In this document: piece by piece, positions 1-62,188 of the stretch
Numbering within the stretch: position 1 is the first letter of the stretch
Layout: each line of letters opens with the position of its first letter
NCBI GenBank assembly: GCA_020060775.1
Contig: JAGUZN010000158.1
Span: 1 to 62,188, forward strand
From: Armatimonadota bacterium
GTDB taxonomy: Bacteria > Armatimonadota > Hebobacteria > CAIYQO01
DNA: 62,188 bases
Reading direction: 5' to 3'
Program-made: the position numbers and the translations under genes
Notes under the pieces: generated by a model
The model's database searches: none
Told to the model about the DNA's origin: nothing
Seen by the model: the letters and a program-made list of their open reading frames with translations, nothing else

Positions 1-1
1 G

Positions 2-964
2 CGCACGCTGGCCGGCGCCTTCCCCTGCGGGGAATTCGACCCCGAGATCGCGCCGGAATGGGAGGCGGTCTGTCGCTTCGAACTCGAAAAGATGTGCCGA
101 TGGTATTGGATGAAGACGTATGGCTGTAATCAGGGGGAACTATTCGGGGGAACGGGCTTTGCTTACCATGCCGGACTGGCAGCGTGCCGCCATCCCATGC
201 CGGAGCTGGCCTGGACCATCCTCGAGGATCTGCTGAAATGCAATGTCAAGCCCAGCGGCTTGATCGGGCACAACCCGGCCATCCTGGCCAACAGCGCGCT
301 CAGCGAGGCGAACCTCCGCAATATCCCCGACATCGATCTCAACCACGATCTTGACCCCGCACCGTTGAAAGCGGCGGAGATCATGACCGGCCGCCTCAAC
401 GAGTCCACCACCGAAAACCTGGACTGCCGCGACACCATCTTCCCGGCGTTGGAGGGCCCCGGGATCTACATGATGATAGTGGCGGAAATGCTGCTGCAGA
501 GTCACAACGGCATCCTCCGCCTCTTCACCGCCTTGCCCGCCGCGCGGGATGCCGCCTTTGCCGACCTGCGCGCCGAAGGCCCCACGCTCGTCTCCGCGCA
601 ACGCATGGGTGGCGAGGTGCGCTTCCTCCGCCTCAAGGCGTTGGCGGACGTGACCTGGAAGATCAAGAACCCCTGGCCGTCAGCGACGTACTGGGTGAAG
701 ATCGGCGACACACAACCCCACCAGGCGCCGGCCGGCGCGTATATTGAAATCATGCTGGCCGCGGGTGACGAGGTGGTGTTCGCCGCCACCCAGGACGGAT
801 TGGCCGGCGAGGCGCTCATCCAGCCGCGCCAGGGCGAGGCACCGCAGGCGCGCATGCTGACTTTTAACGACGGCATGCTCGTCTGGCTCGGCAAACCCAG
901 GCACTCGCAGTACTACGCGGCCCTGGAAGCCGCCCGCGATGGCCGCGTGCCGCAGCCAACTTAA
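2..964 (+). CDS. GH95-like glycoside hydrolase, C-terminal part (5' end outside window)
   Basis: The reading frame is open from the first bases of the window, so the gene begins upstream; the first internal ATG at 92 is not a credible start. The visible part resembles the end of the (alpha/alpha)6 barrel and the C-terminal beta domain of GH95-type enzymes (alpha-L-fucosidase/galactosidase family). The segment EMLLQSHNGILRLFTALP is the usual late GH95 signature and has a counterpart, NEALLQSHEGIIRIAPAV, in the protein at 2820-5444. A beta-rich tail follows, ending at TAA. The catalytic acid region is not in the window, so activity cannot be judged. Family call is fairly sure; substrate is unknown. 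Confidence 0.65.
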   Translation, partial: RTLAGAFPCGEFDPEIAPEWEAVCRFELEKMCRWYWMKTYGCNQGELFGGTGFAYHAGLAACRHPMPELAWTILEDLLKCNVKPSGLIGHNPAILANSALSEANLRNIPDIDLNHDLDPAPLKAAEIMTGRLNESTTENLDCRDTIFPALEGPGIYMMIVAEMLLQSHNGILRLFTALPAARDAAFADLRAEGPTLVSAQRMGGEVRFLRLKALADVTWKIKNPWPSATYWVKIGDTQPHQAPAGAYIEIMLAAGDEVVFAATQDGLAGEALIQPRQGEAPQARMLTFNDGMLVWLGKPRHSQYYAALEAARDGRVPQPT

Positions 965-1031
965 TCACCAATAGGATGGGTGTGAAGTATATCGAGGCTC
1001 GTGTTCTGCACGCATCATACTTGAATTCTTA

Positions 1032-1357
1032 GAAGCTGTTTTCACAGTCTCTGTCCGGTCTCGCTTGATCTGTTCGCGGCTGTCCGTGCCGGGCCTCACC
1101 CTATCGCCCCGGGCTAGCAGCCTCCGGATAAAGTCACACTGGCATTGGCTTGTTCTTTTCGCGTTATGCGGCGCGCTTCTCTCTGGCGTCTGTCACCTGA
1201 CAGAGTGGCCAGAGATCGCGCTTGCCTACCGCGAAAATTCCTGCGCCACTGCTCAATAGGACTTTATCCGGAGGCTGCTAGCACCTCGCCGCCCAGGCAC
1301 GGACAGTCACCATAATCTGCTGCGCGACCCACGAACAGGTCCTTTCAATACAATTTC
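1032..1357. mobile_element. MITE-like palindromic element, copy 1 (interrupted by a second element)
   Basis: The ends are GAAGCTGTTTTCA on the left and TACAATTTC on the right, which form an imperfect terminal inverted repeat. TTA flanks both sides (1029-1031 and 1358-1360) as a 3-bp target duplication. The left part (TCTCTGTCCGGTCTCGCTTG) recurs at 18.9, 35.8, 49.9 and 61.1 kb. There is no credible coding capacity. Without the nested insertion it would be about 162 bp, matching the 165-bp copies elsewhere. A TNA duplication suits IS5-family (IS1031-type) elements, but that link is inference. Confidence 0.8.
1118..1277. mobile_element. 160-bp element nested in MITE copy 1
   Basis: Perfect 18-bp terminal inverted repeats, CAGCCTCCGGATAAAGTC at 1118-1135 and its reverse complement at 1260-1277, are flanked by CTAG at 1114-1117 and 1278-1281. 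Removing the insert and one CTAG restores the centre of the MITE as seen at 35.8 and 49.9 kb. It is too short for a transposase, so it is a non-autonomous element that must be moved in trans. Confidence 0.8.
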
Positions 1358-1401
1358 TTAGGTCTCTACCATCATGAGTGCATGAGTTAACAGTAATATT
1401 A

Positions 1402-1433
1402 TTCGATCGAAAAAAAAGTATACACGATCGAAA
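1402..1433. promoter_or_regulatory. Paired CGATCGAAA motifs in an AT-rich leader
   Basis: TTCGATCGAA at 1402-1411 is a perfect 10-bp palindrome, and CGATCGAAA occurs at 1404-1412 and again at 1425-1433, 21 bp apart or two helical turns. The stretch is AT-rich and lies about 120 bp before the gene at 1556. It could be a regulator site, but no convincing -35/-10 pair was found. The rest of 1361-1555 shows only a small 7-bp hairpin near 1479-1493. Confidence 0.3.
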
Positions 1434-1555
1434 GGGAAGTGGAGCTTTTCTGCAACGATCTACCTAAAGTGTAAGCACAGCCTCCTGGAGGCTATCCAGG
1501 GAGCAGCTCAAAGAGTCTACATCTTACCAGTGCTGTCTGGAGGTATGCCAGGATT

Positions 1556-2761
1556 GTGATGCAGAAGCTACGTGCCATTATAGAGCAGGCCAATCGGCCT
1601 ACCATCTCGCTGGCATTTCCTGACGGCACCCGTGCATTGGTACTGCCGGAGAGTGGCCGTGTGCTCGGCCTATATCCTCCTGATGGAGAGGTTAACTATT
1701 TCTGGACGCATCCTGCCCTGGCAACACCCAGTACCGCTTTAAGCTTTTTTGCGCGCCCGGGCTGGATCAACCCCGGAGGGGACCGCACCTGGCTGGCGCC
1801 GGAGATCGAACTGTTTATAGGAGACCTGGCGCACCCTGAAGCTACCTATGCGGTTCCGGCAGCCCTCGACCCCGGCCACTGGGAGGTAACAACGCCTCAA
1901 GCTGAAGAACTGCACCTGACGAGCGTCATGCGACTTCGTCTGCACCGCACGGAATGCGACGTTAGTGTACATCTCACCAAACGTATCAGCCCCGCCTCCA
2001 ACCCCGTGCAACATACGTCACTGGCCAGCACTGATCTGCAATACGCCGGCTACACGCTCGTAACGACTTTGGAGGTGGAGGCGAAGCCCATCCCACCAGT
2101 GCGGCTGGGCATTTGGAACCTGATGCAACTGCCACAGCCCGGGGTAATGCTGATACCAATTCGAGAGCGTCTTCATCCACAACGGGTATTCGGAACCCTT
2201 GCAGCAGATGAGCTTACCGTGGGACCGCATCTGCTGCGTTGGAGCATGGCAAGCCATGGTGAAAATGCCAAGATCGCCTTACGGGCACGGCCGTTATCTG
2301 GGCGGGCTGGTTACCTGCGGCCTTCCACGGTCTCTGATGCGTGGGACCTCGTCGTGCGTCAGTTCTCGGTGGACCCTGTCGGTGATTATGCGGATGCACT
2401 GTGGGATCAGCCGCGGGAGACCGGTTGGGTGTTTCAGGCTTGTTGTATTCGCGCAGGTGAAGAACGCTTTAATGGGTTGGAGTACCATACGCCTGCCGCA
2501 ACTTCAGCTGTCGGTGCGATCGTCCGGTATGATACTTCACAAGTCTGGGCCTTTCGCGGGCCTGCTGGAGTAGTTGCCAATATTGCCTGCGGGTTACTCG
2601 GTGCTTCAGACATCATCATTCCCACCGATGACTGGCAGCAGCACTACCAGGATGCCTTCACCATGCGCAGTCAGCATCACGCTGATTGCCTCCAGGACGA
2701 ATCAAGTTGCGCTCTGATCATGACGTCCGGCAACACGGTTGATCAAAGCCGCCTTACATGA
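1556..2761 (+). CDS. Galactose-mutarotase-like beta-sandwich protein of unknown function
   Basis: This 401-residue protein has no signal peptide, so it is probably cytoplasmic. It is beta-rich and aromatic, and the segment GWINPGGDRTWLAPEIELF resembles the conserved Gly-Gly-Asp-Arg region of mutarotase-fold proteins found beside glycoside hydrolases (DUF6786-like, from memory). The start is GTG 1556, directly followed by ATG 1559; GGAGG at 1539-1543 serves either. It precedes the GH95-like gene by 58 bp on the same strand and is probably cotranscribed. A sugar-binding or epimerase role is only an inference from the fold. Confidence 0.5.
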   Translation: MMQKLRAIIEQANRPTISLAFPDGTRALVLPESGRVLGLYPPDGEVNYFWTHPALATPSTALSFFARPGWINPGGDRTWLAPEIELFIGDLAHPEATYAVPAALDPGHWEVTTPQAEELHLTSVMRLRLHRTECDVSVHLTKRISPASNPVQHTSLASTDLQYAGYTLVTTLEVEAKPIPPVRLGIWNLMQLPQPGVMLIPIRERLHPQRVFGTLAADELTVGPHLLRWSMASHGENAKIALRARPLSGRAGYLRPSTVSDAWDLVVRQFSVDPVGDYADALWDQPRETGWVFQACCIRAGEERFNGLEYHTPAATSAVGAIVRYDTSQVWAFRGPAGVVANIACGLLGASDIIIPTDDWQQHYQDAFTMRSQHHADCLQDESSCALIMTSGNTVDQSRLT

Positions 2762-2819
2762 TTTGGACAGCAATTGCTGATAACAGAGACCACATACAAA
2801 GGGATAAGGGAGTTTTGTC

Positions 2820-5444
2820 ATGACCGTCACTGTTCAACAATCGGCCTTCGATCTCCAACAAGGCCAGTGGGCGATCGCCTGGCCTGGGAGGGTTTCGCGG
2901 CATGATCTCGTATACGAAACGCCGCCGGAAGACCCGATGCAGGGGTTCCCACTGGGTAATGGCGACCTGGGGGCAGTCTGCTGGTGTGAAGGGTCGCGGC
3001 TCATCATCCAGATCAATAAATGCGATCTATGGGATGACGGGGCCCCCAGGCATTTAAGCACCGATTGGTCTGATGAAGAAGCTTCCACGCACCTCGTTCA
3101 TGCTGCTCGCTTGATCATCGACTTTACGCTTCCCGTGTTCGATCCCTTCTATCTTGCCGATTTTCAGGGGCGGCTCAGTCTGGCCGATGCCACCATGACC
3201 CTGTCTGCGACCGGACCGCTGGGTAAGGTCGCCGTCACGGCTTTTGTCAGTCGTGAGGCGCGTGCATTGTGCATCAGTGTTGAGAGCACTTTTTCCGAGG
3301 AAACGCCGATCACCATTACGATGGAGCGCTTTGGTTCACGCGCGTTTGGACATTGGTATAACTATGTCGTTCGCGATCCGCAAATCGGATTGGGGGGCAC
3401 TGCTGCCTTCGCCGATGCAGAAAGTATCGGGATCACCCAGCAGGTGGCTGCCGGGCTATTTGCCTGTGGCTGCCAACTTGTTACACCTCACGAACAGGTC
3501 ATCTCACGCATCGTTCACCAGCGTGCAGCCCAGTCCACGATTGCCGGAAGCCGGAGTATTCGTTTTACATTGACGGCAGCGGCCACCTCAGTGCTTGAAA
3601 AAGACCCCGTACACGAGTTAACAGCGCTGTTGCACGCGGTCCGTCACGCCGGTCTCTCTCCACTCTACGCCGCGCACTGTGCTGAGTGGAAAGCCTTCTG
3701 GCTGCGCTCGTTGATGGAATGTGGCGATGACTACCTGGATAACCTCTGGCACGTGACGATGTACTATCTGAATTCCTCGCAGCGCGGGGCCTATCCGGGG
3801 CGTTTTAGCAATGGCCTCTGGGCGTGGAATCGCGACGTGCAGCCGTGGACATACTATTACCATTGGGACCAGCAAACGCTCTACTGGCCGTTGAACGCTG
3901 CCGGCCACCACGACCTTGTCGACACCTACTTGCAGTTTCGCTTTATGACGCTGCCGATGGCCCGGCGCGCGGCGCGCGACCTCTTCGGCGTTGATGGTGC
4001 GTTTGTCAGCGATGTCAGCGAGCGTCGTGGTTATTATGGTCTCGTTGAAAAAGACAACCATACACCGGTCATGGAGATCGCGCTCGACTTTTGGCGACAA
4101 TATCGCTATACCGGCGATCGTGAATTCCTCCTCCACCGTGCGCTGCCGTACATGATCGATGCCGCGCTATTTCTGGAGTCTCGCTTCCATCTGGAGGAGG
4201 ATGGATGCTACCACGCGGAGGAAGGCACGGCGCTGGAAGGCAACATCATCTTTCGCGATGTGGTTTCAGAAATCGTGTATGGACGCGCCCTCTTTCCTGC
4301 AGTGCTGGCGGCATTGGCCGATGCCGGCCTGCACCATGCTCACGCAGACCGTTGGCAATACATCAGTGAGCATCTTGTTCCCCTGCCGGTCATGCAGGCG
4401 GAGGAGCAGTTGCTCGCGCACGATGCGATGGGGTGGCGGTTCGCCCTCGGCCCGTTCAAGGGAGAGTGGACACCCTCAAACGACCTGCTTGCTGTCGGCT
4501 ATCGCGTTGATCAGGGAGGTACCGTCATCGCCATGCAGCCTATGCAGCACGATCGCCCGCCGCTTCCGGGCGTTCATGAATTAATTCCGCTGATCGAAAC
4601 CACGTTTCTTCCGCAGTACAACGACATGGAATGCGTCGATGTGATGCCCGAGGTGGAGTATCTGTCAGTATTTCCCGCAGGATTGATTGGATTAGCTAAT
4701 CAGGGCAGCCCGCTCTACACGGCCGCCGCCAACATCGTGAAACTCTGTGCGCCGGGCAGCGGCGGTTACGACCGTATCCCGATCGTGCTTGCACGCCTGG
4801 GCCTGGGACGGGAAGCCTGGCAAATCATCGCCACCATGCCGCACCGCTGGCAATGCTACTGCAATGGATTCGGGCATAACAACTGGGGCATGAAGGCGGA
4901 TCACACTGTGCGCTTTCGCCTCAATTATCCCCTGGATACCGCCGACTCTTCGATGCAGACGCGCTTTCCGTGCTACTCCTGGCCATTCCGACACACGTCG
5001 ATGGAGTCGATGTCAGTGCTAGCCTGTGCGATGAATGAAGCGTTGCTGCAGAGTCATGAGGGCATCATCCGTATTGCCCCGGCCGTGCGAGAGGGGCAAC
5101 AGGCACGTTTCACCCTGCACGCTATCGGAGGGTTTGTTGTGTCTGCGGAAGTTGCTGATGGCAAGCCGACCTGGGTTCATCTGCACAGCCTGTATGGTGC
5201 TTGCTGCCGCGTCGCGTTTCCCTGGACGCAGTGTGCGCTCCTCGATGCCGATGGACATGTTCTCAACACGTTTTCCGACGGTATCGCCGAATTCGACACC
5301 ACACCCGGTACGGACTACCTGCTGGCGCCTGAGACGAGCATGGTGGTGCAGTGGCACTGCGTGCCGGAGGAACCGCATGCAAATGAGCACGCAAAGGACT
5401 TTGGCGACGGTCATGCCCAACTGGGACTGCCGCGAATGTTTTAA
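2820..5444 (+). CDS. GH95-like glycoside hydrolase
   Basis: This 874-residue protein has the GH95 layout: an N-terminal beta-supersandwich opening with FPLGNGDLGAVCWCEG (residues about 40-55), then an (alpha/alpha)6 barrel from about 300 to 740 (WAWNRDVQPWTYYYHWDQQ), then the NEALLQSHEGIIRIAPAV signature and a C-terminal beta domain. GH95 enzymes are inverting alpha-L-fucosidases or galactosidases. The start ATG 2820 follows a GGGATAAGGGAG Shine-Dalgarno. No signal peptide is visible, so action in the cytoplasm on imported oligosaccharides is likely unless export is unconventional. The catalytic acid was not pinpointed and the substrate is open. Confidence 0.7.
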   Translation: MTVTVQQSAFDLQQGQWAIAWPGRVSRHDLVYETPPEDPMQGFPLGNGDLGAVCWCEGSRLIIQINKCDLWDDGAPRHLSTDWSDEEASTHLVHAARLIIDFTLPVFDPFYLADFQGRLSLADATMTLSATGPLGKVAVTAFVSREARALCISVESTFSEETPITITMERFGSRAFGHWYNYVVRDPQIGLGGTAAFADAESIGITQQVAAGLFACGCQLVTPHEQVISRIVHQRAAQSTIAGSRSIRFTLTAAATSVLEKDPVHELTALLHAVRHAGLSPLYAAHCAEWKAFWLRSLMECGDDYLDNLWHVTMYYLNSSQRGAYPGRFSNGLWAWNRDVQPWTYYYHWDQQTLYWPLNAAGHHDLVDTYLQFRFMTLPMARRAARDLFGVDGAFVSDVSERRGYYGLVEKDNHTPVMEIALDFWRQYRYTGDREFLLHRALPYMIDAALFLESRFHLEEDGCYHAEEGTALEGNIIFRDVVSEIVYGRALFPAVLAALADAGLHHAHADRWQYISEHLVPLPVMQAEEQLLAHDAMGWRFALGPFKGEWTPSNDLLAVGYRVDQGGTVIAMQPMQHDRPPLPGVHELIPLIETTFLPQYNDMECVDVMPEVEYLSVFPAGLIGLANQGSPLYTAAANIVKLCAPGSGGYDRIPIVLARLGLGREAWQIIATMPHRWQCYCNGFGHNNWGMKADHTVRFRLNYPLDTADSSMQTRFPCYSWPFRHTSMESMSVLACAMNEALLQSHEGIIRIAPAVREGQQARFTLHAIGGFVVSAEVADGKPTWVHLHSLYGACCRVAFPWTQCALLDADGHVLNTFSDGIAEFDTTPGTDYLLAPETSMVVQWHCVPEEPHANEHAKDFGDGHAQLGLPRMF

Positions 5445-5665
5445 CGGTATGGCTGGCGCAAGGTCAGGGCGCCTTGATGCACAACGATGCTGTGAAGGGA
5501 TCCTTCTTCGCATCCCCAGTCAGCGCACGGAGGATATGATTGAGGATGCAGAGGTGATCTCAAACGGATACTCTCCCACCAATGATGCGTGTTCTGACTC
5601 ACTGGTTGCATTAATGCGAGTAATCGAAAAAAATGTAAAGGCTTTCGCAAAGATAGTGTAGCGAG

Positions 5666-5692
5666 CTGACACAGATCTTGCTATGTTATACT
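5666..5692 (+). promoter_or_regulatory. Weak candidate promoter before the pilin-module gene
   Basis: CTGACA (5666-5671) and TATACT (5687-5692) are separated by 15 bp, shorter than optimal, about 90 bp before ATG 5781. The remainder of the 336-bp gap 5445-5780 shows no gene, repeat or clear terminator. Confidence 0.3.
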
Positions 5693-5780
5693 TAAGTTGA
5701 TACTCCCACCATGCCTTCGGCACGTACGGTACATCAGCTACACAATAGACATTTTGCTTTAGTTGAAAGGAGACTACGGT

Positions 5781-7076
5781 ATGCTCAGATTCCATTCATC
5801 TGGACAGGCAAGGCGAGGCTTCACGCTGATAGAGTTACTCGTCGTAATAGCCATTATAGCTATTCTCGCGGCGATTCTCTTCCCTGTCTTCGCCAAGGCA
5901 CGCGAGAAGGCCCGCCAGTCAAGCTGCTTGAACAACCAGCGGCAAATTGCCGTCTCGATCCTAATGTATGCCCAGGACCACGATGAAGAATTACCCGGGG
6001 CCTCAGACGCCTGGGTTCAACTCAACGTGGACCGCAACATCCTGATGTGCCCCACCAAGGGCAAGAAAGTCGCCAACGCCTACGTGTACAATAATTTCGT
6101 TGCCGGCAAGTCGTTAGGCGAGTTACCCTACCCGGACACCACGCAGATGACCTGGGACGGACAGCATGCTGCTACGACAACTCCGGTCACCTATGACAAT
6201 GTGGCCTATACGGTCGATGATCTGGATTTCCGCCATAGCAACCGTGTGCTTACCTCATTTGTTGATGGCCATGTAGCTGTTCAGGGCGGCGGCACGGATC
6301 GAGTGAAGGTGGCATCCACCCAGTCAGGCGGGGTCACGACACACACCGTTCAAGGAATCTCCACTGATCCAACGGCAAAGATTCTCTTCAACACCCCTTC
6401 GATCGGCCAACGTATGGTCGATTCCGTCGCAGGCAGCACGTCCACCGTCTGGTGGCAATGGGCCATTTCAGGCGGTCCTCTCATGATAGCAGTGAACGGT
6501 GAGTGGTACTCATGGTGGGATTCGCTCAGCATTTCGTACAGTGGCAAGGGTGGGGCGAATTATGCCACGATACGTGAGACGTGGAATATTGGCAACGGCC
6601 AGATGCATTTAACCCATCAGGTCCCCTATGATGAGCACTGCGTCTATTCGACGATTAGCTTCGTCAATGTGGCGGTCAATAGTCTTGAAATATATAGTTA
6701 TGCTCGACCCGGATTTAATACCGGTGGAGAAGGGGTCCAGGTGAACGCAGCTTCAGGATCGCTCACCAATACTGAAGCGAATGAGAAGGCGATGCAATGC
6801 CTGCCGAAAGATAGTTGGCTCACATTCTGTTCGTTAACTAAAACTGGCGTACTGGGTATGGCCTGGCTGCCGCAAGAAGTCACGTCTGTTACGGCAAAGG
6901 CTCACACCAACTATGGGTACACCTACATGGTTTATCCTTCAGATACCCAAACGGCGCACTTTGCCTTCTATGCCTGGAACCAACCGGGTAGTTCTGAGCC
7001 GACGGTCCGCGCGGATTTCCTGAAGATCGTCGAGCGTGATAAGAATATCCTGGCAAGCGGACCGTTTCTCTTCTAA
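5781..7076 (+). CDS. Prepilin-type N-terminal module protein with a unique C-terminal domain
   Basis: The start ATG 5781 is preceded by AAAGGAGA at 5766-5773. The 431-residue protein begins with a class III prepilin signal: ARRG, cleavage before F, T-L-I-E with Glu at mature position 5, and a hydrophobic helix. It then has [13 protein letters not shown] and an H-X9-DG-like motif ([16 protein letters not shown], about residue 155). Residues 1-170 are close to those of the protein at 19952-21514, but residues 175-431 are an unrelated beta-rich domain with no family I recognise. A membrane-anchored or surface-displayed pseudopilin is likely. Confidence 0.75.
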
Positions 7077-7163
7077 CGGTGTACGACACGGCAGTAATCT
7101 ACCCTACCAGCGATGACGGTGCTGTACAGTGTACATTCCTGCTGTGGCCCTTTGCCCCATGCG

Positions 7164-7202
7164 GCCGGGCATGCGGTGTCGCCCTAATACTGCATGCCCG
7201 GC
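7164..7202. terminator. Stem-loop after the pilin-module gene
   Basis: A perfect 11-bp stem (GCCGGGCATGC at 7164-7174 with GCATGCCCGGC at 7192-7202) and a 17-nt loop lie 88 bp after the stop at 7076. There is no strong T-run, so termination or mRNA-end protection is likely but not certain. Confidence 0.45.
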
Positions 7203-7319
7203 GGTCTATCTCTCCGGCCGCTGGCCTTTTGCGCTGAAGGTTTCTGTCCCAGCCCCCCTGTGACGCATCCGTGCGCGCGCGTCCGGGTTCACACTAGCGC
7301 ACCGGTAAGGAGCAGGTGT

Positions 7320-9341
7320 ATGCACACGGAAACACGCCGTTGGGCAGCCCTTGGGCTTGGGCTCGGGCTGCTGTTCTGTGGTCTATTTCCCCCGGCATGG
7401 GGGGCGGTGCGTGCCACCGAGCGCACACAGGATGGGGTGACGCTGATCACCCTGCAGAACGAGCAGCTGGCCCTCACCTTCAACCCCGCGCGCGGCGGGC
7501 GCTGCGTGAGTTTTCGCTTCCTTGACACCAACGAGGAGCTCATCGGCACGGAGGATACGGCCGGGATGTTCCTCGACCACTGGGCGAAGTATACCTGGCC
7601 GAGCGGCCTGATGCACCTGCCGTATGAGGCCAGGATCGTCGGCGACGGCACAACACGGGTCGGGGTGCATCTCCAGGTCACCGTGCCAGCCCAGGGCGGC
7701 GGCAAGGGCGACCCGGGGCAGGAGGCATCCCTGAAGCTGCCCACCTCGCCGGACCTTATCGGACTCATGGTCAGCAAGACGATCTGGTTGCAGGCGGGCA
7801 ACGATGTCATCGTGGTGGATCAGGAGATCCGCAATCCGACGACCGAGTCACGCGCCGTGGCACCTTACATCCAGCACTGTCTGAATATGGGCGGGAGCCG
7901 CTATCAGGATAACTGGTATCTGCCCTCGAGCCAGGGTGTGGTGGTGAACGTTCAGCCGGATGCGGCCGGGGGGAAAACGATCGGACCGGACTGGGTGCTG
8001 GACCCGACGGCGGGCTGGATCGCTGTGCGCGACCGCGCGACCGACCGCGGCCTGCTCTTCGCCTTCGACTACAACTACGTACAGAAGTTGTACACCTGCG
8101 GCTCCACTGCCGAGTGGTTCATGGAGTCCGTTCCGGTGAGCCCGGGGAAGTGTTTTGCCTTCCAGTATCTCATCAAGCCGGTGCAGGGCTTCAAGGATGT
8201 CGTCTATGGCTCGCGGCGGCTGGTGGCGGACCTCCGGCCCGACGAGGTGAATGGCAAGGTCCGGGTGACCCACGAGATCGCGGCGACCTCCCAGCCGTTG
8301 CGTGATGTACGCATCACATTCACCGTGATCGGCTGGAAATCCAAGCAGGTCATTGCCGAGAAGACGTTCACCCTGAAAACGCTGGGTTTTGCCAAGGTCG
8401 CGCACACGTTTGATTTTACCCCACAGGCGCTCGCGGATGGCGTGGTGATCAGGGCGGTGGTGCAGGCGGACGGACGCGAGGAGCGGTACGAGTATTACTA
8501 CGCCGGGGATAAGGTGGAGCATGAACGCCGGTATAATTACTTCGCGACTAAAGGCGGGGCGCTGGCGGGCTCGAAGGGCGACGCCTACGTCCTCAAGCCG
8601 CCGCGCAAGGCCAAAGTCTTCGATAAGCCGGACTTCGCCACGGTGGCGCGGCCGGCGGCAGACAATAATAAGTGCCTGGTGGTGTTCGGATTGTTCACGC
8701 ATATCCTGAATATCGACGACGCGCTGGCGGGGTGGAAGGGCCATAACGGAGCGGCGCCGGCGTTCACCTGGGCGAATTGCCCGCCGAACGGCATCGAGAC
8801 CTTTCCCGGCAGTTACGACGAACTGTTCTCGTATCACACGGTGGTGCTGAGCGACGTCAACTTCACGGCGGTCGGCGATATCGGTTTTGAGATGCTCTGC
8901 GACTATGTCGAACAGGGCGGGTCATTGCTGGTGGTGGGCGGGCCGTATGCGCTGGGCAACGGCGAGTTCGACGGCACGCGCTTCCTCGACGTACTGCCGG
9001 CGACACTGTCCGGACCGTTCGACCTGAAGTGGGCGGGCAAGGGCCAATCCTGGGAACTTACGCCGGTCAATGTGCAGAACTCGATATTCACGGGGGTGTC
9101 GTTCGCGCAGCAGCCGAAGGTGTACTGGCACCATGTTGTCACGCCTAAGGCTGGCGCGCAGGTGGTGCTGATGGCAGGGGAGAAGCCGGCGCTAATCCTG
9201 GGCACGTATGGAAAGGGCAAGGTGGCACTGCTGACTTTGAGTCCGACTGGCCGCGCTGCCACGCCGGGGGAGACCCCGTGGTGGGAATGGGATGGCTGGC
9301 CCGTGCTGTTGCGAAACGCGTTCACCTGGTTGGACGCCTGA
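7320..9341 (+). CDS. Secreted protein with a C-terminal GATase-like domain
   Basis: The start ATG 7320 is chosen because GTAAGGAGCAGG precedes it and a clear signal peptide follows (RRW, then a Leu/Gly-rich core, then PPAWGA); the frame extends upstream without a credible start. The protein has 673 residues. An N-terminal beta-sandwich (about 30-380) resembles sugar-binding or mutarotase-like folds. Residues about 440-670 look like a class I glutamine-amidotransferase-like fold (CDYVEQGGSLLVVGGPYALG), as seen in ThuA/BPL_N-type domains near glycan genes. No catalytic Cys triad was identified. It ends 18 bp before the next gene. Function unknown. Confidence 0.55.
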   Translation: MHTETRRWAALGLGLGLLFCGLFPPAWGAVRATERTQDGVTLITLQNEQLALTFNPARGGRCVSFRFLDTNEELIGTEDTAGMFLDHWAKYTWPSGLMHLPYEARIVGDGTTRVGVHLQVTVPAQGGGKGDPGQEASLKLPTSPDLIGLMVSKTIWLQAGNDVIVVDQEIRNPTTESRAVAPYIQHCLNMGGSRYQDNWYLPSSQGVVVNVQPDAAGGKTIGPDWVLDPTAGWIAVRDRATDRGLLFAFDYNYVQKLYTCGSTAEWFMESVPVSPGKCFAFQYLIKPVQGFKDVVYGSRRLVADLRPDEVNGKVRVTHEIAATSQPLRDVRITFTVIGWKSKQVIAEKTFTLKTLGFAKVAHTFDFTPQALADGVVIRAVVQADGREERYEYYYAGDKVEHERRYNYFATKGGALAGSKGDAYVLKPPRKAKVFDKPDFATVARPAADNNKCLVVFGLFTHILNIDDALAGWKGHNGAAPAFTWANCPPNGIETFPGSYDELFSYHTVVLSDVNFTAVGDIGFEMLCDYVEQGGSLLVVGGPYALGNGEFDGTRFLDVLPATLSGPFDLKWAGKGQSWELTPVNVQNSIFTGVSFAQQPKVYWHHVVTPKAGAQVVLMAGEKPALILGTYGKGKVALLTLSPTGRAATPGETPWWEWDGWPVLLRNAFTWLDA

Positions 9342-9359
9342 TGAGGGGGAAGTATCAAA

Positions 9360-12206
9360 ATGCCGTGGATATGTAATCGAGTCATGATGGTTGGGCGATT
9401 CGCCATGCTGGCGCTGGTTGCGCTGGCGGCATTGCTGTATGCACACAGTGAGCAGGTGCGCAACGGGAAGTTCAGCGGTCTGCACGCAACCCCCGCGGAG
9501 ATCGCCAAGTTTGATGAGCATGTGCAGGGATTGAGAAATCGGGGTTGGACCTGCCCAGAGGCGAAAGAGTGGCCCTGGGGGTGGGGTGGACAAGGCGATG
9601 GCGTGACCATCGCATGGCCGGCCACCGGCGGCGTCGATAACGATCGACACGGGCGCATCAGTGGCGGCATCAACGGGTATGTCAACGGCTATTGGGGCCA
9701 GCCCTTTAGCGGCAACCAGATCCTCACTTTCCGGGCGCGTGGAAAGGGCACTCTGCGCGTGGGACTCATGGCCTATAAGCTCTCCGACGATCATCAGCAG
9801 ATACTACCTGGTGGCAGCATGCCGCTCTTCACCATACGCGTGAACAGCCCGGAATGGGTGCGGTATCGGTACCTGATGAAAAAGCCTGATTACGAGTTGA
9901 CCGGGCACCCGTTGTTCCAGGCGCAGGATGGCGTGATTGATTTCGATAATGTGGACATGCTCGACGCGGACCCGGCCTTGAATCTCATGGTCGCAGAAGA
10001 GAATGCGCTGTATGGCACCGGCGCGCTGCTCGAGAATCTGCAGTTCGCGACGGCGGATGCCACGTTTCGGGAGCGCGTTGCCGCATACACCGCGGCGGTG
10101 AAGGCCTGGCGTGCCAGGGCGGAAGCACTCGACCCGGCGCTGGTCAAGAGTCTGGAAGAAGCCGTGGCAGCGCTTGATCTCTATGTACTGACGCCGGGCG
10201 TGCAGATCGTTACCGCCGATCGCTACAACGACATGGTGCTGCTCACTCGCGTGTTGCAGAAGCTGGCGGGGTCCACAGCGCAAGCTGCCCAGCCGCTCAC
10301 TGCCTCCGCTGCGGCACCGGTCACGGACGCCCCGGGGCTGTATCCCGGCCGCCGTGATCCGCGACCGGACACCGTGACGATCACCAATATTCGTTCGAAC
10401 AAGGTCCGCTACGTCGAAGATGAGGCGGCAACAACCACCGCGACGCTGGTGAGTACAAAGGCTGTGGTGGTGAGCGGCAGGGTCAAGGCGCGGATGATCC
10501 TCGACCTCGACACGGTGCGCGACCTTGCGGGCGGCATCGTCACGCTGGCGCCGGGCGAAAAGAAAACGTGGGCGTTTTCCTACCCTGTCGGTCCCGAGAC
10601 CTATGGCCGCGCCATTGAGGTGGCGTTCATCGACAACGATGGGGCTGTGCTCGATCGCTGGCAAGAATATTATGCGGTGGCGGCCGAGTTCTTTCGCGTC
10701 CACCAGCACAGCTTTAACACGGAGACCAAGTACTGGCCCGCAGACCCATTCATCTTCTACTTCAACCAATCCCACTATTTTTCCGCCGAACCGACCGATT
10801 TCGGCATCGAACCGTTTGCGGCCGAAATCTATAAGAGCGGACAGGCGGGCTACCAGATGAACGCGCCTGCCAGACGGGGCCAGATTGCCTACAACAAACA
10901 AGTGGGCATTGCGACCAGTGTTTACGTCACCAATGACTTCTGCGGTCAAATGGGCTACGAACAAGCGCGTCAGTATCCTGAGTTTGTCTTGTATAGTGCG
11001 AATGGGCAATGGGCGGAGGATGCGGTGTATGGCGGCTATCCTAATCCTATGGAAATCGCCTCACCGTTGGAGATTGGTCCTAAACGGAAGGAACTGTCCA
11101 TCAAACCCTACCTGGATCGCGTGTACACGCCGTGGCAGCATGCGCTCGTGAATATGGCAAATGAGGACGCGGTGGTCTGGGGCTTAGAGCGGATAAAAAA
11201 CTACGCCGAAGCGTGGGGATTTGACGGCGTCTACTGGGATGGGTGTCTCGGGGTGTGGGGTGGTTATGGTTATGATGGCGTGCGCAATGTGCCGTCAGGA
11301 AAGTATGAGGATTACGTGGCGCTGGGGGCGCGCAACCATCGCCTGTGGAACCAGATCCTCAAGCGCGATAATCCGCAGTTCGGCACCTGGTTGAACTGGG
11401 GTCTGGAAGGAGCCGCCGGCGAGTGGGCGCGCAGCCAGGGCATCACCATCTGGTTGGGCTCCGGCGTTGGGGGAGACGACCCATTGGACGATAATATCCG
11501 CGCGGCCACCGAGGGGAAGAACATCATGCTGCTAGATGAGCACGCGAATCTATCAGGGTATGATTACCGGGCGCTGTTGGAATCGCGCATCGAGAGCCGT
11601 GACCACTACGTCCAGAAATACGGCGCCAACCACATCATCGGCTATGTCACTCCCGCTGTGGACATCCAGGAGCCAGGACCGACGAAATGGGGGTGGCCGA
11701 CGTGGAACCATGTGCTGGCGCAACTTATCGCCACGCAATCGCATTTCGCCTCGTTCTTCGTGCCCAGCTACCGCCCGAGTTTCCAGTTCATGGCGCGGTA
11801 CTCCCGATTCATCTGGGCGCCGGATATCAAGACGGTTCCCGAGTACGAAGTGAACAAGACGGTCATAGTGACATCGCCAGAAGAGGTCTGGTGGAAGCCA
11901 CTGGTGTACAAGCGCCAGACAGACCATGGTTACGACCTGATCGTGCATCTGGTGCGGATCCCGGCCACGAAGACGGTCGATTTAACGTGGGCAGACGAAC
12001 CGCAGCCGCTGGCGGGAACCACGATCAGCGTTGACCTTGGGGACGCCACCCTCGAGCGGGCGATGGCCTGCCGGCCATACCATTTCGAGGAAGAGCAACA
12101 GACGGTGGAACAGATCGTGACGCCTGATATTCGCACTGGCAAGATTACCGTCGCCGTGCCGCCCTTCCGTTACCATACCATGTTAGTGGTGAGGGTGCGC
12201 AACTGA
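9360..12206 (+). CDS. Large secreted TIM-barrel glycoside-hydrolase-like protein
   Basis: This 948-residue protein has an N-terminal signal or anchor (a hydrophobic Ala/Leu stretch at residues about 10-28). Residues about 35-200 look like a jelly-roll carbohydrate-binding domain (IDFDNVDMLDADP). A helical linker follows, then an Ig-like domain (about 340-440), then a TIM-barrel-like region from about 450 to 860 with GFDGVYWDGCLGVWGG, in which the Asp of YWDG is a plausible catalytic or substrate-binding residue, as in GH13/GH31-like barrels. I cannot place it in a numbered family. GAGGGGGAAG precedes ATG 9360. It is closely spaced with both neighbours, so probably an operon member. Confidence 0.5.
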   Translation: MPWICNRVMMVGRFAMLALVALAALLYAHSEQVRNGKFSGLHATPAEIAKFDEHVQGLRNRGWTCPEAKEWPWGWGGQGDGVTIAWPATGGVDNDRHGRISGGINGYVNGYWGQPFSGNQILTFRARGKGTLRVGLMAYKLSDDHQQILPGGSMPLFTIRVNSPEWVRYRYLMKKPDYELTGHPLFQAQDGVIDFDNVDMLDADPALNLMVAEENALYGTGALLENLQFATADATFRERVAAYTAAVKAWRARAEALDPALVKSLEEAVAALDLYVLTPGVQIVTADRYNDMVLLTRVLQKLAGSTAQAAQPLTASAAAPVTDAPGLYPGRRDPRPDTVTITNIRSNKVRYVEDEAATTTATLVSTKAVVVSGRVKARMILDLDTVRDLAGGIVTLAPGEKKTWAFSYPVGPETYGRAIEVAFIDNDGAVLDRWQEYYAVAAEFFRVHQHSFNTETKYWPADPFIFYFNQSHYFSAEPTDFGIEPFAAEIYKSGQAGYQMNAPARRGQIAYNKQVGIATSVYVTNDFCGQMGYEQARQYPEFVLYSANGQWAEDAVYGGYPNPMEIASPLEIGPKRKELSIKPYLDRVYTPWQHALVNMANEDAVVWGLERIKNYAEAWGFDGVYWDGCLGVWGGYGYDGVRNVPSGKYEDYVALGARNHRLWNQILKRDNPQFGTWLNWGLEGAAGEWARSQGITIWLGSGVGGDDPLDDNIRAATEGKNIMLLDEHANLSGYDYRALLESRIESRDHYVQKYGANHIIGYVTPAVDIQEPGPTKWGWPTWNHVLAQLIATQSHFASFFVPSYRPSFQFMARYSRFIWAPDIKTVPEYEVNKTVIVTSPEEVWWKPLVYKRQTDHGYDLIVHLVRIPATKTVDLTWADEPQPLAGTTISVDLGDATLERAMACRPYHFEEEQQTVEQIVTPDIRTGKITVAVPPFRYHTMLVVRVRN

Positions 12207-12226
12207 GCATGAAAGGATGGTTGATC

Positions 12227-13879
12227 ATGAATAAATGCGGCGCGCTGGCGGCACTCAATGTTTGCACCTTTCTCTGGTGTGCATTGGGATGGGCGGCAGG
12301 TGAAATTCGATTGCCGTCCGTCATCAGTGACAACATGGTGCTTCAGCAACAGCAGAACGTGCCTATCTGGGGCTGGGCTGAACCGGGCGAAAAGGTGACG
12401 GTGACGTTTGAGAACAATCGCGTTTCGGGGCGGGCCGGCCATAACGGAGAATGGCGGGTATTTCTTGCGCCGATGGAGGCCTGTGCCGAGCCGGCGACAA
12501 TGACTGTTTCCGGCGAAAGAGGATCTCAGGTTACGGTCAACAATGTTCTTGTTGGGGAAGTGTGGTTAGGTTCGGGGCAGTCGAATATGGAATGGCCGTT
12601 ACGGAATTCTCTCGATGGCGGCACATTCGTAGCCGAGGCCACTATGCCGGACATACGGCTGCTCAAGGTGCCCCATGGCGCTGCCGCGGTGCCGGTTGCT
12701 GATGTGGAAGTCCAGTGGAAAGAATGCACGCCTGACAGTGCCAAAGATTTTTCGGCGGTGCTTTATCAGTTTGGCCGGCAGTTGAAGGCAGAGCTTGGCG
12801 TTCCGATCGGCCTCATAGACTGTTCATGGGGAGGTACTACAATACGGGCATGGATACCGAAAGAAGGTTTTGACTCGCACAAGGAACTGGCCGGACATGC
12901 AGAATGGCTGGGCTGGTACGATGACCTGCGGGCTCGAGCCGCAGGGTTGGATCTGACGGCAGCCGATGCCTTTCTACATGATATTCTCAAAACCGTGGAG
13001 GAGAGCAAAGCGAAGCCGTATTGGACCGCGGAGGAGACCAGGGTGTTTCAAGAGGCCGGACGCGAAGCACATAGTGTGTTCGCCTCCTGGGTTGACCGAG
13101 CAAGGCACGCGGCGGTGGAAGGCACCCCCCCGCCCGAGATACCCTATCCGTCATATAGCATTGTAAGTCCGACGCTGCTTTACAATGCCATGATTCACCC
13201 CCTGATTCCTTTCGCCATTCGTGGCGCGCTCTGGTATCAGGGTGAATCCGACTGCGGAGCGGGTCTGCTGTACAGCTACCTGATGAAGGGATTGATCACG
13301 GGATGGCGGGAGGCCTGGCAGGAGGGAGATTTCCCTTTCTATTATGTACAGGTTGCCCCGTATCAGTACAGCATAACTTACTCCTCCCAGTATCATGCCG
13401 AGAACCTGCCGCAGCTTTGGGAAGCACAAACGGCGGCGCTCTCCATGAAGAACACGGGAATGGTCGTGACCAATGACATCGGCTGCGTCGGCGATGTTCA
13501 TCCGCTAAATAAGCACGAGGTCGGCAGGCGGCTGATGCTGTGGGCGCTGGCACACACCTACGGCCGGAAGGAAGTGATCTGTTCCGGTCCCACCTATGAT
13601 TCGTATACCATCGACGGAAACAGCATCCGGATTCGCTTTACACATATTGGCTCAGGTCTGTCCACCCGCGACGGCAAGCCGCCCACCTGGTTTACCATTG
13701 CCGGCAAGGATGGAAAATTTGTTCCTGCGACAGCCGTGATCAAGGACAACACGGTGATCGTTTCCAGCGACAATGTGGCCAACCCGGCCGCCGTGCGTTT
13801 CGGCTGGCATGAGACCGCCGAACCCAACCTGATTAATCGTGAAGGACTGCCGGCAGCCGCTTTTCGCACCGATCGCTAA
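12227..13879 (+). CDS. Sialate O-acetylesterase family protein (SGNH hydrolase)
   Basis: The start ATG 12227 has AAAGGATGG at 12212-12220 and a good signal peptide; an in-frame ATG at 12209 is an alternative. The 550-residue protein shows the family's opening (SDNMVLQQQQNVPIWGWA), the nucleophile block GSGQSNMEWP with Ser119, the block WYQGESDC, and the catalytic D-x-H in DVHPLNK (Asp423, His425). Such enzymes remove acetyl esters from sugars, often sialic acid or plant polysaccharide decorations. It follows the TIM-barrel gene directly, so deacetylation alongside backbone cleavage is likely. The acetylated substrate cannot be told from sequence. Confidence 0.85.
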   Translation: MNKCGALAALNVCTFLWCALGWAAGEIRLPSVISDNMVLQQQQNVPIWGWAEPGEKVTVTFENNRVSGRAGHNGEWRVFLAPMEACAEPATMTVSGERGSQVTVNNVLVGEVWLGSGQSNMEWPLRNSLDGGTFVAEATMPDIRLLKVPHGAAAVPVADVEVQWKECTPDSAKDFSAVLYQFGRQLKAELGVPIGLIDCSWGGTTIRAWIPKEGFDSHKELAGHAEWLGWYDDLRARAAGLDLTAADAFLHDILKTVEESKAKPYWTAEETRVFQEAGREAHSVFASWVDRARHAAVEGTPPPEIPYPSYSIVSPTLLYNAMIHPLIPFAIRGALWYQGESDCGAGLLYSYLMKGLITGWREAWQEGDFPFYYVQVAPYQYSITYSSQYHAENLPQLWEAQTAALSMKNTGMVVTNDIGCVGDVHPLNKHEVGRRLMLWALAHTYGRKEVICSGPTYDSYTIDGNSIRIRFTHIGSGLSTRDGKPPTWFTIAGKDGKFVPATAVIKDNTVIVSSDNVANPAAVRFGWHETAEPNLINREGLPAAAFRTDR

Positions 13880-13999
13880 GAGACTATCTCTAGTGGGCCA
13901 ATCATTTGAACTAAAGTGCTACCCGTGTCTCCATGCTATAAACCGACCGCATGTCTTCTGGTTAGCTCAGGATAGCGTGTCGATCAAAGGAGGTAACTG

Positions 14000-16546
14000 A
14001 TGAATTATCATAGCCCGGCACTCGAGGAGAGAGACGACGTAGACTGCGGCTTCATGCAACGGTGGGTCGATGTGCTGTGTCACGGCATTCAGGACGACCG
14101 TCCGGTCACCCTGCAGGGCGACACGGCGATGTATCGCGAGAGCCTATCGTTCGCCAACCGCCCGCTTCGCATTGCCGGCCGCCGGTTCGATAGCGGTCTG
14201 GCCATGCTCACCGACAGTGTCGTTGAGGTGCACAGCGCGCTGCCCATGACGCGGTTTCGCGCGGAAGTCGGACTGGATGATAATGCCGTTGCCCGGCGCA
14301 TGGTCCTGGCCTCGGTCGTGTTTTCGGTGGAAAGCGCTGGGCGCGAGCTCTGGCGCAGTCAGCCCATGGGGCCGACCGACCCTGCACAGCCAGTGGAGAT
14401 CACACTGGATGGTCTGCACCAGTTGACCCTCAGGGTCACGTTAGTCAACGAGGCAGCCCGGGCGTTGCAGGGCTACTGGGCGCATGCCGACTTCGCCGAG
14501 GCCACTGTGGAGTTGGTGGATGGGGGCACGCAGCCCGTGGCGCGCACGCTGGCGGACCTCCGCCTGGACGCGGCGGTCCATCCTCCGCTGTCGTTCCGTA
14601 TTGGGGAGCGCACCAGTGCAGAGTTCTTCGAGACTTGCTGGCGCGACACCGCCATCACCGAACTGGCGGGTGGCGAACGCCGCTGTACCCTGCGCTTCCA
14701 TGATGACGAGAGCGGCGTGACATGCCGCCTGGAGGCCCGGCAGTTTGCAGAATTCTCCGCGGTGGAATGGATCGCCTATTTCTCCAACGAGTCGGACCGC
14801 GAATCGCCAGTGCTCGAAGACGTGCGCGCGCTGGACCTCGCCTGGCTCGCGCCGGCGCCGGCGCGGTTGCACGCGGCAAAAGGGTCCGACGAACGACTGG
14901 ACGATTTTCAGCCGGTGATCGAGGACCTGGGTACCATCCGTTCCGATTTCCGCACTGTTCGCCTGGAGTCCGGTGATGTCGGCCGATCCTCGATCAATAA
15001 CCTGCCGTTCATGAATCTGGAGACCGGCGATGAAGGTCTGATCGTTGCCATCGGCTGGACCGGTCAATGGAGTGCAGGGATCGGCCGGGAACCCGCTACC
15101 GGCGCCATGCGCGTGCAGGCGGGCATGGACGGCATCTATCTGCGGCTGCAGCCGGGCGAGAGCATCCGGACTCCAAGGATCTTGCTGTTGCAGTGGCAGG
15201 GCGAACCGATCGATGGCAACAACCTGCTGCGCCGATATCTGTTGACCCATTGCGTACCTCAGATCAACGGCCGGCCTGTTGATGCGCCGTCCTGTCTGGC
15301 CACCTGGGGCGGACAACCGACACCGCAGCATCAAGCCTGCATCAGCCGATTAGCTGAGCAGGGACTAAAGTTCGATTGCTACTGGATGGATGCCGGTTGG
15401 TACGGCACCGCCACGACGCCCTGCCCGGATGTGTTCAGCGGCGAATGGTGGAAGTGCGGCGACTGGCGGGTGAACCAGGTCTATCACGAAGGCGGATTGC
15501 AGCCGTTAAGTGAGTCCATCCATGCGGCCGGCATGAAGTTTCTCCTCTGGATCGATATGGAGAGCGCGATGCAGGGCGTACCGCTGTCGCTCGAGCATCC
15601 GGAGTGGTATCTCAGTACAGGCGATGGTCCTCGGCAAGAAGGAGAGCCGTTACTGCTCAATCTGGGCCATCCGGAGGCACGCGCCTATGCCATCGAGACG
15701 GTGTCGGCGTTGGTTCGGCAGCATGGGGTGGACTGGTACCGCCAGGACTTCAATCTCGGCCAGCCCATGGAATATTGGCGTGTCCATGATACGCCCGAGC
15801 GGCAAGGCATGACGCAGATCCGGCATATAGAAGGGTTGTATGCCTTCTGGGACGAACTGCGCCGGCGCTTCCCAGACCTGATTATCGACAATTGTGCGAG
15901 CGGCGGACGGCGGATCGATCTGGAGACGGTGAGCCGGAGCATTCCGCTCTGGCGCAGCGATTACGGGTGCTTTGCCGAGGCCGAGGCTGATGGCCTCCAG
16001 GTGCATGCGGCCGGGCTCGCCTGCTGGGTGCCGATCAGCTCCGGAGGGTGCGTGTGCCCGCCGGGCGACACCTATTACTTCCGCAGCAACCTGTCGGCGG
16101 CGCTGGCGGAAGGGGGGTTCTGCAACGATGTCGCCACCTTCGAAGCATTCCTGGCCGGCACGGACGACTACCCCTGGGCCTGGTATCGCCAGATGCTGGA
16201 CGAATATTACCGGGCACGCCCCCTGTTCTATGGCGATATCTACCCGCTGACGAGCATCACGACGCTACCCGACGCATGGCTGGCGTATCAGTTGCATCGC
16301 CCGGATCTCGACCAGGGCCTCCTCCTGGCCTTTCGGCGTGCGCAGAGCCCGCACTCGGAAGCCGCCTTTCGGTTCAAGGGACTCGACCCCAACCAGCGTT
16401 ATCGGTTTACGGATGCCGACAGTGGACAGGAGCGCGACGCTTCTGCCGCACTACTGACGGAGGTAGGATTCACGGTGTCGTTGCCCGCGCCTCGCTCCTG
16501 CTGTCTGTTGTTCTATACAGCCGTGGAGGATGCGCAGGGGTCTTAA
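14000..16546 (+). CDS. GH36-type alpha-galactosidase with NPCBM-like domain
   Basis: This 848-residue protein has an NPCBM-like module at about residues 50-165, a beta-supersandwich (about 180-420), a TIM barrel (about 430-760) and a C-terminal beta domain. GH36 landmarks are YWMDAGWYG, the nucleophile Asp583 in WYRQDFN, NCASGGRR, and the acid/base Asp654 in LWRSDY. The start ATG 14000 is well supported by AAAGGAGGT. There is no signal peptide, so it probably acts in the cytoplasm. GH36 also includes alpha-N-acetylgalactosaminidases, so the exact sugar is uncertain. Confidence 0.85.
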   Translation: MNYHSPALEERDDVDCGFMQRWVDVLCHGIQDDRPVTLQGDTAMYRESLSFANRPLRIAGRRFDSGLAMLTDSVVEVHSALPMTRFRAEVGLDDNAVARRMVLASVVFSVESAGRELWRSQPMGPTDPAQPVEITLDGLHQLTLRVTLVNEAARALQGYWAHADFAEATVELVDGGTQPVARTLADLRLDAAVHPPLSFRIGERTSAEFFETCWRDTAITELAGGERRCTLRFHDDESGVTCRLEARQFAEFSAVEWIAYFSNESDRESPVLEDVRALDLAWLAPAPARLHAAKGSDERLDDFQPVIEDLGTIRSDFRTVRLESGDVGRSSINNLPFMNLETGDEGLIVAIGWTGQWSAGIGREPATGAMRVQAGMDGIYLRLQPGESIRTPRILLLQWQGEPIDGNNLLRRYLLTHCVPQINGRPVDAPSCLATWGGQPTPQHQACISRLAEQGLKFDCYWMDAGWYGTATTPCPDVFSGEWWKCGDWRVNQVYHEGGLQPLSESIHAAGMKFLLWIDMESAMQGVPLSLEHPEWYLSTGDGPRQEGEPLLLNLGHPEARAYAIETVSALVRQHGVDWYRQDFNLGQPMEYWRVHDTPERQGMTQIRHIEGLYAFWDELRRRFPDLIIDNCASGGRRIDLETVSRSIPLWRSDYGCFAEAEADGLQVHAAGLACWVPISSGGCVCPPGDTYYFRSNLSAALAEGGFCNDVATFEAFLAGTDDYPWAWYRQMLDEYYRARPLFYGDIYPLTSITTLPDAWLAYQLHRPDLDQGLLLAFRRAQSPHSEAAFRFKGLDPNQRYRFTDADSGQERDASAALLTEVGFTVSLPAPRSCCLLFYTAVEDAQGS

Positions 16547-16582
16547 ACATTGCGCTTGCACATGCGAAGGAAGACTACGCTT

Positions 16583-18688
16583 ATGGGGCTACGAGCACTG
16601 CAGAGAAGTGACGATGTTGTTCAGCCTGCACGTACACAGATGTCCGATATATTCCCGCCGGAGGCGATCAACTATATCCTGCGACTTTACTTACCGTACT
16701 GGCGACTCGAAGACCGGTTGGCGGAAGTCGTGGAGTGGTGCCGCCAAGCCGGAACCCGGCACGTTCTGTTGTTCACCGATGCACAGTGTCTGACATGGAA
16801 CCAGTTGTCTCCATCGGATATTGCTCGAGAGGTGGCAAGTTTCCGACAAGCGAAAACGGTGCTTGACGACAACGGCATCACGCTGGGGATCAATGCGACA
16901 TATAACATGCGTGTCTCGCGTACCGATCATCGCGACCATCTGGACTATGATTACTGGGCGACATATGCGGATGGTTTCTGTGACTATCGCACTCCCTGCT
17001 TACTCGATCCCAAGCTGGAACGGTATCTGGAGCTGTTCTTCAGGGAATTGGCTTCAGTAGAACCGGCCTTCATTTACGTTGACGATGATCACCGCTATAT
17101 GTTACAGGGAGAGCGTGGAACCTGGGGGTGCTTATGCGATCTGCATGTGCGCAGTTTTAGTGAGCGCATTGGCATGTCATGGTCGCGCAACCGATTGCTG
17201 GATGCCTTGCACGACGAGTCCACTGTGCGACGTGCATGGCGTGCCTTTCTGGGCGAGCGTTTAGTCGAACTGGCGCACATTATTGAGCAGGCAGTGCATG
17301 CCGTGAGTCCTTTTACGAAGGTTGGGATGATGACACCGGGCGTGCATACCCTGCCTGCGTTGGGACATACGCTCGCGAACGTGCTGGACGCCTTACATCC
17401 CGGTGAGAGTCGTCCGCTTGTGCGCCCGTGTGTTGGCGGATATCGGGATTGGCATCGGCGCGACCTGTTCGCAGGATTGTTCTACATGGAGTATATCCAG
17501 CATGTGCTGGGTGATCAGGTGGAGTACACACCGGAGATCGAAACGGAGCCCGGAACACGATTGGCCAAAAGTCTGGCGGTGGTTCGATTTCAGATCACCC
17601 AAGGGATCTTACATGGCATGCCGAATCCAGCGATTAGTCCTGTCGGATATGATGGGGACTCACCATTCCTCGAGCCAGACATACCCTCCATGTTACGCGA
17701 AAACCGCCCGTTTTTTGACGCCGTTCGCACCGTAGCCCCCGTAAAGGGCAAGCGTCGGGGCATACAGTTACGCTGGGAGCTCAACTCGCCTGACTACGTG
17801 CCGGGAAGGATCGACTCGGTTGGCGATCTCGACTGGCCGGCATTCGGGGCCGCACAAATTCTCGGGCACTTGAGCATACCGACGACCTTCGACGAGAGTC
17901 CTTTGCGCTGGCTGGTCGGGGATTCGGTACGCTGCCTGGATGAGGAACAGGTATTGACGTTACTACGCGATGGCCTGTTGCTCGACGCGCGTGCCGCCTG
18001 TGCGCTGGGGGAAATGGGGTATGCGGAGGCGATCGGGTGCGACGTAGGCGACACGATCCCTGTTGCCCGTGGTGAACACCTGATCGATATGGTGATGAGT
18101 GGGCAGTACGCCAATAGCTTCATTTCGCTGCATGGGAATCGCATAGAGGGCGTGAAACTTCTCATACCGCATGCGGATAGTCGGGTAATCTCTGAACTGG
18201 TGGATGATGACCTGAAAGCCGTTGCTGCCGGCGTTACCCTGTTCGAGAATCATCTCGGCGGTCGCATCGCTGTGATGCCATATGCTCTCCATGCTCACGA
18301 AGAATCGGTGCCTTACCTCATCCGCTATCATCGACGTGAACAGTTCAAGCGCATCTTCGACTGGATGTGCCCAGATGTTTTCCCGGTCTGGTTGGTGTCA
18401 CCCAGCGATATCGGCGTACAGATCTGGGAAGATGATCAACACCTCACCCTATGTCTGACCAATCTCTCCTTTGATATCCACGACCACGTGTTGCTAGAGA
18501 TTGCCGCGAACACCTGGCGCGGTGACCACGGGCAGTACCTCACCGGCTCTGGAACCTGGCAATCTTTGGATGGTCTCGCAGTACATGCTATGCCGGAGCG
18601 TCCGGGATGCTGGCGTATCCAACTCAAGCTGACACCGTTTGATCCGGTCATCCTCACCTTCGACCGCCTGCCATTAAGCAATCCTTAG
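16583..18688 (+). CDS. GH42-like TIM-barrel protein of unknown specificity
   Basis: The start is placed at ATG 16583 because GAAGGAAG lies at 16566-16573; the frame is open to a TTG at 16550 and an ATG at 16562. The protein has about 701 residues. The N-terminal half reads as a TIM barrel (FIYVDDDHRY near residue 165 is a possible active-site loop). The middle (EEQVLTLLRDGLLLDARAA) resembles the Rossmann-like trimerisation domain of GH42 beta-galactosidases, and the end is a beta-sandwich. I did not find a clear GH42 catalytic Glu pair, so it may be a divergent or new family. It lies 36 bp after the GH36 gene. Confidence 0.45.
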   Translation: MGLRALQRSDDVVQPARTQMSDIFPPEAINYILRLYLPYWRLEDRLAEVVEWCRQAGTRHVLLFTDAQCLTWNQLSPSDIAREVASFRQAKTVLDDNGITLGINATYNMRVSRTDHRDHLDYDYWATYADGFCDYRTPCLLDPKLERYLELFFRELASVEPAFIYVDDDHRYMLQGERGTWGCLCDLHVRSFSERIGMSWSRNRLLDALHDESTVRRAWRAFLGERLVELAHIIEQAVHAVSPFTKVGMMTPGVHTLPALGHTLANVLDALHPGESRPLVRPCVGGYRDWHRRDLFAGLFYMEYIQHVLGDQVEYTPEIETEPGTRLAKSLAVVRFQITQGILHGMPNPAISPVGYDGDSPFLEPDIPSMLRENRPFFDAVRTVAPVKGKRRGIQLRWELNSPDYVPGRIDSVGDLDWPAFGAAQILGHLSIPTTFDESPLRWLVGDSVRCLDEEQVLTLLRDGLLLDARAACALGEMGYAEAIGCDVGDTIPVARGEHLIDMVMSGQYANSFISLHGNRIEGVKLLIPHADSRVISELVDDDLKAVAAGVTLFENHLGGRIAVMPYALHAHEESVPYLIRYHRREQFKRIFDWMCPDVFPVWLVSPSDIGVQIWEDDQHLTLCLTNLSFDIHDHVLLEIAANTWRGDHGQYLTGSGTWQSLDGLAVHAMPERPGCWRIQLKLTPFDPVILTFDRLPLSNP

Positions 18689-18746
18689 ATTCTTTGTACT
18701 GACACGCCACTGCGTGAGTGCGGTGAGAACCAGGGGCATTTGCCTA

Positions 18747-18852
18747 CAGAGCCTCCTGTCGGATTCGAACCGACGACCTACTGATGACAAGAGGGATGGT
18801 CAAGTTGTCACTCCACGATCAATAATGCCCTTGATATCACGCTATGGGGACG
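18747..18852 (-). repeat. tRNA-3'-half-containing repeat, copy 1
   Basis: Read on the minus strand, it holds an anticodon-loop-like TTGTCATCAG, a T-arm GTCGGTTCGAATCCGAC and acceptor strand AGGAGGCT, but no matching 5' half. By eye the best match is the 3' half of tRNA-Thr(UGU). Another 60-odd bp beyond the anticodon loop are also shared with the copy at 59701-59807, about 93% identical and in the same orientation. The terminal CCA is not preserved in this copy (TCTG). It is probably an attachment-site remnant and not a working tRNA. Confidence 0.7.
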
Positions 18853-18894
18853 CTGGTGGGGGGACAAACGATTCATCGCTATCGCTCGTGCGAA

Positions 18895-18977
18895 GAAGCT
18901 GTTTTCACATTCTCTGTCCGGTCTCGCTTGATCTGTTCGTGGCTGTCCCCGCGAACAGATCTATTGACAACAGCTTC
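18895..18977. mobile_element. MITE-like element, short internal-deletion copy
   Basis: It has the ends GAAGCTGTTTT and GACAACAGCTTC and the same left-arm block (TCTCTGTCCGGTCTCGCTTG) as the full copies, but only 83 bp remain. Inside, GATCTGTTCG and CGAACAGATC form a hairpin. The flanks are GAA and TAA, so the 3-bp duplication is not intact. Confidence 0.7.
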
Positions 18978-19030
18978 TAAGGTTGCATGGTGCTGCTCGT
19001 ATATTCAAACACCTGCTGGACCTTGCACCA

Positions 19031-19864
19031 TCATGCTGTACGGAGGTTACTCTCATGGAAGGTCAACATCGCGTGTACCATGCCCGGTTGCATCTGTTCG
19101 ATGATCGGGGTGCCGGGGAGTAGTGCGAGCACCTGGCCTTGTTGACTCACGATGGTGCAGTGGCCGCGGTGATAATGTCCAGCATTTGTCAGGCCGACCT
19201 GATTGCACGCTGCCGCCGCAAAACCGTAACGTAAACAATCGCTGATGAGTTGCTCGGGGAGAAAGACTTCACGCAGCATTGCGAGATAGCGGCCGTGCGT
19301 ATTCGCATCGGTGAGTTCGTCGAGGCTGAGGACATCTTGACGGGTGCCGCCTCCCGCGGTGACGAGGGTCATGAGCTCGCAACCGTCATGTTGCAACTGC
19401 TCCCCCAGTCGATCGATGCCCGCATCCGCGCAAATGATCGCGGCACAACGAATGCCATTGATGGTGAAGTAGACCCGCTCTTCAGGGACTCCGGCCATTG
19501 GCGCTTCATACGGTGGCCGGCAGTGCTTTCGTTGCACGATACACCCACCATCAGGAGCGATAACGTATTGGGCAATATTGTGTGTATTACTTCGTCGCTC
19601 GATAAACCCGGCAGAGATGGTGACTCCCGTGCGCGCCGCCCACAAGCAAAGTTCGCGGTAGACAGGTCCATCACCGGCAGGCTCTGCCCAGTTGTGGGCT
19701 TCGGAGAAGTGGCCGTAGCCGGTTGCACTTAACTCGGGGGTGATCAACAGTTCAACACCCAGCGACGCCGCCTGGCGCATGAAGCCAGTGATCTGCGCCA
19801 GATTGGCGTGAATTGCGCCGGGTTGCGCATGGACCTGAGCGACAGCAAGGTGAAGACGACGCAC
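19031..19864 (-). CDS. Carbon-nitrogen hydrolase (nitrilase superfamily)
   Basis: This 277-residue cytoplasmic protein carries the nitrilase catalytic triad: Glu44 in ITPELSATG, Lys113 in VQRKHCRPP and Cys145 in IICADAG. The family hydrolyses amides, nitriles or N-carbamoyl groups. The start is GTG 19864 with a weak GAGAG upstream. It lies downstream of the pilin-RCC1 gene on the same strand, but a hairpin separates them. The substrate is unknown; an amide of an amino sugar or peptide would fit the neighbourhood only loosely. Confidence 0.8.
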   Translation of the reverse strand: MRRLHLAVAQVHAQPGAIHANLAQITGFMRQAASLGVELLITPELSATGYGHFSEAHNWAEPAGDGPVYRELCLWAARTGVTISAGFIERRSNTHNIAQYVIAPDGGCIVQRKHCRPPYEAPMAGVPEERVYFTINGIRCAAIICADAGIDRLGEQLQHDGCELMTLVTAGGGTRQDVLSLDELTDANTHGRYLAMLREVFLPEQLISDCLRYGFAAAACNQVGLTNAGHYHRGHCTIVSQQGQVLALLPGTPIIEQMQPGMVHAMLTFHESNLRTA

Positions 19865-19893
19865 TTAGTTCTCTCCGAGGCTCGAATACGGTA

Positions 19894-19927
19894 CGGAGGG
19901 TCATGGCACACTCACCACGACCCTCCG
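19894..19927 (-). terminator. Stem-loop after the pilin-RCC1 gene
   Basis: A perfect 9-bp stem, CGGAGGGTC (19894-19902) with GACCCTCCG (19919-19927), and a 16-nt loop lie just past the 3' end of the 19952-21514 gene. There is no T-run; a partial terminator or attenuator before the nitrilase gene. Confidence 0.4.
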
Positions 19928-19951
19928 GTGTTATGGCATTGCAGTATTCGG

Positions 19952-21514
19952 TTAGCGCGCGGTGACCATCAGCGTAGTGTAAGTGCCCCCCTGTATTTTT
20001 TGCATGGTGCTGGCTCCCTGCATCTGTTGTGGGGAGGATTTCGGTGTGGCGGTACTGCCGATGCCTAATTGCCCGTGTAAATTTAAGCCCCAGCTATACA
20101 CGGAGCCGCCGGCTGTAGAAGCATAGCTGTTAAATCCGCCACAGCCTATCGCCACCGCACTACTTATGCCCGGCACACGGAACGGCGTGAGGCGTCCGCT
20201 CGTAGAAACGACACCATCTCCCACTTCGCCATAATCGCGAGCTCCCCACGCATACACCGAGCCGTCATCCGTAAGGCACATGCTATGGTAGCCGCCGGCG
20301 GCAATGGCTGTTGCGTTGCTGATGCCTGTGACCGACACCAGCGCCGTGCGGTTGGTGACGGAGCCGTCACCGAGTTGGCCGTTGTAGTTCATGCCGGCGG
20401 CGACAATCGTGCCATCCGATTTCAGAATCAGTGTGTGGTTCAACCCGGCGGCGACGGCGACGGCATCGGTGATGCCGGGTACCTGGACCGGGGTAGTGCT
20501 GTCAGCCGTGCCATTGCACAGTTGGCCGTAAGCGCCATCGCCCCAGGCCCACACGGTGCCGTCATATTTCACCGCGACTGCGTGATTGAGACCGCCGGTA
20601 ATTCCGATGACATTGCTGACGTTCGAGACGGTTTGTGGGGTGCTGTTGTTGGTGGTCGAACCGATCCCCAACTGCCCCTGGTTGTTCTGTCCCCACGAGT
20701 AGAGTGTTCCGCCGTTAGTCATCGCTAAGCTGAAGTTCGAGCCGGCAGCCACCATGGCGATGTCCTTCAAACTGGTGATCTGTTTCGGTTTCAATACATT
20801 GGTGGTGGTGCCATCGCCTACCTGGCCATAGGCGTTCCAGCCCGCGGCATATACGGTGCCATCGACTTTCGCCGCGAGGCTATGGTAGTCGCCGCTCGCA
20901 ATGGAGACCACATCGCTTATCCCTTGCGAGGGGGTGGTGCGGTTGACATTCGTGTTATCGAGGACCGCGCCGTATGTGTTGAAGCCTAACCCATAGACTG
21001 TTCCGGGAGCCTGCAACCCATACTGGTTGATCTGCACGTGTCCATCGACATAGGTGGTGACGACGCGGTTGCTGTGACGGAAGTCGAGATCGGCGTTAGT
21101 GTACGCCACATTGTCATAGGTCACCGGGTTGGATGTCGCCGCATGCTGACCGTCGGTGGTGAGGGCGGTCGTGACCGGCAGGTGTATTTCACCAAGGAAC
21201 TTGCCGGAGACCTGGTTGTTATACACGTAGGCGTTGGCGACTTTCTTGCCCTTGGTGGGACACATCAGGATGTTACGGTCCACGTTGATCTCGACCCAGA
21301 CGTTCGATGCATCGGGAAGCTGCTCATCATGGTCCTGGGCGTACATCAGCATCGATACGGCGATCTGCCGCTGGTTGTTCATGCACGAGGCTTGGCGTGC
21401 TTTCTCCCGCGCTTTGGCGAAGACGGGGAAGAGAATCGCGGCCAGAATAGCTATAATAGCGATAACGACCAGTAATTCAATGAGCGTAAAGCCGCTCTGA
21501 TGGCGAATGCGCAT
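19952..21514 (-). CDS. Prepilin-type module fused to an RCC1 beta-propeller
   Basis: This 520-residue protein starts with a prepilin signal (QSG, cleavage before FTLIE), [13 protein letters not shown], and an H-X9-DG-like motif ([16 protein letters not shown], about residue 145). From about residue 170 to the end it is made of RCC1-type repeats of roughly 50 residues, recognisable by AAGxxHSLA and YSWGxNxxGQLG/GDG cores ([26 protein letters not shown]). About seven repeats fit one propeller. GAGGAGGGTACC precedes the start ATG 21514. It is probably a surface-displayed binding propeller anchored by the pilin helix. Its promoter carries a TGCAAC palindrome. Confidence 0.85.
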
Positions 21515-21640
21515 GGTACCCTCCTCGTAAAGAGTCCAGACAGTAAAGTGGACAGCCGCGACTTATCTGGTGGCGTGAAGCGCAAGCGATGACGGTCGGC
21601 GCCACCAACAGAAGAAGCGATGCGAGCCGTTCCTGATTCA

Positions 21641-21669
21641 AAGGTAATGGCCGTAGCCCCCTTTGTCAA
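21641..21669 (-). promoter_or_regulatory. Promoter for the pilin-RCC1 gene
   Basis: On the minus strand TTGACA (21669-21664), a 17-bp spacer and TACCTT (21646-21641) form a sigma70-like promoter. The palindrome at 21692-21705 begins 22 bp upstream of the -35 box. Confidence 0.55.
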
Positions 21670-21691
21670 CGTATTGAAAAACAGTGATCTG

Positions 21692-21705
21692 TGCAACGTG
21701 TTGCA
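21692..21705. promoter_or_regulatory. LacI-type palindromic operator 1
   Basis: TGCAACGTGTTGCA lies between the divergent pilin-RCC1 gene and the oxidoreductase operon. For the plus direction a weak candidate promoter (GTGCTA near 21727 and TATGCT at 21751-21756) lies about 21 bp downstream. A TATAAT directly abuts the palindrome at 21706-21711 but lacks a -35. Confidence 0.75.
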
Positions 21706-21812
21706 TATAATTAGAGCCCATGATCTGTGCTAGAGTACCCCGTATCGGTGTATGCTCAAGCACGTGACGCTTGCTTATCACATGCGGACAAGTTCGTACC
21801 CAGGAGAGACGC

Positions 21813-22793
21813 ATGGTTGAGTTGGCACTTATCGGTTTTGGAAATATCGCCCATGTCCATACGACCGCACTCTCTGCAGTAACGACTGCCCGGGTCGCTG
21901 CGGTTGTCACGCGGCATCCGGAGTTGGCGACCGATCTCCCTCCAGAAGCGACGATTTATCTGGACCTCGACAGCCTGCTCGAAGCCGGTCAAGTACAGGC
22001 CGTCGATATTTGCACCCCGACTTATCTGCATGCGGAGATGGCGATAGCCGCTTTGCAGGCGGGCTGCGACGTGATCTGTGAGAAACCGATGGCGCTGACC
22101 GTGGACGCGTGCGATCGCATGATCGCCGCGGCAGAGGCAACGGGACAGCGGTTATACATCGCCCATTACGTACGTTTTATGCCCGAGATCAGCTACCTGA
22201 AAGCGCGCATTGATGATGGGACATTCGGGCGCGTGACCACTGCTCGATTCCATCGTCTCATGTCCAGCCGCTATATCCGTGGAACCTGGTTTGCCGACCC
22301 GGCGCGCAGCGGCGGCTGTCTGCTCGATCTGCATATTCACGAGGTAGATACCGTACGGTATTTATTCGGCGACCCACGGCATATCTATGCCAGCGGGACC
22401 ATAGATGACGGAGGCATCAGTCAGGTGCGAGCCGATTACCACTATGCGCCGGACATATCGGTCACCAGCGAAGGCGCCTGGCACTACCATCCGCCGTTTA
22501 CTTCTTCCGCGGGATTTGTAGTGCGTTTCGAAGGTGCTACCGTGCTGTGGGAACGCCAGCGCACCCCGCTCACCGTCTATCCAGCCGAGGGGGATCCGTT
22601 CACCCCGGACACCGCCGGTGCCGATGGTTTCACCCGCATGTTGGCTCACTATGCCGACTGTATCCAGCACCGGCAGGCTTCCCCCATTATTTCTGCACTA
22701 GATGCCCGGGAGAGCGTTCGTCTCACCGCGGCGCTCGCCGCTTCTGTGCGCTCGGGCTGTCCCGTGCCCTTTTCCGATACCATTTCTGCGTGA
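21813..22793 (+). CDS. Gfo/Idh/MocA family NAD(P)-dependent oxidoreductase
   Basis: The start ATG 21813 follows CAGGAGAG. The 326-residue protein has an N-terminal Rossmann fold (GFGNIAHVH), the family motif CEKPMAL with the conserved Lys near residue 97, and a C-terminal alpha/beta domain with GGCLLDLHIHEVD, whose His residues are the usual catalytic area. Members oxidise or reduce sugars, inositols and related cyclitols. It is first in a six-gene operon (21813-28800) that also encodes a GH20-like enzyme, two URO-D-like proteins and an MDR dehydrogenase, so sugar oxidation after release is likely. Confidence 0.85.
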   Translation: MVELALIGFGNIAHVHTTALSAVTTARVAAVVTRHPELATDLPPEATIYLDLDSLLEAGQVQAVDICTPTYLHAEMAIAALQAGCDVICEKPMALTVDACDRMIAAAEATGQRLYIAHYVRFMPEISYLKARIDDGTFGRVTTARFHRLMSSRYIRGTWFADPARSGGCLLDLHIHEVDTVRYLFGDPRHIYASGTIDDGGISQVRADYHYAPDISVTSEGAWHYHPPFTSSAGFVVRFEGATVLWERQRTPLTVYPAEGDPFTPDTAGADGFTRMLAHYADCIQHRQASPIISALDARESVRLTAALAASVRSGCPVPFSDTISA

Positions 22794-22809
22794 ATACGAG
22801 GTTCCTGTC

Positions 22810-24666
22810 ATGCCAGTTAGCATCTCCTGGTTACCTGCACACACACCAGCCGACTTACACGGCTTACTGCATGCCCTGGCCGAGGAGTATCCAGTGCGCG
22901 CTGGGGAGGGGAGCGCCGCAGACCTGCAGGTTGCATTCCACTGCGTTGATGCCCCGGGCACGTATACGATCGATCGTACAGGAACGTCGGCGATCATTAC
23001 CTATGATCATCCGTCTCGCGCTGCCCGTGCTCTCGGCTCATTGCTGGCGGATATCCCTGCAGGCGGAGCGCAGTATTGCGAAACGACCCCGTTGACCACA
23101 CTGGGCATCATGCTCGACTGCAGCCGAAATGCGGTCATGCGGGTTGAACATGTGCAGCGCTGGCTACGCCGGTTGGCGCTGCTGGGCTACACCCAGGTGA
23201 TGCTCTACACTGAAGATACCTATGAGATTTCCGGCGAACCGTATTTCGGCCATCTGCGCGGACGGTATACCGGTGAGGAACTGCGCACGCTCGATGCTTA
23301 CGCCGCTTTGCTTGGCATCGAGCTGGTGGGCTGCATTCAGACGCTCGGGCACCTTGAACAGATTTTCCGCTGGCCTGCGTATAGCCCCATCTGCGATTAC
23401 GGCGGCACCATGCTGGTCGGCGAGGAGGCAGCCTACGCACTCATCGAGAAGATGCTTGACACTATATCGGCAAATCTGAGCACCCGGCGCATCCACATCG
23501 GCATGGACGAAGCCTGGGCGCTGGGGCGTGGTCAGTACCTGGACCGGCACGGCGCTCGTCCGCGTTTCGACATGCTCAGCGAGCACCTCCAGCGCGTGGC
23601 GCCGATGTGCGAGCAGCGGGGATTGCAGCCGATGATCTGGTCGGACATGTATTTTCGCATCGGCAGTGCGACACATGATTACTATGACGTGACGAGCACT
23701 ATCCCCGCAGAGGTCGCAACGAAGATCCCGCAGGGTGTGCAACTGGTGTACTGGGATTATTATCACACGGACGAGGCGTTTTACCGGGAGTGGATTGCCC
23801 GCCATCGCGCACTGGGGTCGGAGCCGGTGGTGGCTTCGGGGGTATGGACCTGGTCGCAGGTCTGGTACAACCCGGCGCAAACGGAGTTGAGCGCTGGTGC
23901 GTGCATCGATGCATGCCGTGCAACAGGGGTCAAGGAGCTGATCTTCACGCTCTGGGGCGATGACGGCGGGTATTGCGATTTCGACTCAGCCTTTGCCGGT
24001 CTGGCGTGGGCTGCAGAACGCGCCTATGCCCATGACGGCGATCTCTCCCGGTTGCCCGCGCGTTTTCATGCGCTCTTCGGCGTCGAGTACGATACGATTG
24101 TGCGTGCCGGCGAGTTGACGCATCCGCTCTCTTCACCCGGGTTGTTATGGGACGACCCGTTGCTCGGCATTGCCATGAGCTTGACGGCGTTGCCGGAGGG
24201 ATGGAACTGGGCGATGCTGGCCGAGCGATACCGCATGCTGCATGCCGAGTTATCCACGCAAGCGCGGCAGAGCGATGCCGGCGATCTGCGACATGCCGCA
24301 TTGCTTGCCGACCTGTTCAGCCGGAAAATCATGCTGCGCTCCGCACTGGTCGCTGCTTATGATGCTGGAGATCGTGCTGGACTTACCGCCGTGCGGAACG
24401 CCATTCCGGCTGTGTTGGACGTGCTGGCGCAACTGCAGGACTCTTTCCGCGCGGGGTGGATGCGACGCAATAAGCCGTTTGGGTTGGAGGTGCTGCAGAT
24501 ACGATTGGCGGGGCAGCAGGCACGTTTCCGCGAACTGGCGGTGCGGCTGGATGAATACCTGGAAGGACGGGTATCCTCGATTCCTGAACTCGATGGGCGT
24601 GTGGAGCAGCCACAGCCGTACGGCACGAGTTATCGCATGTTGGCTACCGCGTCGACCATTCTGTAA
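22810..24666 (+). CDS. GH20-like beta-N-acetylhexosaminidase
   Basis: The start is ATG 22810 with GAGG just upstream; the frame reaches further back into the preceding gene. The 618-residue cytoplasmic protein has a short alpha/beta N-terminal domain (about 1-100), then a TIM barrel beginning TLGIMLDCSRNAVMR. The barrel has the GH20-type D-E pair in HIGMDEAWALG near residue 235, where Glu is the acid/base and Asp stabilises the acetamido group in substrate-assisted catalysis. A helical C-terminal third follows. It is related to the protein at 50028-52340. Substrate could be GlcNAc or GalNAc. Confidence 0.7.
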   Translation: MPVSISWLPAHTPADLHGLLHALAEEYPVRAGEGSAADLQVAFHCVDAPGTYTIDRTGTSAIITYDHPSRAARALGSLLADIPAGGAQYCETTPLTTLGIMLDCSRNAVMRVEHVQRWLRRLALLGYTQVMLYTEDTYEISGEPYFGHLRGRYTGEELRTLDAYAALLGIELVGCIQTLGHLEQIFRWPAYSPICDYGGTMLVGEEAAYALIEKMLDTISANLSTRRIHIGMDEAWALGRGQYLDRHGARPRFDMLSEHLQRVAPMCEQRGLQPMIWSDMYFRIGSATHDYYDVTSTIPAEVATKIPQGVQLVYWDYYHTDEAFYREWIARHRALGSEPVVASGVWTWSQVWYNPAQTELSAGACIDACRATGVKELIFTLWGDDGGYCDFDSAFAGLAWAAERAYAHDGDLSRLPARFHALFGVEYDTIVRAGELTHPLSSPGLLWDDPLLGIAMSLTALPEGWNWAMLAERYRMLHAELSTQARQSDAGDLRHAALLADLFSRKIMLRSALVAAYDAGDRAGLTAVRNAIPAVLDVLAQLQDSFRAGWMRRNKPFGLEVLQIRLAGQQARFRELAVRLDEYLEGRVSSIPELDGRVEQPQPYGTSYRMLATASTIL

Positions 24667-24674
24667 CGCGGTCA

Positions 24675-24699
24675 TGCAACGCGAAGGCGGGGCGTTGCA
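24675..24699. promoter_or_regulatory. Intra-operon inverted repeat with operator-like arms
   Basis: TGCAACGC (24675-24682) and GCGTTGCA (24692-24699) form a perfect 8-bp inverted repeat in the 114-bp gap before the first URO-D-like gene. The outer arms equal the operator arms TGCAAC/GTTGCA, but overall length is 25 bp where the operators have 14, about one extra helical turn. It could be an mRNA hairpin or a relaxed operator. Confidence 0.4.
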
Positions 24700-24780
24700 C
24701 ATCCCCGTGCTGTGCGCGGATGTGTCAGCGGCGTACCATATCGTTGATGGAACCCTACATCATCCCAATAAGGCAAGGAC

Positions 24781-25803
24781 ATGATGACTTCACGAGAGCG
24801 TATTCGCGCCATCATTGCCGGGGAGCCGGCTGACCGGAGCGGATTCTGGCTTGGCCAGCCCAAAGCTGATACCTGGCCGATATATCACGCCTATTTCGGT
24901 ACTGACAGCGCAGAGGCGCTCCGTCAGCGTTTGGATGATGACTACCGATGGCTGTCGCCCGATTGGTTCGAGGGCGTGTATTTGGCACCAGTCTTTACCC
25001 TCGGGCGGGAGAAAACCTCACACGGCATGCGCGGCCCACTGGCAGCAGTGGAGGACCCCGCGCAACTCGATGACTTCGATTGCTGGGCGGATCCCGACCA
25101 GCTGTACCTCGATGAGTGCCTGCATGCCTTGCGCACTGCCGGGCCGGTGTATCGCGCCAGTGGTTTCTGGTCGCCATTCTTCCACATTGTGATGGACCTG
25201 TTCGGGGCAGAGGACTACCTCGTCAAGCTCTATGAGTGCCCTGAAGTCGTGCATGCGGTCACCGACCGGGTGTGCGGTTATTACTACGAGGTGAATAGAC
25301 GGTTGTTCGAACTCGCCGGTGACGATATTGATGCCCTCTTTTTCGGCAACGATTTCGGCACTCAACGCGAGCTGTTTCTTCGACCTGAGCACTTCCGCGA
25401 ATTCCTGCTGCCGTGGATCCGCCGGTTCATCGACCTGGGCCATGCCTACGGCTATCAGGTCATCATGCATTCTTGCGGCGCCATTCACCAGATTATCGGC
25501 GATCTGATTGATGCCGGGTTGGACGCGTTGCACCCGTTGCAAGCCCGCGCCTCCCGGATGGATGCCGAGACGATCGCACGCGATTTCGGCGGGCGTGTCT
25601 GCTTTTTCGGCGGCATCGATACCCAGGACTTGCTGGTGCATGGAACGCCGGATGCGGTGGCCGCGGAAGTACGGCGCGTGAAGGCCGTGTTAGGACCACG
25701 GGTGATCATTAGCCCGAGTCACGAGGCCTTATTGCCCAATGTGCCGCCGCAGAACGTACTGGCCATGGCCGAGGTGGCGCACGAGCCCTGGATCACTGCG
25801 TAG
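24781..25803 (+). CDS. URO-D family methyltransferase-like protein 1
   Basis: This 340-residue protein belongs to the uroporphyrinogen decarboxylase fold (PF01208), opening MMTSRERIRAIIAGEPADR. It lacks the RQAGRY motif of true HemE and instead carries HSCGA (about residues 227-231), matching the His-x-Cys zinc ligands of MtaA/MtbA/CmuA-type corrinoid methyltransferases. The usual C-terminal third ligand Cys is replaced by SPSHE. It is followed 42 bp later by a secreted protein. I infer methyl transfer, possibly demethylation of O-methyl sugars, but no corrinoid protein gene is visible. Confidence 0.7.
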   Translation: MMTSRERIRAIIAGEPADRSGFWLGQPKADTWPIYHAYFGTDSAEALRQRLDDDYRWLSPDWFEGVYLAPVFTLGREKTSHGMRGPLAAVEDPAQLDDFDCWADPDQLYLDECLHALRTAGPVYRASGFWSPFFHIVMDLFGAEDYLVKLYECPEVVHAVTDRVCGYYYEVNRRLFELAGDDIDALFFGNDFGTQRELFLRPEHFREFLLPWIRRFIDLGHAYGYQVIMHSCGAIHQIIGDLIDAGLDALHPLQARASRMDAETIARDFGGRVCFFGGIDTQDLLVHGTPDAVAAEVRRVKAVLGPRVIISPSHEALLPNVPPQNVLAMAEVAHEPWITA

Positions 25804-25845
25804 GAGTTCGTACTCTCTTACACAACAATTAAGTGAGGTGAAGCG

Positions 25846-26685
25846 ATGAGAAACATCCTGTATGGGGTCGGCCTGCTGGCCATGCTGCTGAGCAGTGGGT
25901 TGCGAGGGATTACGGCCGAGGCGCAGCCGGTGGATCCTGAAGCGCTATCCACCCCGCGCTATCTTGGACTACTGACTGCCGAGCCGGTGCCGTATGTAAC
26001 GTTTGGTGAAGATAAGAAAGCGCAGATTATCGAGGGTATCGGCGTGCCGGCGCATGAGGCGGGCTTGACCCTGTTGGTGGGAACCGGGCCGTGGTCAAAG
26101 GCGAATGAAATCGCTTTCGCCAACGGAAAGACCGAGTACTACGGCAACTTTCGCTTGCGTGAGGGCAACACCATTGCCCCCATCCCCACCAGCCAGGATG
26201 ACCCCAAACATGCGACGCAGCAACTCATGGATTTCTTCCCGGCCTGGTGGAAGCGTGGCGAGGGTGGCACTACCATCACCGGGATGATTCCGGGAGGGGT
26301 GCCGCAGATCCGCTGGCTGAAGATGCAGCCGGGCGCGGTATGGCCGATGGTGCACCGGTCGGGGGTCAAGCCTGATGCGCCTACGGTGCTTACCGTTGTC
26401 AGCGCGGTCGAGATCCCGGTTGTGAAGCGTATGGCCGTGATCGTTGGCAATAACATGGTGATCCCGAATCAACCGATCGTCACCGTACAGATCGAGCGAC
26501 TGGATGCCCAGCGGACCACGGTCGCCAAACTTGATCCGGTCACCGTGCAGCACCCGGGCAACCCTGGGACGATGATTGCCGGCGTCTTCTCGCTGCCGGT
26601 GCGTCCGGATGAAGCCGTGCGCCTGACGATTACACTGGATCCCGGCAAAACGCACGGGGGATTCTTCCTGGCGTTCGAAGAGTAA
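25846..26685 (+). CDS. Secreted protein of unknown function
   Basis: This 279-residue protein has a clear signal peptide (MRNILYGVGLLAMLLSSG, cleavage near AEA at about 25). The mature part is beta-rich with many Pro and Gly and ends in a likely beta-sandwich (residues about 180-279). No family motif was recognised. GAGGTGA precedes ATG 25846. It is the only exported product of the six-gene operon, between a URO-D-like protein and an MDR dehydrogenase, so it may bind the operon's substrate. Confidence 0.55.
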   Translation: MRNILYGVGLLAMLLSSGLRGITAEAQPVDPEALSTPRYLGLLTAEPVPYVTFGEDKKAQIIEGIGVPAHEAGLTLLVGTGPWSKANEIAFANGKTEYYGNFRLREGNTIAPIPTSQDDPKHATQQLMDFFPAWWKRGEGGTTITGMIPGGVPQIRWLKMQPGAVWPMVHRSGVKPDAPTVLTVVSAVEIPVVKRMAVIVGNNMVIPNQPIVTVQIERLDAQRTTVAKLDPVTVQHPGNPGTMIAGVFSLPVRPDEAVRLTITLDPGKTHGGFFLAFEE

Positions 26686-26711
26686 ATGGCGGTTGCCTGG
26701 TGGGAGAAACG

Positions 26712-27722
26712 ATGATGAATCCGACCGTGGTATTTCCACAACCGGGCGAGGTTGTGCTGGAGAATCGGGCGATCCCGGAACCCACCCCCGGGCATGTGCG
26801 CATTCGCACGCGCCTCAGCCTGATCAGCACCGGCACGGAACTGACGATGTTCCGCGGGCAGTTTGACGCCGATTCCGGGTGGGCGCGCTACCCGTATCCC
26901 TGTACGCCGGGATACGATAACGTGGGCGATATTGATGCGGTGGGCGAGGGAGTCGATCCTTCGCTCATCGGGCAACGCGTGGCGTCCTATGGCAACCATG
27001 CGCTCTATAACGTCATGCCGGTGAACAGCGTCCGCCCCATACCGTCCCAGGTGCGCGATGATGAAGCGGTGTTTTTCACTATTGCCGAGATAGTGATGAA
27101 TGGGCTGCGGCGCGCGCGCCTGCAGTGGGGAGAGTCGGTAGTGGTGTTTGGCCTGGGATTGCTAGGACAATTCGCTACCCGCCTCTGCCTGCTGGCGGGT
27201 GCGCGTCCGGTGATCGGCATTGATGTGTCGGATGCCCGTCTGGCCATGTTGCCCCAGCATCCGGCGATGCTGGGCGTGCATGCCCAGCGTGAAGATGTGC
27301 TGGCGGTGATTGAACGGGTCACGCGCGGGCGCAAGGCGGATCTGGTGATTGAACTCACCGGCAATGCGGAGTTCATCCCACAACAGGTGCCGGCCATTCG
27401 CCAGCAGGGCCGCTTTTTGATCCTCAGTAGTCCGGCCGGCAAGAGCGTATTCGATTTCACCGGGTTATGCAACCTCCCGTGCATCGAAATCATCGGAGCC
27501 CATGTCAAATCACACCCGCCGGTGGCGACACCCGATTACCCGTGGACGCGCGAGCGCAACACTGAACTCTTCTTTGACTTGATTGCGGATGGCTTGTTCT
27601 CACTCACTGACTTGATCACCCATCGCGTGCCTTTCACCGAAGCGCCGGAGACGTATCGCCGCTTGCTGCATGATCGCTCGTGCGCGATGGGTGTGATTTT
27701 CGACTGGCAGCAGCGCCAGTAA
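26712..27722 (+). CDS. MDR superfamily (alcohol-dehydrogenase-like) oxidoreductase
   Basis: The start ATG 26712 (or 26715) follows GGGAGAAACG. The 336-residue protein has a GroES-like N-terminal domain (SLISTGTELTMFRG, CTPGYDNVGDIDAVG) and a Rossmann domain (VFGLGLLGQFATRLC). The classical catalytic zinc Cys-His pair is not evident, as in BchC-like and other sugar- or aglycone-oxidising MDR subfamilies. It sits in the oxidoreductase-led operon, 32 bp before the second URO-D-like gene, so a role in sugar catabolism is inferred. Confidence 0.75.
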   Translation: MMNPTVVFPQPGEVVLENRAIPEPTPGHVRIRTRLSLISTGTELTMFRGQFDADSGWARYPYPCTPGYDNVGDIDAVGEGVDPSLIGQRVASYGNHALYNVMPVNSVRPIPSQVRDDEAVFFTIAEIVMNGLRRARLQWGESVVVFGLGLLGQFATRLCLLAGARPVIGIDVSDARLAMLPQHPAMLGVHAQREDVLAVIERVTRGRKADLVIELTGNAEFIPQQVPAIRQQGRFLILSSPAGKSVFDFTGLCNLPCIEIIGAHVKSHPPVATPDYPWTRERNTELFFDLIADGLFSLTDLITHRVPFTEAPETYRRLLHDRSCAMGVIFDWQQRQ

Positions 27723-27753
27723 GAACTGGCTATGCAGAACGGAGTTCCTGCGC

Positions 27754-28800
27754 ATGACGTCCCGTGAGCGCGTATTACGTACGATCACTTTCCAGTATCC
27801 CGACCGCATCCCCACCGGGTACTTTATCAATCCACCCGCGCGCATGAAATATGGCGAGGCCCTGCTGGAACTCTGCCGGCAACACCCCAATGACTTCTAC
27901 GATCCCGGCATGCTCACCGTGCCCGAACGCGATATCGCCCACTATCGCGCAGACGGCAGTTATTGCAAAGTGGAAGTGGATGAATGGGGTTGCGAATGGG
28001 TGTACTACCAGGAAGGAATCATGGGTGAGGTGAAGCGGGCGCCGCTGGATGACTGGGCCAAGCTGAAGACATACCGGTTGCCTGAGGTGCCTGCGCGAAC
28101 AGCAGTGGAACGCCGTGCGGCCTGTGAGGCGATGGCGCGCGTGAAGGAGCGCTTTATCGGCTGGGGACATGCGGGTAACCTGTTCGAGCGTATGCAATGG
28201 CTACGCGGTGTCGAGGAGTTGTTCATGGATATCGCCGCCGATGAAGAGGCGGTCTATGTGCTGGCGGACCGTATTGTCGACGAGTACCTGCTCCCGCGCA
28301 TTGAGCAATGCCTGGAAGATGGCTGCGACATCATCGGGTTTACCGATGACTGGGGGACACAGACGCAGTTATTAATCAACCCGCGCGCCTGGCGGGCGAT
28401 CTTCAAGCCCCGCTACCAGAAGATGTTCGACTGCATCCATGCTGGGGGTGCGTATGCCTGGCTACATAGTGACGGCATGCTGCTGGAGGTCGTGCCCGAT
28501 CTCGTCGAGATCGGCTGCGATGTGCTCAATCCCCAGCTTGGTTGCCTTGATCTACAGGCGCTGGCAACTATGACGGCAGGTCACATGGCGATATATGGCA
28601 CGCTTGATTATCAGCGCGTCTTACCCTACGGATCGCCGGAAGAGATCGATGCTCATGTGCGCGAGGTGACCGCAATTCTGGCACAACCGGCTGGCGGTTT
28701 CATGTACGGGGCCGGGGTGCAGGACGATGCTCCACTCGAGAATATACAGGCGGTATTCGAAGCGATGGACCGCCATCGCACGCTGTGGGCCGTGATCTGA
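27754..28800 (+). CDS. URO-D family methyltransferase-like protein 2
   Basis: This 348-residue protein starts MTSRERVLRTITFQYPDR like the other URO-D relatives. At the metal-ligand position it has HSDGM, with Asp where the active methyltransferases have Cys, and near the C terminus GAGVQDDAPLEN instead of a Cys-containing loop. It is therefore neither a HemE nor a typical zinc methyltransferase; it may bind another metal or a different nucleophile. It is the last gene of the operon and is followed by a strong hairpin. Confidence 0.65.
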   Translation: MTSRERVLRTITFQYPDRIPTGYFINPPARMKYGEALLELCRQHPNDFYDPGMLTVPERDIAHYRADGSYCKVEVDEWGCEWVYYQEGIMGEVKRAPLDDWAKLKTYRLPEVPARTAVERRAACEAMARVKERFIGWGHAGNLFERMQWLRGVEELFMDIAADEEAVYVLADRIVDEYLLPRIEQCLEDGCDIIGFTDDWGTQTQLLINPRAWRAIFKPRYQKMFDCIHAGGAYAWLHSDGMLLEVVPDLVEIGCDVLNPQLGCLDLQALATMTAGHMAIYGTLDYQRVLPYGSPEEIDAHVREVTAILAQPAGGFMYGAGVQDDAPLENIQAVFEAMDRHRTLWAVI

Positions 28801-28820
28801 CGATCGATAGAGGCATTTGG

Positions 28821-28864
28821 ACACGTGGGCTCTCTTCTGTCAATATGGAAGAGAGCCCACGTGT
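28821..28864. terminator. Bidirectional terminator-like hairpin
   Basis: A perfect 16-bp stem, ACACGTGGGCTCTCTT at 28821-28836 with its complement at 28849-28864, and a 12-nt loop sit between two convergent genes (stops at 28800 and 28888). No T-run follows, but position and stability suit a shared terminator. Confidence 0.7.
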
Positions 28865-28887
28865 TGGCATGACGGCGGTGTCGCTGC

Positions 28888-30834
28888 TTACTTCATCATC
28901 AGCACGATGGGTAAGCCATCAACCTCACGTCGTTGGATGACGGTGGCGGGAGTGTTGTTGATGAACGCGTTCCGCCATTCGCTGAACATACGCGCTGTTG
29001 GCGCCGGGCCGCTATGCTTACCCCATGGATCGACCAGCAGGGCGCGTACCGGGGCATTGGTCAGACGGTAAAATGCTACTACGGTAGCCGCCTGTGATGT
29101 CACCGTATCCTGCAGCCCCGAGGCGATAAAGACCGGACAGGTGATGCGGTGGGCGAAGTTGGCCGCATCACCGTAGCGAGCAACGGCGATGCGTGCATCC
29201 AACGCGTTGGCATCGACCTTGCCATTGGGAAGCATGGGGTCGATCGGTGGCCAGAAGTCTTTGCCCAAATAGCGCAGCTTCCATTCCAGGCCGAACAGCC
29301 CCGGGCTGCTGCAGAAGGCCATATCAACTTTGGAGTTTAACGCGGCGGTAATGAACGTGAGACCGCCGCCTTGTGAACTGCCATGCACCATGATGCGTTG
29401 CGGATCGGTCTCCGGTCGTGCGGCGAGGATATCCACGGCGCGGCTGCACGCGGCAAAGACCGTGCGATAGTACCAGGTCTCACGCTGTTCGATCCCCTCG
29501 GTGAAGTACATCCATTGCTTGTATCCACCAGCCGGTGGCGTTACCTCCTGCCCGGCTATGGCCAGGCTCATGCCGACCATATCCGGCCGGCATTCCGGCT
29601 TGTACGGCGGATTGATACCGCTGGGTGGCAGCGTCAATTGCGCGGGATAGCGGCCGGGTTTTGTAGGCAGCGAGAGCCAGGCATGGAATTGCCGTCCCTG
29701 CAGACCGGTGAATCGCATCGTGTAGAGCTTCCACCCTTCGCCTTCCTGTGCCAGTGACATCTGTACATCTGCCGGGATCGCCTCCTGTTCGTGCAATGTC
29801 TCGTCCCAGAAGCGATCGAAGTCATCAGGTACAGGCGGCAGAGCGATCTTCTCCGGAGCAGAGACAAAGTGGAACTCACGCGAGAAGAAGGTGCTGTCAC
29901 CCTGACGTACGCTGAAGTGACCGGCGTATATGCCTGGCGGCAGCGTGAACACAAAGGGAAACTGTTGCGGCGCGGTGCTCGTGATGTTGATCGGCACCAC
30001 TTTGCGGTACCGTTCTTCTTTCGTCAGGTAATCGCTAGCGACGACTTCCAAATCGGCGGCGACGGCATTACCCGGGATGCGCAACTTCCCTTCAGCGATA
30101 AAGCGCATTGGCTCATCTGAGGCAAAGATGTGATGGGGGCGCTCTGTATGCAGGAGCATGGATAATCGGTCAGCATCGGTGGGCTGGGCATGAATGTCGA
30201 TACGCATGGCAGCAAAGCGGGGCACATACAGTTGGTGCAAATGCGGATCATCCGCCGTGGGTGTTCGAATATTACGTGCACTGTAGTACAGGGTGCCGCG
30301 CGGCAGCGTGATGCTGGCGCCGGATGGGGCGAAGATCTGCGGGACAACCGCTTCATAGAGCTTTCGTAGAGTGATGTCCTTCCCGGTCAACTGATCGACG
30401 ATCGTCGAGAGGCTCGGGTGCAGGGTGAAATGCCAGGTGCCGTAATCCAGGTTTTTGCCGAAACGTAATTCGATAGCGTCCGTCTCAAAGTGATATGCGA
30501 GTTCCCGCTTTTCTGTGGAAACGGCGAGGGTCGTCGCATCCCGCTGGACTACAGTCGTGAAACGGTCAGTTTGCATCGCCCATGTCGCCGTGCTCTCCTG
30601 AATGCGGGAGAATGCCCCGGCAACAGCGCCATGATAATCGTTCAACAAGAAGTCTGTGCCGTCGACTCGTAATGTAGCGAGATTGCCGTCAGCGTTTACA
30701 ATCGCTGTGTAGGTCGGCGTGGTGATCGCGTAGCCGCCATCCTGGTTTCGGGTGAGCGTGACATCGGCCGCCCGCACCATTGCCAGCAGAGCGCATAAGG
30801 AGAAGATCGCCGTAGTGAGACGAAAGAACGTCAT
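28888..30834 (-). CDS. Secreted CE7-like acetyl xylan esterase/cephalosporin-C deacetylase family protein
   Basis: The start is ATG 30834 with GCGAGGTTACGC upstream and a signal peptide (FFRLTTAIFSLCALLAMVRA). The 648-residue protein has an N-terminal beta region (about 25-290) and a C-terminal alpha/beta hydrolase of the CE7 type: nucleophile Ser in HGSSQGGG, Asp in ASGLQDTV and His in WGKHSGP. CE7 enzymes deacetylate oligosaccharides. It is divergent from the heparinase-like operon and shares its intergenic palindromes. Confidence 0.75.
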   Translation of the reverse strand: MTFFRLTTAIFSLCALLAMVRAADVTLTRNQDGGYAITTPTYTAIVNADGNLATLRVDGTDFLLNDYHGAVAGAFSRIQESTATWAMQTDRFTTVVQRDATTLAVSTEKRELAYHFETDAIELRFGKNLDYGTWHFTLHPSLSTIVDQLTGKDITLRKLYEAVVPQIFAPSGASITLPRGTLYYSARNIRTPTADDPHLHQLYVPRFAAMRIDIHAQPTDADRLSMLLHTERPHHIFASDEPMRFIAEGKLRIPGNAVAADLEVVASDYLTKEERYRKVVPINITSTAPQQFPFVFTLPPGIYAGHFSVRQGDSTFFSREFHFVSAPEKIALPPVPDDFDRFWDETLHEQEAIPADVQMSLAQEGEGWKLYTMRFTGLQGRQFHAWLSLPTKPGRYPAQLTLPPSGINPPYKPECRPDMVGMSLAIAGQEVTPPAGGYKQWMYFTEGIEQRETWYYRTVFAACSRAVDILAARPETDPQRIMVHGSSQGGGLTFITAALNSKVDMAFCSSPGLFGLEWKLRYLGKDFWPPIDPMLPNGKVDANALDARIAVARYGDAANFAHRITCPVFIASGLQDTVTSQAATVVAFYRLTNAPVRALLVDPWGKHSGPAPTARMFSEWRNAFINNTPATVIQRREVDGLPIVLMMK

Positions 30835-30882
30835 TGCGTAACCTCGCTGCACGAAGTCTCGGGTACAGCATACCCACACCTC

Positions 30883-30911
30883 ATTGTTTCGCCAGGATGC
30901 CCGCCCGTCAA
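30883..30911 (-). promoter_or_regulatory. Promoter for the CE7-like esterase gene
   Basis: On the minus strand TTGACG (30911-30906), 17 bp and AACAAT (30888-30883). The palindrome at 30935 begins 23 bp upstream of the -35. Confidence 0.5.
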
Positions 30912-30934
30912 TCTGGCGGCAGTTCCGGGTATAA

Positions 30935-30948
30935 TGCAACAAGTTGCA
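30935..30948. promoter_or_regulatory. LacI-type palindromic operator 2a
   Basis: TGCAACAAGTTGCA is a perfect TGCAAC/GTTGCA palindrome around a 2-bp centre, in the divergent region between the esterase and the heparinase-like operon. TATAAT at 30930-30935 overlaps its first base. Confidence 0.75.
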
Positions 30949-30957
30949 CCCATGTTA

Positions 30958-30970
30958 TGCAACGTGTGCA
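30958..30970. promoter_or_regulatory. Imperfect operator 2b
   Basis: TGCAACGTGTGCA is one base short of the TGCAACGTGTTGCA form seen at 21692 and 53573; it can also be read as direct repeats of TGCAAC. It lies 23 bp before the weak -35 of the plus-strand operon. Confidence 0.5.
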
Positions 30971-30993
30971 ACGCCTGTAGCCGACGCGCAGGG

Positions 30994-31023
30994 TGACCGG
31001 ATTGGCTGCCGGGCGTCTATGAT
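30994..31023 (+). promoter_or_regulatory. Weak candidate promoter for the heparinase-like operon
   Basis: TGACCG (30994-30999), an 18-bp spacer and TATGAT (31018-31023) lie 45 bp before ATG 31068. The -35 is poor, which would suit dependence on an activator at site 2b. Confidence 0.4.
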
Positions 31024-31067
31024 AGTACCAATCCCGCTCCTGTGCGGAGCATTCGCTGGAGGTCGGC

Positions 31068-34000
31068 ATGACCCAATGGATCCGTGGCCTTATCGTGGTA
31101 TGCATAGGAGGACTCTCGCTTCACGCCTTCGCCGGCGTGCAGCAGCTCGAACTCCGCGATGTGCTGAACCAAACCTGGAAGCGGGAGTTCGTCGAGTTTC
31201 CGTTTTCTGCACCCGATCAGCAGTGCCACGTCGAGTCGCTGGTTGTCACCGGTCCCAATGGTCCGGTCGCGGCGCAGTTCCTCGCACCAAGCTTTGTCAC
31301 CACGGATACGGCGTTTGTGCGTGAAGCGCGCATCGGCTTCATTATCGATGAACTGCCGGCATTGGGACAACAGACCTATACAGCGGAGTTCGGCGCACAA
31401 CCGCGGCGGACTACGGTGCCTGCCACTGATCTGACGATTACCACACGGGCAGATATGGTGGAGATTGCCACCGAGCATTTCGGATTGCGTGTGCCCGTTG
31501 GCGAACGCACCGGTGCAACCCCACAGGAATCCATCACACCTCCCGCACCCGTGTCGGCACTTCGATTGGGCCAGGAGCCCTGGTATGGCGGCAGCCGTCT
31601 CTACGGCGCCGGCGAGGTTGTTGCCTGGAGTTCGCGACTCACCGAGCGCGGTCCGGTGCGCGCCCGTGTGGAGCAAGAGTATCGTTATGCCGACGGCAGC
31701 CGCCTGCAACTCGTCATCTCTCTGCTTGCCGGGGATAGCCGTGCGTTGTTCGAGAGCCGCTATCAGGGGGCGTTCGACCTCAAGCGATACCACAAGTCAT
31801 TTGCCACCAATCGCATCGATCCGACGGATAAAGCGGGATGGTCACTGCAGTTCACCCCCGCACGCACCGATCTGTCGGTGTTGATCCCCTGGGAGGTGAG
31901 CAGTACACGCGAGGGCATGCTGCAGTCTGGTCACACCCGTGTGCGTGGCAAAAATATGATGATCAATCTCGCCGCCTCTACCCCGGGACTCATCACCCAA
32001 CTGACCCCCTGGGGCGATTGGTGGGAAGATTATACACAAAATGCCTGGACATTTTACGGCGAGGGTGAGACGCCGGTGATGCGCGTGGAGGCGGTAGATC
32101 CTGGGGCCTGGGTTGAGCCGGCGCCCACCGGCACGTTTCGAGGATATGGTGAAGTGATCCCCAAGTGGATGCCGTTGTGGAAGGAACAGGATGGTCCGGT
32201 ACACCTGTATGTCACCAATGTTCCTGGAGAGCGCAAGTGGCTCCTCGGCAGTGCAGCCCCCAGCCTCAATCGTACACTGAATACCGTGAAGGAATACGTA
32301 TTGGATTGGGACAGCACGACCCAACACCCCCACCTCTACACGTCGCCGGATGCGTTGCAGCGTTATTGGAACACGCATGCGCCGAACTCAGCACTCATCG
32401 AAGAGTTGTTTAAAACACAGATAGGCCCCGGTCAGCCTAATGGGCGCAGCGGATGGGTGCTGGAAGCTGGCACGGCCTGCTGGTTGCTCTCCGGCGGGGA
32501 TCCCGAGGTGGCCAAGCGTGTGAAGCTCGTCGCCTGGTTGCATTCGCTGCTGGATAGCCCGGTCGGGTATGACTCGCTATGGAACACCGCGGTCATTTGC
32601 AGCGGTTACGATGCCGTCATGGGCAGCGATCTGGTGACGCCGGAGGAGCGACGGTTGCTGCGCGCCAAGCTCGCTCTACTGGCGTACCGCATTAACGATC
32701 CGACCCATTGGTCGATCGAACGCGGCTACTGCACAGCCAATCTCGATATGAGTGTGAGCAACGAGTTAAATAAAGGGATGCTCGCCGCGACGTTGAGCGA
32801 CCATCCGATGGCAGAGACCTGGTTTGCGAATACGCGCGCCATGATGGAGTACCTGCTCTCCCAAAAACTTACGTCGCACGGTGAATGGCCGGAAACGACC
32901 TCCGGGTATTTCAATGTCAGCTTCACGCCTATCCTGACGCTGGCCATTGCGGCGCGGAATGCCGGGTTGGGCGATTTTGTCGATGACCAGCGCACCAAGC
33001 GCGCCATGACCTTTATGGCGAAATTTTACGCTCCGCCCGATCCGCGCGGCGGCGGCGCCTGGGCGCCGGGGCTGAGTCGCATGACCGGGCTTGGCGACGG
33101 CGCCGGATATCGCTCGGGCCTGCCCGGGGTAATGGCGCGCGCGATTGCCGCGAGCGATCCTGAACTCTCCACGGCATTGCAATGGGTGTGGAAGCGCGCG
33201 GGATACCCGATGAATATCGAGCATTCACGCATGGGCGGATTCCAGTATATATACCTTGATCGCGACCTGCCCGCGAAAGCGCCAAACTGGCGCACTGATT
33301 TGTATCCGCGCGTCGCCACCATCTTTCGAGATCGCCTGGATACCGGCAAGGAAGATTACCTGGTACAGGTCGTGGCCCCCTCCGAACCTGCTCTCATTTC
33401 CGAGGCCGGGGGGATCGCGCACTGGTTCGCCTACGGGGTGCCACTGCTCAGCCACTTTGCCGGCCGTTACGAGTTCCGTCAGGAGGGGTTGGCCAATCGT
33501 GTGATCCTGGCGCGCACGGGGCAGGAGACTCCAGAGCGGCAACGTCGCTCGTCTTACGTCATGCACGAGCATCGCCCCTGGGCGGAGGATCGTCCGGGGA
33601 CGGTGCAGGCGATTGTCGACTTGCCCGCAGCACGCTACAGTCACGCGTATTTCCCCATCCGTGGCGAACGGCGGCTGGCAGGGTCCGAACCATTCGATGT
33701 TCCGGTGCTGCCCGCCGCCGGTGAGGCCACTGCCGCCCACCTGGACTGGCACCGCCAACTGCTCATGGTGACCGACGGTGCGCCCGACAGCCCACGTTAT
33801 CTGGTGCTGCGCGATACGGTCAACGGCAAACAACCCACTCGCTGGATCATGTGGAGCACCTCGGAGTTGCTTGATGTTCCGGCCGCACTGCGCGATGCTG
33901 AAGCCTGCCTTTCACACAAACCCGGCAATTCCAACACCCCTGCGCGTCAGTTGCCGCAGGGCGATCGCTATACCGCATTGGGCAAGTTCGGCGTCGATCT

Positions 34001-34604
34001 CGAATACTTCATCGCATCGCCTGCCGACACGCCGCGCCATACGTTGCGTTGGGGTACCGGCGATCGCCTGGATCTTTACGGTTACATGGCGGGATACAAG
34101 GAGTACGCTGATCTGCTGCACCTGCAGATCCCCGGCGACGGCGCCTATTACGTTGCCCTGTTCCCGCATCCGCGTGGTACGGCAGCCCCCAGCTTCACGA
34201 CACTGGGTGAGGGCACGATCATCCATATCCGGGGTGATTTTGGCGACGATTACTGCTTCATGAGCCGCGAGCCGGCATCAGCAGAGACGGACGTGGTAGC
34301 CTTCCGCGGGCGCGTTGCGCTAGTGCAGCAACGCGGCGACCGACGGATATTCACTCTATTCGACCGCGGGCGCATCCGACAGGGAGCCTATGCGCTTTCC
34401 GCGGAAGTTCCCGTCGCCCTGCAGATTGCTGCCGACCGCCTTGAGGTAGGTCTGCATACCGATGCCGGCGGACAGGTGATGATCACCGTACCCGGAAGCT
34501 GGCGCTGTGAGCAAGCACAGGTTCAGGCGACGGCATTGCACCCCGGCTATTTACTCACCATCCCGGCGGGATTACGTTCTGTCAGCCTGGTGAAAGCGCC
34601 ATGA
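31068..34604 (+). CDS. Secreted heparinase II/III-like (alpha/alpha)-toroid protein, putative polysaccharide lyase
   Basis: This 1178-residue protein has a signal peptide (IRGLIVVCIGGLSLHAFA), an N-terminal beta region (about 25-430), an (alpha/alpha) helical barrel (about 440-720, with RGYCTANLDMSVSNELN and HGEWPETTSGYFN), and a long beta-sandwich C-terminal half including HWFAYGVPLLSHFAG. This order matches heparinase II/III and alginate-lyase-like families acting on uronic-acid polymers. The Tyr/His catalytic residues could not be fixed. GGAGGT precedes ATG 31068. Its stop overlaps the next start (ATGA), so the two are translationally coupled. Confidence 0.5.
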   Translation: MTQWIRGLIVVCIGGLSLHAFAGVQQLELRDVLNQTWKREFVEFPFSAPDQQCHVESLVVTGPNGPVAAQFLAPSFVTTDTAFVREARIGFIIDELPALGQQTYTAEFGAQPRRTTVPATDLTITTRADMVEIATEHFGLRVPVGERTGATPQESITPPAPVSALRLGQEPWYGGSRLYGAGEVVAWSSRLTERGPVRARVEQEYRYADGSRLQLVISLLAGDSRALFESRYQGAFDLKRYHKSFATNRIDPTDKAGWSLQFTPARTDLSVLIPWEVSSTREGMLQSGHTRVRGKNMMINLAASTPGLITQLTPWGDWWEDYTQNAWTFYGEGETPVMRVEAVDPGAWVEPAPTGTFRGYGEVIPKWMPLWKEQDGPVHLYVTNVPGERKWLLGSAAPSLNRTLNTVKEYVLDWDSTTQHPHLYTSPDALQRYWNTHAPNSALIEELFKTQIGPGQPNGRSGWVLEAGTACWLLSGGDPEVAKRVKLVAWLHSLLDSPVGYDSLWNTAVICSGYDAVMGSDLVTPEERRLLRAKLALLAYRINDPTHWSIERGYCTANLDMSVSNELNKGMLAATLSDHPMAETWFANTRAMMEYLLSQKLTSHGEWPETTSGYFNVSFTPILTLAIAARNAGLGDFVDDQRTKRAMTFMAKFYAPPDPRGGGAWAPGLSRMTGLGDGAGYRSGLPGVMARAIAASDPELSTALQWVWKRAGYPMNIEHSRMGGFQYIYLDRDLPAKAPNWRTDLYPRVATIFRDRLDTGKEDYLVQVVAPSEPALISEAGGIAHWFAYGVPLLSHFAGRYEFRQEGLANRVILARTGQETPERQRRSSYVMHEHRPWAEDRPGTVQAIVDLPAARYSHAYFPIRGERRLAGSEPFDVPVLPAAGEATAAHLDWHRQLLMVTDGAPDSPRYLVLRDTVNGKQPTRWIMWSTSELLDVPAALRDAEACLSHKPGNSNTPARQLPQGDRYTALGKFGVDLEYFIASPADTPRHTLRWGTGDRLDLYGYMAGYKEYADLLHLQIPGDGAYYVALFPHPRGTAAPSFTTLGEGTIIHIRGDFGDDYCFMSREPASAETDVVAFRGRVALVQQRGDRRIFTLFDRGRIRQGAYALSAEVPVALQIAADRLEVGLHTDAGGQVMITVPGSWRCEQAQVQATALHPGYLLTIPAGLRSVSLVKAP

Positions 34605-35716
34605 CGCCGCACGAACGTCTCCAGGCCTATCTGCATTGGCATCCGGTTGATCGTCCGCCACTGGCGGAATGGGGGCCGTGGGAGCTGACGCTGGCCTGCT
34701 GGCAACAGGAGACCGGCTTGCCGACAGATGAACTGCTGGCCTGGCAGGATGACTGCGATGCCACCGTCGATCCGGGGGTCGATTTCGCCATGCGCCCCGC
34801 GTTCCCCGAGGAAGTGATTGCCGAGGACGATGCGACTGTCACCCGACGAGATGGTATGGGACAGGTATACCGGGTGTTCAAGGATCACCCCGATCAGTCC
34901 ATGCCGGAGTTCATCGGCTTCCCGGTGCAGGGTTGGGAGGATTGGCTGCGGATCAAGCCGCTGTTCGACCCGCACGATGCCGGGCGCTATCCGGAGGACT
35001 GGACCGCGCGCGTGGCCCGCTGGCGGCAAGAGGGGCCGATCGTGAAACTGTACGGATATGTCGCCCACTATTACGGCGGTCCCAGCCTGTTCGGTTTCGT
35101 GCGCATGCTTATGGGACCGGAGCGCGCACTCTATGCCTTTTACGACGAGCCTGAACTGGTGCATGATATGATGGAGACTTCAACCGAGTTTTCCATCGCC
35201 GTTCTCGACCGGGCACTGCGCGAGGCGCCAATCACATACGTGCAGTTTTGGGAAGACATGTGCTACCGCAACGGGCCGCTCATCTCGCCGGCGTTGGTGC
35301 GCGAATTTATGGTGCCGCGCTACCGGCGCATCACCCAACGCATCCGTTCCGCGGGGGTCGACACGATTTGCGTCGACAGCGATGGCGACGTGAGCACCCT
35401 TATCCCGCTCTGGCTGGAGTCGGGCATCACCGCCATCATGCCTTGCGAGCAGGCGGCGGGGAACGACCTCTTTGCCTATCGTGCGCAGTATGGCCGTGAT
35501 CTGCTGCTGTTTGGTGGGATTGATAAGCGTGCGCTGGCGCAGGGGCCGGAGGCCATCGACGCCGAGTTGGCGCGCATCGCCCCCCTGGTGGAGATGGGGG
35601 GCTATGTACCCACGCTGGATCACGCCATTCCACCGGATGTCAGTTACGCCAACTTCCAGCACTACTGGCGTCAGAAGCGCCGTTTGCTGCAGATTGCCGA
35701 TGCTACGGCAACGTGA
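34601..35716 (+). CDS. URO-D family methyltransferase-like protein 3
   Basis: This 371-residue protein overlaps the preceding gene by 4 bp (ATGA). It keeps the URO-D opening (MTPHERLQAYLHWHPVDR) and TIM-barrel spacing but has VDSDGD where MtaA-like proteins have His-x-Cys, and TLDHAIPPDV near the C terminus. Zinc methyltransferase chemistry is thus doubtful; an Asp/His site may have replaced it. Tight coupling to a secreted lyase-like gene is notable for a cytoplasmic enzyme. A terminator follows after 5 bp. Confidence 0.65.
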   Translation: MTPHERLQAYLHWHPVDRPPLAEWGPWELTLACWQQETGLPTDELLAWQDDCDATVDPGVDFAMRPAFPEEVIAEDDATVTRRDGMGQVYRVFKDHPDQSMPEFIGFPVQGWEDWLRIKPLFDPHDAGRYPEDWTARVARWRQEGPIVKLYGYVAHYYGGPSLFGFVRMLMGPERALYAFYDEPELVHDMMETSTEFSIAVLDRALREAPITYVQFWEDMCYRNGPLISPALVREFMVPRYRRITQRIRSAGVDTICVDSDGDVSTLIPLWLESGITAIMPCEQAAGNDLFAYRAQYGRDLLLFGGIDKRALAQGPEAIDAELARIAPLVEMGGYVPTLDHAIPPDVSYANFQHYWRQKRRLLQIADATAT

Positions 35717-35721
35717 ATGTC

Positions 35722-35749
35722 ACGAGACCCCTCACTCGAGGGGTCTCGT
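35722..35749 (+). terminator. Rho-independent-type terminator
   Basis: A perfect 11-bp stem, ACGAGACCCCT (35722-35732) with AGGGGTCTCGT (35739-35749), a 6-nt loop and a short T-rich tail lie immediately after the stop at 35716. Confidence 0.75.
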
Positions 35750-35754
35750 TCTAA

Positions 35755-35919
35755 GAAACTGTTTTGAAAGTCTCTATCCGGTCTCGCTTGATCTTTTCGC
35801 AGCGGTCCCTGCCGGGCCTCCTCACCCTATCGGCCCTGGATAGTACCTCGTCGTCCCGGCAGGGACAGCCGCGAAAATCTACGGCGCGATCCGCGAACAG
35901 ATCCTTTCACAACAATTTC
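35755..35919. mobile_element. MITE-like element, full copy (165 bp)
   Basis: The ends GAAACTGTTTTGAAAG and CTTTCACAACAATTTC form an imperfect terminal inverted repeat, with TAA duplicated at 35752-35754 and 35920-35922. The whole element is a long imperfect palindrome (CCCTGCCGGG against CCCGGCAGGG inside). It sits between two convergent genes, 3 bp after the terminator. Confidence 0.85.
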
Positions 35920-35929
35920 TAAGTGCGGA

Positions 35930-37108
35930 TTATACACCGATTGCCGTCCGGCAGAGTTCACGAATGTACGGCGTGAGCGATTCCGGCCCGTCCTTGCCAA
36001 CGACGAACCCTTCCTCAATGCGGTTGGATCCGGCTGGGTGTCCGAACAGACTGATATCGGAGTTGACGCACATGCCCGCCTGGAAGGGATAGACGGCGTC
36101 TTCGCTGGGGTAGGGGGATTCAGCCTCCGCCAGGCCGATGCCGTGCATGGGCGGGTAGATGTCATAGGCCTCCATCCCATGTTTGCGAAAGACCGCTTTC
36201 ACCGCGCGCACCATCTCGCCGCTGATTGCGCCCTCGTGCAGGTAACGGAGCTGCACGTCAGCCGCCTCGAAGAGCACGGCCAGGAATCGTTGCTGCTCCT
36301 CACTGGCCTGCCCCGCCACAAAGGGGTATTCGACGGTGGCGACATAACCCTGATACTGCACGGCAAGGGCCGCCATGATCATGTCGCCGTCCTCGATGAT
36401 GCGTTCGGTGCTGCGCCCGATGATGGTGGCGGTGCGCGGTCCGCTGCCGTAGAGCATGAAATTGATGCCCTCAGCGCCGGCCATGCGTGCCGCACCTTCC
36501 GCCGCACCGGCAGCCAGCGTTTCCGTATTGCCGGGCAGGCTCGTTTCCAGCAGCTTTGCATAGCCGATGCACGCCTGGCGTCCCGCCTCGCGCAGGCAGG
36601 CGATTTCGGATGGCGACTTAATCAGTCGCAGGGCATTGATGATGGGCGCGGCGTCGACGATCTCCACGCCGGGCACAGCATCGCGCACACGCTCGAGGAT
36701 GGGCGCAGGGATGTCCCACATGCCAATCAGCCCGAGGCGCGTGCCACCGCGCAACGTATCACCGAGTATCTCGCGCAGCGAGGAGAAATGCGCCAACGGA
36801 TAGTCGATTTCTTCGGGCACCGAGACACAGGCAAATTCTTTAATATTGCGCACGTCGGTCCAGACGCTCATCTCACGGGCGTATTGCTCGCCCTCCGGAG
36901 CACCGGCCAAGATGGCATCACCTTCGCGCGGGATGCAACAGGCGCCGCGTTCGAAGATAGGCCAGAAATTGGAGACATAGCGCAGGTTCTCCTTGCGGTA
37001 TTCGTCGCCATACACCATGATGCCATCCAGGCCGGCGGACGCCATTGCCTCCTGCATGCGCCGGATGCGCAAGCGGAATTCGTCTTGAGGAATGCCAGTC
37101 ATCAACAT
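35930..37108 (-). CDS. M24 creatinase/Xaa-Pro peptidase-like protein
   Basis: The start ATG 37108 follows AAAAGGAGCG. The 392-residue protein has the creatinase N-terminal domain (about 1-165) and a pita-bread C-terminal domain. At the place where metallopeptidases have two metal-binding Asp residues it reads MIMAALAVQYQGYVATVEYPF, without the Asp pair, which resembles metal-free creatinase. MHGIGL retains the conserved His. It is therefore probably a C-N hydrolase of the creatinase kind, not a dipeptidase. It is the last gene of a four-gene minus-strand operon. Confidence 0.7.
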   Translation of the reverse strand: MLMTGIPQDEFRLRIRRMQEAMASAGLDGIMVYGDEYRKENLRYVSNFWPIFERGACCIPREGDAILAGAPEGEQYAREMSVWTDVRNIKEFACVSVPEEIDYPLAHFSSLREILGDTLRGGTRLGLIGMWDIPAPILERVRDAVPGVEIVDAAPIINALRLIKSPSEIACLREAGRQACIGYAKLLETSLPGNTETLAAGAAEGAARMAGAEGINFMLYGSGPRTATIIGRSTERIIEDGDMIMAALAVQYQGYVATVEYPFVAGQASEEQQRFLAVLFEAADVQLRYLHEGAISGEMVRAVKAVFRKHGMEAYDIYPPMHGIGLAEAESPYPSEDAVYPFQAGMCVNSDISLFGHPAGSNRIEEGFVVGKDGPESLTPYIRELCRTAIGV

Positions 37109-37128
37109 ACGCTCCTTTTCGTATCAGG

Positions 37129-37956
37129 TCAGGGGTGTAAGCCTGTGCGCTGTTCAAAGCGGCGTGCGTTCTCGCTCATCACTGCATCGCGCCAGGCGAC
37201 CCCGAGGCGCTGGGTGAGCCGGGTGGCCAGCAGGCGCAGTTTATCCACCGCCGGCAGCACGAACGCGCTGGGGGTAAAGGGCTCGGGGGCGCCGCAGAGT
37301 TGGGCGGCAAACGGGTAGTCCAATCCGGCGACGATGCGTTCCTGCAATAATCCGAGCAGGTCCCATCCGGCAAGGTTGTCCAGGCACATCCCCTCGCGGC
37401 TATCAAAGTCACCCAAGCAGAGAAACAGGTTTGGGGCGGCATGGGCGGCGATCAGCGCTTCACGCCAACAGAAGCCCCCCCCATGCAACGCGACCATGTG
37501 CAGGTGTGGACATGCCTGGGCGATACGTTCCAATTCGACCGGATGGTAATCGTCGCTGACCCCCAGCCCTGGCAAACCAGGCACCGGCGCAGGAACGCTG
37601 CCGGTGTGCAGCACGACAGGCATGCCCAGCCGTTCGGCTTCACGGTAGTAGGGCAGAGCTTGCTCGGAGCCCAGCGGCCCGCCCGCTGACAGCACCTTCA
37701 GCCCTCGAAAGCCGGCGTCACGATAGTTGTTGATTTGTTCGACGGGGTGGGTGAAGTCGAGCAACGCGAAGGGGATGAAGAAATCCGGGTGCGCCTGTGC
37801 TGCCGCCAGTACCGCAGAGTTGCCCAGACAATACGGCCCATCCACCGCCAGCAGCCAGACGTGGTCGACCACCTGGCGATATTCCGCGACCAGTTGCTCC
37901 ACCTGCTCGGGCGATGACCACCCGGCGGCGAGGTGCATATGACAATCAATATACAT
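37129..37956 (-). CDS. Amidohydrolase-2 family metal-dependent hydrolase
   Basis: The start is ATG 37956, overlapping the end of the upstream gene by 11 bp; the longer open frame reads through that gene. The 275-residue TIM-barrel protein begins MYIDCHMHLAAG with the metal-binding H-x-H, and has LHTGS and VALHGGG as further ligand strands and LDYPFA near the C terminus. PF04909 members hydrolyse lactones or decarboxylate aromatic and sugar acids. In a sugar operon with dehydrogenases a lactonase role is plausible, but inferred. Confidence 0.75.
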   Translation of the reverse strand: MYIDCHMHLAAGWSSPEQVEQLVAEYRQVVDHVWLLAVDGPYCLGNSAVLAAAQAHPDFFIPFALLDFTHPVEQINNYRDAGFRGLKVLSAGGPLGSEQALPYYREAERLGMPVVLHTGSVPAPVPGLPGLGVSDDYHPVELERIAQACPHLHMVALHGGGFCWREALIAAHAAPNLFLCLGDFDSREGMCLDNLAGWDLLGLLQERIVAGLDYPFAAQLCGAPEPFTPSAFVLPAVDKLRLLATRLTQRLGVAWRDAVMSENARRFEQRTGLHP

Positions 37957-40606
37957 GGTTGGCCTCGATTCCATAGAGCGTGAGCGACGGATCCAGTCCG
38001 GCCGACAATACGTGATAATCCGGCACAAGAATCGGTGTGTCGTCATCGGATTGCGCGAAGTCACGTACTCCAGTGAAATGGGACGTGACCACCAAAGTCG
38101 GATCACCGTCACGGTGGCGGTGTGGGCCGAGCAGGTTGAAGGCCGTGGTGGTTAACTCAACCACGATCCGGTGTTCGCCACTCGCGAACGGTGTTGAGGC
38201 CGTTACCGTCCAGCGCGGACCCCAACACCAACCGAGGTCACAGTCATCCACCGTTATGCGGGCGGCTGCCCCCCGCGCTGCCAGTCCCAGGGCATAGAAG
38301 GCCTCCGAAGCGGTAAAGCGGGCTTCATAGCGCACTGATCCGGTGTAAAACGGGTAGCCCTCCGCCACCAGCTCGGAACCTTTCCATGCTTCGGTCGATA
38401 GCGGTGACAGCGTAAACGGCCCGGCGTTCTTCTGGGTGCCATGGGGCCCAGGCTGCCAGGGCTGGGGGGTAAGTACGGCGAACTCCCCGGCGAGCCAGAT
38501 GCGCGGTGGGGTGGGGTCATCCCAGGGTTGCGCGAAACGGATCATTACGCGATGTCCTCCCGTGGAGATGGGCACTGGCAGTGCACAGGCATATAGTCCA
38601 GCGACACACGCCGCTTCAGGGAGAGCACCGATCGGTAGGCTGTCCAGGACAATACCTTCAACTGGCAACAGGGATAGTAGTTGGAGTCCGGGTTCCAGTG
38701 TTCGCACGGCGTTGAACGAGAATAGGCAAGTGCGGCGCGTGGCTCCCACGGCATCGGCATGGTCCAGCGGGAGGAGGTTCGGCGCTTGCCGCGTTGCCTG
38801 CCAGCGGCACTGCACCGTGTGACCGGTGTGTTCTCTTGCCAACTTACGTGGGTCGCCTCGCTTCACTTCTCCCGGGAGCAGGGAGATAGCCAGGGGGTCT
38901 GGAGTCCCCGCGCAGCGGATGTGCACGGTGGCGGTCGCGAACGGATCGGTGTTCACCAGCATCAACCGGCTCTGCGCGCCTTCGGTGAACACCTCGCCGC
39001 CGACGGCAGCGGGGAAGGGGGTGGCGGCCGTGATGGGTAGGGTCAGCTGTTGCCGCATTCGTCCGATAAGATCCGGCACCGGGGCATCGCGTTCATCGAA
39101 GAGCAGCACTCCCGCGTCAGCAGCCTGTTGGATGGTGGCTTCAGCCTGCGCATTCAGCACACATCCGGGCAGGATGAGCAACGCCTGGTAACGGCAAGTG
39201 CCCACACACAAGCCATTATCGCAGGCTGCATCCGCCTCGAAGTCCCGCTCATTTACCACATCATAGCCGAGCAGTTCGCTATCCAGGGTGTGGAGTCGCT
39301 GCAGGATCGACCGGTTTACTTGTCCACCGGGCGATTTCGCGTAGTCGACAGCGGCATGCACGTCCAGCAGAGGACGTTCCAGCGGGCGCAGACGCTCCAT
39401 AAGACCGCGATAGGGCACGATGACCAGCACCGGGTGGTGAGCCTGCCGCACATCGACCCCTGACTCTCGCCACCCTGCGAGCAGGGTGGGCCAGGCCTCG
39501 CGATAGGGCTGATGTAACGGCACGGAGGGAGGCCAGTCGTGCACGGCCAGCGGCGTGAACTGATACTGTGCCTGGTGCAGCACCAGCTGGTCGATACCGT
39601 GCATTGCCAGCCAATGGCCGTAACTCCAGTAATGGCTCGGCGCCATGCCCCAGCCCCCGCCGCCGGTGCATTCGACTAACGCGGGCAGACCATGCTGGCG
39701 AATCGCGGTGGCCGCTTCGCGGAGGAAGTAGCGCTCGCCAGGGATGCGCTCCAGCATATCGGCACCCACCCGACCCATCGCCCGGTACAACCAGGTGCAT
39801 GGCCCGCTGAACCAGAGTTGAAAATATGGATGCTCCTCCCCTTTGAAATGCCCTTCCCAGGCAAGTCCACGCGCGCGACATCCCTCGACCAGTGGCGTGA
39901 CAAAGCGCTCGCGGAAGAGGTCGGCGCATAATTCGTAGAAGTGGCGACGCGTGCCAGCGCTCCCAGGATGATCGAAGAAGAGCTCGCGCAATCGCGGCAG
40001 CAGGTCATCGCCATATCGGGCAGCATACTCTGCCGCCAGATCATCGGTCCAGGGGATGGCGCCCCACGTGGCATTGACCGGCGTGATTGAACCATCATCA
40101 AGCGGACCGAACTGCGGTTCATCGCAGAAAAAGCCATGAAACGCCGGAAGATCGGCAAGGGCCTCACACGTCGGGTGATAGGTCAGTGCCCAGAAACGCG
40201 CGGCTGTGCGTGGGTTGAGCGTATCGGCATAGCGTCCCCATTCGCGCACGAAGACACAGTCGCCGTCTTCGCCGACAACCGTCGCCAGCGCCGGGATTTC
40301 ATGGCGTGCATACGCGCTCACCCAGGACTGCGCCAGCGCCGGTTCATCAGCCAGCAAGCGTCCATCGACACTGGGGGCGGGCCAGCCATTTTCGTCCTGG
40401 AGGTAGATGGCTGCTCCCGGATAGGCGCTGATAACCGTGTTGAGCACGGAGAACCATTCCGGGGAGAGGTAGGCAGGCGGCGGTTGGTAAAACCGCGGTT
40501 GCATCACCACGCCATCGAACCCGGCGGCGAGTAATTCGCCGAGTTGTGCGATCATCTCGTGTGCGTTGAGCGGTGCATTCAGTGCCCAGAAGCTGTAGAT
40601 ACGCAC
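37946..40606 (-). CDS. GH106-like alpha-L-rhamnosidase
   Basis: This 886-residue protein shows the GH106 pattern: an N-terminal TIM barrel with GFDGVVMQPRF, YLSPEWFSVLN, IYLQDENGWPAPSVDGR and the acidic FFCDEPQFG (about residue 178), then domains ending in a C-terminal galactose-binding-like beta-sandwich (RITVDDCDLGW). The start is GTG 40606 with GAGGGGAGC upstream and overlaps the preceding gene by 28 bp. There is no signal peptide. Substrate rhamnose is inferred from the family; it may act on other deoxysugars. Confidence 0.65.
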   Translation of the reverse strand: MRIYSFWALNAPLNAHEMIAQLGELLAAGFDGVVMQPRFYQPPPAYLSPEWFSVLNTVISAYPGAAIYLQDENGWPAPSVDGRLLADEPALAQSWVSAYARHEIPALATVVGEDGDCVFVREWGRYADTLNPRTAARFWALTYHPTCEALADLPAFHGFFCDEPQFGPLDDGSITPVNATWGAIPWTDDLAAEYAARYGDDLLPRLRELFFDHPGSAGTRRHFYELCADLFRERFVTPLVEGCRARGLAWEGHFKGEEHPYFQLWFSGPCTWLYRAMGRVGADMLERIPGERYFLREAATAIRQHGLPALVECTGGGGWGMAPSHYWSYGHWLAMHGIDQLVLHQAQYQFTPLAVHDWPPSVPLHQPYREAWPTLLAGWRESGVDVRQAHHPVLVIVPYRGLMERLRPLERPLLDVHAAVDYAKSPGGQVNRSILQRLHTLDSELLGYDVVNERDFEADAACDNGLCVGTCRYQALLILPGCVLNAQAEATIQQAADAGVLLFDERDAPVPDLIGRMRQQLTLPITAATPFPAAVGGEVFTEGAQSRLMLVNTDPFATATVHIRCAGTPDPLAISLLPGEVKRGDPRKLAREHTGHTVQCRWQATRQAPNLLPLDHADAVGATRRTCLFSFNAVRTLEPGLQLLSLLPVEGIVLDSLPIGALPEAACVAGLYACALPVPISTGGHRVMIRFAQPWDDPTPPRIWLAGEFAVLTPQPWQPGPHGTQKNAGPFTLSPLSTEAWKGSELVAEGYPFYTGSVRYEARFTASEAFYALGLAARGAAARITVDDCDLGWCWGPRWTVTASTPFASGEHRIVVELTTTAFNLLGPHRHRDGDPTLVVTSHFTGVRDFAQSDDDTPILVPDYHVLSAGLDPSLTLYGIEANHVY

Positions 40607-43600
40607 GCAGCGCTCCCCTCATATCGCACCACCACCGATGCGCCGGCGGGGATGACGCCCTGGTAACGAAAGCGCGCCAACGGCGGAAAGCCATCTGTCC
40701 CGCGGGCGACCACCGGTATATCATCCGCATGCGGATTATGCAGTTCGACGCGCCAGATCTCGCCCTCCGGCAGAGCATTGATCGGGACATCGGGTCGGTC
40801 GCAGATGACCGGATGCCCGACGAAAAGCTCGGTGTTGCCGCGAGTGAGGTCGCAAGTGGTATAGCCTACCCCTTCGCGCTCGATAATGCCTAACGGCAGC
40901 GCCGTATCTCGCGCGATATCGGCGACCCACGCGCCCCACACGGGGTTGAGCCCGGCCACACGTACGGGAAGACGTATGGGCAGATGTGCCTGTGTGAGGT
41001 CCACGCGCACATACCCGCCTTCGGATTCCAGATCAAGCAAGAAATTAGTCCCGACGCAATGGCCATGACGCACGGTGACCTGGTAGGCCGGGTCGCCGCC
41101 GATGCCCATCGCTCCGGCAAAATCACGCCACTCGCGATCAGTGGGCGGGGCGTGCACTCTCCCTCGTGTCGCCAACAGGCGATAATGCACGCGCTCTCCC
41201 TTGCGTACCGTCCGTCCACCCAGCGGCAGCCCGAAGCGTACGAGCGAGGTGGGGCGCTGCATCTCGCCCACGACCTGGTAACCGGGGTCGAGCGCCATCA
41301 CGGTCACGGCGCCTAAGCGGCTGGGATAGAAGGTGATGAACCCGCCAGGCTGTAGCTCCCCTGCAATGAACACGGGCGTCCCTTCAGGGATAGCACCACT
41401 GCAGTCGCCACCGATAAGCCCTACGGCAGAAAAGGCGGCATTTGTGCTTTCGTTACATTGGCCGAACATGCGCAACACCTGTGGGTTGACGGCATGTCGC
41501 GGATCAAGTACGCCATCGCGCAGGAAGACCAACTCACCTTCCACTAAGGTGACGCCGGGGTCGCCGGCGTTCTTGCCGAAATCAGTCCAGCGGATGGTGG
41601 CCGTATACAGCGGCGCTTCCTCGACAGGATCTGCGGCCACCCAGGCGGAGGCCCGGGGATTGGCATACCAGCCGATGAGATCGCTTTCCTGGATGATCGC
41701 ATCACGGCAGGCCAACGGATTGGCCATGCGGCTGGCCGGGATGCCTTCCGGCGTTGGTATATCAGCGTAGGCGAGTTCCGGCAGGCTGCCATGCGACATC
41801 AGACTGCCGCCGCCGCCATCCACATAGGGGGCGGCATGGTCGCCATTCGGGTTGGCGAATCCCGGGTTGAAGTACGGCCACATCGTGGTCTTGCGCTGGT
41901 AAGGCGTGGCCGGTCCACAGATGAACACACGCCCATCATGTTGGCGCAGCACGGCCAGGCTGGTGGTATTGCTGCGATCACGGCACATATTGCGCGCGAA
42001 CAGCAGGTCTGCGCTGTTCATGTGTGCGCTCAGGGTCTGTCTACCGAGTTGATCGGTGGCGACCAGTACCAGGTGGCGCTGTCGATCGTGCGGCAGGTGG
42101 CAGGTCAGTGTATAGGAGGTCTCGCCGGCCAGGGTGTACCGGCGCAGGCGATGTGGACCGTCGTAGAGCGTGATTTCGCGCAAGCCCGCAGGGGATTCCA
42201 CGGCGGCATGCAGCACGAACTGTTCGTGGCCGGCGATCGGCTCCCGGCAGCCCTGCACGGCGCGCACATTATTGAACCCCCGCCAATCGATGATCATCGG
42301 ACCTTCACCGGCGAAGAAGCGCTCCTCGCCACCCAGCCCATGGCGCGCAAAGGCCAAGCGCAGTTGCTCGCGCAGGGAGACGGCACTGCTTCGCGGCACG
42401 AGCGGACGCTGATCGGACATCATGTTCAGGCGGATTACCCCATCCGGGGAGAGGAGCACGCCGGTCCAATGCGCGGAGGATCGAGCAACCTCCGCCGGCG
42501 CGTCGATGAGATCGACCACCAGCGGCGCAACGACATCTTCGATCTCCTGGCGCTCCAGGTAGGCCTCGAGCGCGTCGTCGATAAGGATGCCATGTTCGTA
42601 GGTGCGTACAGCCATCGCGCTCATGGCCGCGTACGTCCAGGCGGGGCGTGGGTTATGCCCGATATCGATGGGAGCGGTGAGCGGGGAGAGCGCATCGAGA
42701 ATCCAATGGGCCACCAGAATGCGCCTCCCATCGTCACTGCAATGGTGGGCGTCCGGGTAAGCGCATTCGCCCAGCGCAATCCAGCGTGCGCCTACCGCGT
42801 CGCGATAAAAGAACCCGGGCACGGCCAGCACCCGCTCGGTGCTGGCTTGCGCACACTCCGCCTTTACCGCATCCCAACACTCCGGGGTGAGTTGGGCGAA
42901 ATCTTCCGTGATACCAATGAAGTCCAGCCCGGCCTCGGCGGCGGCAGCCACGTAGTCCGCCACCGATCCTGAACCGCCGGTGCGTTGGGTGCGTGCACCG
43001 ATCAACCCACGTCGCGGCACAGTGGGCGAGGGGCCGGGGGAGAATTGCGTCCAGTCGATGGGGGGCGGCGGAGGCGCGTAGTCGTCCGTTGGCCACCGGC
43101 TGTCGCCATGCGTGCCATGGAGCGGTTCAGCAGCCCAGGCATACAGGCGTTCCTGCAGCAGGCCGAAGTTGCTGGGATGTTGTCCATCGCCCCTGCTGAG
43201 CATCACATCGCCGTATCCTGCGTGCCCCACGCCGAAGAATGCGAGCACCGGGCTCATGCCAATCACTGCGACTCGTCCCTGGCCAACTGATCGGATCGCT
43301 ACGAGTGGTGGCGAAGTGACATACGTGCCTTGATGATCGGTGAAGAAGAACGGCACGACCATATCGGCGGGATTGGCGGGTACACTCCGCGCGCTCGGCA
43401 TACCGGAAACCAGCACTGACCATTCCGAGGATAGACGAAATGGCACCGTCATGGGGCCATGGTGAGAATTGGTTGGATAAAACACCCCATGTACTCCCTC
43501 GGTGAGTAGATGAGGCGTGATGTTGGTGGTCCAGGCATATTGGTTGAAGATCTCGCCGAGAGGATATACATAGGCATGCCTCTCATCCAATACCTGTTCA

Positions 43601-44004
43601 TACAGCACTTCCGCTTCCCAGGGTGCGAGCAGCCGGTTCATCTGCTGCATGCCGTTGAGCAAGCCCTGGAAGAAACAGACACCGTAGAGCACCAGGCCGC
43701 CTCCTGCCTCGACAAAGCGCCGTATAGATGATTCCGCGGCATGCAGGGTCTCCGGATGGAGACGCCAGTTGAGGTTGTAAGCGGTCAACGATTCGCCCTG
43801 CGGGTATTCGGGGATGATAATGGCATCATAGGGTGCAAGACGCTCGTCGGTGATGGCATGGAAGGGCAGACCATCGACCCGATAGCCCTGTGCGCGCAGG
43901 TGACGCACCAGGGGCACATCCTCCGCACGATTGGGGCGACCCCACTCGGTGACCGGTGTTCCCCACTCGGTTATGACGCAAAGCGCGTACTGTTGATCTG
44001 ACAT
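40579..44004 (-). CDS. Large protein with GATase-like N terminus and PHP-like domain
   Basis: This 1141-residue cytoplasmic protein opens with an alpha/beta GATase-like domain (about 1-310: YDAIIIPEYPQG, FVEAGGGLVLYG). Residues about 335-600 resemble a PHP-type TIM barrel (AAAAEAGLDFIGITEDF), but the opening His-x-His is replaced by RGLIGARTQ, so metal binding is doubtful. The remaining half is beta-rich. The start ATG 44004 follows GGGGGACGATC. It heads the four-gene operon 44004-35930 behind operator 3a. Family and activity are unknown to me. Confidence 0.45.
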   Translation of the reverse strand: MSDQQYALCVITEWGTPVTEWGRPNRAEDVPLVRHLRAQGYRVDGLPFHAITDERLAPYDAIIIPEYPQGESLTAYNLNWRLHPETLHAAESSIRRFVEAGGGLVLYGVCFFQGLLNGMQQMNRLLAPWEAEVLYEQVLDERHAYVYPLGEIFNQYAWTTNITPHLLTEGVHGVFYPTNSHHGPMTVPFRLSSEWSVLVSGMPSARSVPANPADMVVPFFFTDHQGTYVTSPPLVAIRSVGQGRVAVIGMSPVLAFFGVGHAGYGDVMLSRGDGQHPSNFGLLQERLYAWAAEPLHGTHGDSRWPTDDYAPPPPPIDWTQFSPGPSPTVPRRGLIGARTQRTGGSGSVADYVAAAAEAGLDFIGITEDFAQLTPECWDAVKAECAQASTERVLAVPGFFYRDAVGARWIALGECAYPDAHHCSDDGRRILVAHWILDALSPLTAPIDIGHNPRPAWTYAAMSAMAVRTYEHGILIDDALEAYLERQEIEDVVAPLVVDLIDAPAEVARSSAHWTGVLLSPDGVIRLNMMSDQRPLVPRSSAVSLREQLRLAFARHGLGGEERFFAGEGPMIIDWRGFNNVRAVQGCREPIAGHEQFVLHAAVESPAGLREITLYDGPHRLRRYTLAGETSYTLTCHLPHDRQRHLVLVATDQLGRQTLSAHMNSADLLFARNMCRDRSNTTSLAVLRQHDGRVFICGPATPYQRKTTMWPYFNPGFANPNGDHAAPYVDGGGGSLMSHGSLPELAYADIPTPEGIPASRMANPLACRDAIIQESDLIGWYANPRASAWVAADPVEEAPLYTATIRWTDFGKNAGDPGVTLVEGELVFLRDGVLDPRHAVNPQVLRMFGQCNESTNAAFSAVGLIGGDCSGAIPEGTPVFIAGELQPGGFITFYPSRLGAVTVMALDPGYQVVGEMQRPTSLVRFGLPLGGRTVRKGERVHYRLLATRGRVHAPPTDREWRDFAGAMGIGGDPAYQVTVRHGHCVGTNFLLDLESEGGYVRVDLTQAHLPIRLPVRVAGLNPVWGAWVADIARDTALPLGIIEREGVGYTTCDLTRGNTELFVGHPVICDRPDVPINALPEGEIWRVELHNPHADDIPVVARGTDGFPPLARFRYQGVIPAGASVVVRYEGSAACVSTASGH

Positions 44005-44035
44005 GATCGTCCCCCGATACCTCGCTCCTCACTGG

Positions 44036-44064
44036 AGTACATCGCGAAATGCTGATGGCGTCAA
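44036..44064 (-). promoter_or_regulatory. Promoter for the 44004-35930 operon
   Basis: On the minus strand TTGACG (44064-44059), 17 bp and TGTACT (44041-44036). Operator 3a begins 22 bp upstream of the -35. Confidence 0.6.
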
Positions 44065-44086
44065 TAATGCAATGGATAGCCTGCTA

Positions 44087-44100
44087 TGCAACATATTGCA
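44087..44100. promoter_or_regulatory. LacI-type palindromic operator 3a
   Basis: TGCAACATATTGCA, within the longer symmetric stretch TATGCAACATATTGCATA (44085-44102), lies 22 bp from the minus-strand -35. Confidence 0.7.
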
Positions 44101-44126
44101 TAGCGTCGTCCACCTCGCGGCATGCA

Positions 44127-44140
44127 TGCAACTCGTTGCA
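44127..44140. promoter_or_regulatory. LacI-type palindromic operator 3b
   Basis: TGCAACTCGTTGCA, flanked by GCA and TGC so that symmetry extends to 20 bp, is centred 40 bp from operator 3a. It lies 23 bp before the plus-strand -35. Confidence 0.75.
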
Positions 44141-44163
44141 TGCTCCACAGTTACATGATCGGC

Positions 44164-44192
44164 TTGACGCAAGGCGGGATCGTGTTTTAACT
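44164..44192 (+). promoter_or_regulatory. Promoter for the CBM9-linked gene
   Basis: TTGACG (44164-44169), a 17-bp spacer and TTAACT (44187-44192), 29 bp before ATG 44222. Confidence 0.55.
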
Positions 44193-44221
44193 GAAATGAA
44201 CACAACCGTGAGGTTACCTCT

Positions 44222-47200
44222 ATGACCATGTACCGCGTTATTGTTGCATGTATACTTGCCACGCTCGTCCTCGCTGCGCATGCTGCCAGTGACCTGCGCA
44301 TCGACCGTGCGTTACCCTACTGCCCTGGCGTACTGAAGATCGATGGCCTTGCCGATGATTGGCAGGGCGTCGATCCGATCATCATCAATGCCCTGCCCAA
44401 TGGCGATCCTCGCCAGGTGATCTACGTCGGGCATCCGGAGCAACCGTTCCAGGGCAACGCTGACCTGTCAGGTCGTGTCCGCGTCGCCTGGGATGCATCC
44501 GCCCTGTATGTGCTGGCAGAAATCACCGATGATCATCTGGTCGGCGCCAGGCCCGGCAGTGCCGGCAACCAGGGACCGGCGCCGTGGGGATGCGACAGCG
44601 TGCTGATTACCCTGAATTCCTACCGTCGTCCGATGCAGTCCAATTCGCCCACCAGCGCTGATCCCTGCCTGGGGTTGCGCTATATGCCCCAGCCGGGCGG
44701 GCGCGGCTCGGTCGTCGCCCTCACTGATGCCCAGTTGAGTCGAATTGGTAACTATATGATGCAAACGCCGGGCAGTCGCGTGGCCATCGTTGAAGCGCCG
44801 GATGGGTATTGCCTGGAAGCCGCCGTCCCCTGGAGCGACCTGGGCTACGTGCCTGCGCCCGGTGAACGGATCTTCATGGGCTTTCTGCTCGCCGATATCG
44901 ATCCTAACGAGGCCGATCTCAACCAGGCGGGGTGGGGGTGGTCGAGCACCATCAATGGCTATCCGGTCTTCGAGTTGGCCGATCCTCGGGGTCTTGCCGT
45001 TGGGACAGTCACCCTTTCAGCCGATCAACTGCCGGTAGGGAAATCCTGGTCAGCGCGGATCGATGTAGCCGCGACCGCACAGCGGGTGTCTGGTGACCGC
45101 ATTCTGGTGCAGGATACGAACGGCAAAACAATGTACAGCCAGCGCCTGGATGTGACGGCCGAACCTGGAGAGCGTGTCTCGGTGCGCTGTGAAGTTTCGG
45201 AATCGGCAGTGAAGCAGCCGGGACAATACCGGGTGGTGGCACAGGTGAAAGAAGGCGGGAAACGCCGCCCGCTGGCCAGTGAGACGCTGAACGTACATAC
45301 TGAAGATGCTGCCAGCGTTACCATGCCGTCTACCCCGGGTGAACTTCGTCATTACCGGCCCGGTCGCGTCACGCACCATGCGGCCGCCGATGTGCGACGC
45401 GGGGTGTACCGGTATGGCTTCGTAACGGGCAAAGAGGACTACACGCCCTTTATTCACGAGTGGATCCTCCCCGAGCTCAAAGATGAGACTCGCCGGGCGA
45501 TTGCCGCACACGGGACCTACGGGTTCACCCAGTTGCTGCCCGTGCTGATGGCTTATCGTCTCACCGGCGACGCGGAGTACGCGAAACTCGGCAGTGCGTT
45601 GATCACCACCCTTCTCGATAACCGGCACCTCGAAGCTCATGGGTTGCTCTCCATTACGGCTTACCGTTATCTGACGTGGAAGCAGGATCCCGCCACGCCA
45701 TTTGCGCCGGCGGATGCCGAAGCCAAGTACCGTGCCGCCTTCCACGAGATCGCCGCCAAGCCGGCCTCGGTGTTGTTTCGCGAGCAAGGGACACATAACC
45801 GCGTATGGCATGCCTACTGCATGTTGAAGATCGCCCGTCTGATCGCCGAAGAGGACGGCACGCCTATTGACCCCCGCGTGCGTACATTCACCGATCTGCA
45901 TGATACCCTGCTCTGGAACACCCGAGATGATGATGATGCTTCCTCAGGGTATCACTGGGTATGGCTGCCGTTTATGCTCAGCATAGCGTTCCACACCGGC
46001 GATCTGCAAGAGATGGCCGACCACCCAGGCGTGCAGGCGGTCTTTACGCGTTATTCCGGCGTGGTGTCGCCTTCCGGGGGCTGTCCGACCTTCGGCTCGG
46101 ATGGCGGATGGCCGCAACCCGGCAAGGCGATGTGGATGTACGAGTGGTACGCGGCGATGACGCGCAACGGGAAGTATCGCTGGATCAGCCATCGCATCGC
46201 CGAGTATTACTACAATCATCTTACCAGCAAGATGGTTGCCAAGCAGTACCATAATCCCTTTGATCAGGCGCGCGAGAATTTCGCGCTGGCCTACCTGTTT
46301 GCCGATGATGCGGTGAAGCCGATGCCGCCGTCCGGCAATAGCTATGCCACCTGGCGCTATGCGACCGAGCCGACGCCGCCGGCGTTTATTGCACAGCATC
46401 CCGGCATGGCGCCCATGCGGATGAATACCGCGGTGCAAGTGCCGGACAAACTGGTGCTGTGCAGCGGAACGCAGGCGCAAGGGCTGTGGGCGTTGATCGA
46501 TCTGCTGGCCATCGGTGGGCATGCCGGGGAAACGCCGGGCAACATCTGCGCCTTGCTGGACCAGGATGCGCTGCTGGTGGGCGGGCAAGGGTACTACGAA
46601 CTGACACCGCAATTCCAGAACACCGCCTGTGTTGAGGATTTGGAGGGCATCCCCGCCAATCCGGAACCGGCAAAGGTATCGGTATCCTCGCTGGTCGATG
46701 ATCCGGCAGTGACGGTGGCGCGCATTGAAGCTGCAGGATACCAGCGTTTGCCGGTCGACCTCACGCGCGACATCATCTTCTGGAAATCCGGATTCATGGT
46801 GGTGAAAGACCGTCTCACGTTCCATGCGGCGCTTAAGGTGCGCGCAGGCACCAATATCCATACGCGCGATCTGGGGCCGGAGTGCGGCGATCATTGGTTC
46901 AACGCCTATTACGATGATCTGTACTGGACGGGGCTCGGGCTGGGATACGGCGTGCAGGAGTTCCGCAATCCCGCGCGTGACCTGCTGGTCTATTTCACTC
47001 CGCGCAAAGAGTATGCCGTCAATGTCAGGGATACTTATTTGGAGAATCGCTACCAGCTGTCGCCATTGCGCCTGCGGCAAAGCTGGACCGGTATGACGCG
47101 GCCCGGCATGACGATGACCTTCGTGACCGTGTTGCTGCCGCATCGTCCGACCTTTACGCCGAGCGCGTTGGTGCAGCCCAGCGATGGCAGCCAACCGTGG

Positions 47201-47497
47201 GTTTCCGTCCAGCGCGATGATGACGCGGTGACCGCGCTAACCATCCGCTATGAGGCCAACCAGTCATCAACCGCCATGCATGAGGTGCGCCTCATCCTCA
47301 ACGATGGTGCTGATGCCGTCACGGTCGATGGGTTTGAGGGCGATGGCCTGTTGCAGGCCTTGATGCGCGATGCGCAGGGACACGTCACGAACGCTGTGCA
47401 GATTGGCGGCAGCGTTTTGCGCTGGCAAGGGCAGGAGGCGAAAGGCGTACGCCGTCATCAGCGCACACCGCTTACCCTTCCTAAAGCCGGAAAATAG
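44222..47497 (+). CDS. Secreted protein with CBM9-like domain and (alpha/alpha)-toroid
   Basis: This 1091-residue protein has a signal peptide (MYRVIVACILATLVLAAHA) and a CBM9-like domain at about 25-260 (LKIDGLADDWQG, VRVAWDASALYVLAEITDD, EAAVPWSDLG are typical). A helical toroid follows at about 410-700 (THNRVWHAYCMLKIARL, PSGGCPTFGSDGGWPQPG), then a beta-sandwich C terminus. The overall shape suggests a polysaccharide lyase or hydrolase distantly like heparinase/chondroitin-lyase families. GTGAGGT precedes the start. It is a single-gene unit under operator 3b. Confidence 0.5.
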   Translation: MTMYRVIVACILATLVLAAHAASDLRIDRALPYCPGVLKIDGLADDWQGVDPIIINALPNGDPRQVIYVGHPEQPFQGNADLSGRVRVAWDASALYVLAEITDDHLVGARPGSAGNQGPAPWGCDSVLITLNSYRRPMQSNSPTSADPCLGLRYMPQPGGRGSVVALTDAQLSRIGNYMMQTPGSRVAIVEAPDGYCLEAAVPWSDLGYVPAPGERIFMGFLLADIDPNEADLNQAGWGWSSTINGYPVFELADPRGLAVGTVTLSADQLPVGKSWSARIDVAATAQRVSGDRILVQDTNGKTMYSQRLDVTAEPGERVSVRCEVSESAVKQPGQYRVVAQVKEGGKRRPLASETLNVHTEDAASVTMPSTPGELRHYRPGRVTHHAAADVRRGVYRYGFVTGKEDYTPFIHEWILPELKDETRRAIAAHGTYGFTQLLPVLMAYRLTGDAEYAKLGSALITTLLDNRHLEAHGLLSITAYRYLTWKQDPATPFAPADAEAKYRAAFHEIAAKPASVLFREQGTHNRVWHAYCMLKIARLIAEEDGTPIDPRVRTFTDLHDTLLWNTRDDDDASSGYHWVWLPFMLSIAFHTGDLQEMADHPGVQAVFTRYSGVVSPSGGCPTFGSDGGWPQPGKAMWMYEWYAAMTRNGKYRWISHRIAEYYYNHLTSKMVAKQYHNPFDQARENFALAYLFADDAVKPMPPSGNSYATWRYATEPTPPAFIAQHPGMAPMRMNTAVQVPDKLVLCSGTQAQGLWALIDLLAIGGHAGETPGNICALLDQDALLVGGQGYYELTPQFQNTACVEDLEGIPANPEPAKVSVSSLVDDPAVTVARIEAAGYQRLPVDLTRDIIFWKSGFMVVKDRLTFHAALKVRAGTNIHTRDLGPECGDHWFNAYYDDLYWTGLGLGYGVQEFRNPARDLLVYFTPRKEYAVNVRDTYLENRYQLSPLRLRQSWTGMTRPGMTMTFVTVLLPHRPTFTPSALVQPSDGSQPWVSVQRDDDAVTALTIRYEANQSSTAMHEVRLILNDGADAVTVDGFEGDGLLQALMRDAQGHVTNAVQIGGSVLRWQGQEAKGVRRHQRTPLTLPKAGK

Positions 47498-47518
47498 ACT
47501 TGCTGCAGCGTTTGGGCA

Positions 47519-49819
47519 TCAGCCGGGGATCCGCACATCGACATGATGGCGGGTTCCCGGTTGTTGTATGGGCAGAAGGTTGTCCGGCAAGCGCCTGTCA
47601 TCCAACCGGACTTCCAGGGCATGGGCGCCGCGGCTCACGCGCATAGCGAAGGTGTACACCGCGCCGCGGAATTCACGGGTAATCGATGCGCGTCTCCAAC
47701 CCCGCGGCAATTGCGGGTCAACGCGTAATCCGCCGAATTCGGCGCGCAGGCCGAAGAGTTCTCCAACCAGGGTGCGATAATACCAGGCAGCCGTACCGGT
47801 GCCGCGCTGCCCGCTGGAGCGTCCCGCCTGCCCTCGGCAGGCGCGCCCAAGGTAGGCGTTCGGGAGAAAGAGAGGCAACTGGGCGGCTTGCGTTAACCCG
47901 TGTGCTGGGGTGCCGGGTAGCAAACGGCGCAACACCCGGTAGGCGGCATCACGCTGCCGAATGCGATACAGCGCGTAGGCGTAAAATGTCGCCGCATGGC
48001 AGTACACCGATCCGTTTTCGCCGGTGCCGGGCGTCTTGAGCGAGATCTTGCCGATATCTTCGTACATGCGTGTGAAGGGCGGTGTGAGCGTCATCGGTCC
48101 CCAGGGCGTCATCAGCAGGCGATTGACTGCCCGCAGGCAGGCGGCGCGGCGTTCTGGGGTATCCACGCCGGCGATGAGTGCCCAACTCTGGGCATTGAGG
48201 AAGATGCGTCCCTCGCGGTCGTGATGGCTGCCGAACCAGCGCCCGTTATCGGTGGTTCCGCGTGCGTACCATTCCCCATCCCAGGCATAGCGATTCACCG
48301 CATCGCGGCACGCCTGCGCTTCCTCACTGTAGCGCACAGCACGGTCTGCATCGCCAAGATGGACTGCGACTGCATTCCACTCATCCAATGCTGCTGCCAG
48401 GGCTTCCGTCAGCCATACCGATTCACCCCGCTCCTGCCAACCGGCCATGTTCAGCGGGTCATCCCAGTCTCCCTCGCCAATTCGTGAGAGCCCGTGGTCG
48501 GTGCGGTCAGTCAGTTGCCATTCCAACCCACGACAGACATGATCGTACACGCTGGTGACTTCATCGGCGTCAGCGAATTCCACCGGCTGGTCGAGCAGCG
48601 ACAAATCACCCGTTTCGCGCAGGTAGAAGGCGATGGCAAGGGGAGGCCATACATTCATGTCGCGATGCGGGATGGTATTAATCGGCGAGCGCTGCACATC
48701 AGGACCGAGCGGCGCCCCGTGCGGCATCCAGCCATCGGCGTGCTGGTGGGTGAAGGCGAATGTGAACCAACGGCGCGCCAGGTGGGGGGCCTGGTAGACG
48801 ATGCCCATCGCATCCTGGAACAGGTTGCGTACGCACGGATCTACTGCGAGGCGCATATGCCCGCCACAATAGTTCACTTGCTCGGGCAGCCAGTGGTTGA
48901 CGAAGTGGTTCAGATCGGTGTCTGGGGTATCGATATGAACGGTCGGTGCGGTGGCAGCATGCCAGCATCGACGCTCCTCCAGAGCACGCGCCATGCCGTC
49001 TGGGGCAAGGTACTGCCGGAGCGCACGCAATGTCGCACGACTGCGCGCCGGCGCCAGCAGGAAACGCCGTGTCACGCTGCCGCCGGGCGGCAACGTGATA
49101 CGGTATTGCATCGCGGCAACAGTCGGCTCGTAATATGCGTGACCGTTCGCCAGCGTGGACTGCTCAAGGCTCTGTGGACGTTCGGGTGAACCGCCCAGCT
49201 GCCAGGCGCGCTGACTGGTCTCCCAGGCATCGGGGGGCGCGTCGGCCAGCAACGCGGTCAGCGTGTTGCCCTCCCGCAAACGGAAATAGTCCTCAACGCG
49301 CACGTAGTACGGGAAATACTCGACCAGAATGCCCTGCATACGCGTATCGTAGCGTGCATGCTGATGCACGTAACCCAACTGTCCGATGGGGAAGTCGGTG
49401 TAGCATGAGAGGAAGCGCGTATGTTCGCCGCGATTGATCAGTGTCACTTCCCACAGTTCACCCGGCATATCATGCAGTAACGTCATTGAAATCTGCGCAT
49501 CGACCGACCCTTGCGTGACCTCCCAGCGGATATCATCCAGCCCGGGCATAAATGCAAATCGTTCCGGGGTGGGGTCAAGCGGATCATAGGGGAGACGCCA
49601 GCGCTGGCCGGTTGCGTCGTCGCGCAGAAGAAACCCCCGTGCTGCCCCGGCATACGGGGTCGGGTTGGGGGTCAGCGCGTGCGCGCGGCAGCGCCCGCGA
49701 TGGTCAATGCTGAAGTCGAGTGTGGGGGTGAACAGGTGCGCTGTGGCGGCATCGACGAGCAATGGGTCGCTAAGTCGATAGCGCCGGCCATCCTCGATAA
49801 AGGCGGCCGCAGGTTCCAT
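47519..49819 (-). CDS. GH94-family phosphorylase (cellobiose/chitobiose phosphorylase-like)
   Basis: The start is ATG 49819 with TGAGGTC upstream; the frame runs back into the adjacent MITE, so longer versions are artefacts. The 766-residue protein has the GH94 order: beta-sandwich (about 1-270), (alpha/alpha)6 barrel (about 300-690) and jelly-roll end. EGDWDD (to residue 454) matches the GH94 GDWND catalytic-acid motif with Asp for Asn. GH94 enzymes phosphorolyse disaccharides to sugar 1-phosphate; with two GH20-like enzymes nearby, a GlcNAc-type disaccharide is plausible. Confidence 0.75.
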   Translation of the reverse strand: MEPAAAFIEDGRRYRLSDPLLVDAATAHLFTPTLDFSIDHRGRCRAHALTPNPTPYAGAARGFLLRDDATGQRWRLPYDPLDPTPERFAFMPGLDDIRWEVTQGSVDAQISMTLLHDMPGELWEVTLINRGEHTRFLSCYTDFPIGQLGYVHQHARYDTRMQGILVEYFPYYVRVEDYFRLREGNTLTALLADAPPDAWETSQRAWQLGGSPERPQSLEQSTLANGHAYYEPTVAAMQYRITLPPGGSVTRRFLLAPARSRATLRALRQYLAPDGMARALEERRCWHAATAPTVHIDTPDTDLNHFVNHWLPEQVNYCGGHMRLAVDPCVRNLFQDAMGIVYQAPHLARRWFTFAFTHQHADGWMPHGAPLGPDVQRSPINTIPHRDMNVWPPLAIAFYLRETGDLSLLDQPVEFADADEVTSVYDHVCRGLEWQLTDRTDHGLSRIGEGDWDDPLNMAGWQERGESVWLTEALAAALDEWNAVAVHLGDADRAVRYSEEAQACRDAVNRYAWDGEWYARGTTDNGRWFGSHHDREGRIFLNAQSWALIAGVDTPERRAACLRAVNRLLMTPWGPMTLTPPFTRMYEDIGKISLKTPGTGENGSVYCHAATFYAYALYRIRQRDAAYRVLRRLLPGTPAHGLTQAAQLPLFLPNAYLGRACRGQAGRSSGQRGTGTAAWYYRTLVGELFGLRAEFGGLRVDPQLPRGWRRASITREFRGAVYTFAMRVSRGAHALEVRLDDRRLPDNLLPIQQPGTRHHVDVRIPG

Positions 49820-49862
49820 GGATGACCTCACGCACTTTTCCATGCTGCATGTATCCTGCTTA

Positions 49863-50027
49863 GAAACTGTTTTGGAAGTCTCTATCCGGTCTCGCTTGAT
49901 CTTTTCGCAGATGTCCCTGCCGGGCCTCCTCACCCTATCGGCCCTGGATAGTACCTCGTCGTCCCGGCAGGGACAGCCGCGAAAATCTACGGCGCGATCC
50001 TCGAACAGATCCTTTCAAAACAATTTC
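49863..50027. mobile_element. MITE-like element, full copy (165 bp) at a stop codon
   Basis: It is nearly identical to the 35755-35919 copy. TTA is duplicated at 49860-49862 and 50028-50030; the right-hand copy is, on the minus strand, the TAA stop of the GH20-like gene. The palindromic DNA separates that gene from the GH94 gene and could form a strong hairpin in a joint transcript. Confidence 0.85.
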
Positions 50028-52340
50028 TTACGCCAGTCGCACGGTGACCTGCCCGTGCTCAATGGTGTAGATAGGACTGCTGTTCCCGGCCGCTTCCAAC
50101 TCGCGGAACAGGTGCTCCGGGTCCGGGTGACCGAGCACAGCCTCCCCCCCGGTCTTCAAACCTTCTGCACCTTCGACCAGGCCTTCGCCCTGCGCATCGA
50201 TAATCGAGCGTTGCCGGGTGCCGTGGTGCAGGGAGACATTGCGCAAGACGAAGCGTCCCGGGCCGGCAGCGACCACGCGCACAAAGGCGGCTTCGCCCGG
50301 ATCATCGACGGTGACGATGTACCGGATGAGATCGGCGTGTTCCCGCAACACCGCGGCGCTGTCAAACTGCAAGATCCAGCAACTGGCGCGGCGCGTAAAC
50401 GTCTGGCCGTCACGCGAGGTTTCCACGTGAAGTTGACAGCACGCGGCAAAGCGGTCGATCACATCGACGGCAATAAAGGGTGAGGTCAGTTGGCTGGTGC
50501 GTGATCCCTGTGTACTCATAGCGGTGATTTCCTGTTCGAACATCCGCGCCTCTTCGCGGAGGCGTTGAGGCGTGGGGGCAGGGTCTTCGGGGAAGCGATT
50601 GCGGCGCCATTCGGCTTCGAACGCTTCTGCCACCGTGAGGGCTTCATCACGTAGACGCGCGAGTATGTGCGGCACGTCGGCAGCACTCTCCGTGAACAGC
50701 ATGGCGGCGGCACGATTGATGAGCCCACGCTTTCGGTAGGTATAGGCCAGCCAGCGCGCAGCGGCAATGAACCCCTTGATGATTTCCGCATGTTGTGCGC
50801 GCGGCAAGAGATCCGTCATGGAGGCGACCAAGGCATCGCAGGTCGCAGCACGGTCCAGGTCAGGCTCAGGCGCCTCGTTTGTGCGCATCTGCGCCAGATC
50901 GGTGGCCCGCAGCCAGCGGCGGGCTGCATGGCCATGGAAACGGAGGGCGCCCAGCGTCTGCAAGCACGACGCTACCTCCGTGCTGGAGCAGAGGTGCGCG
51001 CATGCCTGCTGCAGCAGGGCTTCGGCAGGTGCGGCCATTCCATCGCCCCAGATGAATCCGGCGATGGCCCCTTCGATGGGCAGGCAGGTGTCAATGGTGA
51101 CGGGCGAGAGCTCCCATTGTGTGACCATAATGCCCTGCTGCTGATGCTGCAGGAGGTAACGGGTCCAGTCGCGGGCGTTCTCGATCGATTCCGCAGGCAG
51201 GCACAAGGGCATCATCGCGGTGTAGAACGATGATGGGCATCCCCACACGTCCAGCCCATGCCGGCGGAACACGGCGATCGTATCGTCTTCACGATAGCCA
51301 AAGAGCTCGATGCCCGGGGTGTGGCGGAAGCGGTAATAGTACCAGTCGAAGATGAGGATATCGGTATCAAGGTCCTCCAGCGGTTGTGGGAAGTAGTGGA
51401 ACATATCCCCCCAGATGGCCGGCCGCTTACCCACCGCACGGACCATCGCCGCCACGCGGTTGGCGTGGCGGACGAAGATGCCGCCCTCGCCGATCTCCGC
51501 ACGTAGCGGAGCGCAACGTGCACACTGCCCCAGGTGTGTGACTTCATCCATGCCGAGGTGGATCATGCCGGCGGTGGCCAGGGGGGCGACATCGGCAATC
51601 ATGCCATGCAACATCGTGCTGGTGCGCGGATGCTCGGGACAGAGGATGCCGGTGAACTTGGGTGCGCATTCGTCCAGATCGGCATACTGCGGGTGGCCGG
51701 TGACCCAGTGGCAGTGACCGAGTGATTGCAGTGCCGGGATGACCCCCAGGCCATAGCGGGTGGCGCAATCGACTACCTGCATGGCCTGCTCCAGCGTCCA
51801 CGCCCAGGGGCGCGCCAGCGCGGGTGCGCTGGGGAATTGCAGCGCATTCTCCAGGTAGAGCTGCAGCACGTTGTAGCGCATCTCAGCGTAGTGGGCGATC
51901 AACCGCTCGACCGTCTCCGGCCGTTCGAGCACGCGCCCGAGGTCGATCTGGATACCGCGCCAGCGCAGTGTCGGCCAATCGGTGATGGTGCAGCACGGCA
52001 GCGCTGCACTGGCGCATAACTGCAACAGTGTGCGCAGGCCGTACCGGGCGCCGGCGGCATCGCCGGCGTTGAGCGTTACACCGTCCTGAGTCACGTGCAG
52101 TTGGTATCCCTCCGGTCCAGAAGAATCTTCGCCTTGTCGGATCGTTACGTGCACGCGTCCCGGCGACCGTTGTGCCAACACGGCGCCCAGGCGCGAGAGT
52201 TCGGGGATGAGCAAGGGACCCCAGGCGGTTGGCATCTCGAGCGTCAGCTCTGCATGTAGCCGGCATTCGCCTGCATCGAGCGCAACCTGCCTGGGGGTGG
52301 GGTATAACGATTGTACAGAATGGGGCAGCGTCAGGGACAT
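50028..52340 (-). CDS. GH20-like beta-N-acetylhexosaminidase with extra C-terminal domain
   Basis: This 770-residue protein has an N-terminal alpha/beta domain (about 1-125), then a TIM barrel starting RWRGIQIDLGRVLERPE with HLGMDEVTHLG (near residue 268) carrying the GH20-type Asp-Glu pair. A helical segment and a C-terminal beta domain (about 590-770) of unknown family follow. AGGAGTATTCG precedes ATG 52340. There is no signal peptide. The stop codon coincides with a MITE insertion. It probably formed an operon with the GH94 gene before that insertion. Confidence 0.7.
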   Translation of the reverse strand: MSLTLPHSVQSLYPTPRQVALDAGECRLHAELTLEMPTAWGPLLIPELSRLGAVLAQRSPGRVHVTIRQGEDSSGPEGYQLHVTQDGVTLNAGDAAGARYGLRTLLQLCASAALPCCTITDWPTLRWRGIQIDLGRVLERPETVERLIAHYAEMRYNVLQLYLENALQFPSAPALARPWAWTLEQAMQVVDCATRYGLGVIPALQSLGHCHWVTGHPQYADLDECAPKFTGILCPEHPRTSTMLHGMIADVAPLATAGMIHLGMDEVTHLGQCARCAPLRAEIGEGGIFVRHANRVAAMVRAVGKRPAIWGDMFHYFPQPLEDLDTDILIFDWYYYRFRHTPGIELFGYREDDTIAVFRRHGLDVWGCPSSFYTAMMPLCLPAESIENARDWTRYLLQHQQQGIMVTQWELSPVTIDTCLPIEGAIAGFIWGDGMAAPAEALLQQACAHLCSSTEVASCLQTLGALRFHGHAARRWLRATDLAQMRTNEAPEPDLDRAATCDALVASMTDLLPRAQHAEIIKGFIAAARWLAYTYRKRGLINRAAAMLFTESAADVPHILARLRDEALTVAEAFEAEWRRNRFPEDPAPTPQRLREEARMFEQEITAMSTQGSRTSQLTSPFIAVDVIDRFAACCQLHVETSRDGQTFTRRASCWILQFDSAAVLREHADLIRYIVTVDDPGEAAFVRVVAAGPGRFVLRNVSLHHGTRQRSIIDAQGEGLVEGAEGLKTGGEAVLGHPDPEHLFRELEAAGNSSPIYTIEHGQVTVRLA

Positions 52341-52393
52341 CGAATACTCCTGCCGGCATCTTGGACCTGGGAGAGGTCGATGCCCACATTCGC

Positions 52394-52422
52394 ACTGTAA
52401 AATCCCCGTTTCGTCCTGTCAA
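52394..52422 (-). promoter_or_regulatory. Promoter for the GH20-like gene
   Basis: On the minus strand a consensus TTGACA (52422-52417), 17 bp and TACAGT (52399-52394). The palindrome at 52445 begins 22 bp upstream of the -35. Confidence 0.65.
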
Positions 52423-52444
52423 TGGCCGTGCATGCCTCTGAAAG

Positions 52445-52458
52445 TGCAACTTGTTGCA
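52445..52458. promoter_or_regulatory. LacI-type palindromic operator 4
   Basis: TGCAACTTGTTGCA lies between the GH20-like gene and the LacI-family gene. It is 22 bp from the minus-strand -35 and 32 bp from the plus-strand -35, one helical turn further. Confidence 0.75.
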
Positions 52459-52490
52459 CTGTCTTCTCGAAGCAATCGGTTTTCTCTTTG

Positions 52491-52519
52491 TTGTGCCGTG
52501 ACCAGGGGCACGATATAAT
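52491..52519 (+). promoter_or_regulatory. Promoter for the LacI-family regulator gene
   Basis: TTGTGC (52491-52496), a 17-bp spacer and a consensus TATAAT (52514-52519), 25 bp before ATG 52545. Confidence 0.6.
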
Positions 52520-52544
52520 GCTCGTGCGTGGAGGATGATATCCC

Positions 52545-53570
52545 ATGACTTCAATGCGCAAGTTGGCCATGCTGGCTGGCGTTTCGGCGTCAACCGTCTC
52601 GCGCGCGTTGCGCAACGACTCGCGCCTGCGCCCTGACACGATTCAGCGCATTAAAGAACTGGCGGAAATGTATCAGTACCAGCCCGTGCAGTTCGAACCC
52701 GCGTTGAGTACGGAACAAAGCCGGGTGATCGGGTGCATTATTCCTCGGGTTTCGTCACCGTTTTTCGGCTACATCTTGCAGGGCATTCTCGAGCAAGCCT
52801 TTCAGGCCTCGTACAAGGTGATTACCCTGCAGACCAACGCCGATTTCCTGCATGCCTGCAAAGCGCTGCAAACGCTGGTCGAATTGCGCGTGGCCGGTAT
52901 TCTGCTCTGTAGCGGCAGTTCTGCCGAACCGATTCCCAGCGCTTCACTGTTTGAACTCTGGAGTCACGAGATCCACGTGGTCGGCATGCAGGACACGCCT
53001 GTTGCACAGTCGATCGATCAGATCGCCTCTGACGAGTTGCAGGCCGCCAGCCTCGTAGTGGACTACCTCTGCAGCCTGGGACACCGTGAGATCGCCTATC
53101 TCGGCCCACAAGTGGATATCCTGACTCGCAGCAAAGCTTTCCGGCATGTGTTGAAACACCGGGGGTTGTCGACGCAATGGTTCTGGGACGTGCACCCCGA
53201 ATCGCGACTCGAGCAATTGCTGGCATTCTGGAAGAGCAAACCAGCGGCACCGACGGCGGTCGTGACGTACAACGATACTATCGCCGCCGAGTTTCTGCTG
53301 TTTGCTGTGCGGCATGGGCTGCGGGTGCCGCAGGAGATGAGCGTTGTCGGCTTTGCCAATGTGCAGCCGCTCAACAACTATCTGTTGCCGCCCCTCACCA
53401 GCGTGGAGCAGAATCCCGTGGATATCGGGCGCCAGGCCTTCATGCAACTCTTACGCCGCATGACTGCTGATGAGGCGCCAGGAAGCTATCGCCCTGGGAC
53501 CACTCGTGTGGCGGCCAATCTCGTCAAGCGGGAATCGTGCAGCCACCCGCGACGCAATGCCCGATTATAA
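52545..53570 (+). CDS. LacI-family transcriptional regulator
   Basis: This 341-residue protein has a LacI-type helix-turn-helix at residues 4-30 (MRKLAMLAGVSASTVSRALR) and hinge region to about 60, then a periplasmic-binding-protein-like sensor domain (IIPRVSSPFFGYILQGILEQ; VVTYNDTIAAEFL). Such proteins bind sugars or sugar phosphates and pseudo-palindromic DNA. GGAGG precedes ATG 52545. Palindromes of one type sit on both sides of the gene and at three other promoter regions in 21.7-44.1 kb, so it is the obvious regulator of this set. Confidence 0.9.
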   Translation: MTSMRKLAMLAGVSASTVSRALRNDSRLRPDTIQRIKELAEMYQYQPVQFEPALSTEQSRVIGCIIPRVSSPFFGYILQGILEQAFQASYKVITLQTNADFLHACKALQTLVELRVAGILLCSGSSAEPIPSASLFELWSHEIHVVGMQDTPVAQSIDQIASDELQAASLVVDYLCSLGHREIAYLGPQVDILTRSKAFRHVLKHRGLSTQWFWDVHPESRLEQLLAFWKSKPAAPTAVVTYNDTIAAEFLLFAVRHGLRVPQEMSVVGFANVQPLNNYLLPPLTSVEQNPVDIGRQAFMQLLRRMTADEAPGSYRPGTTRVAANLVKRESCSHPRRNARL

Positions 53571-53572
53571 CG

Positions 53573-53586
53573 TGCAACGTGTTGCA
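53573..53586. promoter_or_regulatory. LacI-type palindromic operator 5
   Basis: TGCAACGTGTTGCA, identical to operator 1, starts 2 bp after the regulator stop codon and precedes the URO-D/ABC transporter operon. Confidence 0.75.
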
Positions 53587-53609
53587 TATCTTTGTGGTCT
53601 CACGTGCTA

Positions 53610-53638
53610 TTGACCGGCAAAAGGGGATCGCCTTGAAT
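53610..53638 (+). promoter_or_regulatory. Promoter for the URO-D/ABC transporter operon
   Basis: TTGACC (53610-53615), a 17-bp spacer and TTGAAT (53633-53638). The -35 starts 23 bp after operator 5. It predicts a transcript start near 53645, which argues against GTG 53649 as the gene start. Confidence 0.5.
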
Positions 53639-53693
53639 GTAGACAGGCGTGGCATTATACGGAAATCTCAAGCCGACGCCGGTCGAGACCACT

Positions 53694-54743
53694 ATGCTTG
53701 TTCATGAATCCAATCTGTCATCGCCGAGTTTTGCACAGATGTTAGCGGTATTGCACCGTGAGGCTCCGACCCGTCCCACCCCGTTCGAATTTATCATCAA
53801 CCGAGATCTTTGCGTACGGTTAGCCGGGGCAGCATACGATCAGCAGGATCCGTGGCTGGGCCTGTATCGCCTGCGCATCACCGCGTTCCACCGCGCTGGT
53901 TACGATTACGCCCCGGTGCAGGGCTCGCCATTCCATTTTCCCACCGGAGCATTCCATGTAGCCAGCACCCGCTCGTTGAACGAAGGATGTCTCATTACGG
54001 ATCGCACATCCTTTGCGGCCTACACCTGGCCGGACCCCGATGCCGAATCGTACGACCGTTTAATCGACATTACCCCTGAGCTCCCTGCGGGCATGCGCCT
54101 GATCGTGTTCGGGCCCGGTGGGCTGTTGGAGAATGTGATTAGCCTCGTGGGGTATGAGAATCTCTGCTTGCTGCTGCTTGATGATCCTGATTTGACGGCG
54201 GCGATCTTCGACGCTGTCGGCTCGCGGCTCCTGCGTTATTACGAGCATTGCGCACCCTACGAGACCGTGGGCGCAATGATTGTGAACGATGATTGGGGGT
54301 TCAATACGCAGACATTTTTGTCTCCGGCCGATCTGCGGCGGTATGTCATTCCCTGGCATCGCCGCATTGTCGAGGTCATTCACGCAGCCGGAAAGCCGGC
54401 GATCCTGCACTCCTGTGGCAACCTTGCGGAAGTGATGGATGATATCATCGACGATATCAAGTATGACGGCAAACATTCCTTTGAAGATAGCATTTGCCCG
54501 GTGGAGGACGCCTACGAATTATGGGGAGGACGCATCGCCATACTGGGCGGCATGGATGTGAACTTCCTCTGTCAGGCATCGCTTGAGGAGATCCGCGCAC
54601 GTAGTCGTGCCATGCTGCGCCGCACGACTACACGGGGCGGATACGCATTGGGTTCGGGCAACAGCATCACGAATTACCTTGATGATGCGCGTTACTTCGC
54701 CATGATGTCCGCGTTGACCGATCCGATAGGGAAGGACGCCTGA
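53694..54743 (+). CDS. URO-D family methyltransferase-like protein 4
   Basis: The start is placed at ATG 53694 (349 residues) because the predicted transcript begins near 53645 and because this aligns the N terminus with relatives; GTG 53649 is open in frame but would be nearly leaderless. The protein has the URO-D barrel and HSCGN, the His-x-Cys of corrinoid methyltransferases. The C-terminal ligand loop reads GSGNSITNYLDD without Cys. It heads an operon with two ABC transporter genes, implying that its substrate is what the transporter imports. Confidence 0.7.
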   Translation: MLVHESNLSSPSFAQMLAVLHREAPTRPTPFEFIINRDLCVRLAGAAYDQQDPWLGLYRLRITAFHRAGYDYAPVQGSPFHFPTGAFHVASTRSLNEGCLITDRTSFAAYTWPDPDAESYDRLIDITPELPAGMRLIVFGPGGLLENVISLVGYENLCLLLLDDPDLTAAIFDAVGSRLLRYYEHCAPYETVGAMIVNDDWGFNTQTFLSPADLRRYVIPWHRRIVEVIHAAGKPAILHSCGNLAEVMDDIIDDIKYDGKHSFEDSICPVEDAYELWGGRIAILGGMDVNFLCQASLEEIRARSRAMLRRTTTRGGYALGSGNSITNYLDDARYFAMMSALTDPIGKDA

Positions 54744-54773
54744 TCGAACTGACAGGCGAGGAGGAAAGCCGAC

Positions 54774-57521
54774 GTGATGCGAACGAGCATGCCCATCATC
54801 ATCATTGCCGCTTTGCTCGCGCTGTGTGCGATTCTCTGGCCGCGTCCCGACCGTTCCCTGGAGAAGATCGAAGGGGCGCGCGCGGCGCAGATTCAACTGA
54901 AGCAGAAAATGTATTTCGGCGCGGCCGGGCTGGACATTCAGGGACAGGCGCAGAACGCCATCCTGCACGGATTCGCCCGCAAACGCCCGGACGTCGCCAT
55001 CCTCCCCTGGAATATGTTTCGGCTGCCCGGCAACCTCTACAACGCGCAGGATATGCTGGCCTTTGCCGGCAAGACCGCGGCAGATATCCAGGCATGCTAT
55101 TTCCATCAAGTTGTCTACTACCGGCAGCAAGGTTTGCTCATGCCGTTGAATCGTTGGATTGGCGATGACGACAACGGCAACGGTGTGCTGGAAGACGCCG
55201 AGATCCGTTGGGAACCCTGGAAACGGGTGCCTCCCGTCCAACAGCGCATGGCCATGGAGGGGACGAAGATTTATGCGATCCCGACGGAAACGTTCATTGC
55301 CGGCATCGTCTGGCGACGCGACCTGTACAGTGAGGCGGGGCTCGACCCACGCCAGGGCCCGACAACCTGGGACGAACTCTGGCGCTTTGGTCAACAGTTG
55401 ACCGATCCGACGAAACGCGTCGCCGGTTCCCAGACGATCGGCCAGTTTGCCGCCCCCGCTGATTTCGCCCACTCGCTGTTTTACGACCTTCTTTACCGCG
55501 CCGGCGGTGATCTTGCGCGTGGAGAGGTGCGCCGTGCCGGCGCCGCCAGTACCGAGCCTCCGTTGTATACGTTCAGCTTCAGTGAGGATCCCTACCAGGG
55601 ACCTGATGGGCGACGTTATCGTGCCGACGAGGTGCAGATTCGCTATAAAGCGACGTTCAACTCGCAGGTTGCCAAGGACACGCTGGCCTTTATCCGCAAG
55701 TTGCGTTTCTCCCCATGGACTCGCTGCCCGCATTGTGTGGCCGCGGGGGTGAATGCGCCGATCGACCTCACCGAAGCACAGGTCAAGGCGCAGACCGGCG
55801 TCTGTCCGCAGCACGGCCGGTTTGCCCTCGTCGAAGAAGGCCCGAATCAGCTGATCCGCGGCATCCTGCTGCCAGCGTTCAGCCCTGATAACACCGGCGA
55901 CATGCTGCAACGGCTGAAAATCGGGAAAGTCGCCATGTTGGCCACGCCCATCGATGCTCGCTTGATGACCTTTTCGCCGCGCGCCATTGGTTTTTGCGCC
56001 GCACCATCCCCCCGCTCGGGCGTGCAGACACCAATCGTCGGCATCCCGATGTTTTACGGTGTTTCCTCGGATATTGCCGATGCCGACAAGCAGCAGGCCG
56101 CGTGGGAGTATCTGGCCTACCGCCTGGGCCCAGAGGCGAAAACTATTGAGGCGCGCGTGTACGCTGAAAATGGGTACGCCGCCTTTGTGCGACCGCGCGT
56201 GCTGCGTCTTGCCGGATTGGACGAATACCTCAGTGAGGTGCCGCCCGATTGGCAAATCGCTTATGCCGCCATGGAGGGGAACACCAGAACGATCCCCTAT
56301 GCCTCGGGATGGCTCCCGCTGGAAACCGAGCTGTGGCCCTTCCTGAAAGAACTCGTCAGTCAGGAGCAGTTCGATTGGCGGGCGCGCGTCGATGATATCG
56401 TCGCGCGTGGCAACGTGAAATACTTCGGCGATATCAGCGAACAGACCGGGAGAAAGTATACGCTGCTGGTCACCTTGTTATGTATCGCCGTGTTTCTGGG
56501 GGTAATCGTTGCCGCGGTGATCATCGTACGCGAGCGGGCACGGGAATCTGCGGAAAGTGCGATCCCCGGCTCGGCGCCCGGCCGCTCACGTTACCTGACC
56601 ATCGCCGCGTGGATGATGCTCATGCCAGCCATCGGGGCTATCCTGCTATGGGCATATTATCCCCTGGTGCGCGGGGCGTTGCTGGCTTTTCAGGATTACC
56701 GCATGCGCGGGCCCATTGAGTGGGTGGGGGTACGCAACTTCATCGAAGGGTTGCTCACAGGACACTTCTTGCACTCGCTGGTAAATACCGTCTATTTTGT
56801 CATATTGATGATGACGATTGGCTTTGCCGTGCCCATCATCGTCGCGATACTGCTCTCCGAAGTCCCGCGCTTCAAGTATTTCTTCCGCACGGTGTACTAC
56901 CTGCCGGCGGTCACGACCGGCCTGGTCATTACCCTGCTCTGGATGCAGTTCTACCAGCCCACCGAGAGTGGTTTTCTCAATGCGCTGCTCAAGCCGTTGG
57001 TGATGGGGATTAACGACCTCTGGCAGCACATCACGCGCGATTCCCAGGCCATGCTCATCCAGTATCCGATTCAGTGGTTGCTCAATAAGAAACTGGCGAT
57101 GTTCTCGGTGATCATTCCTTCCGTGTGGGCTGGCGCCGGCCCAGGGTCACTGCTGTACCTGGCGGCATTAAAGACGATCCCGGAGGAGATGTACGAAGCC
57201 GCCGACCTCGATGGCGCCGGCCCGTGGCAGAAGCTCCGTTACGTAACGCTGCCTTATCTGCTGCCGATCATTCTCATCAACTTCATCGGCACGTTCATCG
57301 CCAGCTTTCAGAACATGGGCAATATCTTCATCATGACCGGCGGAGGGCCGGATTATGCGACCCATGTCGTGTCACTGGAGATCTGGTTGAATGCCTTCTC
57401 CAATTTGCGCTATGGCGTAGCCACCGCGCAGGCCTGGATGCTCGGTTCCATTCTGATCGGATTTGCCGTGCTGCAAATGCGCCTGCTGAATCGTATGAAC
57501 TGGCGCAGGGCTGAATCGTGA
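54774..57521 (+). CDS. ABC sugar transporter: solute-binding domain fused to MalF-type permease
   Basis: This 915-residue protein starts at GTG 54774 or ATG 54777 behind GAGGAGGAAAG. An N-terminal TM anchor (about 6-24) leads to a family-1-like extracellular solute-binding domain (about 30-560). Inside it is an unusual Cys4-like insert, CPHC (318-321) and CPQH (344-347). A TM helix (about 562-585) links to a MalF-type permease (about 605-915) with an EAA motif at about 805 (EAADLDGAGPWQKLRYVTLP). The usual separate lipoprotein and permease are thus one chain. No ATPase gene is in the window, so a shared MsmX-like ATPase elsewhere is expected. Confidence 0.85.
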   Translation: MMRTSMPIIIIAALLALCAILWPRPDRSLEKIEGARAAQIQLKQKMYFGAAGLDIQGQAQNAILHGFARKRPDVAILPWNMFRLPGNLYNAQDMLAFAGKTAADIQACYFHQVVYYRQQGLLMPLNRWIGDDDNGNGVLEDAEIRWEPWKRVPPVQQRMAMEGTKIYAIPTETFIAGIVWRRDLYSEAGLDPRQGPTTWDELWRFGQQLTDPTKRVAGSQTIGQFAAPADFAHSLFYDLLYRAGGDLARGEVRRAGAASTEPPLYTFSFSEDPYQGPDGRRYRADEVQIRYKATFNSQVAKDTLAFIRKLRFSPWTRCPHCVAAGVNAPIDLTEAQVKAQTGVCPQHGRFALVEEGPNQLIRGILLPAFSPDNTGDMLQRLKIGKVAMLATPIDARLMTFSPRAIGFCAAPSPRSGVQTPIVGIPMFYGVSSDIADADKQQAAWEYLAYRLGPEAKTIEARVYAENGYAAFVRPRVLRLAGLDEYLSEVPPDWQIAYAAMEGNTRTIPYASGWLPLETELWPFLKELVSQEQFDWRARVDDIVARGNVKYFGDISEQTGRKYTLLVTLLCIAVFLGVIVAAVIIVRERARESAESAIPGSAPGRSRYLTIAAWMMLMPAIGAILLWAYYPLVRGALLAFQDYRMRGPIEWVGVRNFIEGLLTGHFLHSLVNTVYFVILMMTIGFAVPIIVAILLSEVPRFKYFFRTVYYLPAVTTGLVITLLWMQFYQPTESGFLNALLKPLVMGINDLWQHITRDSQAMLIQYPIQWLLNKKLAMFSVIIPSVWAGAGPGSLLYLAALKTIPEEMYEAADLDGAGPWQKLRYVTLPYLLPIILINFIGTFIASFQNMGNIFIMTGGGPDYATHVVSLEIWLNAFSNLRYGVATAQAWMLGSILIGFAVLQMRLLNRMNWRRAES

Positions 57522-57546
57522 GGCTTTGCAGCGTCGAGGAGTAGTC

Positions 57547-59559
57547 ATGCCGATCATCTCGCATATAGGTCGTAAGACGCTCACCATGCGGCTGGCCATC
57601 GCCCTGATCTATCTGGTACTGATCCTGGGCGGGTTGACCATGATCTATCCTTTTGCCCTCATGGTATCAGGGTCGGTCACCAATGCTGCTGACCAGCATC
57701 GCCAGACGCTGCTGCCTGGCTATTGGTTCAGCCGTGATCTTCAGTTCACCAAATATCTGGCCAATTTGTATCATCCGGCCATGCCGAATGATCCGCTGGT
57801 GCAGCGGCGCGATCTGATTACCCTCTATTACACCGGCGAGAGCCGGGTGCGCCTGGAGGTCGCCTATGACGACGAGCAGTTCATTGCCCACGGCGTACCC
57901 GAGGCAGCGGCGATCGAGGCGCATCCCGAGCAATTTGTGCCGATGCAAGAAGACTGGCGGCGCTTCATCGCTGATCGTCCTCCTCTGCTGTTGATGACGC
58001 TTAACGAACGGAAAATTACCGATCTCTACAGCGCCTATCTTAGGGAGAAGTACCGGGAGTTAGCCCGGCAGCATTATACAGGCACACGCCTGAGCACACG
58101 TGCACTGGATGCCGCGGCTTTACGCCTGATCAATGCGGCGCACGGTATCGGCTACCCATCGTTCGATAAGATTCCCCCGATTGCCGAGCCGATCTTCGTG
58201 CCCTCCTGGGTACCTGACATGGGCAATCAACGTCTACAGGACTGGCTCGTCTTTAAGAGCACCGTACTGCAACGACAGCACCCGCACTTGCTCCAGCCCG
58301 TGACCGGCCGGCAGTTCTGGTACGATTATCTGGTCAAGCGCTTTGGCGATGCCACGGCGTATAATCTGGCGTACGGCACCGACTACTCTCACCTGGCTGA
58401 GGTGCCGTTTCCACCGTTGAACGATGCCGTCCCCGATGCGTATCCGCTCTGGGGGGACTTTGTGCGCGAGGGGTGGCCGGTGCTCCTCACCCGCATCACC
58501 CCCTCTGCCGCACTCGACACCGCCTGGCGGGGGTATCTGTTAGCGCGGGCAGCCGGCGATCCGGGCTCCTTCACCGCGCGTTTCGGGGTGTCTGCTGATG
58601 CCCCGGTCGCTCGACAACTACCGGCGACGTTGCCGCTTGAAGAGGGGACACGCCTGCTCTCCTCTTGCTGGGCGAAATTCGTGCGCGAGCAGGTGCCGGC
58701 TTCCGCACGGTCACTGGAACTCCCCGAGCATGCGTGGGCCGATTTCTTGCATCGCGAGTATGCCAACCCTTCGGCGCTGCCGGTGGCATACAGCAACGGA
58801 ACTGCCGGTTTTCAGCAGGTCGAAATGCCGGTGCGCCAGACAACATATGCCTACTGGCTCCAGCATCGTGGCGCGATTTTCCGAAGTTTTCTGTTCGATA
58901 ACTACATCGAAGTGTTTCGCTACATCGCTACGCGTGGGCGTGCTCTACCCAATACACTGATTTTGGTGGTGCTCACTCTCCTGTTTACCCTTACGGTGAA
59001 TCCCATTGCCGCTTACGCCCTCTCTCGTTTCCGACTGAAACAGACGCAAAAGATCCTGCTGTTTTTCATTGCCACCATGGCCTTTCCGGCGGAGATCGCT
59101 TCCATCCCATCCTTCCTGCTCATGCGTGATCTGCATTTGCTCAATACGTTCTGGGCGATTGTCATCCCCGGCATGGCGAGCGGATTTTCGATTTTCCTAT
59201 TGAAGGGCTTCTTCGATAGCCTGCCGCAAGAATTATATGAGGCTGCACAGATCGATGGCGCAGGGGAGTATACGATCTTCACCGAGATCTGCCTGCCGCT
59301 GACCACGCCGATTCTCGCCGTGATCGGCCTGAACGCCTTCACGCTTGCCTACAGCAGTTGGGCGTGGGCCATGCTAGCCTGCCAGAAGGAAGAGATGTGG
59401 ACGCTCATGGTCTGGTTGATGCAAATGCAACTCGGGTGGCACACCCCGACCAGCCTGATCATGGCTTCGCTGGTGGTCGCCTCGCTACCCATGCTTTTCG
59501 TATTTTTGTTTGCCCAACGCATCATCTTGCGCGGCATGGTCGTGCCGGAAATGAAGTGA
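57547..59559 (+). CDS. MalG-type ABC permease with a large extracytoplasmic insertion
   Basis: The start ATG 57547 follows CGAGGAG. The 670-residue protein is more than twice the usual length of about 280. TM1 lies at about 15-40; a hydrophilic domain of about 400 residues (45-445) follows; the remaining TM helices and the EAA motif (EAAQIDGAGEYTIFTEICLP, about 563) form a normal MalG-type core. The insert shows no family I know; by topology it should face outward and could contact the fused binding domain of its partner. It is last in the operon. Confidence 0.8.
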   Translation: MPIISHIGRKTLTMRLAIALIYLVLILGGLTMIYPFALMVSGSVTNAADQHRQTLLPGYWFSRDLQFTKYLANLYHPAMPNDPLVQRRDLITLYYTGESRVRLEVAYDDEQFIAHGVPEAAAIEAHPEQFVPMQEDWRRFIADRPPLLLMTLNERKITDLYSAYLREKYRELARQHYTGTRLSTRALDAAALRLINAAHGIGYPSFDKIPPIAEPIFVPSWVPDMGNQRLQDWLVFKSTVLQRQHPHLLQPVTGRQFWYDYLVKRFGDATAYNLAYGTDYSHLAEVPFPPLNDAVPDAYPLWGDFVREGWPVLLTRITPSAALDTAWRGYLLARAAGDPGSFTARFGVSADAPVARQLPATLPLEEGTRLLSSCWAKFVREQVPASARSLELPEHAWADFLHREYANPSALPVAYSNGTAGFQQVEMPVRQTTYAYWLQHRGAIFRSFLFDNYIEVFRYIATRGRALPNTLILVVLTLLFTLTVNPIAAYALSRFRLKQTQKILLFFIATMAFPAEIASIPSFLLMRDLHLLNTFWAIVIPGMASGFSIFLLKGFFDSLPQELYEAAQIDGAGEYTIFTEICLPLTTPILAVIGLNAFTLAYSSWAWAMLACQKEEMWTLMVWLMQMQLGWHTPTSLIMASLVVASLPMLFVFLFAQRIILRGMVVPEMK

Positions 59560-59700
59560 GCTTTACTACGACGATTCGGTGTGAGAGCTGGAATGCTCTC
59601 AATGGCTCGGGGCAGCATTCTACAGTCCACTGGCGATGCCTGCTGGTTCGTGGTCTCGCGAGAAGCAAAGAGGGGATGACGATGTGAGGGAACTTACCTC

Positions 59701-59807
59701 TGGAGCCTCCTGTCGGATTCGAACCGACGATCTGCTGATGACAAGAGGGACGGGCAAGTTGTCACTCCACACTCAATAATGCCCTTGATATCACGCTATG
59801 GGGACGC
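59701..59807 (-). repeat. tRNA-3'-half-containing repeat, copy 2
   Basis: Read on the minus strand: TTGTCATCAGCAG, T-arm GTCGGTTCGAATCCGAC, then AGGAGGCT and an encoded CCA. No 5' half is present, so it is not a functional tRNA. It is about 93% identical to 18747-18852 over about 106 bp and in the same orientation, so the two form direct repeats around 41 kb. TGACAA and TTGTCA flank 14 bp next to the anticodon-loop position. Confidence 0.75.
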
Positions 59808-60325
59808 GGGTAGGAACAAATTGCCGGTGAGCCATTTAGTCGGTCGCCACTCGCTCAAGCGGGCCATGCTTGCGGATGGATGAGAGGCATAAACAATGTT
59901 ATATCGTCATACCGATATGAACATAACCTTTCTTCAGCAACGCCAGCAATATTACCATCACCAAACCCTTCCAGCATGCCACTTCTGGCCGGAGGAGCGC
60001 ACCATGACCGACGATTATCTATCTGGGTATTGTATTAGTCAGCTAGCAGCCTATCGGGGGTGAGCATACGAAACATCAGGTTCGATATGCACTACCAATG
60101 CCTGACACTGTGATTCTCGCGTGTTCTGCGACGCCTAATGGGTGAAAAGCAGATTTTTTCGAACTTCGGGTTACCAAATGAGGCAAATTCCACCAGTGTA
60201 AGCCTTTAGACTCCTCTGCTCGTGAGGCTACTAGATGGCTCTGATCGAAGCGCAGCTTCGAGTTATTATCCACTACGCCGTCCGGGACGGGTACCGCTGA
60301 ATGCGTGTGAAGGGTAGGTGTGTAC
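59808..60325. other. Long non-coding stretch, no gene recognised
   Basis: No frame here has a credible start, ribosome site and protein-like composition. A small hairpin (ATATCG TCATAC CGATAT, about 59900-59917) is the only structure noticed. With 59560-59700 and the repeat it makes an 850-bp gap between the ABC operon and the GntR gene. Confidence 0.5.
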
Positions 60326-60363
60326 CTTGTCGTTTTGACAAGAGGCGGTTGGCTTTGTAAGAT
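60326..60363 (+). promoter_or_regulatory. Promoter and overlapping operator of the GntR-family gene
   Basis: TTGACA (60335-60340), 17 bp and TAAGAT (60358-60363) form a good sigma70-like promoter 48 bp before ATG 60412. The palindrome CTTGTCGTTTTGACAAG (60326-60342) overlaps the -35, as expected for an autorepressor. Confidence 0.65.
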
Positions 60364-60411
60364 GGTAACGATACTGCGCACTGTCGCGCACATTGCCCCA
60401 ACGGATTACTG

Positions 60412-61131
60412 ATGTCGCCAAATGTCGATCCAGCAAAGACTATACTTTCGCGACTGATCGCCTACATCAAGGATGCCGGGTTGCGCCCGGGCGATCGGCT
60501 CCCCTCGATCCGCGAGTGCGCCGCCCAGTGGGGGGTTAACTCGAGCGTCGTGCGTGATGGTTTTCAGCACGCGCAAGCGCTCGGGGTCATTACGCTCCAC
60601 CCCCGAGCCGGGGCGTTCGTCGGGGAGTTCGCCTATCAGCGCCTGGCCGACCTTTTTTCCAGCCTGGTTGAGATTGCTTTTCACCAGACAGACCCGCTGC
60701 TCATCAACCTGTATGATGCCCGCCTGACGATCGAACTCGAGACGACGCGACTGGTGGCGTTGCATCACACGTCGGAAGGGTTGCTGGCCTTGCGTGAGAG
60801 CCTGAAGCCCGTCCAGGAGATGTGTGACAGTGCGACCTTTGTCGCGGTCGACGAAACATTCCACCTGACCATCGCCCGCTTGAGCCTCAACCCGATCTAC
60901 GAGACGATGCTCGCGCCCATTCTGGCCTTTTTACGGCCATCCCGCCTGGCGCTGGTGCGGACCGCATCCGAGCTTGCCCTGACTGCCGCACAACACGACC
61001 ACCTGTTCCAGGCAATCGCTGCGGGCGACATTGATGCCACGCGGCAGTATATCACTGCACATCTTTCTCGCCGCAAACAGCAACTGCTGGAGACCCTGCC
61101 CGGGGCGCACGTTGCCCAGGCATCTCTCTGA
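60412..61131 (+). CDS. GntR-family transcriptional regulator (FadR/FCD subfamily)
   Basis: This 239-residue protein has a winged HTH at about 1-75 (GLRPGDRLPSIRECAAQWGV, then VVRDGFQHAQALGVITLHPRAGAFV), and an all-helical FCD domain at about 85-225 with ligand/metal-type residues (YDARLTIELE; DETFHLTIA; HDHLFQAIAAGD). FCD regulators usually sense sugar acids or other carboxylates, which suits the hydroxyacid dehydrogenase gene that follows. No clear Shine-Dalgarno precedes ATG 60412. The stop TGA is the target triplet of a MITE fragment. Confidence 0.85.
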   Translation: MSPNVDPAKTILSRLIAYIKDAGLRPGDRLPSIRECAAQWGVNSSVVRDGFQHAQALGVITLHPRAGAFVGEFAYQRLADLFSSLVEIAFHQTDPLLINLYDARLTIELETTRLVALHHTSEGLLALRESLKPVQEMCDSATFVAVDETFHLTIARLSLNPIYETMLAPILAFLRPSRLALVRTASELALTAAQHDHLFQAIAAGDIDATRQYITAHLSRRKQQLLETLPGAHVAQASL

Positions 61132-61175
61132 GAAACTGTTTTTAAAAGTCTCTGTCCGGTCTCGCTTGATCCGTG
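61132..61175. mobile_element. MITE-like element, left-end fragment at a stop codon
   Basis: GAAACTGTTTTTAAAAG followed by TCTCTGTCCGGTCTCGCTTG matches the left arm of the other copies, then similarity stops. It begins directly after the TGA stop of the GntR gene; TGA is again a TNA triplet. No right end is visible. Confidence 0.65.
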
Positions 61176-61200
61176 CGCGCCTACTCACCAACCTTTCCCC

Positions 61201-61229
61201 TTGACACCCGTTTTGACAGGCAGTATTAT
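61201..61229 (+). promoter_or_regulatory. Consensus-like promoter for the dehydrogenase gene
   Basis: TTGACA (61201-61206), a 17-bp spacer and TATTAT (61224-61229). The spacer contains CGTTTTGACA, also found in the GntR promoter palindrome at 60331-60340, hinting at control by that regulator. Confidence 0.65.
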
Positions 61230-61242
61230 GGGGGTTGTTAAC

Positions 61243-61262
61243 TGATTATCAGTGATTATCAG
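61243..61262. repeat. Tandem TGATTATCAG repeat
   Basis: Two perfect 10-bp copies, each containing the near-palindrome TGATTATCA, lie just downstream of the -10 at the expected transcript start. One helical turn apart, they look like paired operator sites or a regulatory leader element. Confidence 0.5.
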
Positions 61263-61299
61263 ATGGCGATGGTCGGGAGTTGGCGTCATGGGAGGGGTG

Positions 61300-62098
61300 A
61301 TGTCGGGAGTGCTGACAGGGAAGACGGACGCGAGATGGCGGGCGTTGGTCGTCAACGGCACCTTTCTGGAGGTGTTGCACGAGCATCGCGCGTATATGGC
61401 ATCACTCGGCTTCCAGGTGTTCATTCCACATGAGTTAGGGTTGCACACACCGGAGGCGATCGTCCGCGCATCCGGTGATTTCGATGTCGTGTTTGGCCCG
61501 GGCATCAGGTACGATGCGGCATTCTTTGCTGACCCCGGTCGGTTGCGCGTGTTGTCGGTGGCCAGCAGTGGTTACGAGGGCATCGACCTCGATGCGGCGA
61601 CCCGCGCCGGGGTGGCGGTGACCAATGCGCCCACGCCATTGGGCAGCGCCGTGGTGGCCGACCTGGCATTCGGATTACTGCTGGCAGTGGCCCGGCAGAT
61701 CCCGCAGTGCCACCGGCAGATCACTCATGCGCCGCCTGAACAGCGCACATGCGCCTATCAGCCACGCCCGATGGGTACATTGGTATGGGGTAAGACGCTG
61801 GGTATCCTGGGGCTCGGTGCGATTGGGAAGGAAATGGCGCGGCGCGGCGTGGGATTCGGCATGCGGGTCGTGGCCCATGACCTCGCCTGGGATGAGGCGT
61901 TTGCGGCGAAGCACGGTATTATACGCATTTCATTTGACAGCCTGCTGGCGGAGAGTGATTTCCTCTCGCTGCATTTACGCGATACGCCGCAGACGCAGGG
62001 CATTATCGGCGCGGCGGAACTGGCGCGGATGAGGCCCACCACTTTTCTCATTAACACTGCCCGTGCCGCGCTGATTGATCAGCACGCACTGTACTCCG
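61300..62098 (+). CDS. D-2-hydroxyacid dehydrogenase, truncated at a junction
   Basis: The start ATG 61300 follows GGAGGGG (ATG 61288 is in frame too). About 264 residues are recognisable: VLSVASSGYEGIDLDAATRAG, NAPTPLGSAVVADLAFGLLL, the NAD-binding LGILGLGAIGKEMARR and LSLHLRDTPQT, then INTARAALIDQHALY. The family normally continues with GAALDVFxxEP and the catalytic Glu/His, but from about 62092 the frame reads unrelated residues to the window end without a stop. The catalytic C-terminal part is therefore missing here. Substrate is unknown; phosphoglycerate or glyoxylate-type acids are typical. Confidence 0.75.
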
Positions 62099-62188
62099 CG
62101 CCCAGCGCCTCACAGGAATCCTCGATCACTTTCAAACCGTATTCTTCGGCGACCGCGCTGATGGGGTCCATGTCGGCGGGTTGCCCGA
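62091..62188 (-). pseudogene. Fragment of a DegT/DnrJ/EryC1-type aminotransferase, antisense to its neighbour
   Basis: On the minus strand the last 98 bases read GQPADMDPISAVAEEYGLK then VIEDSCEALGAEY, the classical DegT/DnrJ core around the sugar-aminotransferase cofactor site. It is open at both ends, being cut by the window edge and by the dehydrogenase junction. The words GTACTCCGCGC fit both proteins at the joint. It is either an assembly chimera or a real rearrangement. Confidence 0.6.

Follow-up and report, generated by a model that had tools for sequence, protein, structure and literature searches.

A fixed upstream operator geometry at LacI-family promoters of an Armatimonadota genome points to RNA polymerase contact from upstream

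Six promoters in the stretch of DNA analysed here (the window, 62,188 nt, from an uncultured Armatimonadota bacterium) carry a palindrome, consensus TGCAAY-NN-RTTGCA, that is followed on the gene side by TTGAC at a distance of 22 or 23 bp. They probably make up a local regulon of one LacI-family regulator that contacts RNA polymerase from an upstream position, most likely as an activator, and paralogous regulators appear to share the layout. The architecture itself is real and strongly replicated. From the sequence we infer that the regulator encoded at 52545-53570 binds the 14-bp palindrome, whose centre lies about 65 bp before each target start, and that the bound protein, in response to a sugar ligand, would contact RNA polymerase and activate transcription in class I fashion. 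Where regulator and target genes diverge, one bound dimer would repress the gene of the regulator itself and at the same time activate the divergent target, an arrangement resembling that of LysR-type regulators, and the paralogous LacI-type regulators would use the same geometry with a palindrome each of their own.

The sites are found on both strands and the gaps, in site order, are 22, 23, 22, 23, 22 and 23 bp, with a 17-bp spacer to the -10 hexamer in every case. The operator TGCAACACGTTGCA (21692-21705, read towards a minus-strand gene) precedes the promoter TTGACA-17-TACCTT (21641-21669, minus) of a gene for a pseudopilin with RCC1 repeats (19952-21514), and TGCAACTTGTTGCA (30935-30948, minus) precedes TTGACG-17-AACAAT (30883-30911, minus) of an AXE1/S9-type esterase gene (28888-30834). 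Two sites lie between divergent genes: TGCAATATGTTGCA, with one mismatch (44087-44100, minus), in front of TTGACG-17-TGTACT (44036-44064, minus) for a gene encoding a protein of 1141 amino acids (40579-44004), and TGCAACTCGTTGCA (44127-44140, plus), in front of TTGACG-17-TTAACT (44164-44192, plus) for a CBM9 protein gene (44222-47497). The operator TGCAACAAGTTGCA (52445-52458, minus) is situated between a GH20 gene and the regulator gene, and its promoter, TTGACA-17-TACAGT (52394-52422, minus), serves the GH20 gene (50028-52340) and then a GH94 gene (47519-49933). Directly behind the stop codon of the regulator gene is TGCAACGTGTTGCA (53573-53586, plus), followed by TTGACC-17-TTGAAT (53610-53638, plus) for a URO-D gene (53649-54743) and subsequent ABC-transporter genes (54774, 57526). 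A possible, degenerate seventh operator, TGCAACGTGTGCAA (TGCAACGTGTGCA) at 30958-30971 (plus), faces the gene at 31068; it has GTGACC at 21 bp and weak -35 and -10 boxes. URO-D family genes occur four times within one sugar-related region of the window (24781-25803, 27754-28800, 34601-35716 and 53649-54743), and in the ABC transporter protein of 915 amino acids encoded at 54774-57521 the solute-binding and permease domains are fused in one frame.

These positions and gaps reproduce what an earlier note had described from the same DNA, including the divergent pair at 44087 and 44127 where each gene has its own site with the same gap (22 and 23 bp). A search of the window allowing two mismatches or fewer gave 11 palindromes where 3.0 were expected, a number that none of the shuffled sequences reached, and a genome-wide pattern search found five exact palindromes in the whole 4.86 Mb genome, all of them inside the window. 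TTGAC occurs in the window once per 1481 positions per strand, and thus about 0.016 coincidences with a palindrome are expected for 12 site-directions and two gaps, compared to the six seen; the gap was noticed post hoc, and even if some 80 gaps had been tried this would not rescue chance. The -10 hexamers at the fixed spacer match TATAAT at a mean of 3.67 of six positions; those behind the remaining 78 TTGACs of the window average 1.27, and 0 of 20,000 resamplings reached the observed mean. Taken one by one they are weak, and a plain sigma-70 scan of 43900-54000 passes only the promoter at 52422. No second operator was found on the target core promoters by the palindrome searches of the window, and the composite of this palindrome and TTGAC at 22-23 bp was found in no other of 291 genomes of the phylum. 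Five of the six sites are located away from the regulator start, and the gap sequences of these are unrelated.

The window regulator (plus strand, 341 amino acids) has an N-terminal HTH and a periplasmic-binding-protein-like sensor. Its Pfam matches, LacI (3.2e-09) and Peripla_BP_3 (1e-31), are both above cut-off and place it in the LacI family, while all full-length NCBIfam LacI-type matches are below their equivalog cut-offs. Pfam gives LacI-family domains only; neither a LysR HTH nor a LysR substrate-binding domain was found in the protein. The hinge segment reads PVQFEPALST and lacks A-R-x-L. The hinge-helix motif (A/S/G)(R/Q/K)xL is present in only two of 40 regulators of this genome versus 28 of 46 comparison proteins, the latter mostly from other genera of the phylum, and its absence is taken as the mark of a LacI variant, as the domains themselves place the protein within the family. 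The operator centres are GT, AA, AT, TC, TT and so on, and a central CG is absent. A published survey found the central CG for 1173 LacI-family regulators, while 49 had a different and 29 a degenerate centre (PMC4052901), and the deviating centre is likewise a mark of the variant, not a reason for exclusion from the family. The regulator gene probably has its own promoter, which from its sequence would be TTGTGC-17-TATAAT (52491-52519, plus). The window operator is found upstream of this promoter, with its centre 93 bp before the start codon, and does not cover the start point. LacI-type matches number 54 in the genome, and many of them are full-length paralogues at 30-44% identity. No orthologue was found in the genome contigs searched, the nearest relatives being the paralogues of the same genome at 44% identity or less.

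The same geometry was found at the paralogous regulators, as judged from pattern searches of the genome and from fetched stretches. Forty loci around paralogues were sampled from the genomes G000, G190 and G189. When perfect 14-bp palindromes upstream of TTGAC were collected from these with no sequence assumed, gaps of 21, 22 and 23 bp gave 5, 5 and 7 hits, compared to a mean of 0.59. From locus to locus the palindromes vary, with NNNNAC-NN-GTNNNN as the common form. Genome-wide there were 47 pattern hits at gaps of 20-24 bp versus 7 at gaps of 30-34 bp, that is, shifted by 10; this comparison is more telling than the reversed-pattern control, which is high in this GC-rich genome (34 and 23). 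For operators chosen upstream of regulator genes blind to TTGAC, 15 of the 19 TTGACs within 100 bp are found at 21-23 bp (p 3e-15). Six perfect palindromes have no TTGAC at the gap; they lie in a coding frame, in stretches that are hairpin-like or of another kind, or at the starts of two regulators. Of 41 target -10 boxes, 37 carry A at position 2 and 40 carry T at position 6, the matches being somewhat inflated since the best of three spacers was used. Gap and spacer compensate for each other (rho -0.62, p 3e-5), so that the distance from operator to -10 is steadier than the gap itself. The operator centre is at about -63.5 from the predicted start in the paralogues and at -64.5 or -65.5 in the window, overall about -62 to -66, helical phases that favour neither activation nor inhibition. 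The site thus occupies a fixed distance upstream of the -35 box and off the core promoter, as in class I systems, and no operator-like palindrome was seen on a target core promoter in the sampled regions.

Near the LacI-type genes of other genera no pile-up of palindrome and TTGAC was found. In seven relatives the pattern was about as frequent as its reversed control, and a single clear cassette was seen, in G190. This cassette of the sister genus (L083, about 9815-9866) has the same layout, and its regulator is also without the hinge motif. In L142, from another genome of the phylum (G026), two identical TCAATAGGTATTGA palindromes are found upstream of a LacI-type gene, apparently an ordinary repressor placement. 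Two contigs carry near-identical intergenic cassettes between regulator and pseudopilin genes (L064 about 7463-7530 and L065 about 1980-2046), which apparently represent a recent duplication. An UP element in the gap is not claimed, since in many cassettes the AT tract can be read on the opposite strand as the -10 box of the regulator gene, and remote gaps that lack this tract are only 50% AT.

In 17 cassettes the operator is found before a divergent regulator gene, in most of them with its centre 16-24 bp from the start codon. LacI-family regulators usually have an operator at or near the start of their own gene, and this was found in most of the paralogous cassettes. The opposite strand of the 17 regulator-adjacent cassettes carries boxes that match the consensus at 4.71 of six positions for -10 and 3.71 of six for -35, and with a -10 and often a -35 placed in this way the predicted +1 of the regulator gene falls within the operator. 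Autorepressors classically bind at such a position, and the sequences suggest that the divergent regulator gene is autorepressed in many of the cassettes. The picture of activation drawn in the earlier note was therefore incomplete, as the operator in many paralogous cassettes also overlaps the predicted start of the regulator gene, and a dual role as autorepressor and activator is likely. At remote sites the corresponding matches are 3.40 (-10) and 2.92 (-35), compared to 2.39 and 2.56 for random positions. Without any selection for gap, sites away from any regulator start had 11 cases in the five gaps of 20-24 bp and 7 in the other 96 gaps. Since the gap is kept also where no regulator promoter is found opposite, it is probably not a by-product of the divergent cassettes.

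The regulators are furthermore tied to their operators by covariation. All five regulators with arginine at residue 17 have G at position 4 of the adjacent operator, and this G is found with none of the 16 others (p 5e-5), operators in this comparison being partly assigned by eye. For the single regulator that has glutamine at residue 22, the operator it faces carries T, not G, at position 2. This covariation between recognition helix and operator amounts to a ready code for orthogonal regulators.

The family is best known for its repressors, with scattered examples of members that activate. Upstream contact with RNA polymerase is proposed because the site is fixed upstream, is never seen over a target core promoter and keeps a steadier distance to the -10 than to the -35 box. 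That the contact would activate is the likelier sign for two reasons. The -10 boxes of the targets are further from consensus at position 1, where T is found in 7 of 17 target promoters versus 14 of 17 adjoining regulator promoters (p 0.03), and in Bacillus subtilis CcpA sites upstream of the -35 box are associated with activation as a rule (PMC3463425). The CcpA-activated promoters ackA, pta and ilvB resemble the present ones in that a LacI-family protein has its palindrome upstream of -35, and activation there depends on the face of the helix (PMC3463425). CcpA, however, is a single regulator that acts globally, together with a co-effector protein and on sites with a central CG, while here there are dozens of local paralogues, non-CG centres and one fixed gap. 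PckR and FruR/Cra, also of the LacI family, have a predicted or established dual role in which some genes are activated and others repressed (PMC4052901), but these are global regulators of central metabolism and not parts of local cassettes with pseudopilin targets. LysR-type regulators also have a recognition site near -65 of the target and a divergent, often autorepressed regulator gene (PMC11602165). They belong to an unrelated protein family and the likeness is one of layout only; further activation-binding sites near -35 or -10, as in LysR-type systems, were not seen here. Among the points that weigh against the proposal are the weak -10 boxes of the window. Under the usual logic, in which sugar releases a LacI-family protein, the targets would be switched off when sugar is present, and the ligand response would then have to differ; it may be speculated that, with the hinge motif lost, the protein stays on its DNA when sugar binds. 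The cassettes are also paralogous, so that part of the shared geometry reflects common descent.

The earlier note had taken the geometry to suggest activation. Its fixed upstream gap has stood, recurring at paralogues with unrelated palindromes, while activation is the plausible but not the sole conceivable sign. At the gal operon of E. coli the LacI-family dimer GalR, bound at -60.5, touches the alpha CTD of RNA polymerase, and by this kind of contact P1 is inhibited and P2 activated (PMC4693257). GalR works with a second operator and two overlapping promoters, in contrast to the single site per promoter, centred at about -62 to -66 and repeated across the genome, found here. By analogy, the regulator might from nearly the same place hold the target off through the alpha subunit until it is released by sugar. 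This would fit ordinary sugar-induced release and explain the fixed gap equally well, and yet we regard it as unlikely: GalR bound at that one site activates P2 as well, and position by itself gives inhibition no preference, the -10 boxes of the targets fit a need of help rather than restraint, and covering the core promoter, which no target was seen to have, would be simpler for a repressor. It has also to be considered that the gap might follow from packing, if the operator sits on the regulator +1 and the -35 boxes of the two promoters adjoin each other (TTGCCNGTCAA), with control of the target by promoter competition. The 17 regulator-adjacent cassettes would fit this, but the remote sites keep the gap while their opposite-strand boxes drop towards background, and in the window one site is found behind the regulator stop codon and five have their unrelated gap sequences away from the regulator start; we thus hold this to be a rather unlikely origin of the gap.

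LacI-family proteins usually act by repression, and the six operators, within 32 kb, could pair to form loops or act with undetected second sites. More repression than activation is also noted for CcpA (PMC3463425). Looping does not, however, require a fixed gap to -35, many of the paralogous cassettes have a single site, and the target core promoters of the window lack a second operator, which makes ordinary repression of this kind distinctly improbable. It is very improbable that the arrangement is due to chance or to another composite DNA motif, for instance the site of an alternative sigma factor, with no regulator bound. In favour of this are the shortness of TTGAC and the weak -10 boxes, but the six coincidences far exceed expectation, are replicated in paralogues with different palindromes, and involve palindrome letters that covary with the recognition helix of the adjacent regulator. 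Upstream contact by the LacI-family regulator, probably activating, is therefore the preferred reading. One genome then offers tens of natural replicates of a single promoter geometry with different operators, which allows a direct test of how a LacI-type protein comes to be an activator and of whether it can do so with no hinge helix.

A broader reading is put forward tentatively. This Armatimonadota lineage may have rebuilt the LacI fold into LysR-like dual regulators, in which the hinge helix and recognition of a central CpG, and perhaps release by sugar, would have been lost. Switches for surface-fibre and sugar-degradation genes would in this way have arisen from a repressor family. The operator would then repress the regulator's own gene and activate the divergent one, and several dozen paralogues would have operator codes of their own, most of them paired with a DUF1559 pseudopilin that maybe takes part in glycan capture. 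At the other loci, 16 of 20 first genes behind such promoters encode DUF1559 pseudopilins with an N-terminal methylation motif; the remaining four comprise an alpha-L-fucosidase, a weak ceramidase-like match and two without a family. The architecture links this poorly understood pseudopilin family to sugar-responsive regulation, and a literature search for regulators of pseudopilins in Armatimonadota returned nothing. LacI-type genes paired with divergent DUF1559 pseudopilin genes recur in the genome (L051-L134, for instance L058:16458-17771 and L064:7619-8884), and such a pair could possibly constitute a surface sugar-capture module. The pseudopilins also vary in what follows their N-terminus, which in the window protein (19952-21514) is fused to RCC1 repeats, while one of the 16 DUF1559 pseudopilins (L057:6698-7912) has a LamG-type domain instead.

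Follow-up and report, generated by a model that had tools for sequence, protein, structure and literature searches.

In Escherichia coli, loop P1 of MalG and loop P2 of MalF contact MalE, according to the title of Daus 2007 as cited in PMC3150292, and the serving of several sugar importers by one ATPase is described as known in a passage of PMC7658222. A large addition to MalG has been reported in the Thermotogales, where MalG1 and MalG2 carry approximately 500 hydrophilic residues between transmembrane helices (TM) 1 and 2; passages of PMC2246101 describe this region as similar to no known protein, as present in no other MalG and, in 2008, as being of unknown function. A literature search gave no later account of the region, and MalG1 and MalG2 are the closest printed precedent that we found for the permease described here, a comparison made by description alone. 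Searches of open papers brought up no publication that describes the repeats or the SBP–TM–MalF fusion presented below.

Here we analyse a permease gene, G (57547–59559, 670 amino acids, with a TM1–TM2 insert), in a 62,188-nucleotide stretch of DNA from an Armatimonadota bacterium, hereafter the window; G, its partner F, the features within them and the two genes 5′ of F described below are all on the + strand. The frame of G is open from a TTG at 57526 to 59559, and we place the start at the ATG at 57547, with GAGGAG just 5′ of it and homologues that begin with 'MPIIS.VGRK'. Pfam, NCBIfam and an alignment of homologues assign G to the MalG/UgpE type. Its sole Pfam match, BPD_transp_1, covers the C-terminal third (residues 475–671 of 677) with 36.8 bits against a cut-off of 26.4. 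UgpE and MalG are its nearest NCBIfam models and, because the scores (85.5 of 297 bits and 70 of 261 bits, respectively) fall under both equivalog cut-offs, G is by that rule a relative of these proteins and not one of them. The permease core, TM2–TM6 (58897–59556, from Pfam, AlphaFold2 and Foldseek), is confidently modelled by AlphaFold2 and groups in Foldseek with LpqY-SugABC (SugB), MalG and AlgM2. The EAA coupling loop, placed by the homologue alignment at 59221–59301 (LPQELYEAAQIDGAGEYTIFTEICLPL), reads ELYEAAQIDGAGE, with E, A, D and G invariant in all 18 alignment rows. A single-protein search of genome contigs with G returned only permeases matching in the core; there was no match in the viral contigs search, and none spanning 80% of the query in the plasmid search. 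Full-length homologues of around 34–39% identity are present in many families, which rules out an assembly chimera, a frameshift or chance.

Hydropathy places one TM at residues 16–34 of G and the next only at 471–489, followed by the usual core. Together with the AlphaFold2 model, in which TM1 spans residues 12–43 (57580–57675), this gives a topology of TM1, approximately 430 residues without a TM, and then five TMs. When G is aligned to 11 plain permeases, its additional residues start after TM1 and stop before the 'DNYIEVF' segment, delimiting an insert of 409 amino acids (57685–58911, residues ~47–455, including the NY.. segment common to plain permeases). The EAA loop of MalG/UgpE-type permeases is cytoplasmic; in G it comes after TM4, and because TM2, TM3 and TM4 lie between the insert and this loop, the insert is extracytoplasmic. 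A cytoplasmic insert is ruled out by the TM count and the EAA position. The insert is mainly helical in the AlphaFold2 model of G made with plain permeases as the alignment, with pLDDT mostly below 50, and again mostly helical when modelled alone, with a mean pLDDT of 38.1.

Immediately upstream lies F (54774–57521, 915 amino acids), in which an N-terminal anchor is followed by a solute-binding (SBP) domain of the SBP_bac_1 kind, a TM and a MalF/UgpA-type permease. The earlier note on this DNA, which had proposed a MalG-type permease with a large hydrophilic insertion of about 400 residues after the first TM, directed outward, and a fused partner, was thus right on every one of these points. 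Within the solute-binding part of F, at ~55743–55832, there is a Cys-rich, zinc-ribbon-like stretch (CPHC...CPQH); the F proteins of L067 and L070 have CxxC pairs there and that of L066 is CxxC-like, and other F proteins are without cysteines. The same genome encodes a second SBP–MalF fusion of 998 amino acids (G000:C120, L062:6000–8996), with no adjoining G in the fetched stretch.

On the evidence of its sequence, the insert is an array of helical units of approximately 60 residues rather than one unknown domain. A motif profile built by iteration found 86 segments in 18 inserts, with the best of 360 shuffled inserts reaching 4.1 bits, and a profile made from only the last unit of other genomes still detected a second unit in the window insert (E = 8 × 10⁻⁸). 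The five profile segments in the window insert make up four units, namely unit 1 (57952–58179), split by ~19 residues into segments 57952–58065 and 58123–58179, unit 2 (58237–58413), unit 3 (58447–58596) and unit 4 (58666–58830). Across 29 homologues, the window included, there are two to five matched segments each; the same profile found no units in F proteins. Each unit is laid out as a helix (F..fL..rY), a second helix (l..lN..ygt), a loop (sf..v..P) and a third helix (dW..F), and is best conserved at N, P, W and F.

The unit profile matches parts of solved glycosidases of the GH-A barrel kind. Against the PDB it found the GH42 β-galactosidase 1kwg (residues 154–195, E = 1.9 × 10⁻⁹), the GH14 β-amylase 3voc (E = 3.3 × 10⁻⁸), the β-1,2-glucosyltransferase 7vkx (E = 5.9 × 10⁻⁷), the β-agarase 4bq4 (E = 1.4 × 10⁻⁶), which we take to be a GH50 enzyme, and a GH167 enzyme (E = 1.3 × 10⁻³). 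Taken in register (helix–helix–loop–helix), the unit matches 1kwg at 156–215 over 54 of 63 profile positions; in the enzyme barrel, this segment presumably comes directly after strand four. Pfam Glyco_hydro_42 matches 13 of 18 homologous inserts individually, and the window insert has no Pfam match even at E = 10. The whole GH42 A-domain barrel is absent, the best Pfam stretch, in the homologue of L063, spanning positions 145–191 of 376. Catalysis would not be expected because the barrel is missing, and an active glycosidase is ruled out on the same ground.

Long proteins encoded by the host genome carry the unit too, and all five of those scanned match Pfam GH42 above the cut-off. In several of these GH-like proteins the unit stands directly after an NE or DE/EE motif, presumably the acid/base glutamate (E141 in 1kwg). 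A reverse profile was made from 13 own-genome GH-like proteins, no permease included. In 28 of 29 G homologues it picked up segments scoring more than 5 bits, with a best score of 46.6 bits; 1,015 shuffles reached 6.6 bits and F proteins stayed below 0. On the window insert this profile scored just 10.1 and 10.9 bits, so that the insert's own tie to GH42 seems weak and rests largely on its homologues. The earlier note had seen no known family in the insert, which stands for the window protein in Pfam and fails for its relatives; the search of structure databases that it proposed links the unit profile to the glycosidase structures above. One own-genome GH42-like protein (G000:C245, in L093 and L096) has two unit copies ~86 residues apart, and duplication of the unit therefore also occurs in enzyme-like proteins.

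These matches suggest that the units are related to the excursion after the acid/base strand in GH42-like barrels, here without the barrel. Convergence on a common helix–helix–loop motif, with the insert as an independent helical repeat, would be in keeping with matches that span just ~40–60 residues, yet significant scores were obtained in both directions, whether with solved structures, with Pfam or with own-genome proteins, and the matches reach into the third helix; we regard it as very improbable.

F and G belong to a gene row headed by a LacI-type regulator (52545–53570, Pfam) and including a URO-D/MtaA-like methyltransferase gene (53649–54743, Pfam and NCBIfam) that ends 30 bases 5′ of F, and glycan genes abound in the neighbourhood within the window (GH20, GH94, GH95, GH36 and others). 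Across loci, only F and G recur widely: a URO-D relative lies near F–G in 4 of 21 loci compared (window included) and a GH94-like neighbour in 2. Conserved neighbourhood was rejected as a guide to the substrate on this account. Other features of the neighbourhoods include four URO-D/MtaA-like methyltransferase genes in the window (24781–25803, 27754–28800, 34601–35716 and the one 5′ of F), five long open reading frames of 712–1,178 amino acids amid the glycan-degrading genes that remain unmatched by Pfam at E = 0.001 (9360–12206, 16550–18688, 31068–34604, 37946–40606 and 40579–44004), and, in family f16 (L074, L078 and L160), a small conserved open reading frame of 131–202 amino acids beside G ('KSGLYY.HY..L.GT.LK.YGEEA'), which ends immediately 5′ of G in L074 and L078.

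One possible reading is that the units form a carbohydrate-binding surface that captures glycan chains and passes them to the tethered SBP, with sugar recognition as the main role. The ordinary home of the unit in its own genome, in GH42-like proteins, and the glycan genes of the window speak for it. We nevertheless think it unlikely: the positions best conserved in the unit (N, P, W and F) appear structural, a five-residue insertion after AWGT in the 1kwg segment is absent from the permease units, and in four loci of the large family f15 F lies beside housekeeping-type genes, one of which we take to be RecA, and not beside sugar or glycan genes. The earlier note had proposed that the importer may serve long or bulky oligosaccharides, which would sit less well with the gene context of those four loci.

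The insert and F occur together across the host phylum. Among 291 genomes, the insert (E ≤ 10⁻²⁰) is present in 148, from 23 families, and F (E ≤ 10⁻⁵²) in 139; both are present in 135, G only in 13, F only in 4 and neither in 139 (Fisher P = 2.5 × 10⁻⁶¹, uncorrected for kinship, the genome counts not being independent). A single insert match was counted by eye in 132 of the 148 carrier genomes. Of the 16 loci L063–L078, 11 have F adjoining G; of the remaining five, L064 ends at a contig end, and in the other four no F adjoins G and each genome has exactly one F elsewhere. F and G are equal in number in 15 of 17 genomes compared, the exceptions being two fragmented assemblies, the window's own genome (four G matches, three F) and G044 (five G, two F). 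Among 13 sampled genomes of the same class or family, none had the insert at E ≤ 10⁻²⁰; one of the same family as the host (G002) encodes an F of 59% identity whose gene reaches the end of its contig. In family f20 (L076:7323–9335 and L077:7775–9787), the G core carries, besides the insert, an extra hydrophobic stretch that is likely a TM pair.

Divergence of the insert bears on whether it takes part in transport at all. For 29 F–G pairs, the distances of four parts correlate at 0.895–0.923, and on corrected distances the insert gives partial correlations with the SBP part (0.317), its own core (0.239) and the MalF core (0.073); on a first version of the distances, the insert–SBP partial correlation given both cores was 0.481, a value reached by 0 of 999 permutations, and all these correlations are weakened by saturation and kinship and may have their source in shared ancestry. 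A passive spacer, or a contact with the envelope (peptidoglycan or outer membrane) that has no direct part in transport, would account for the fast evolution of the insert (mean p-distance 0.755 versus 0.395 for the core) and for its variable number of units. It fits less well with the co-occurrence of the insert and the SBP–MalF fusion even where the genes are unlinked, and with insert distances that follow the SBP part best, and we consider it quite unlikely.

The reading towards which we lean, with some reserve, is that the insert serves the tethered SBP as a docking arm without catalytic function, built from glycosidase-derived units. F and G would together make up the membrane portion of a single CUT1-type sugar importer, powered by a shared MalK/MsmK-type ATPase. 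No ATPase gene was found among the scanned window proteins; the genome has just one OB_MalK-type protein (G000:C15), encoded away from F–G, and this is probably the ATPase that serves them. With the SBP domain tethered to the MalF half in F, and the periplasmic P1 loop of G enlarged into an arm of tandem three-helix units of ~60 residues, the arm would be a scaffold for docking and guiding, holding the binding domain above the permease mouth as MalF P2 and MalG P1 do in E. coli, and may touch the sugar at hand-over. A docking arm is the simplest reading of a system in which P1 is the enlarged loop, the opposite half carries the attached SBP, and both peculiarities occur together. A long arm would not be indispensable, since five f15 genomes have an insert of only 240–303 residues with two matched segments. 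That a phylum-wide importer has multiplied glycosidase rim pieces in its outer loop as a glycan-guiding channel, coupling SBP to gate and feeding in long chains, is a further idea that we hold to be rather improbable.

The insert illustrates how a transporter can come to have a large outer domain when part of an enzyme fold is borrowed and multiplied. The sequences also provide a handle on a two-part importer that half of the phylum's sampled genomes encode, and a testable idea for the huge TM1–TM2 regions of some MalG proteins, an oddity known from the Thermotogales since 2008. As described in passages of PMC2246101, MalG1 and MalG2 resemble G in having TM1 and TM2 separated by a large hydrophilic region (~500 residues there, 409 in G); those passages mention no fused SBP–MalF partner, whereas G has one. 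The possibility, raised against the outward insertion in the earlier note, that it is a common known MalG variant is therefore half borne out, the insert being common in the phylum and having, in those passages, a precedent of like position and size. The GH42 β-galactosidase 1kwg and GH14 β-amylase share with G the helix–helix–loop–helix segment of ~60 residues, which lies after the acid/base strand in the enzymes; there it is part of a barrel, whereas in G it is tandemly repeated inside a permease that lacks one. Like E. coli MalFGK2–MalE and UgpAEBC, F–G has a BPD_transp_1 core, an EAA loop, a MalF/MalG pair, an SBP of the SBP_bac_1 kind and, putatively, a MalK-type ATPase encoded elsewhere in the genome. 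Unlike them, it has no ATPase gene among the scanned window proteins, the MalF TM3–TM4 loop of F shows no large domain, and it combines an SBP fused to the MalF half with a greatly enlarged MalG P1.
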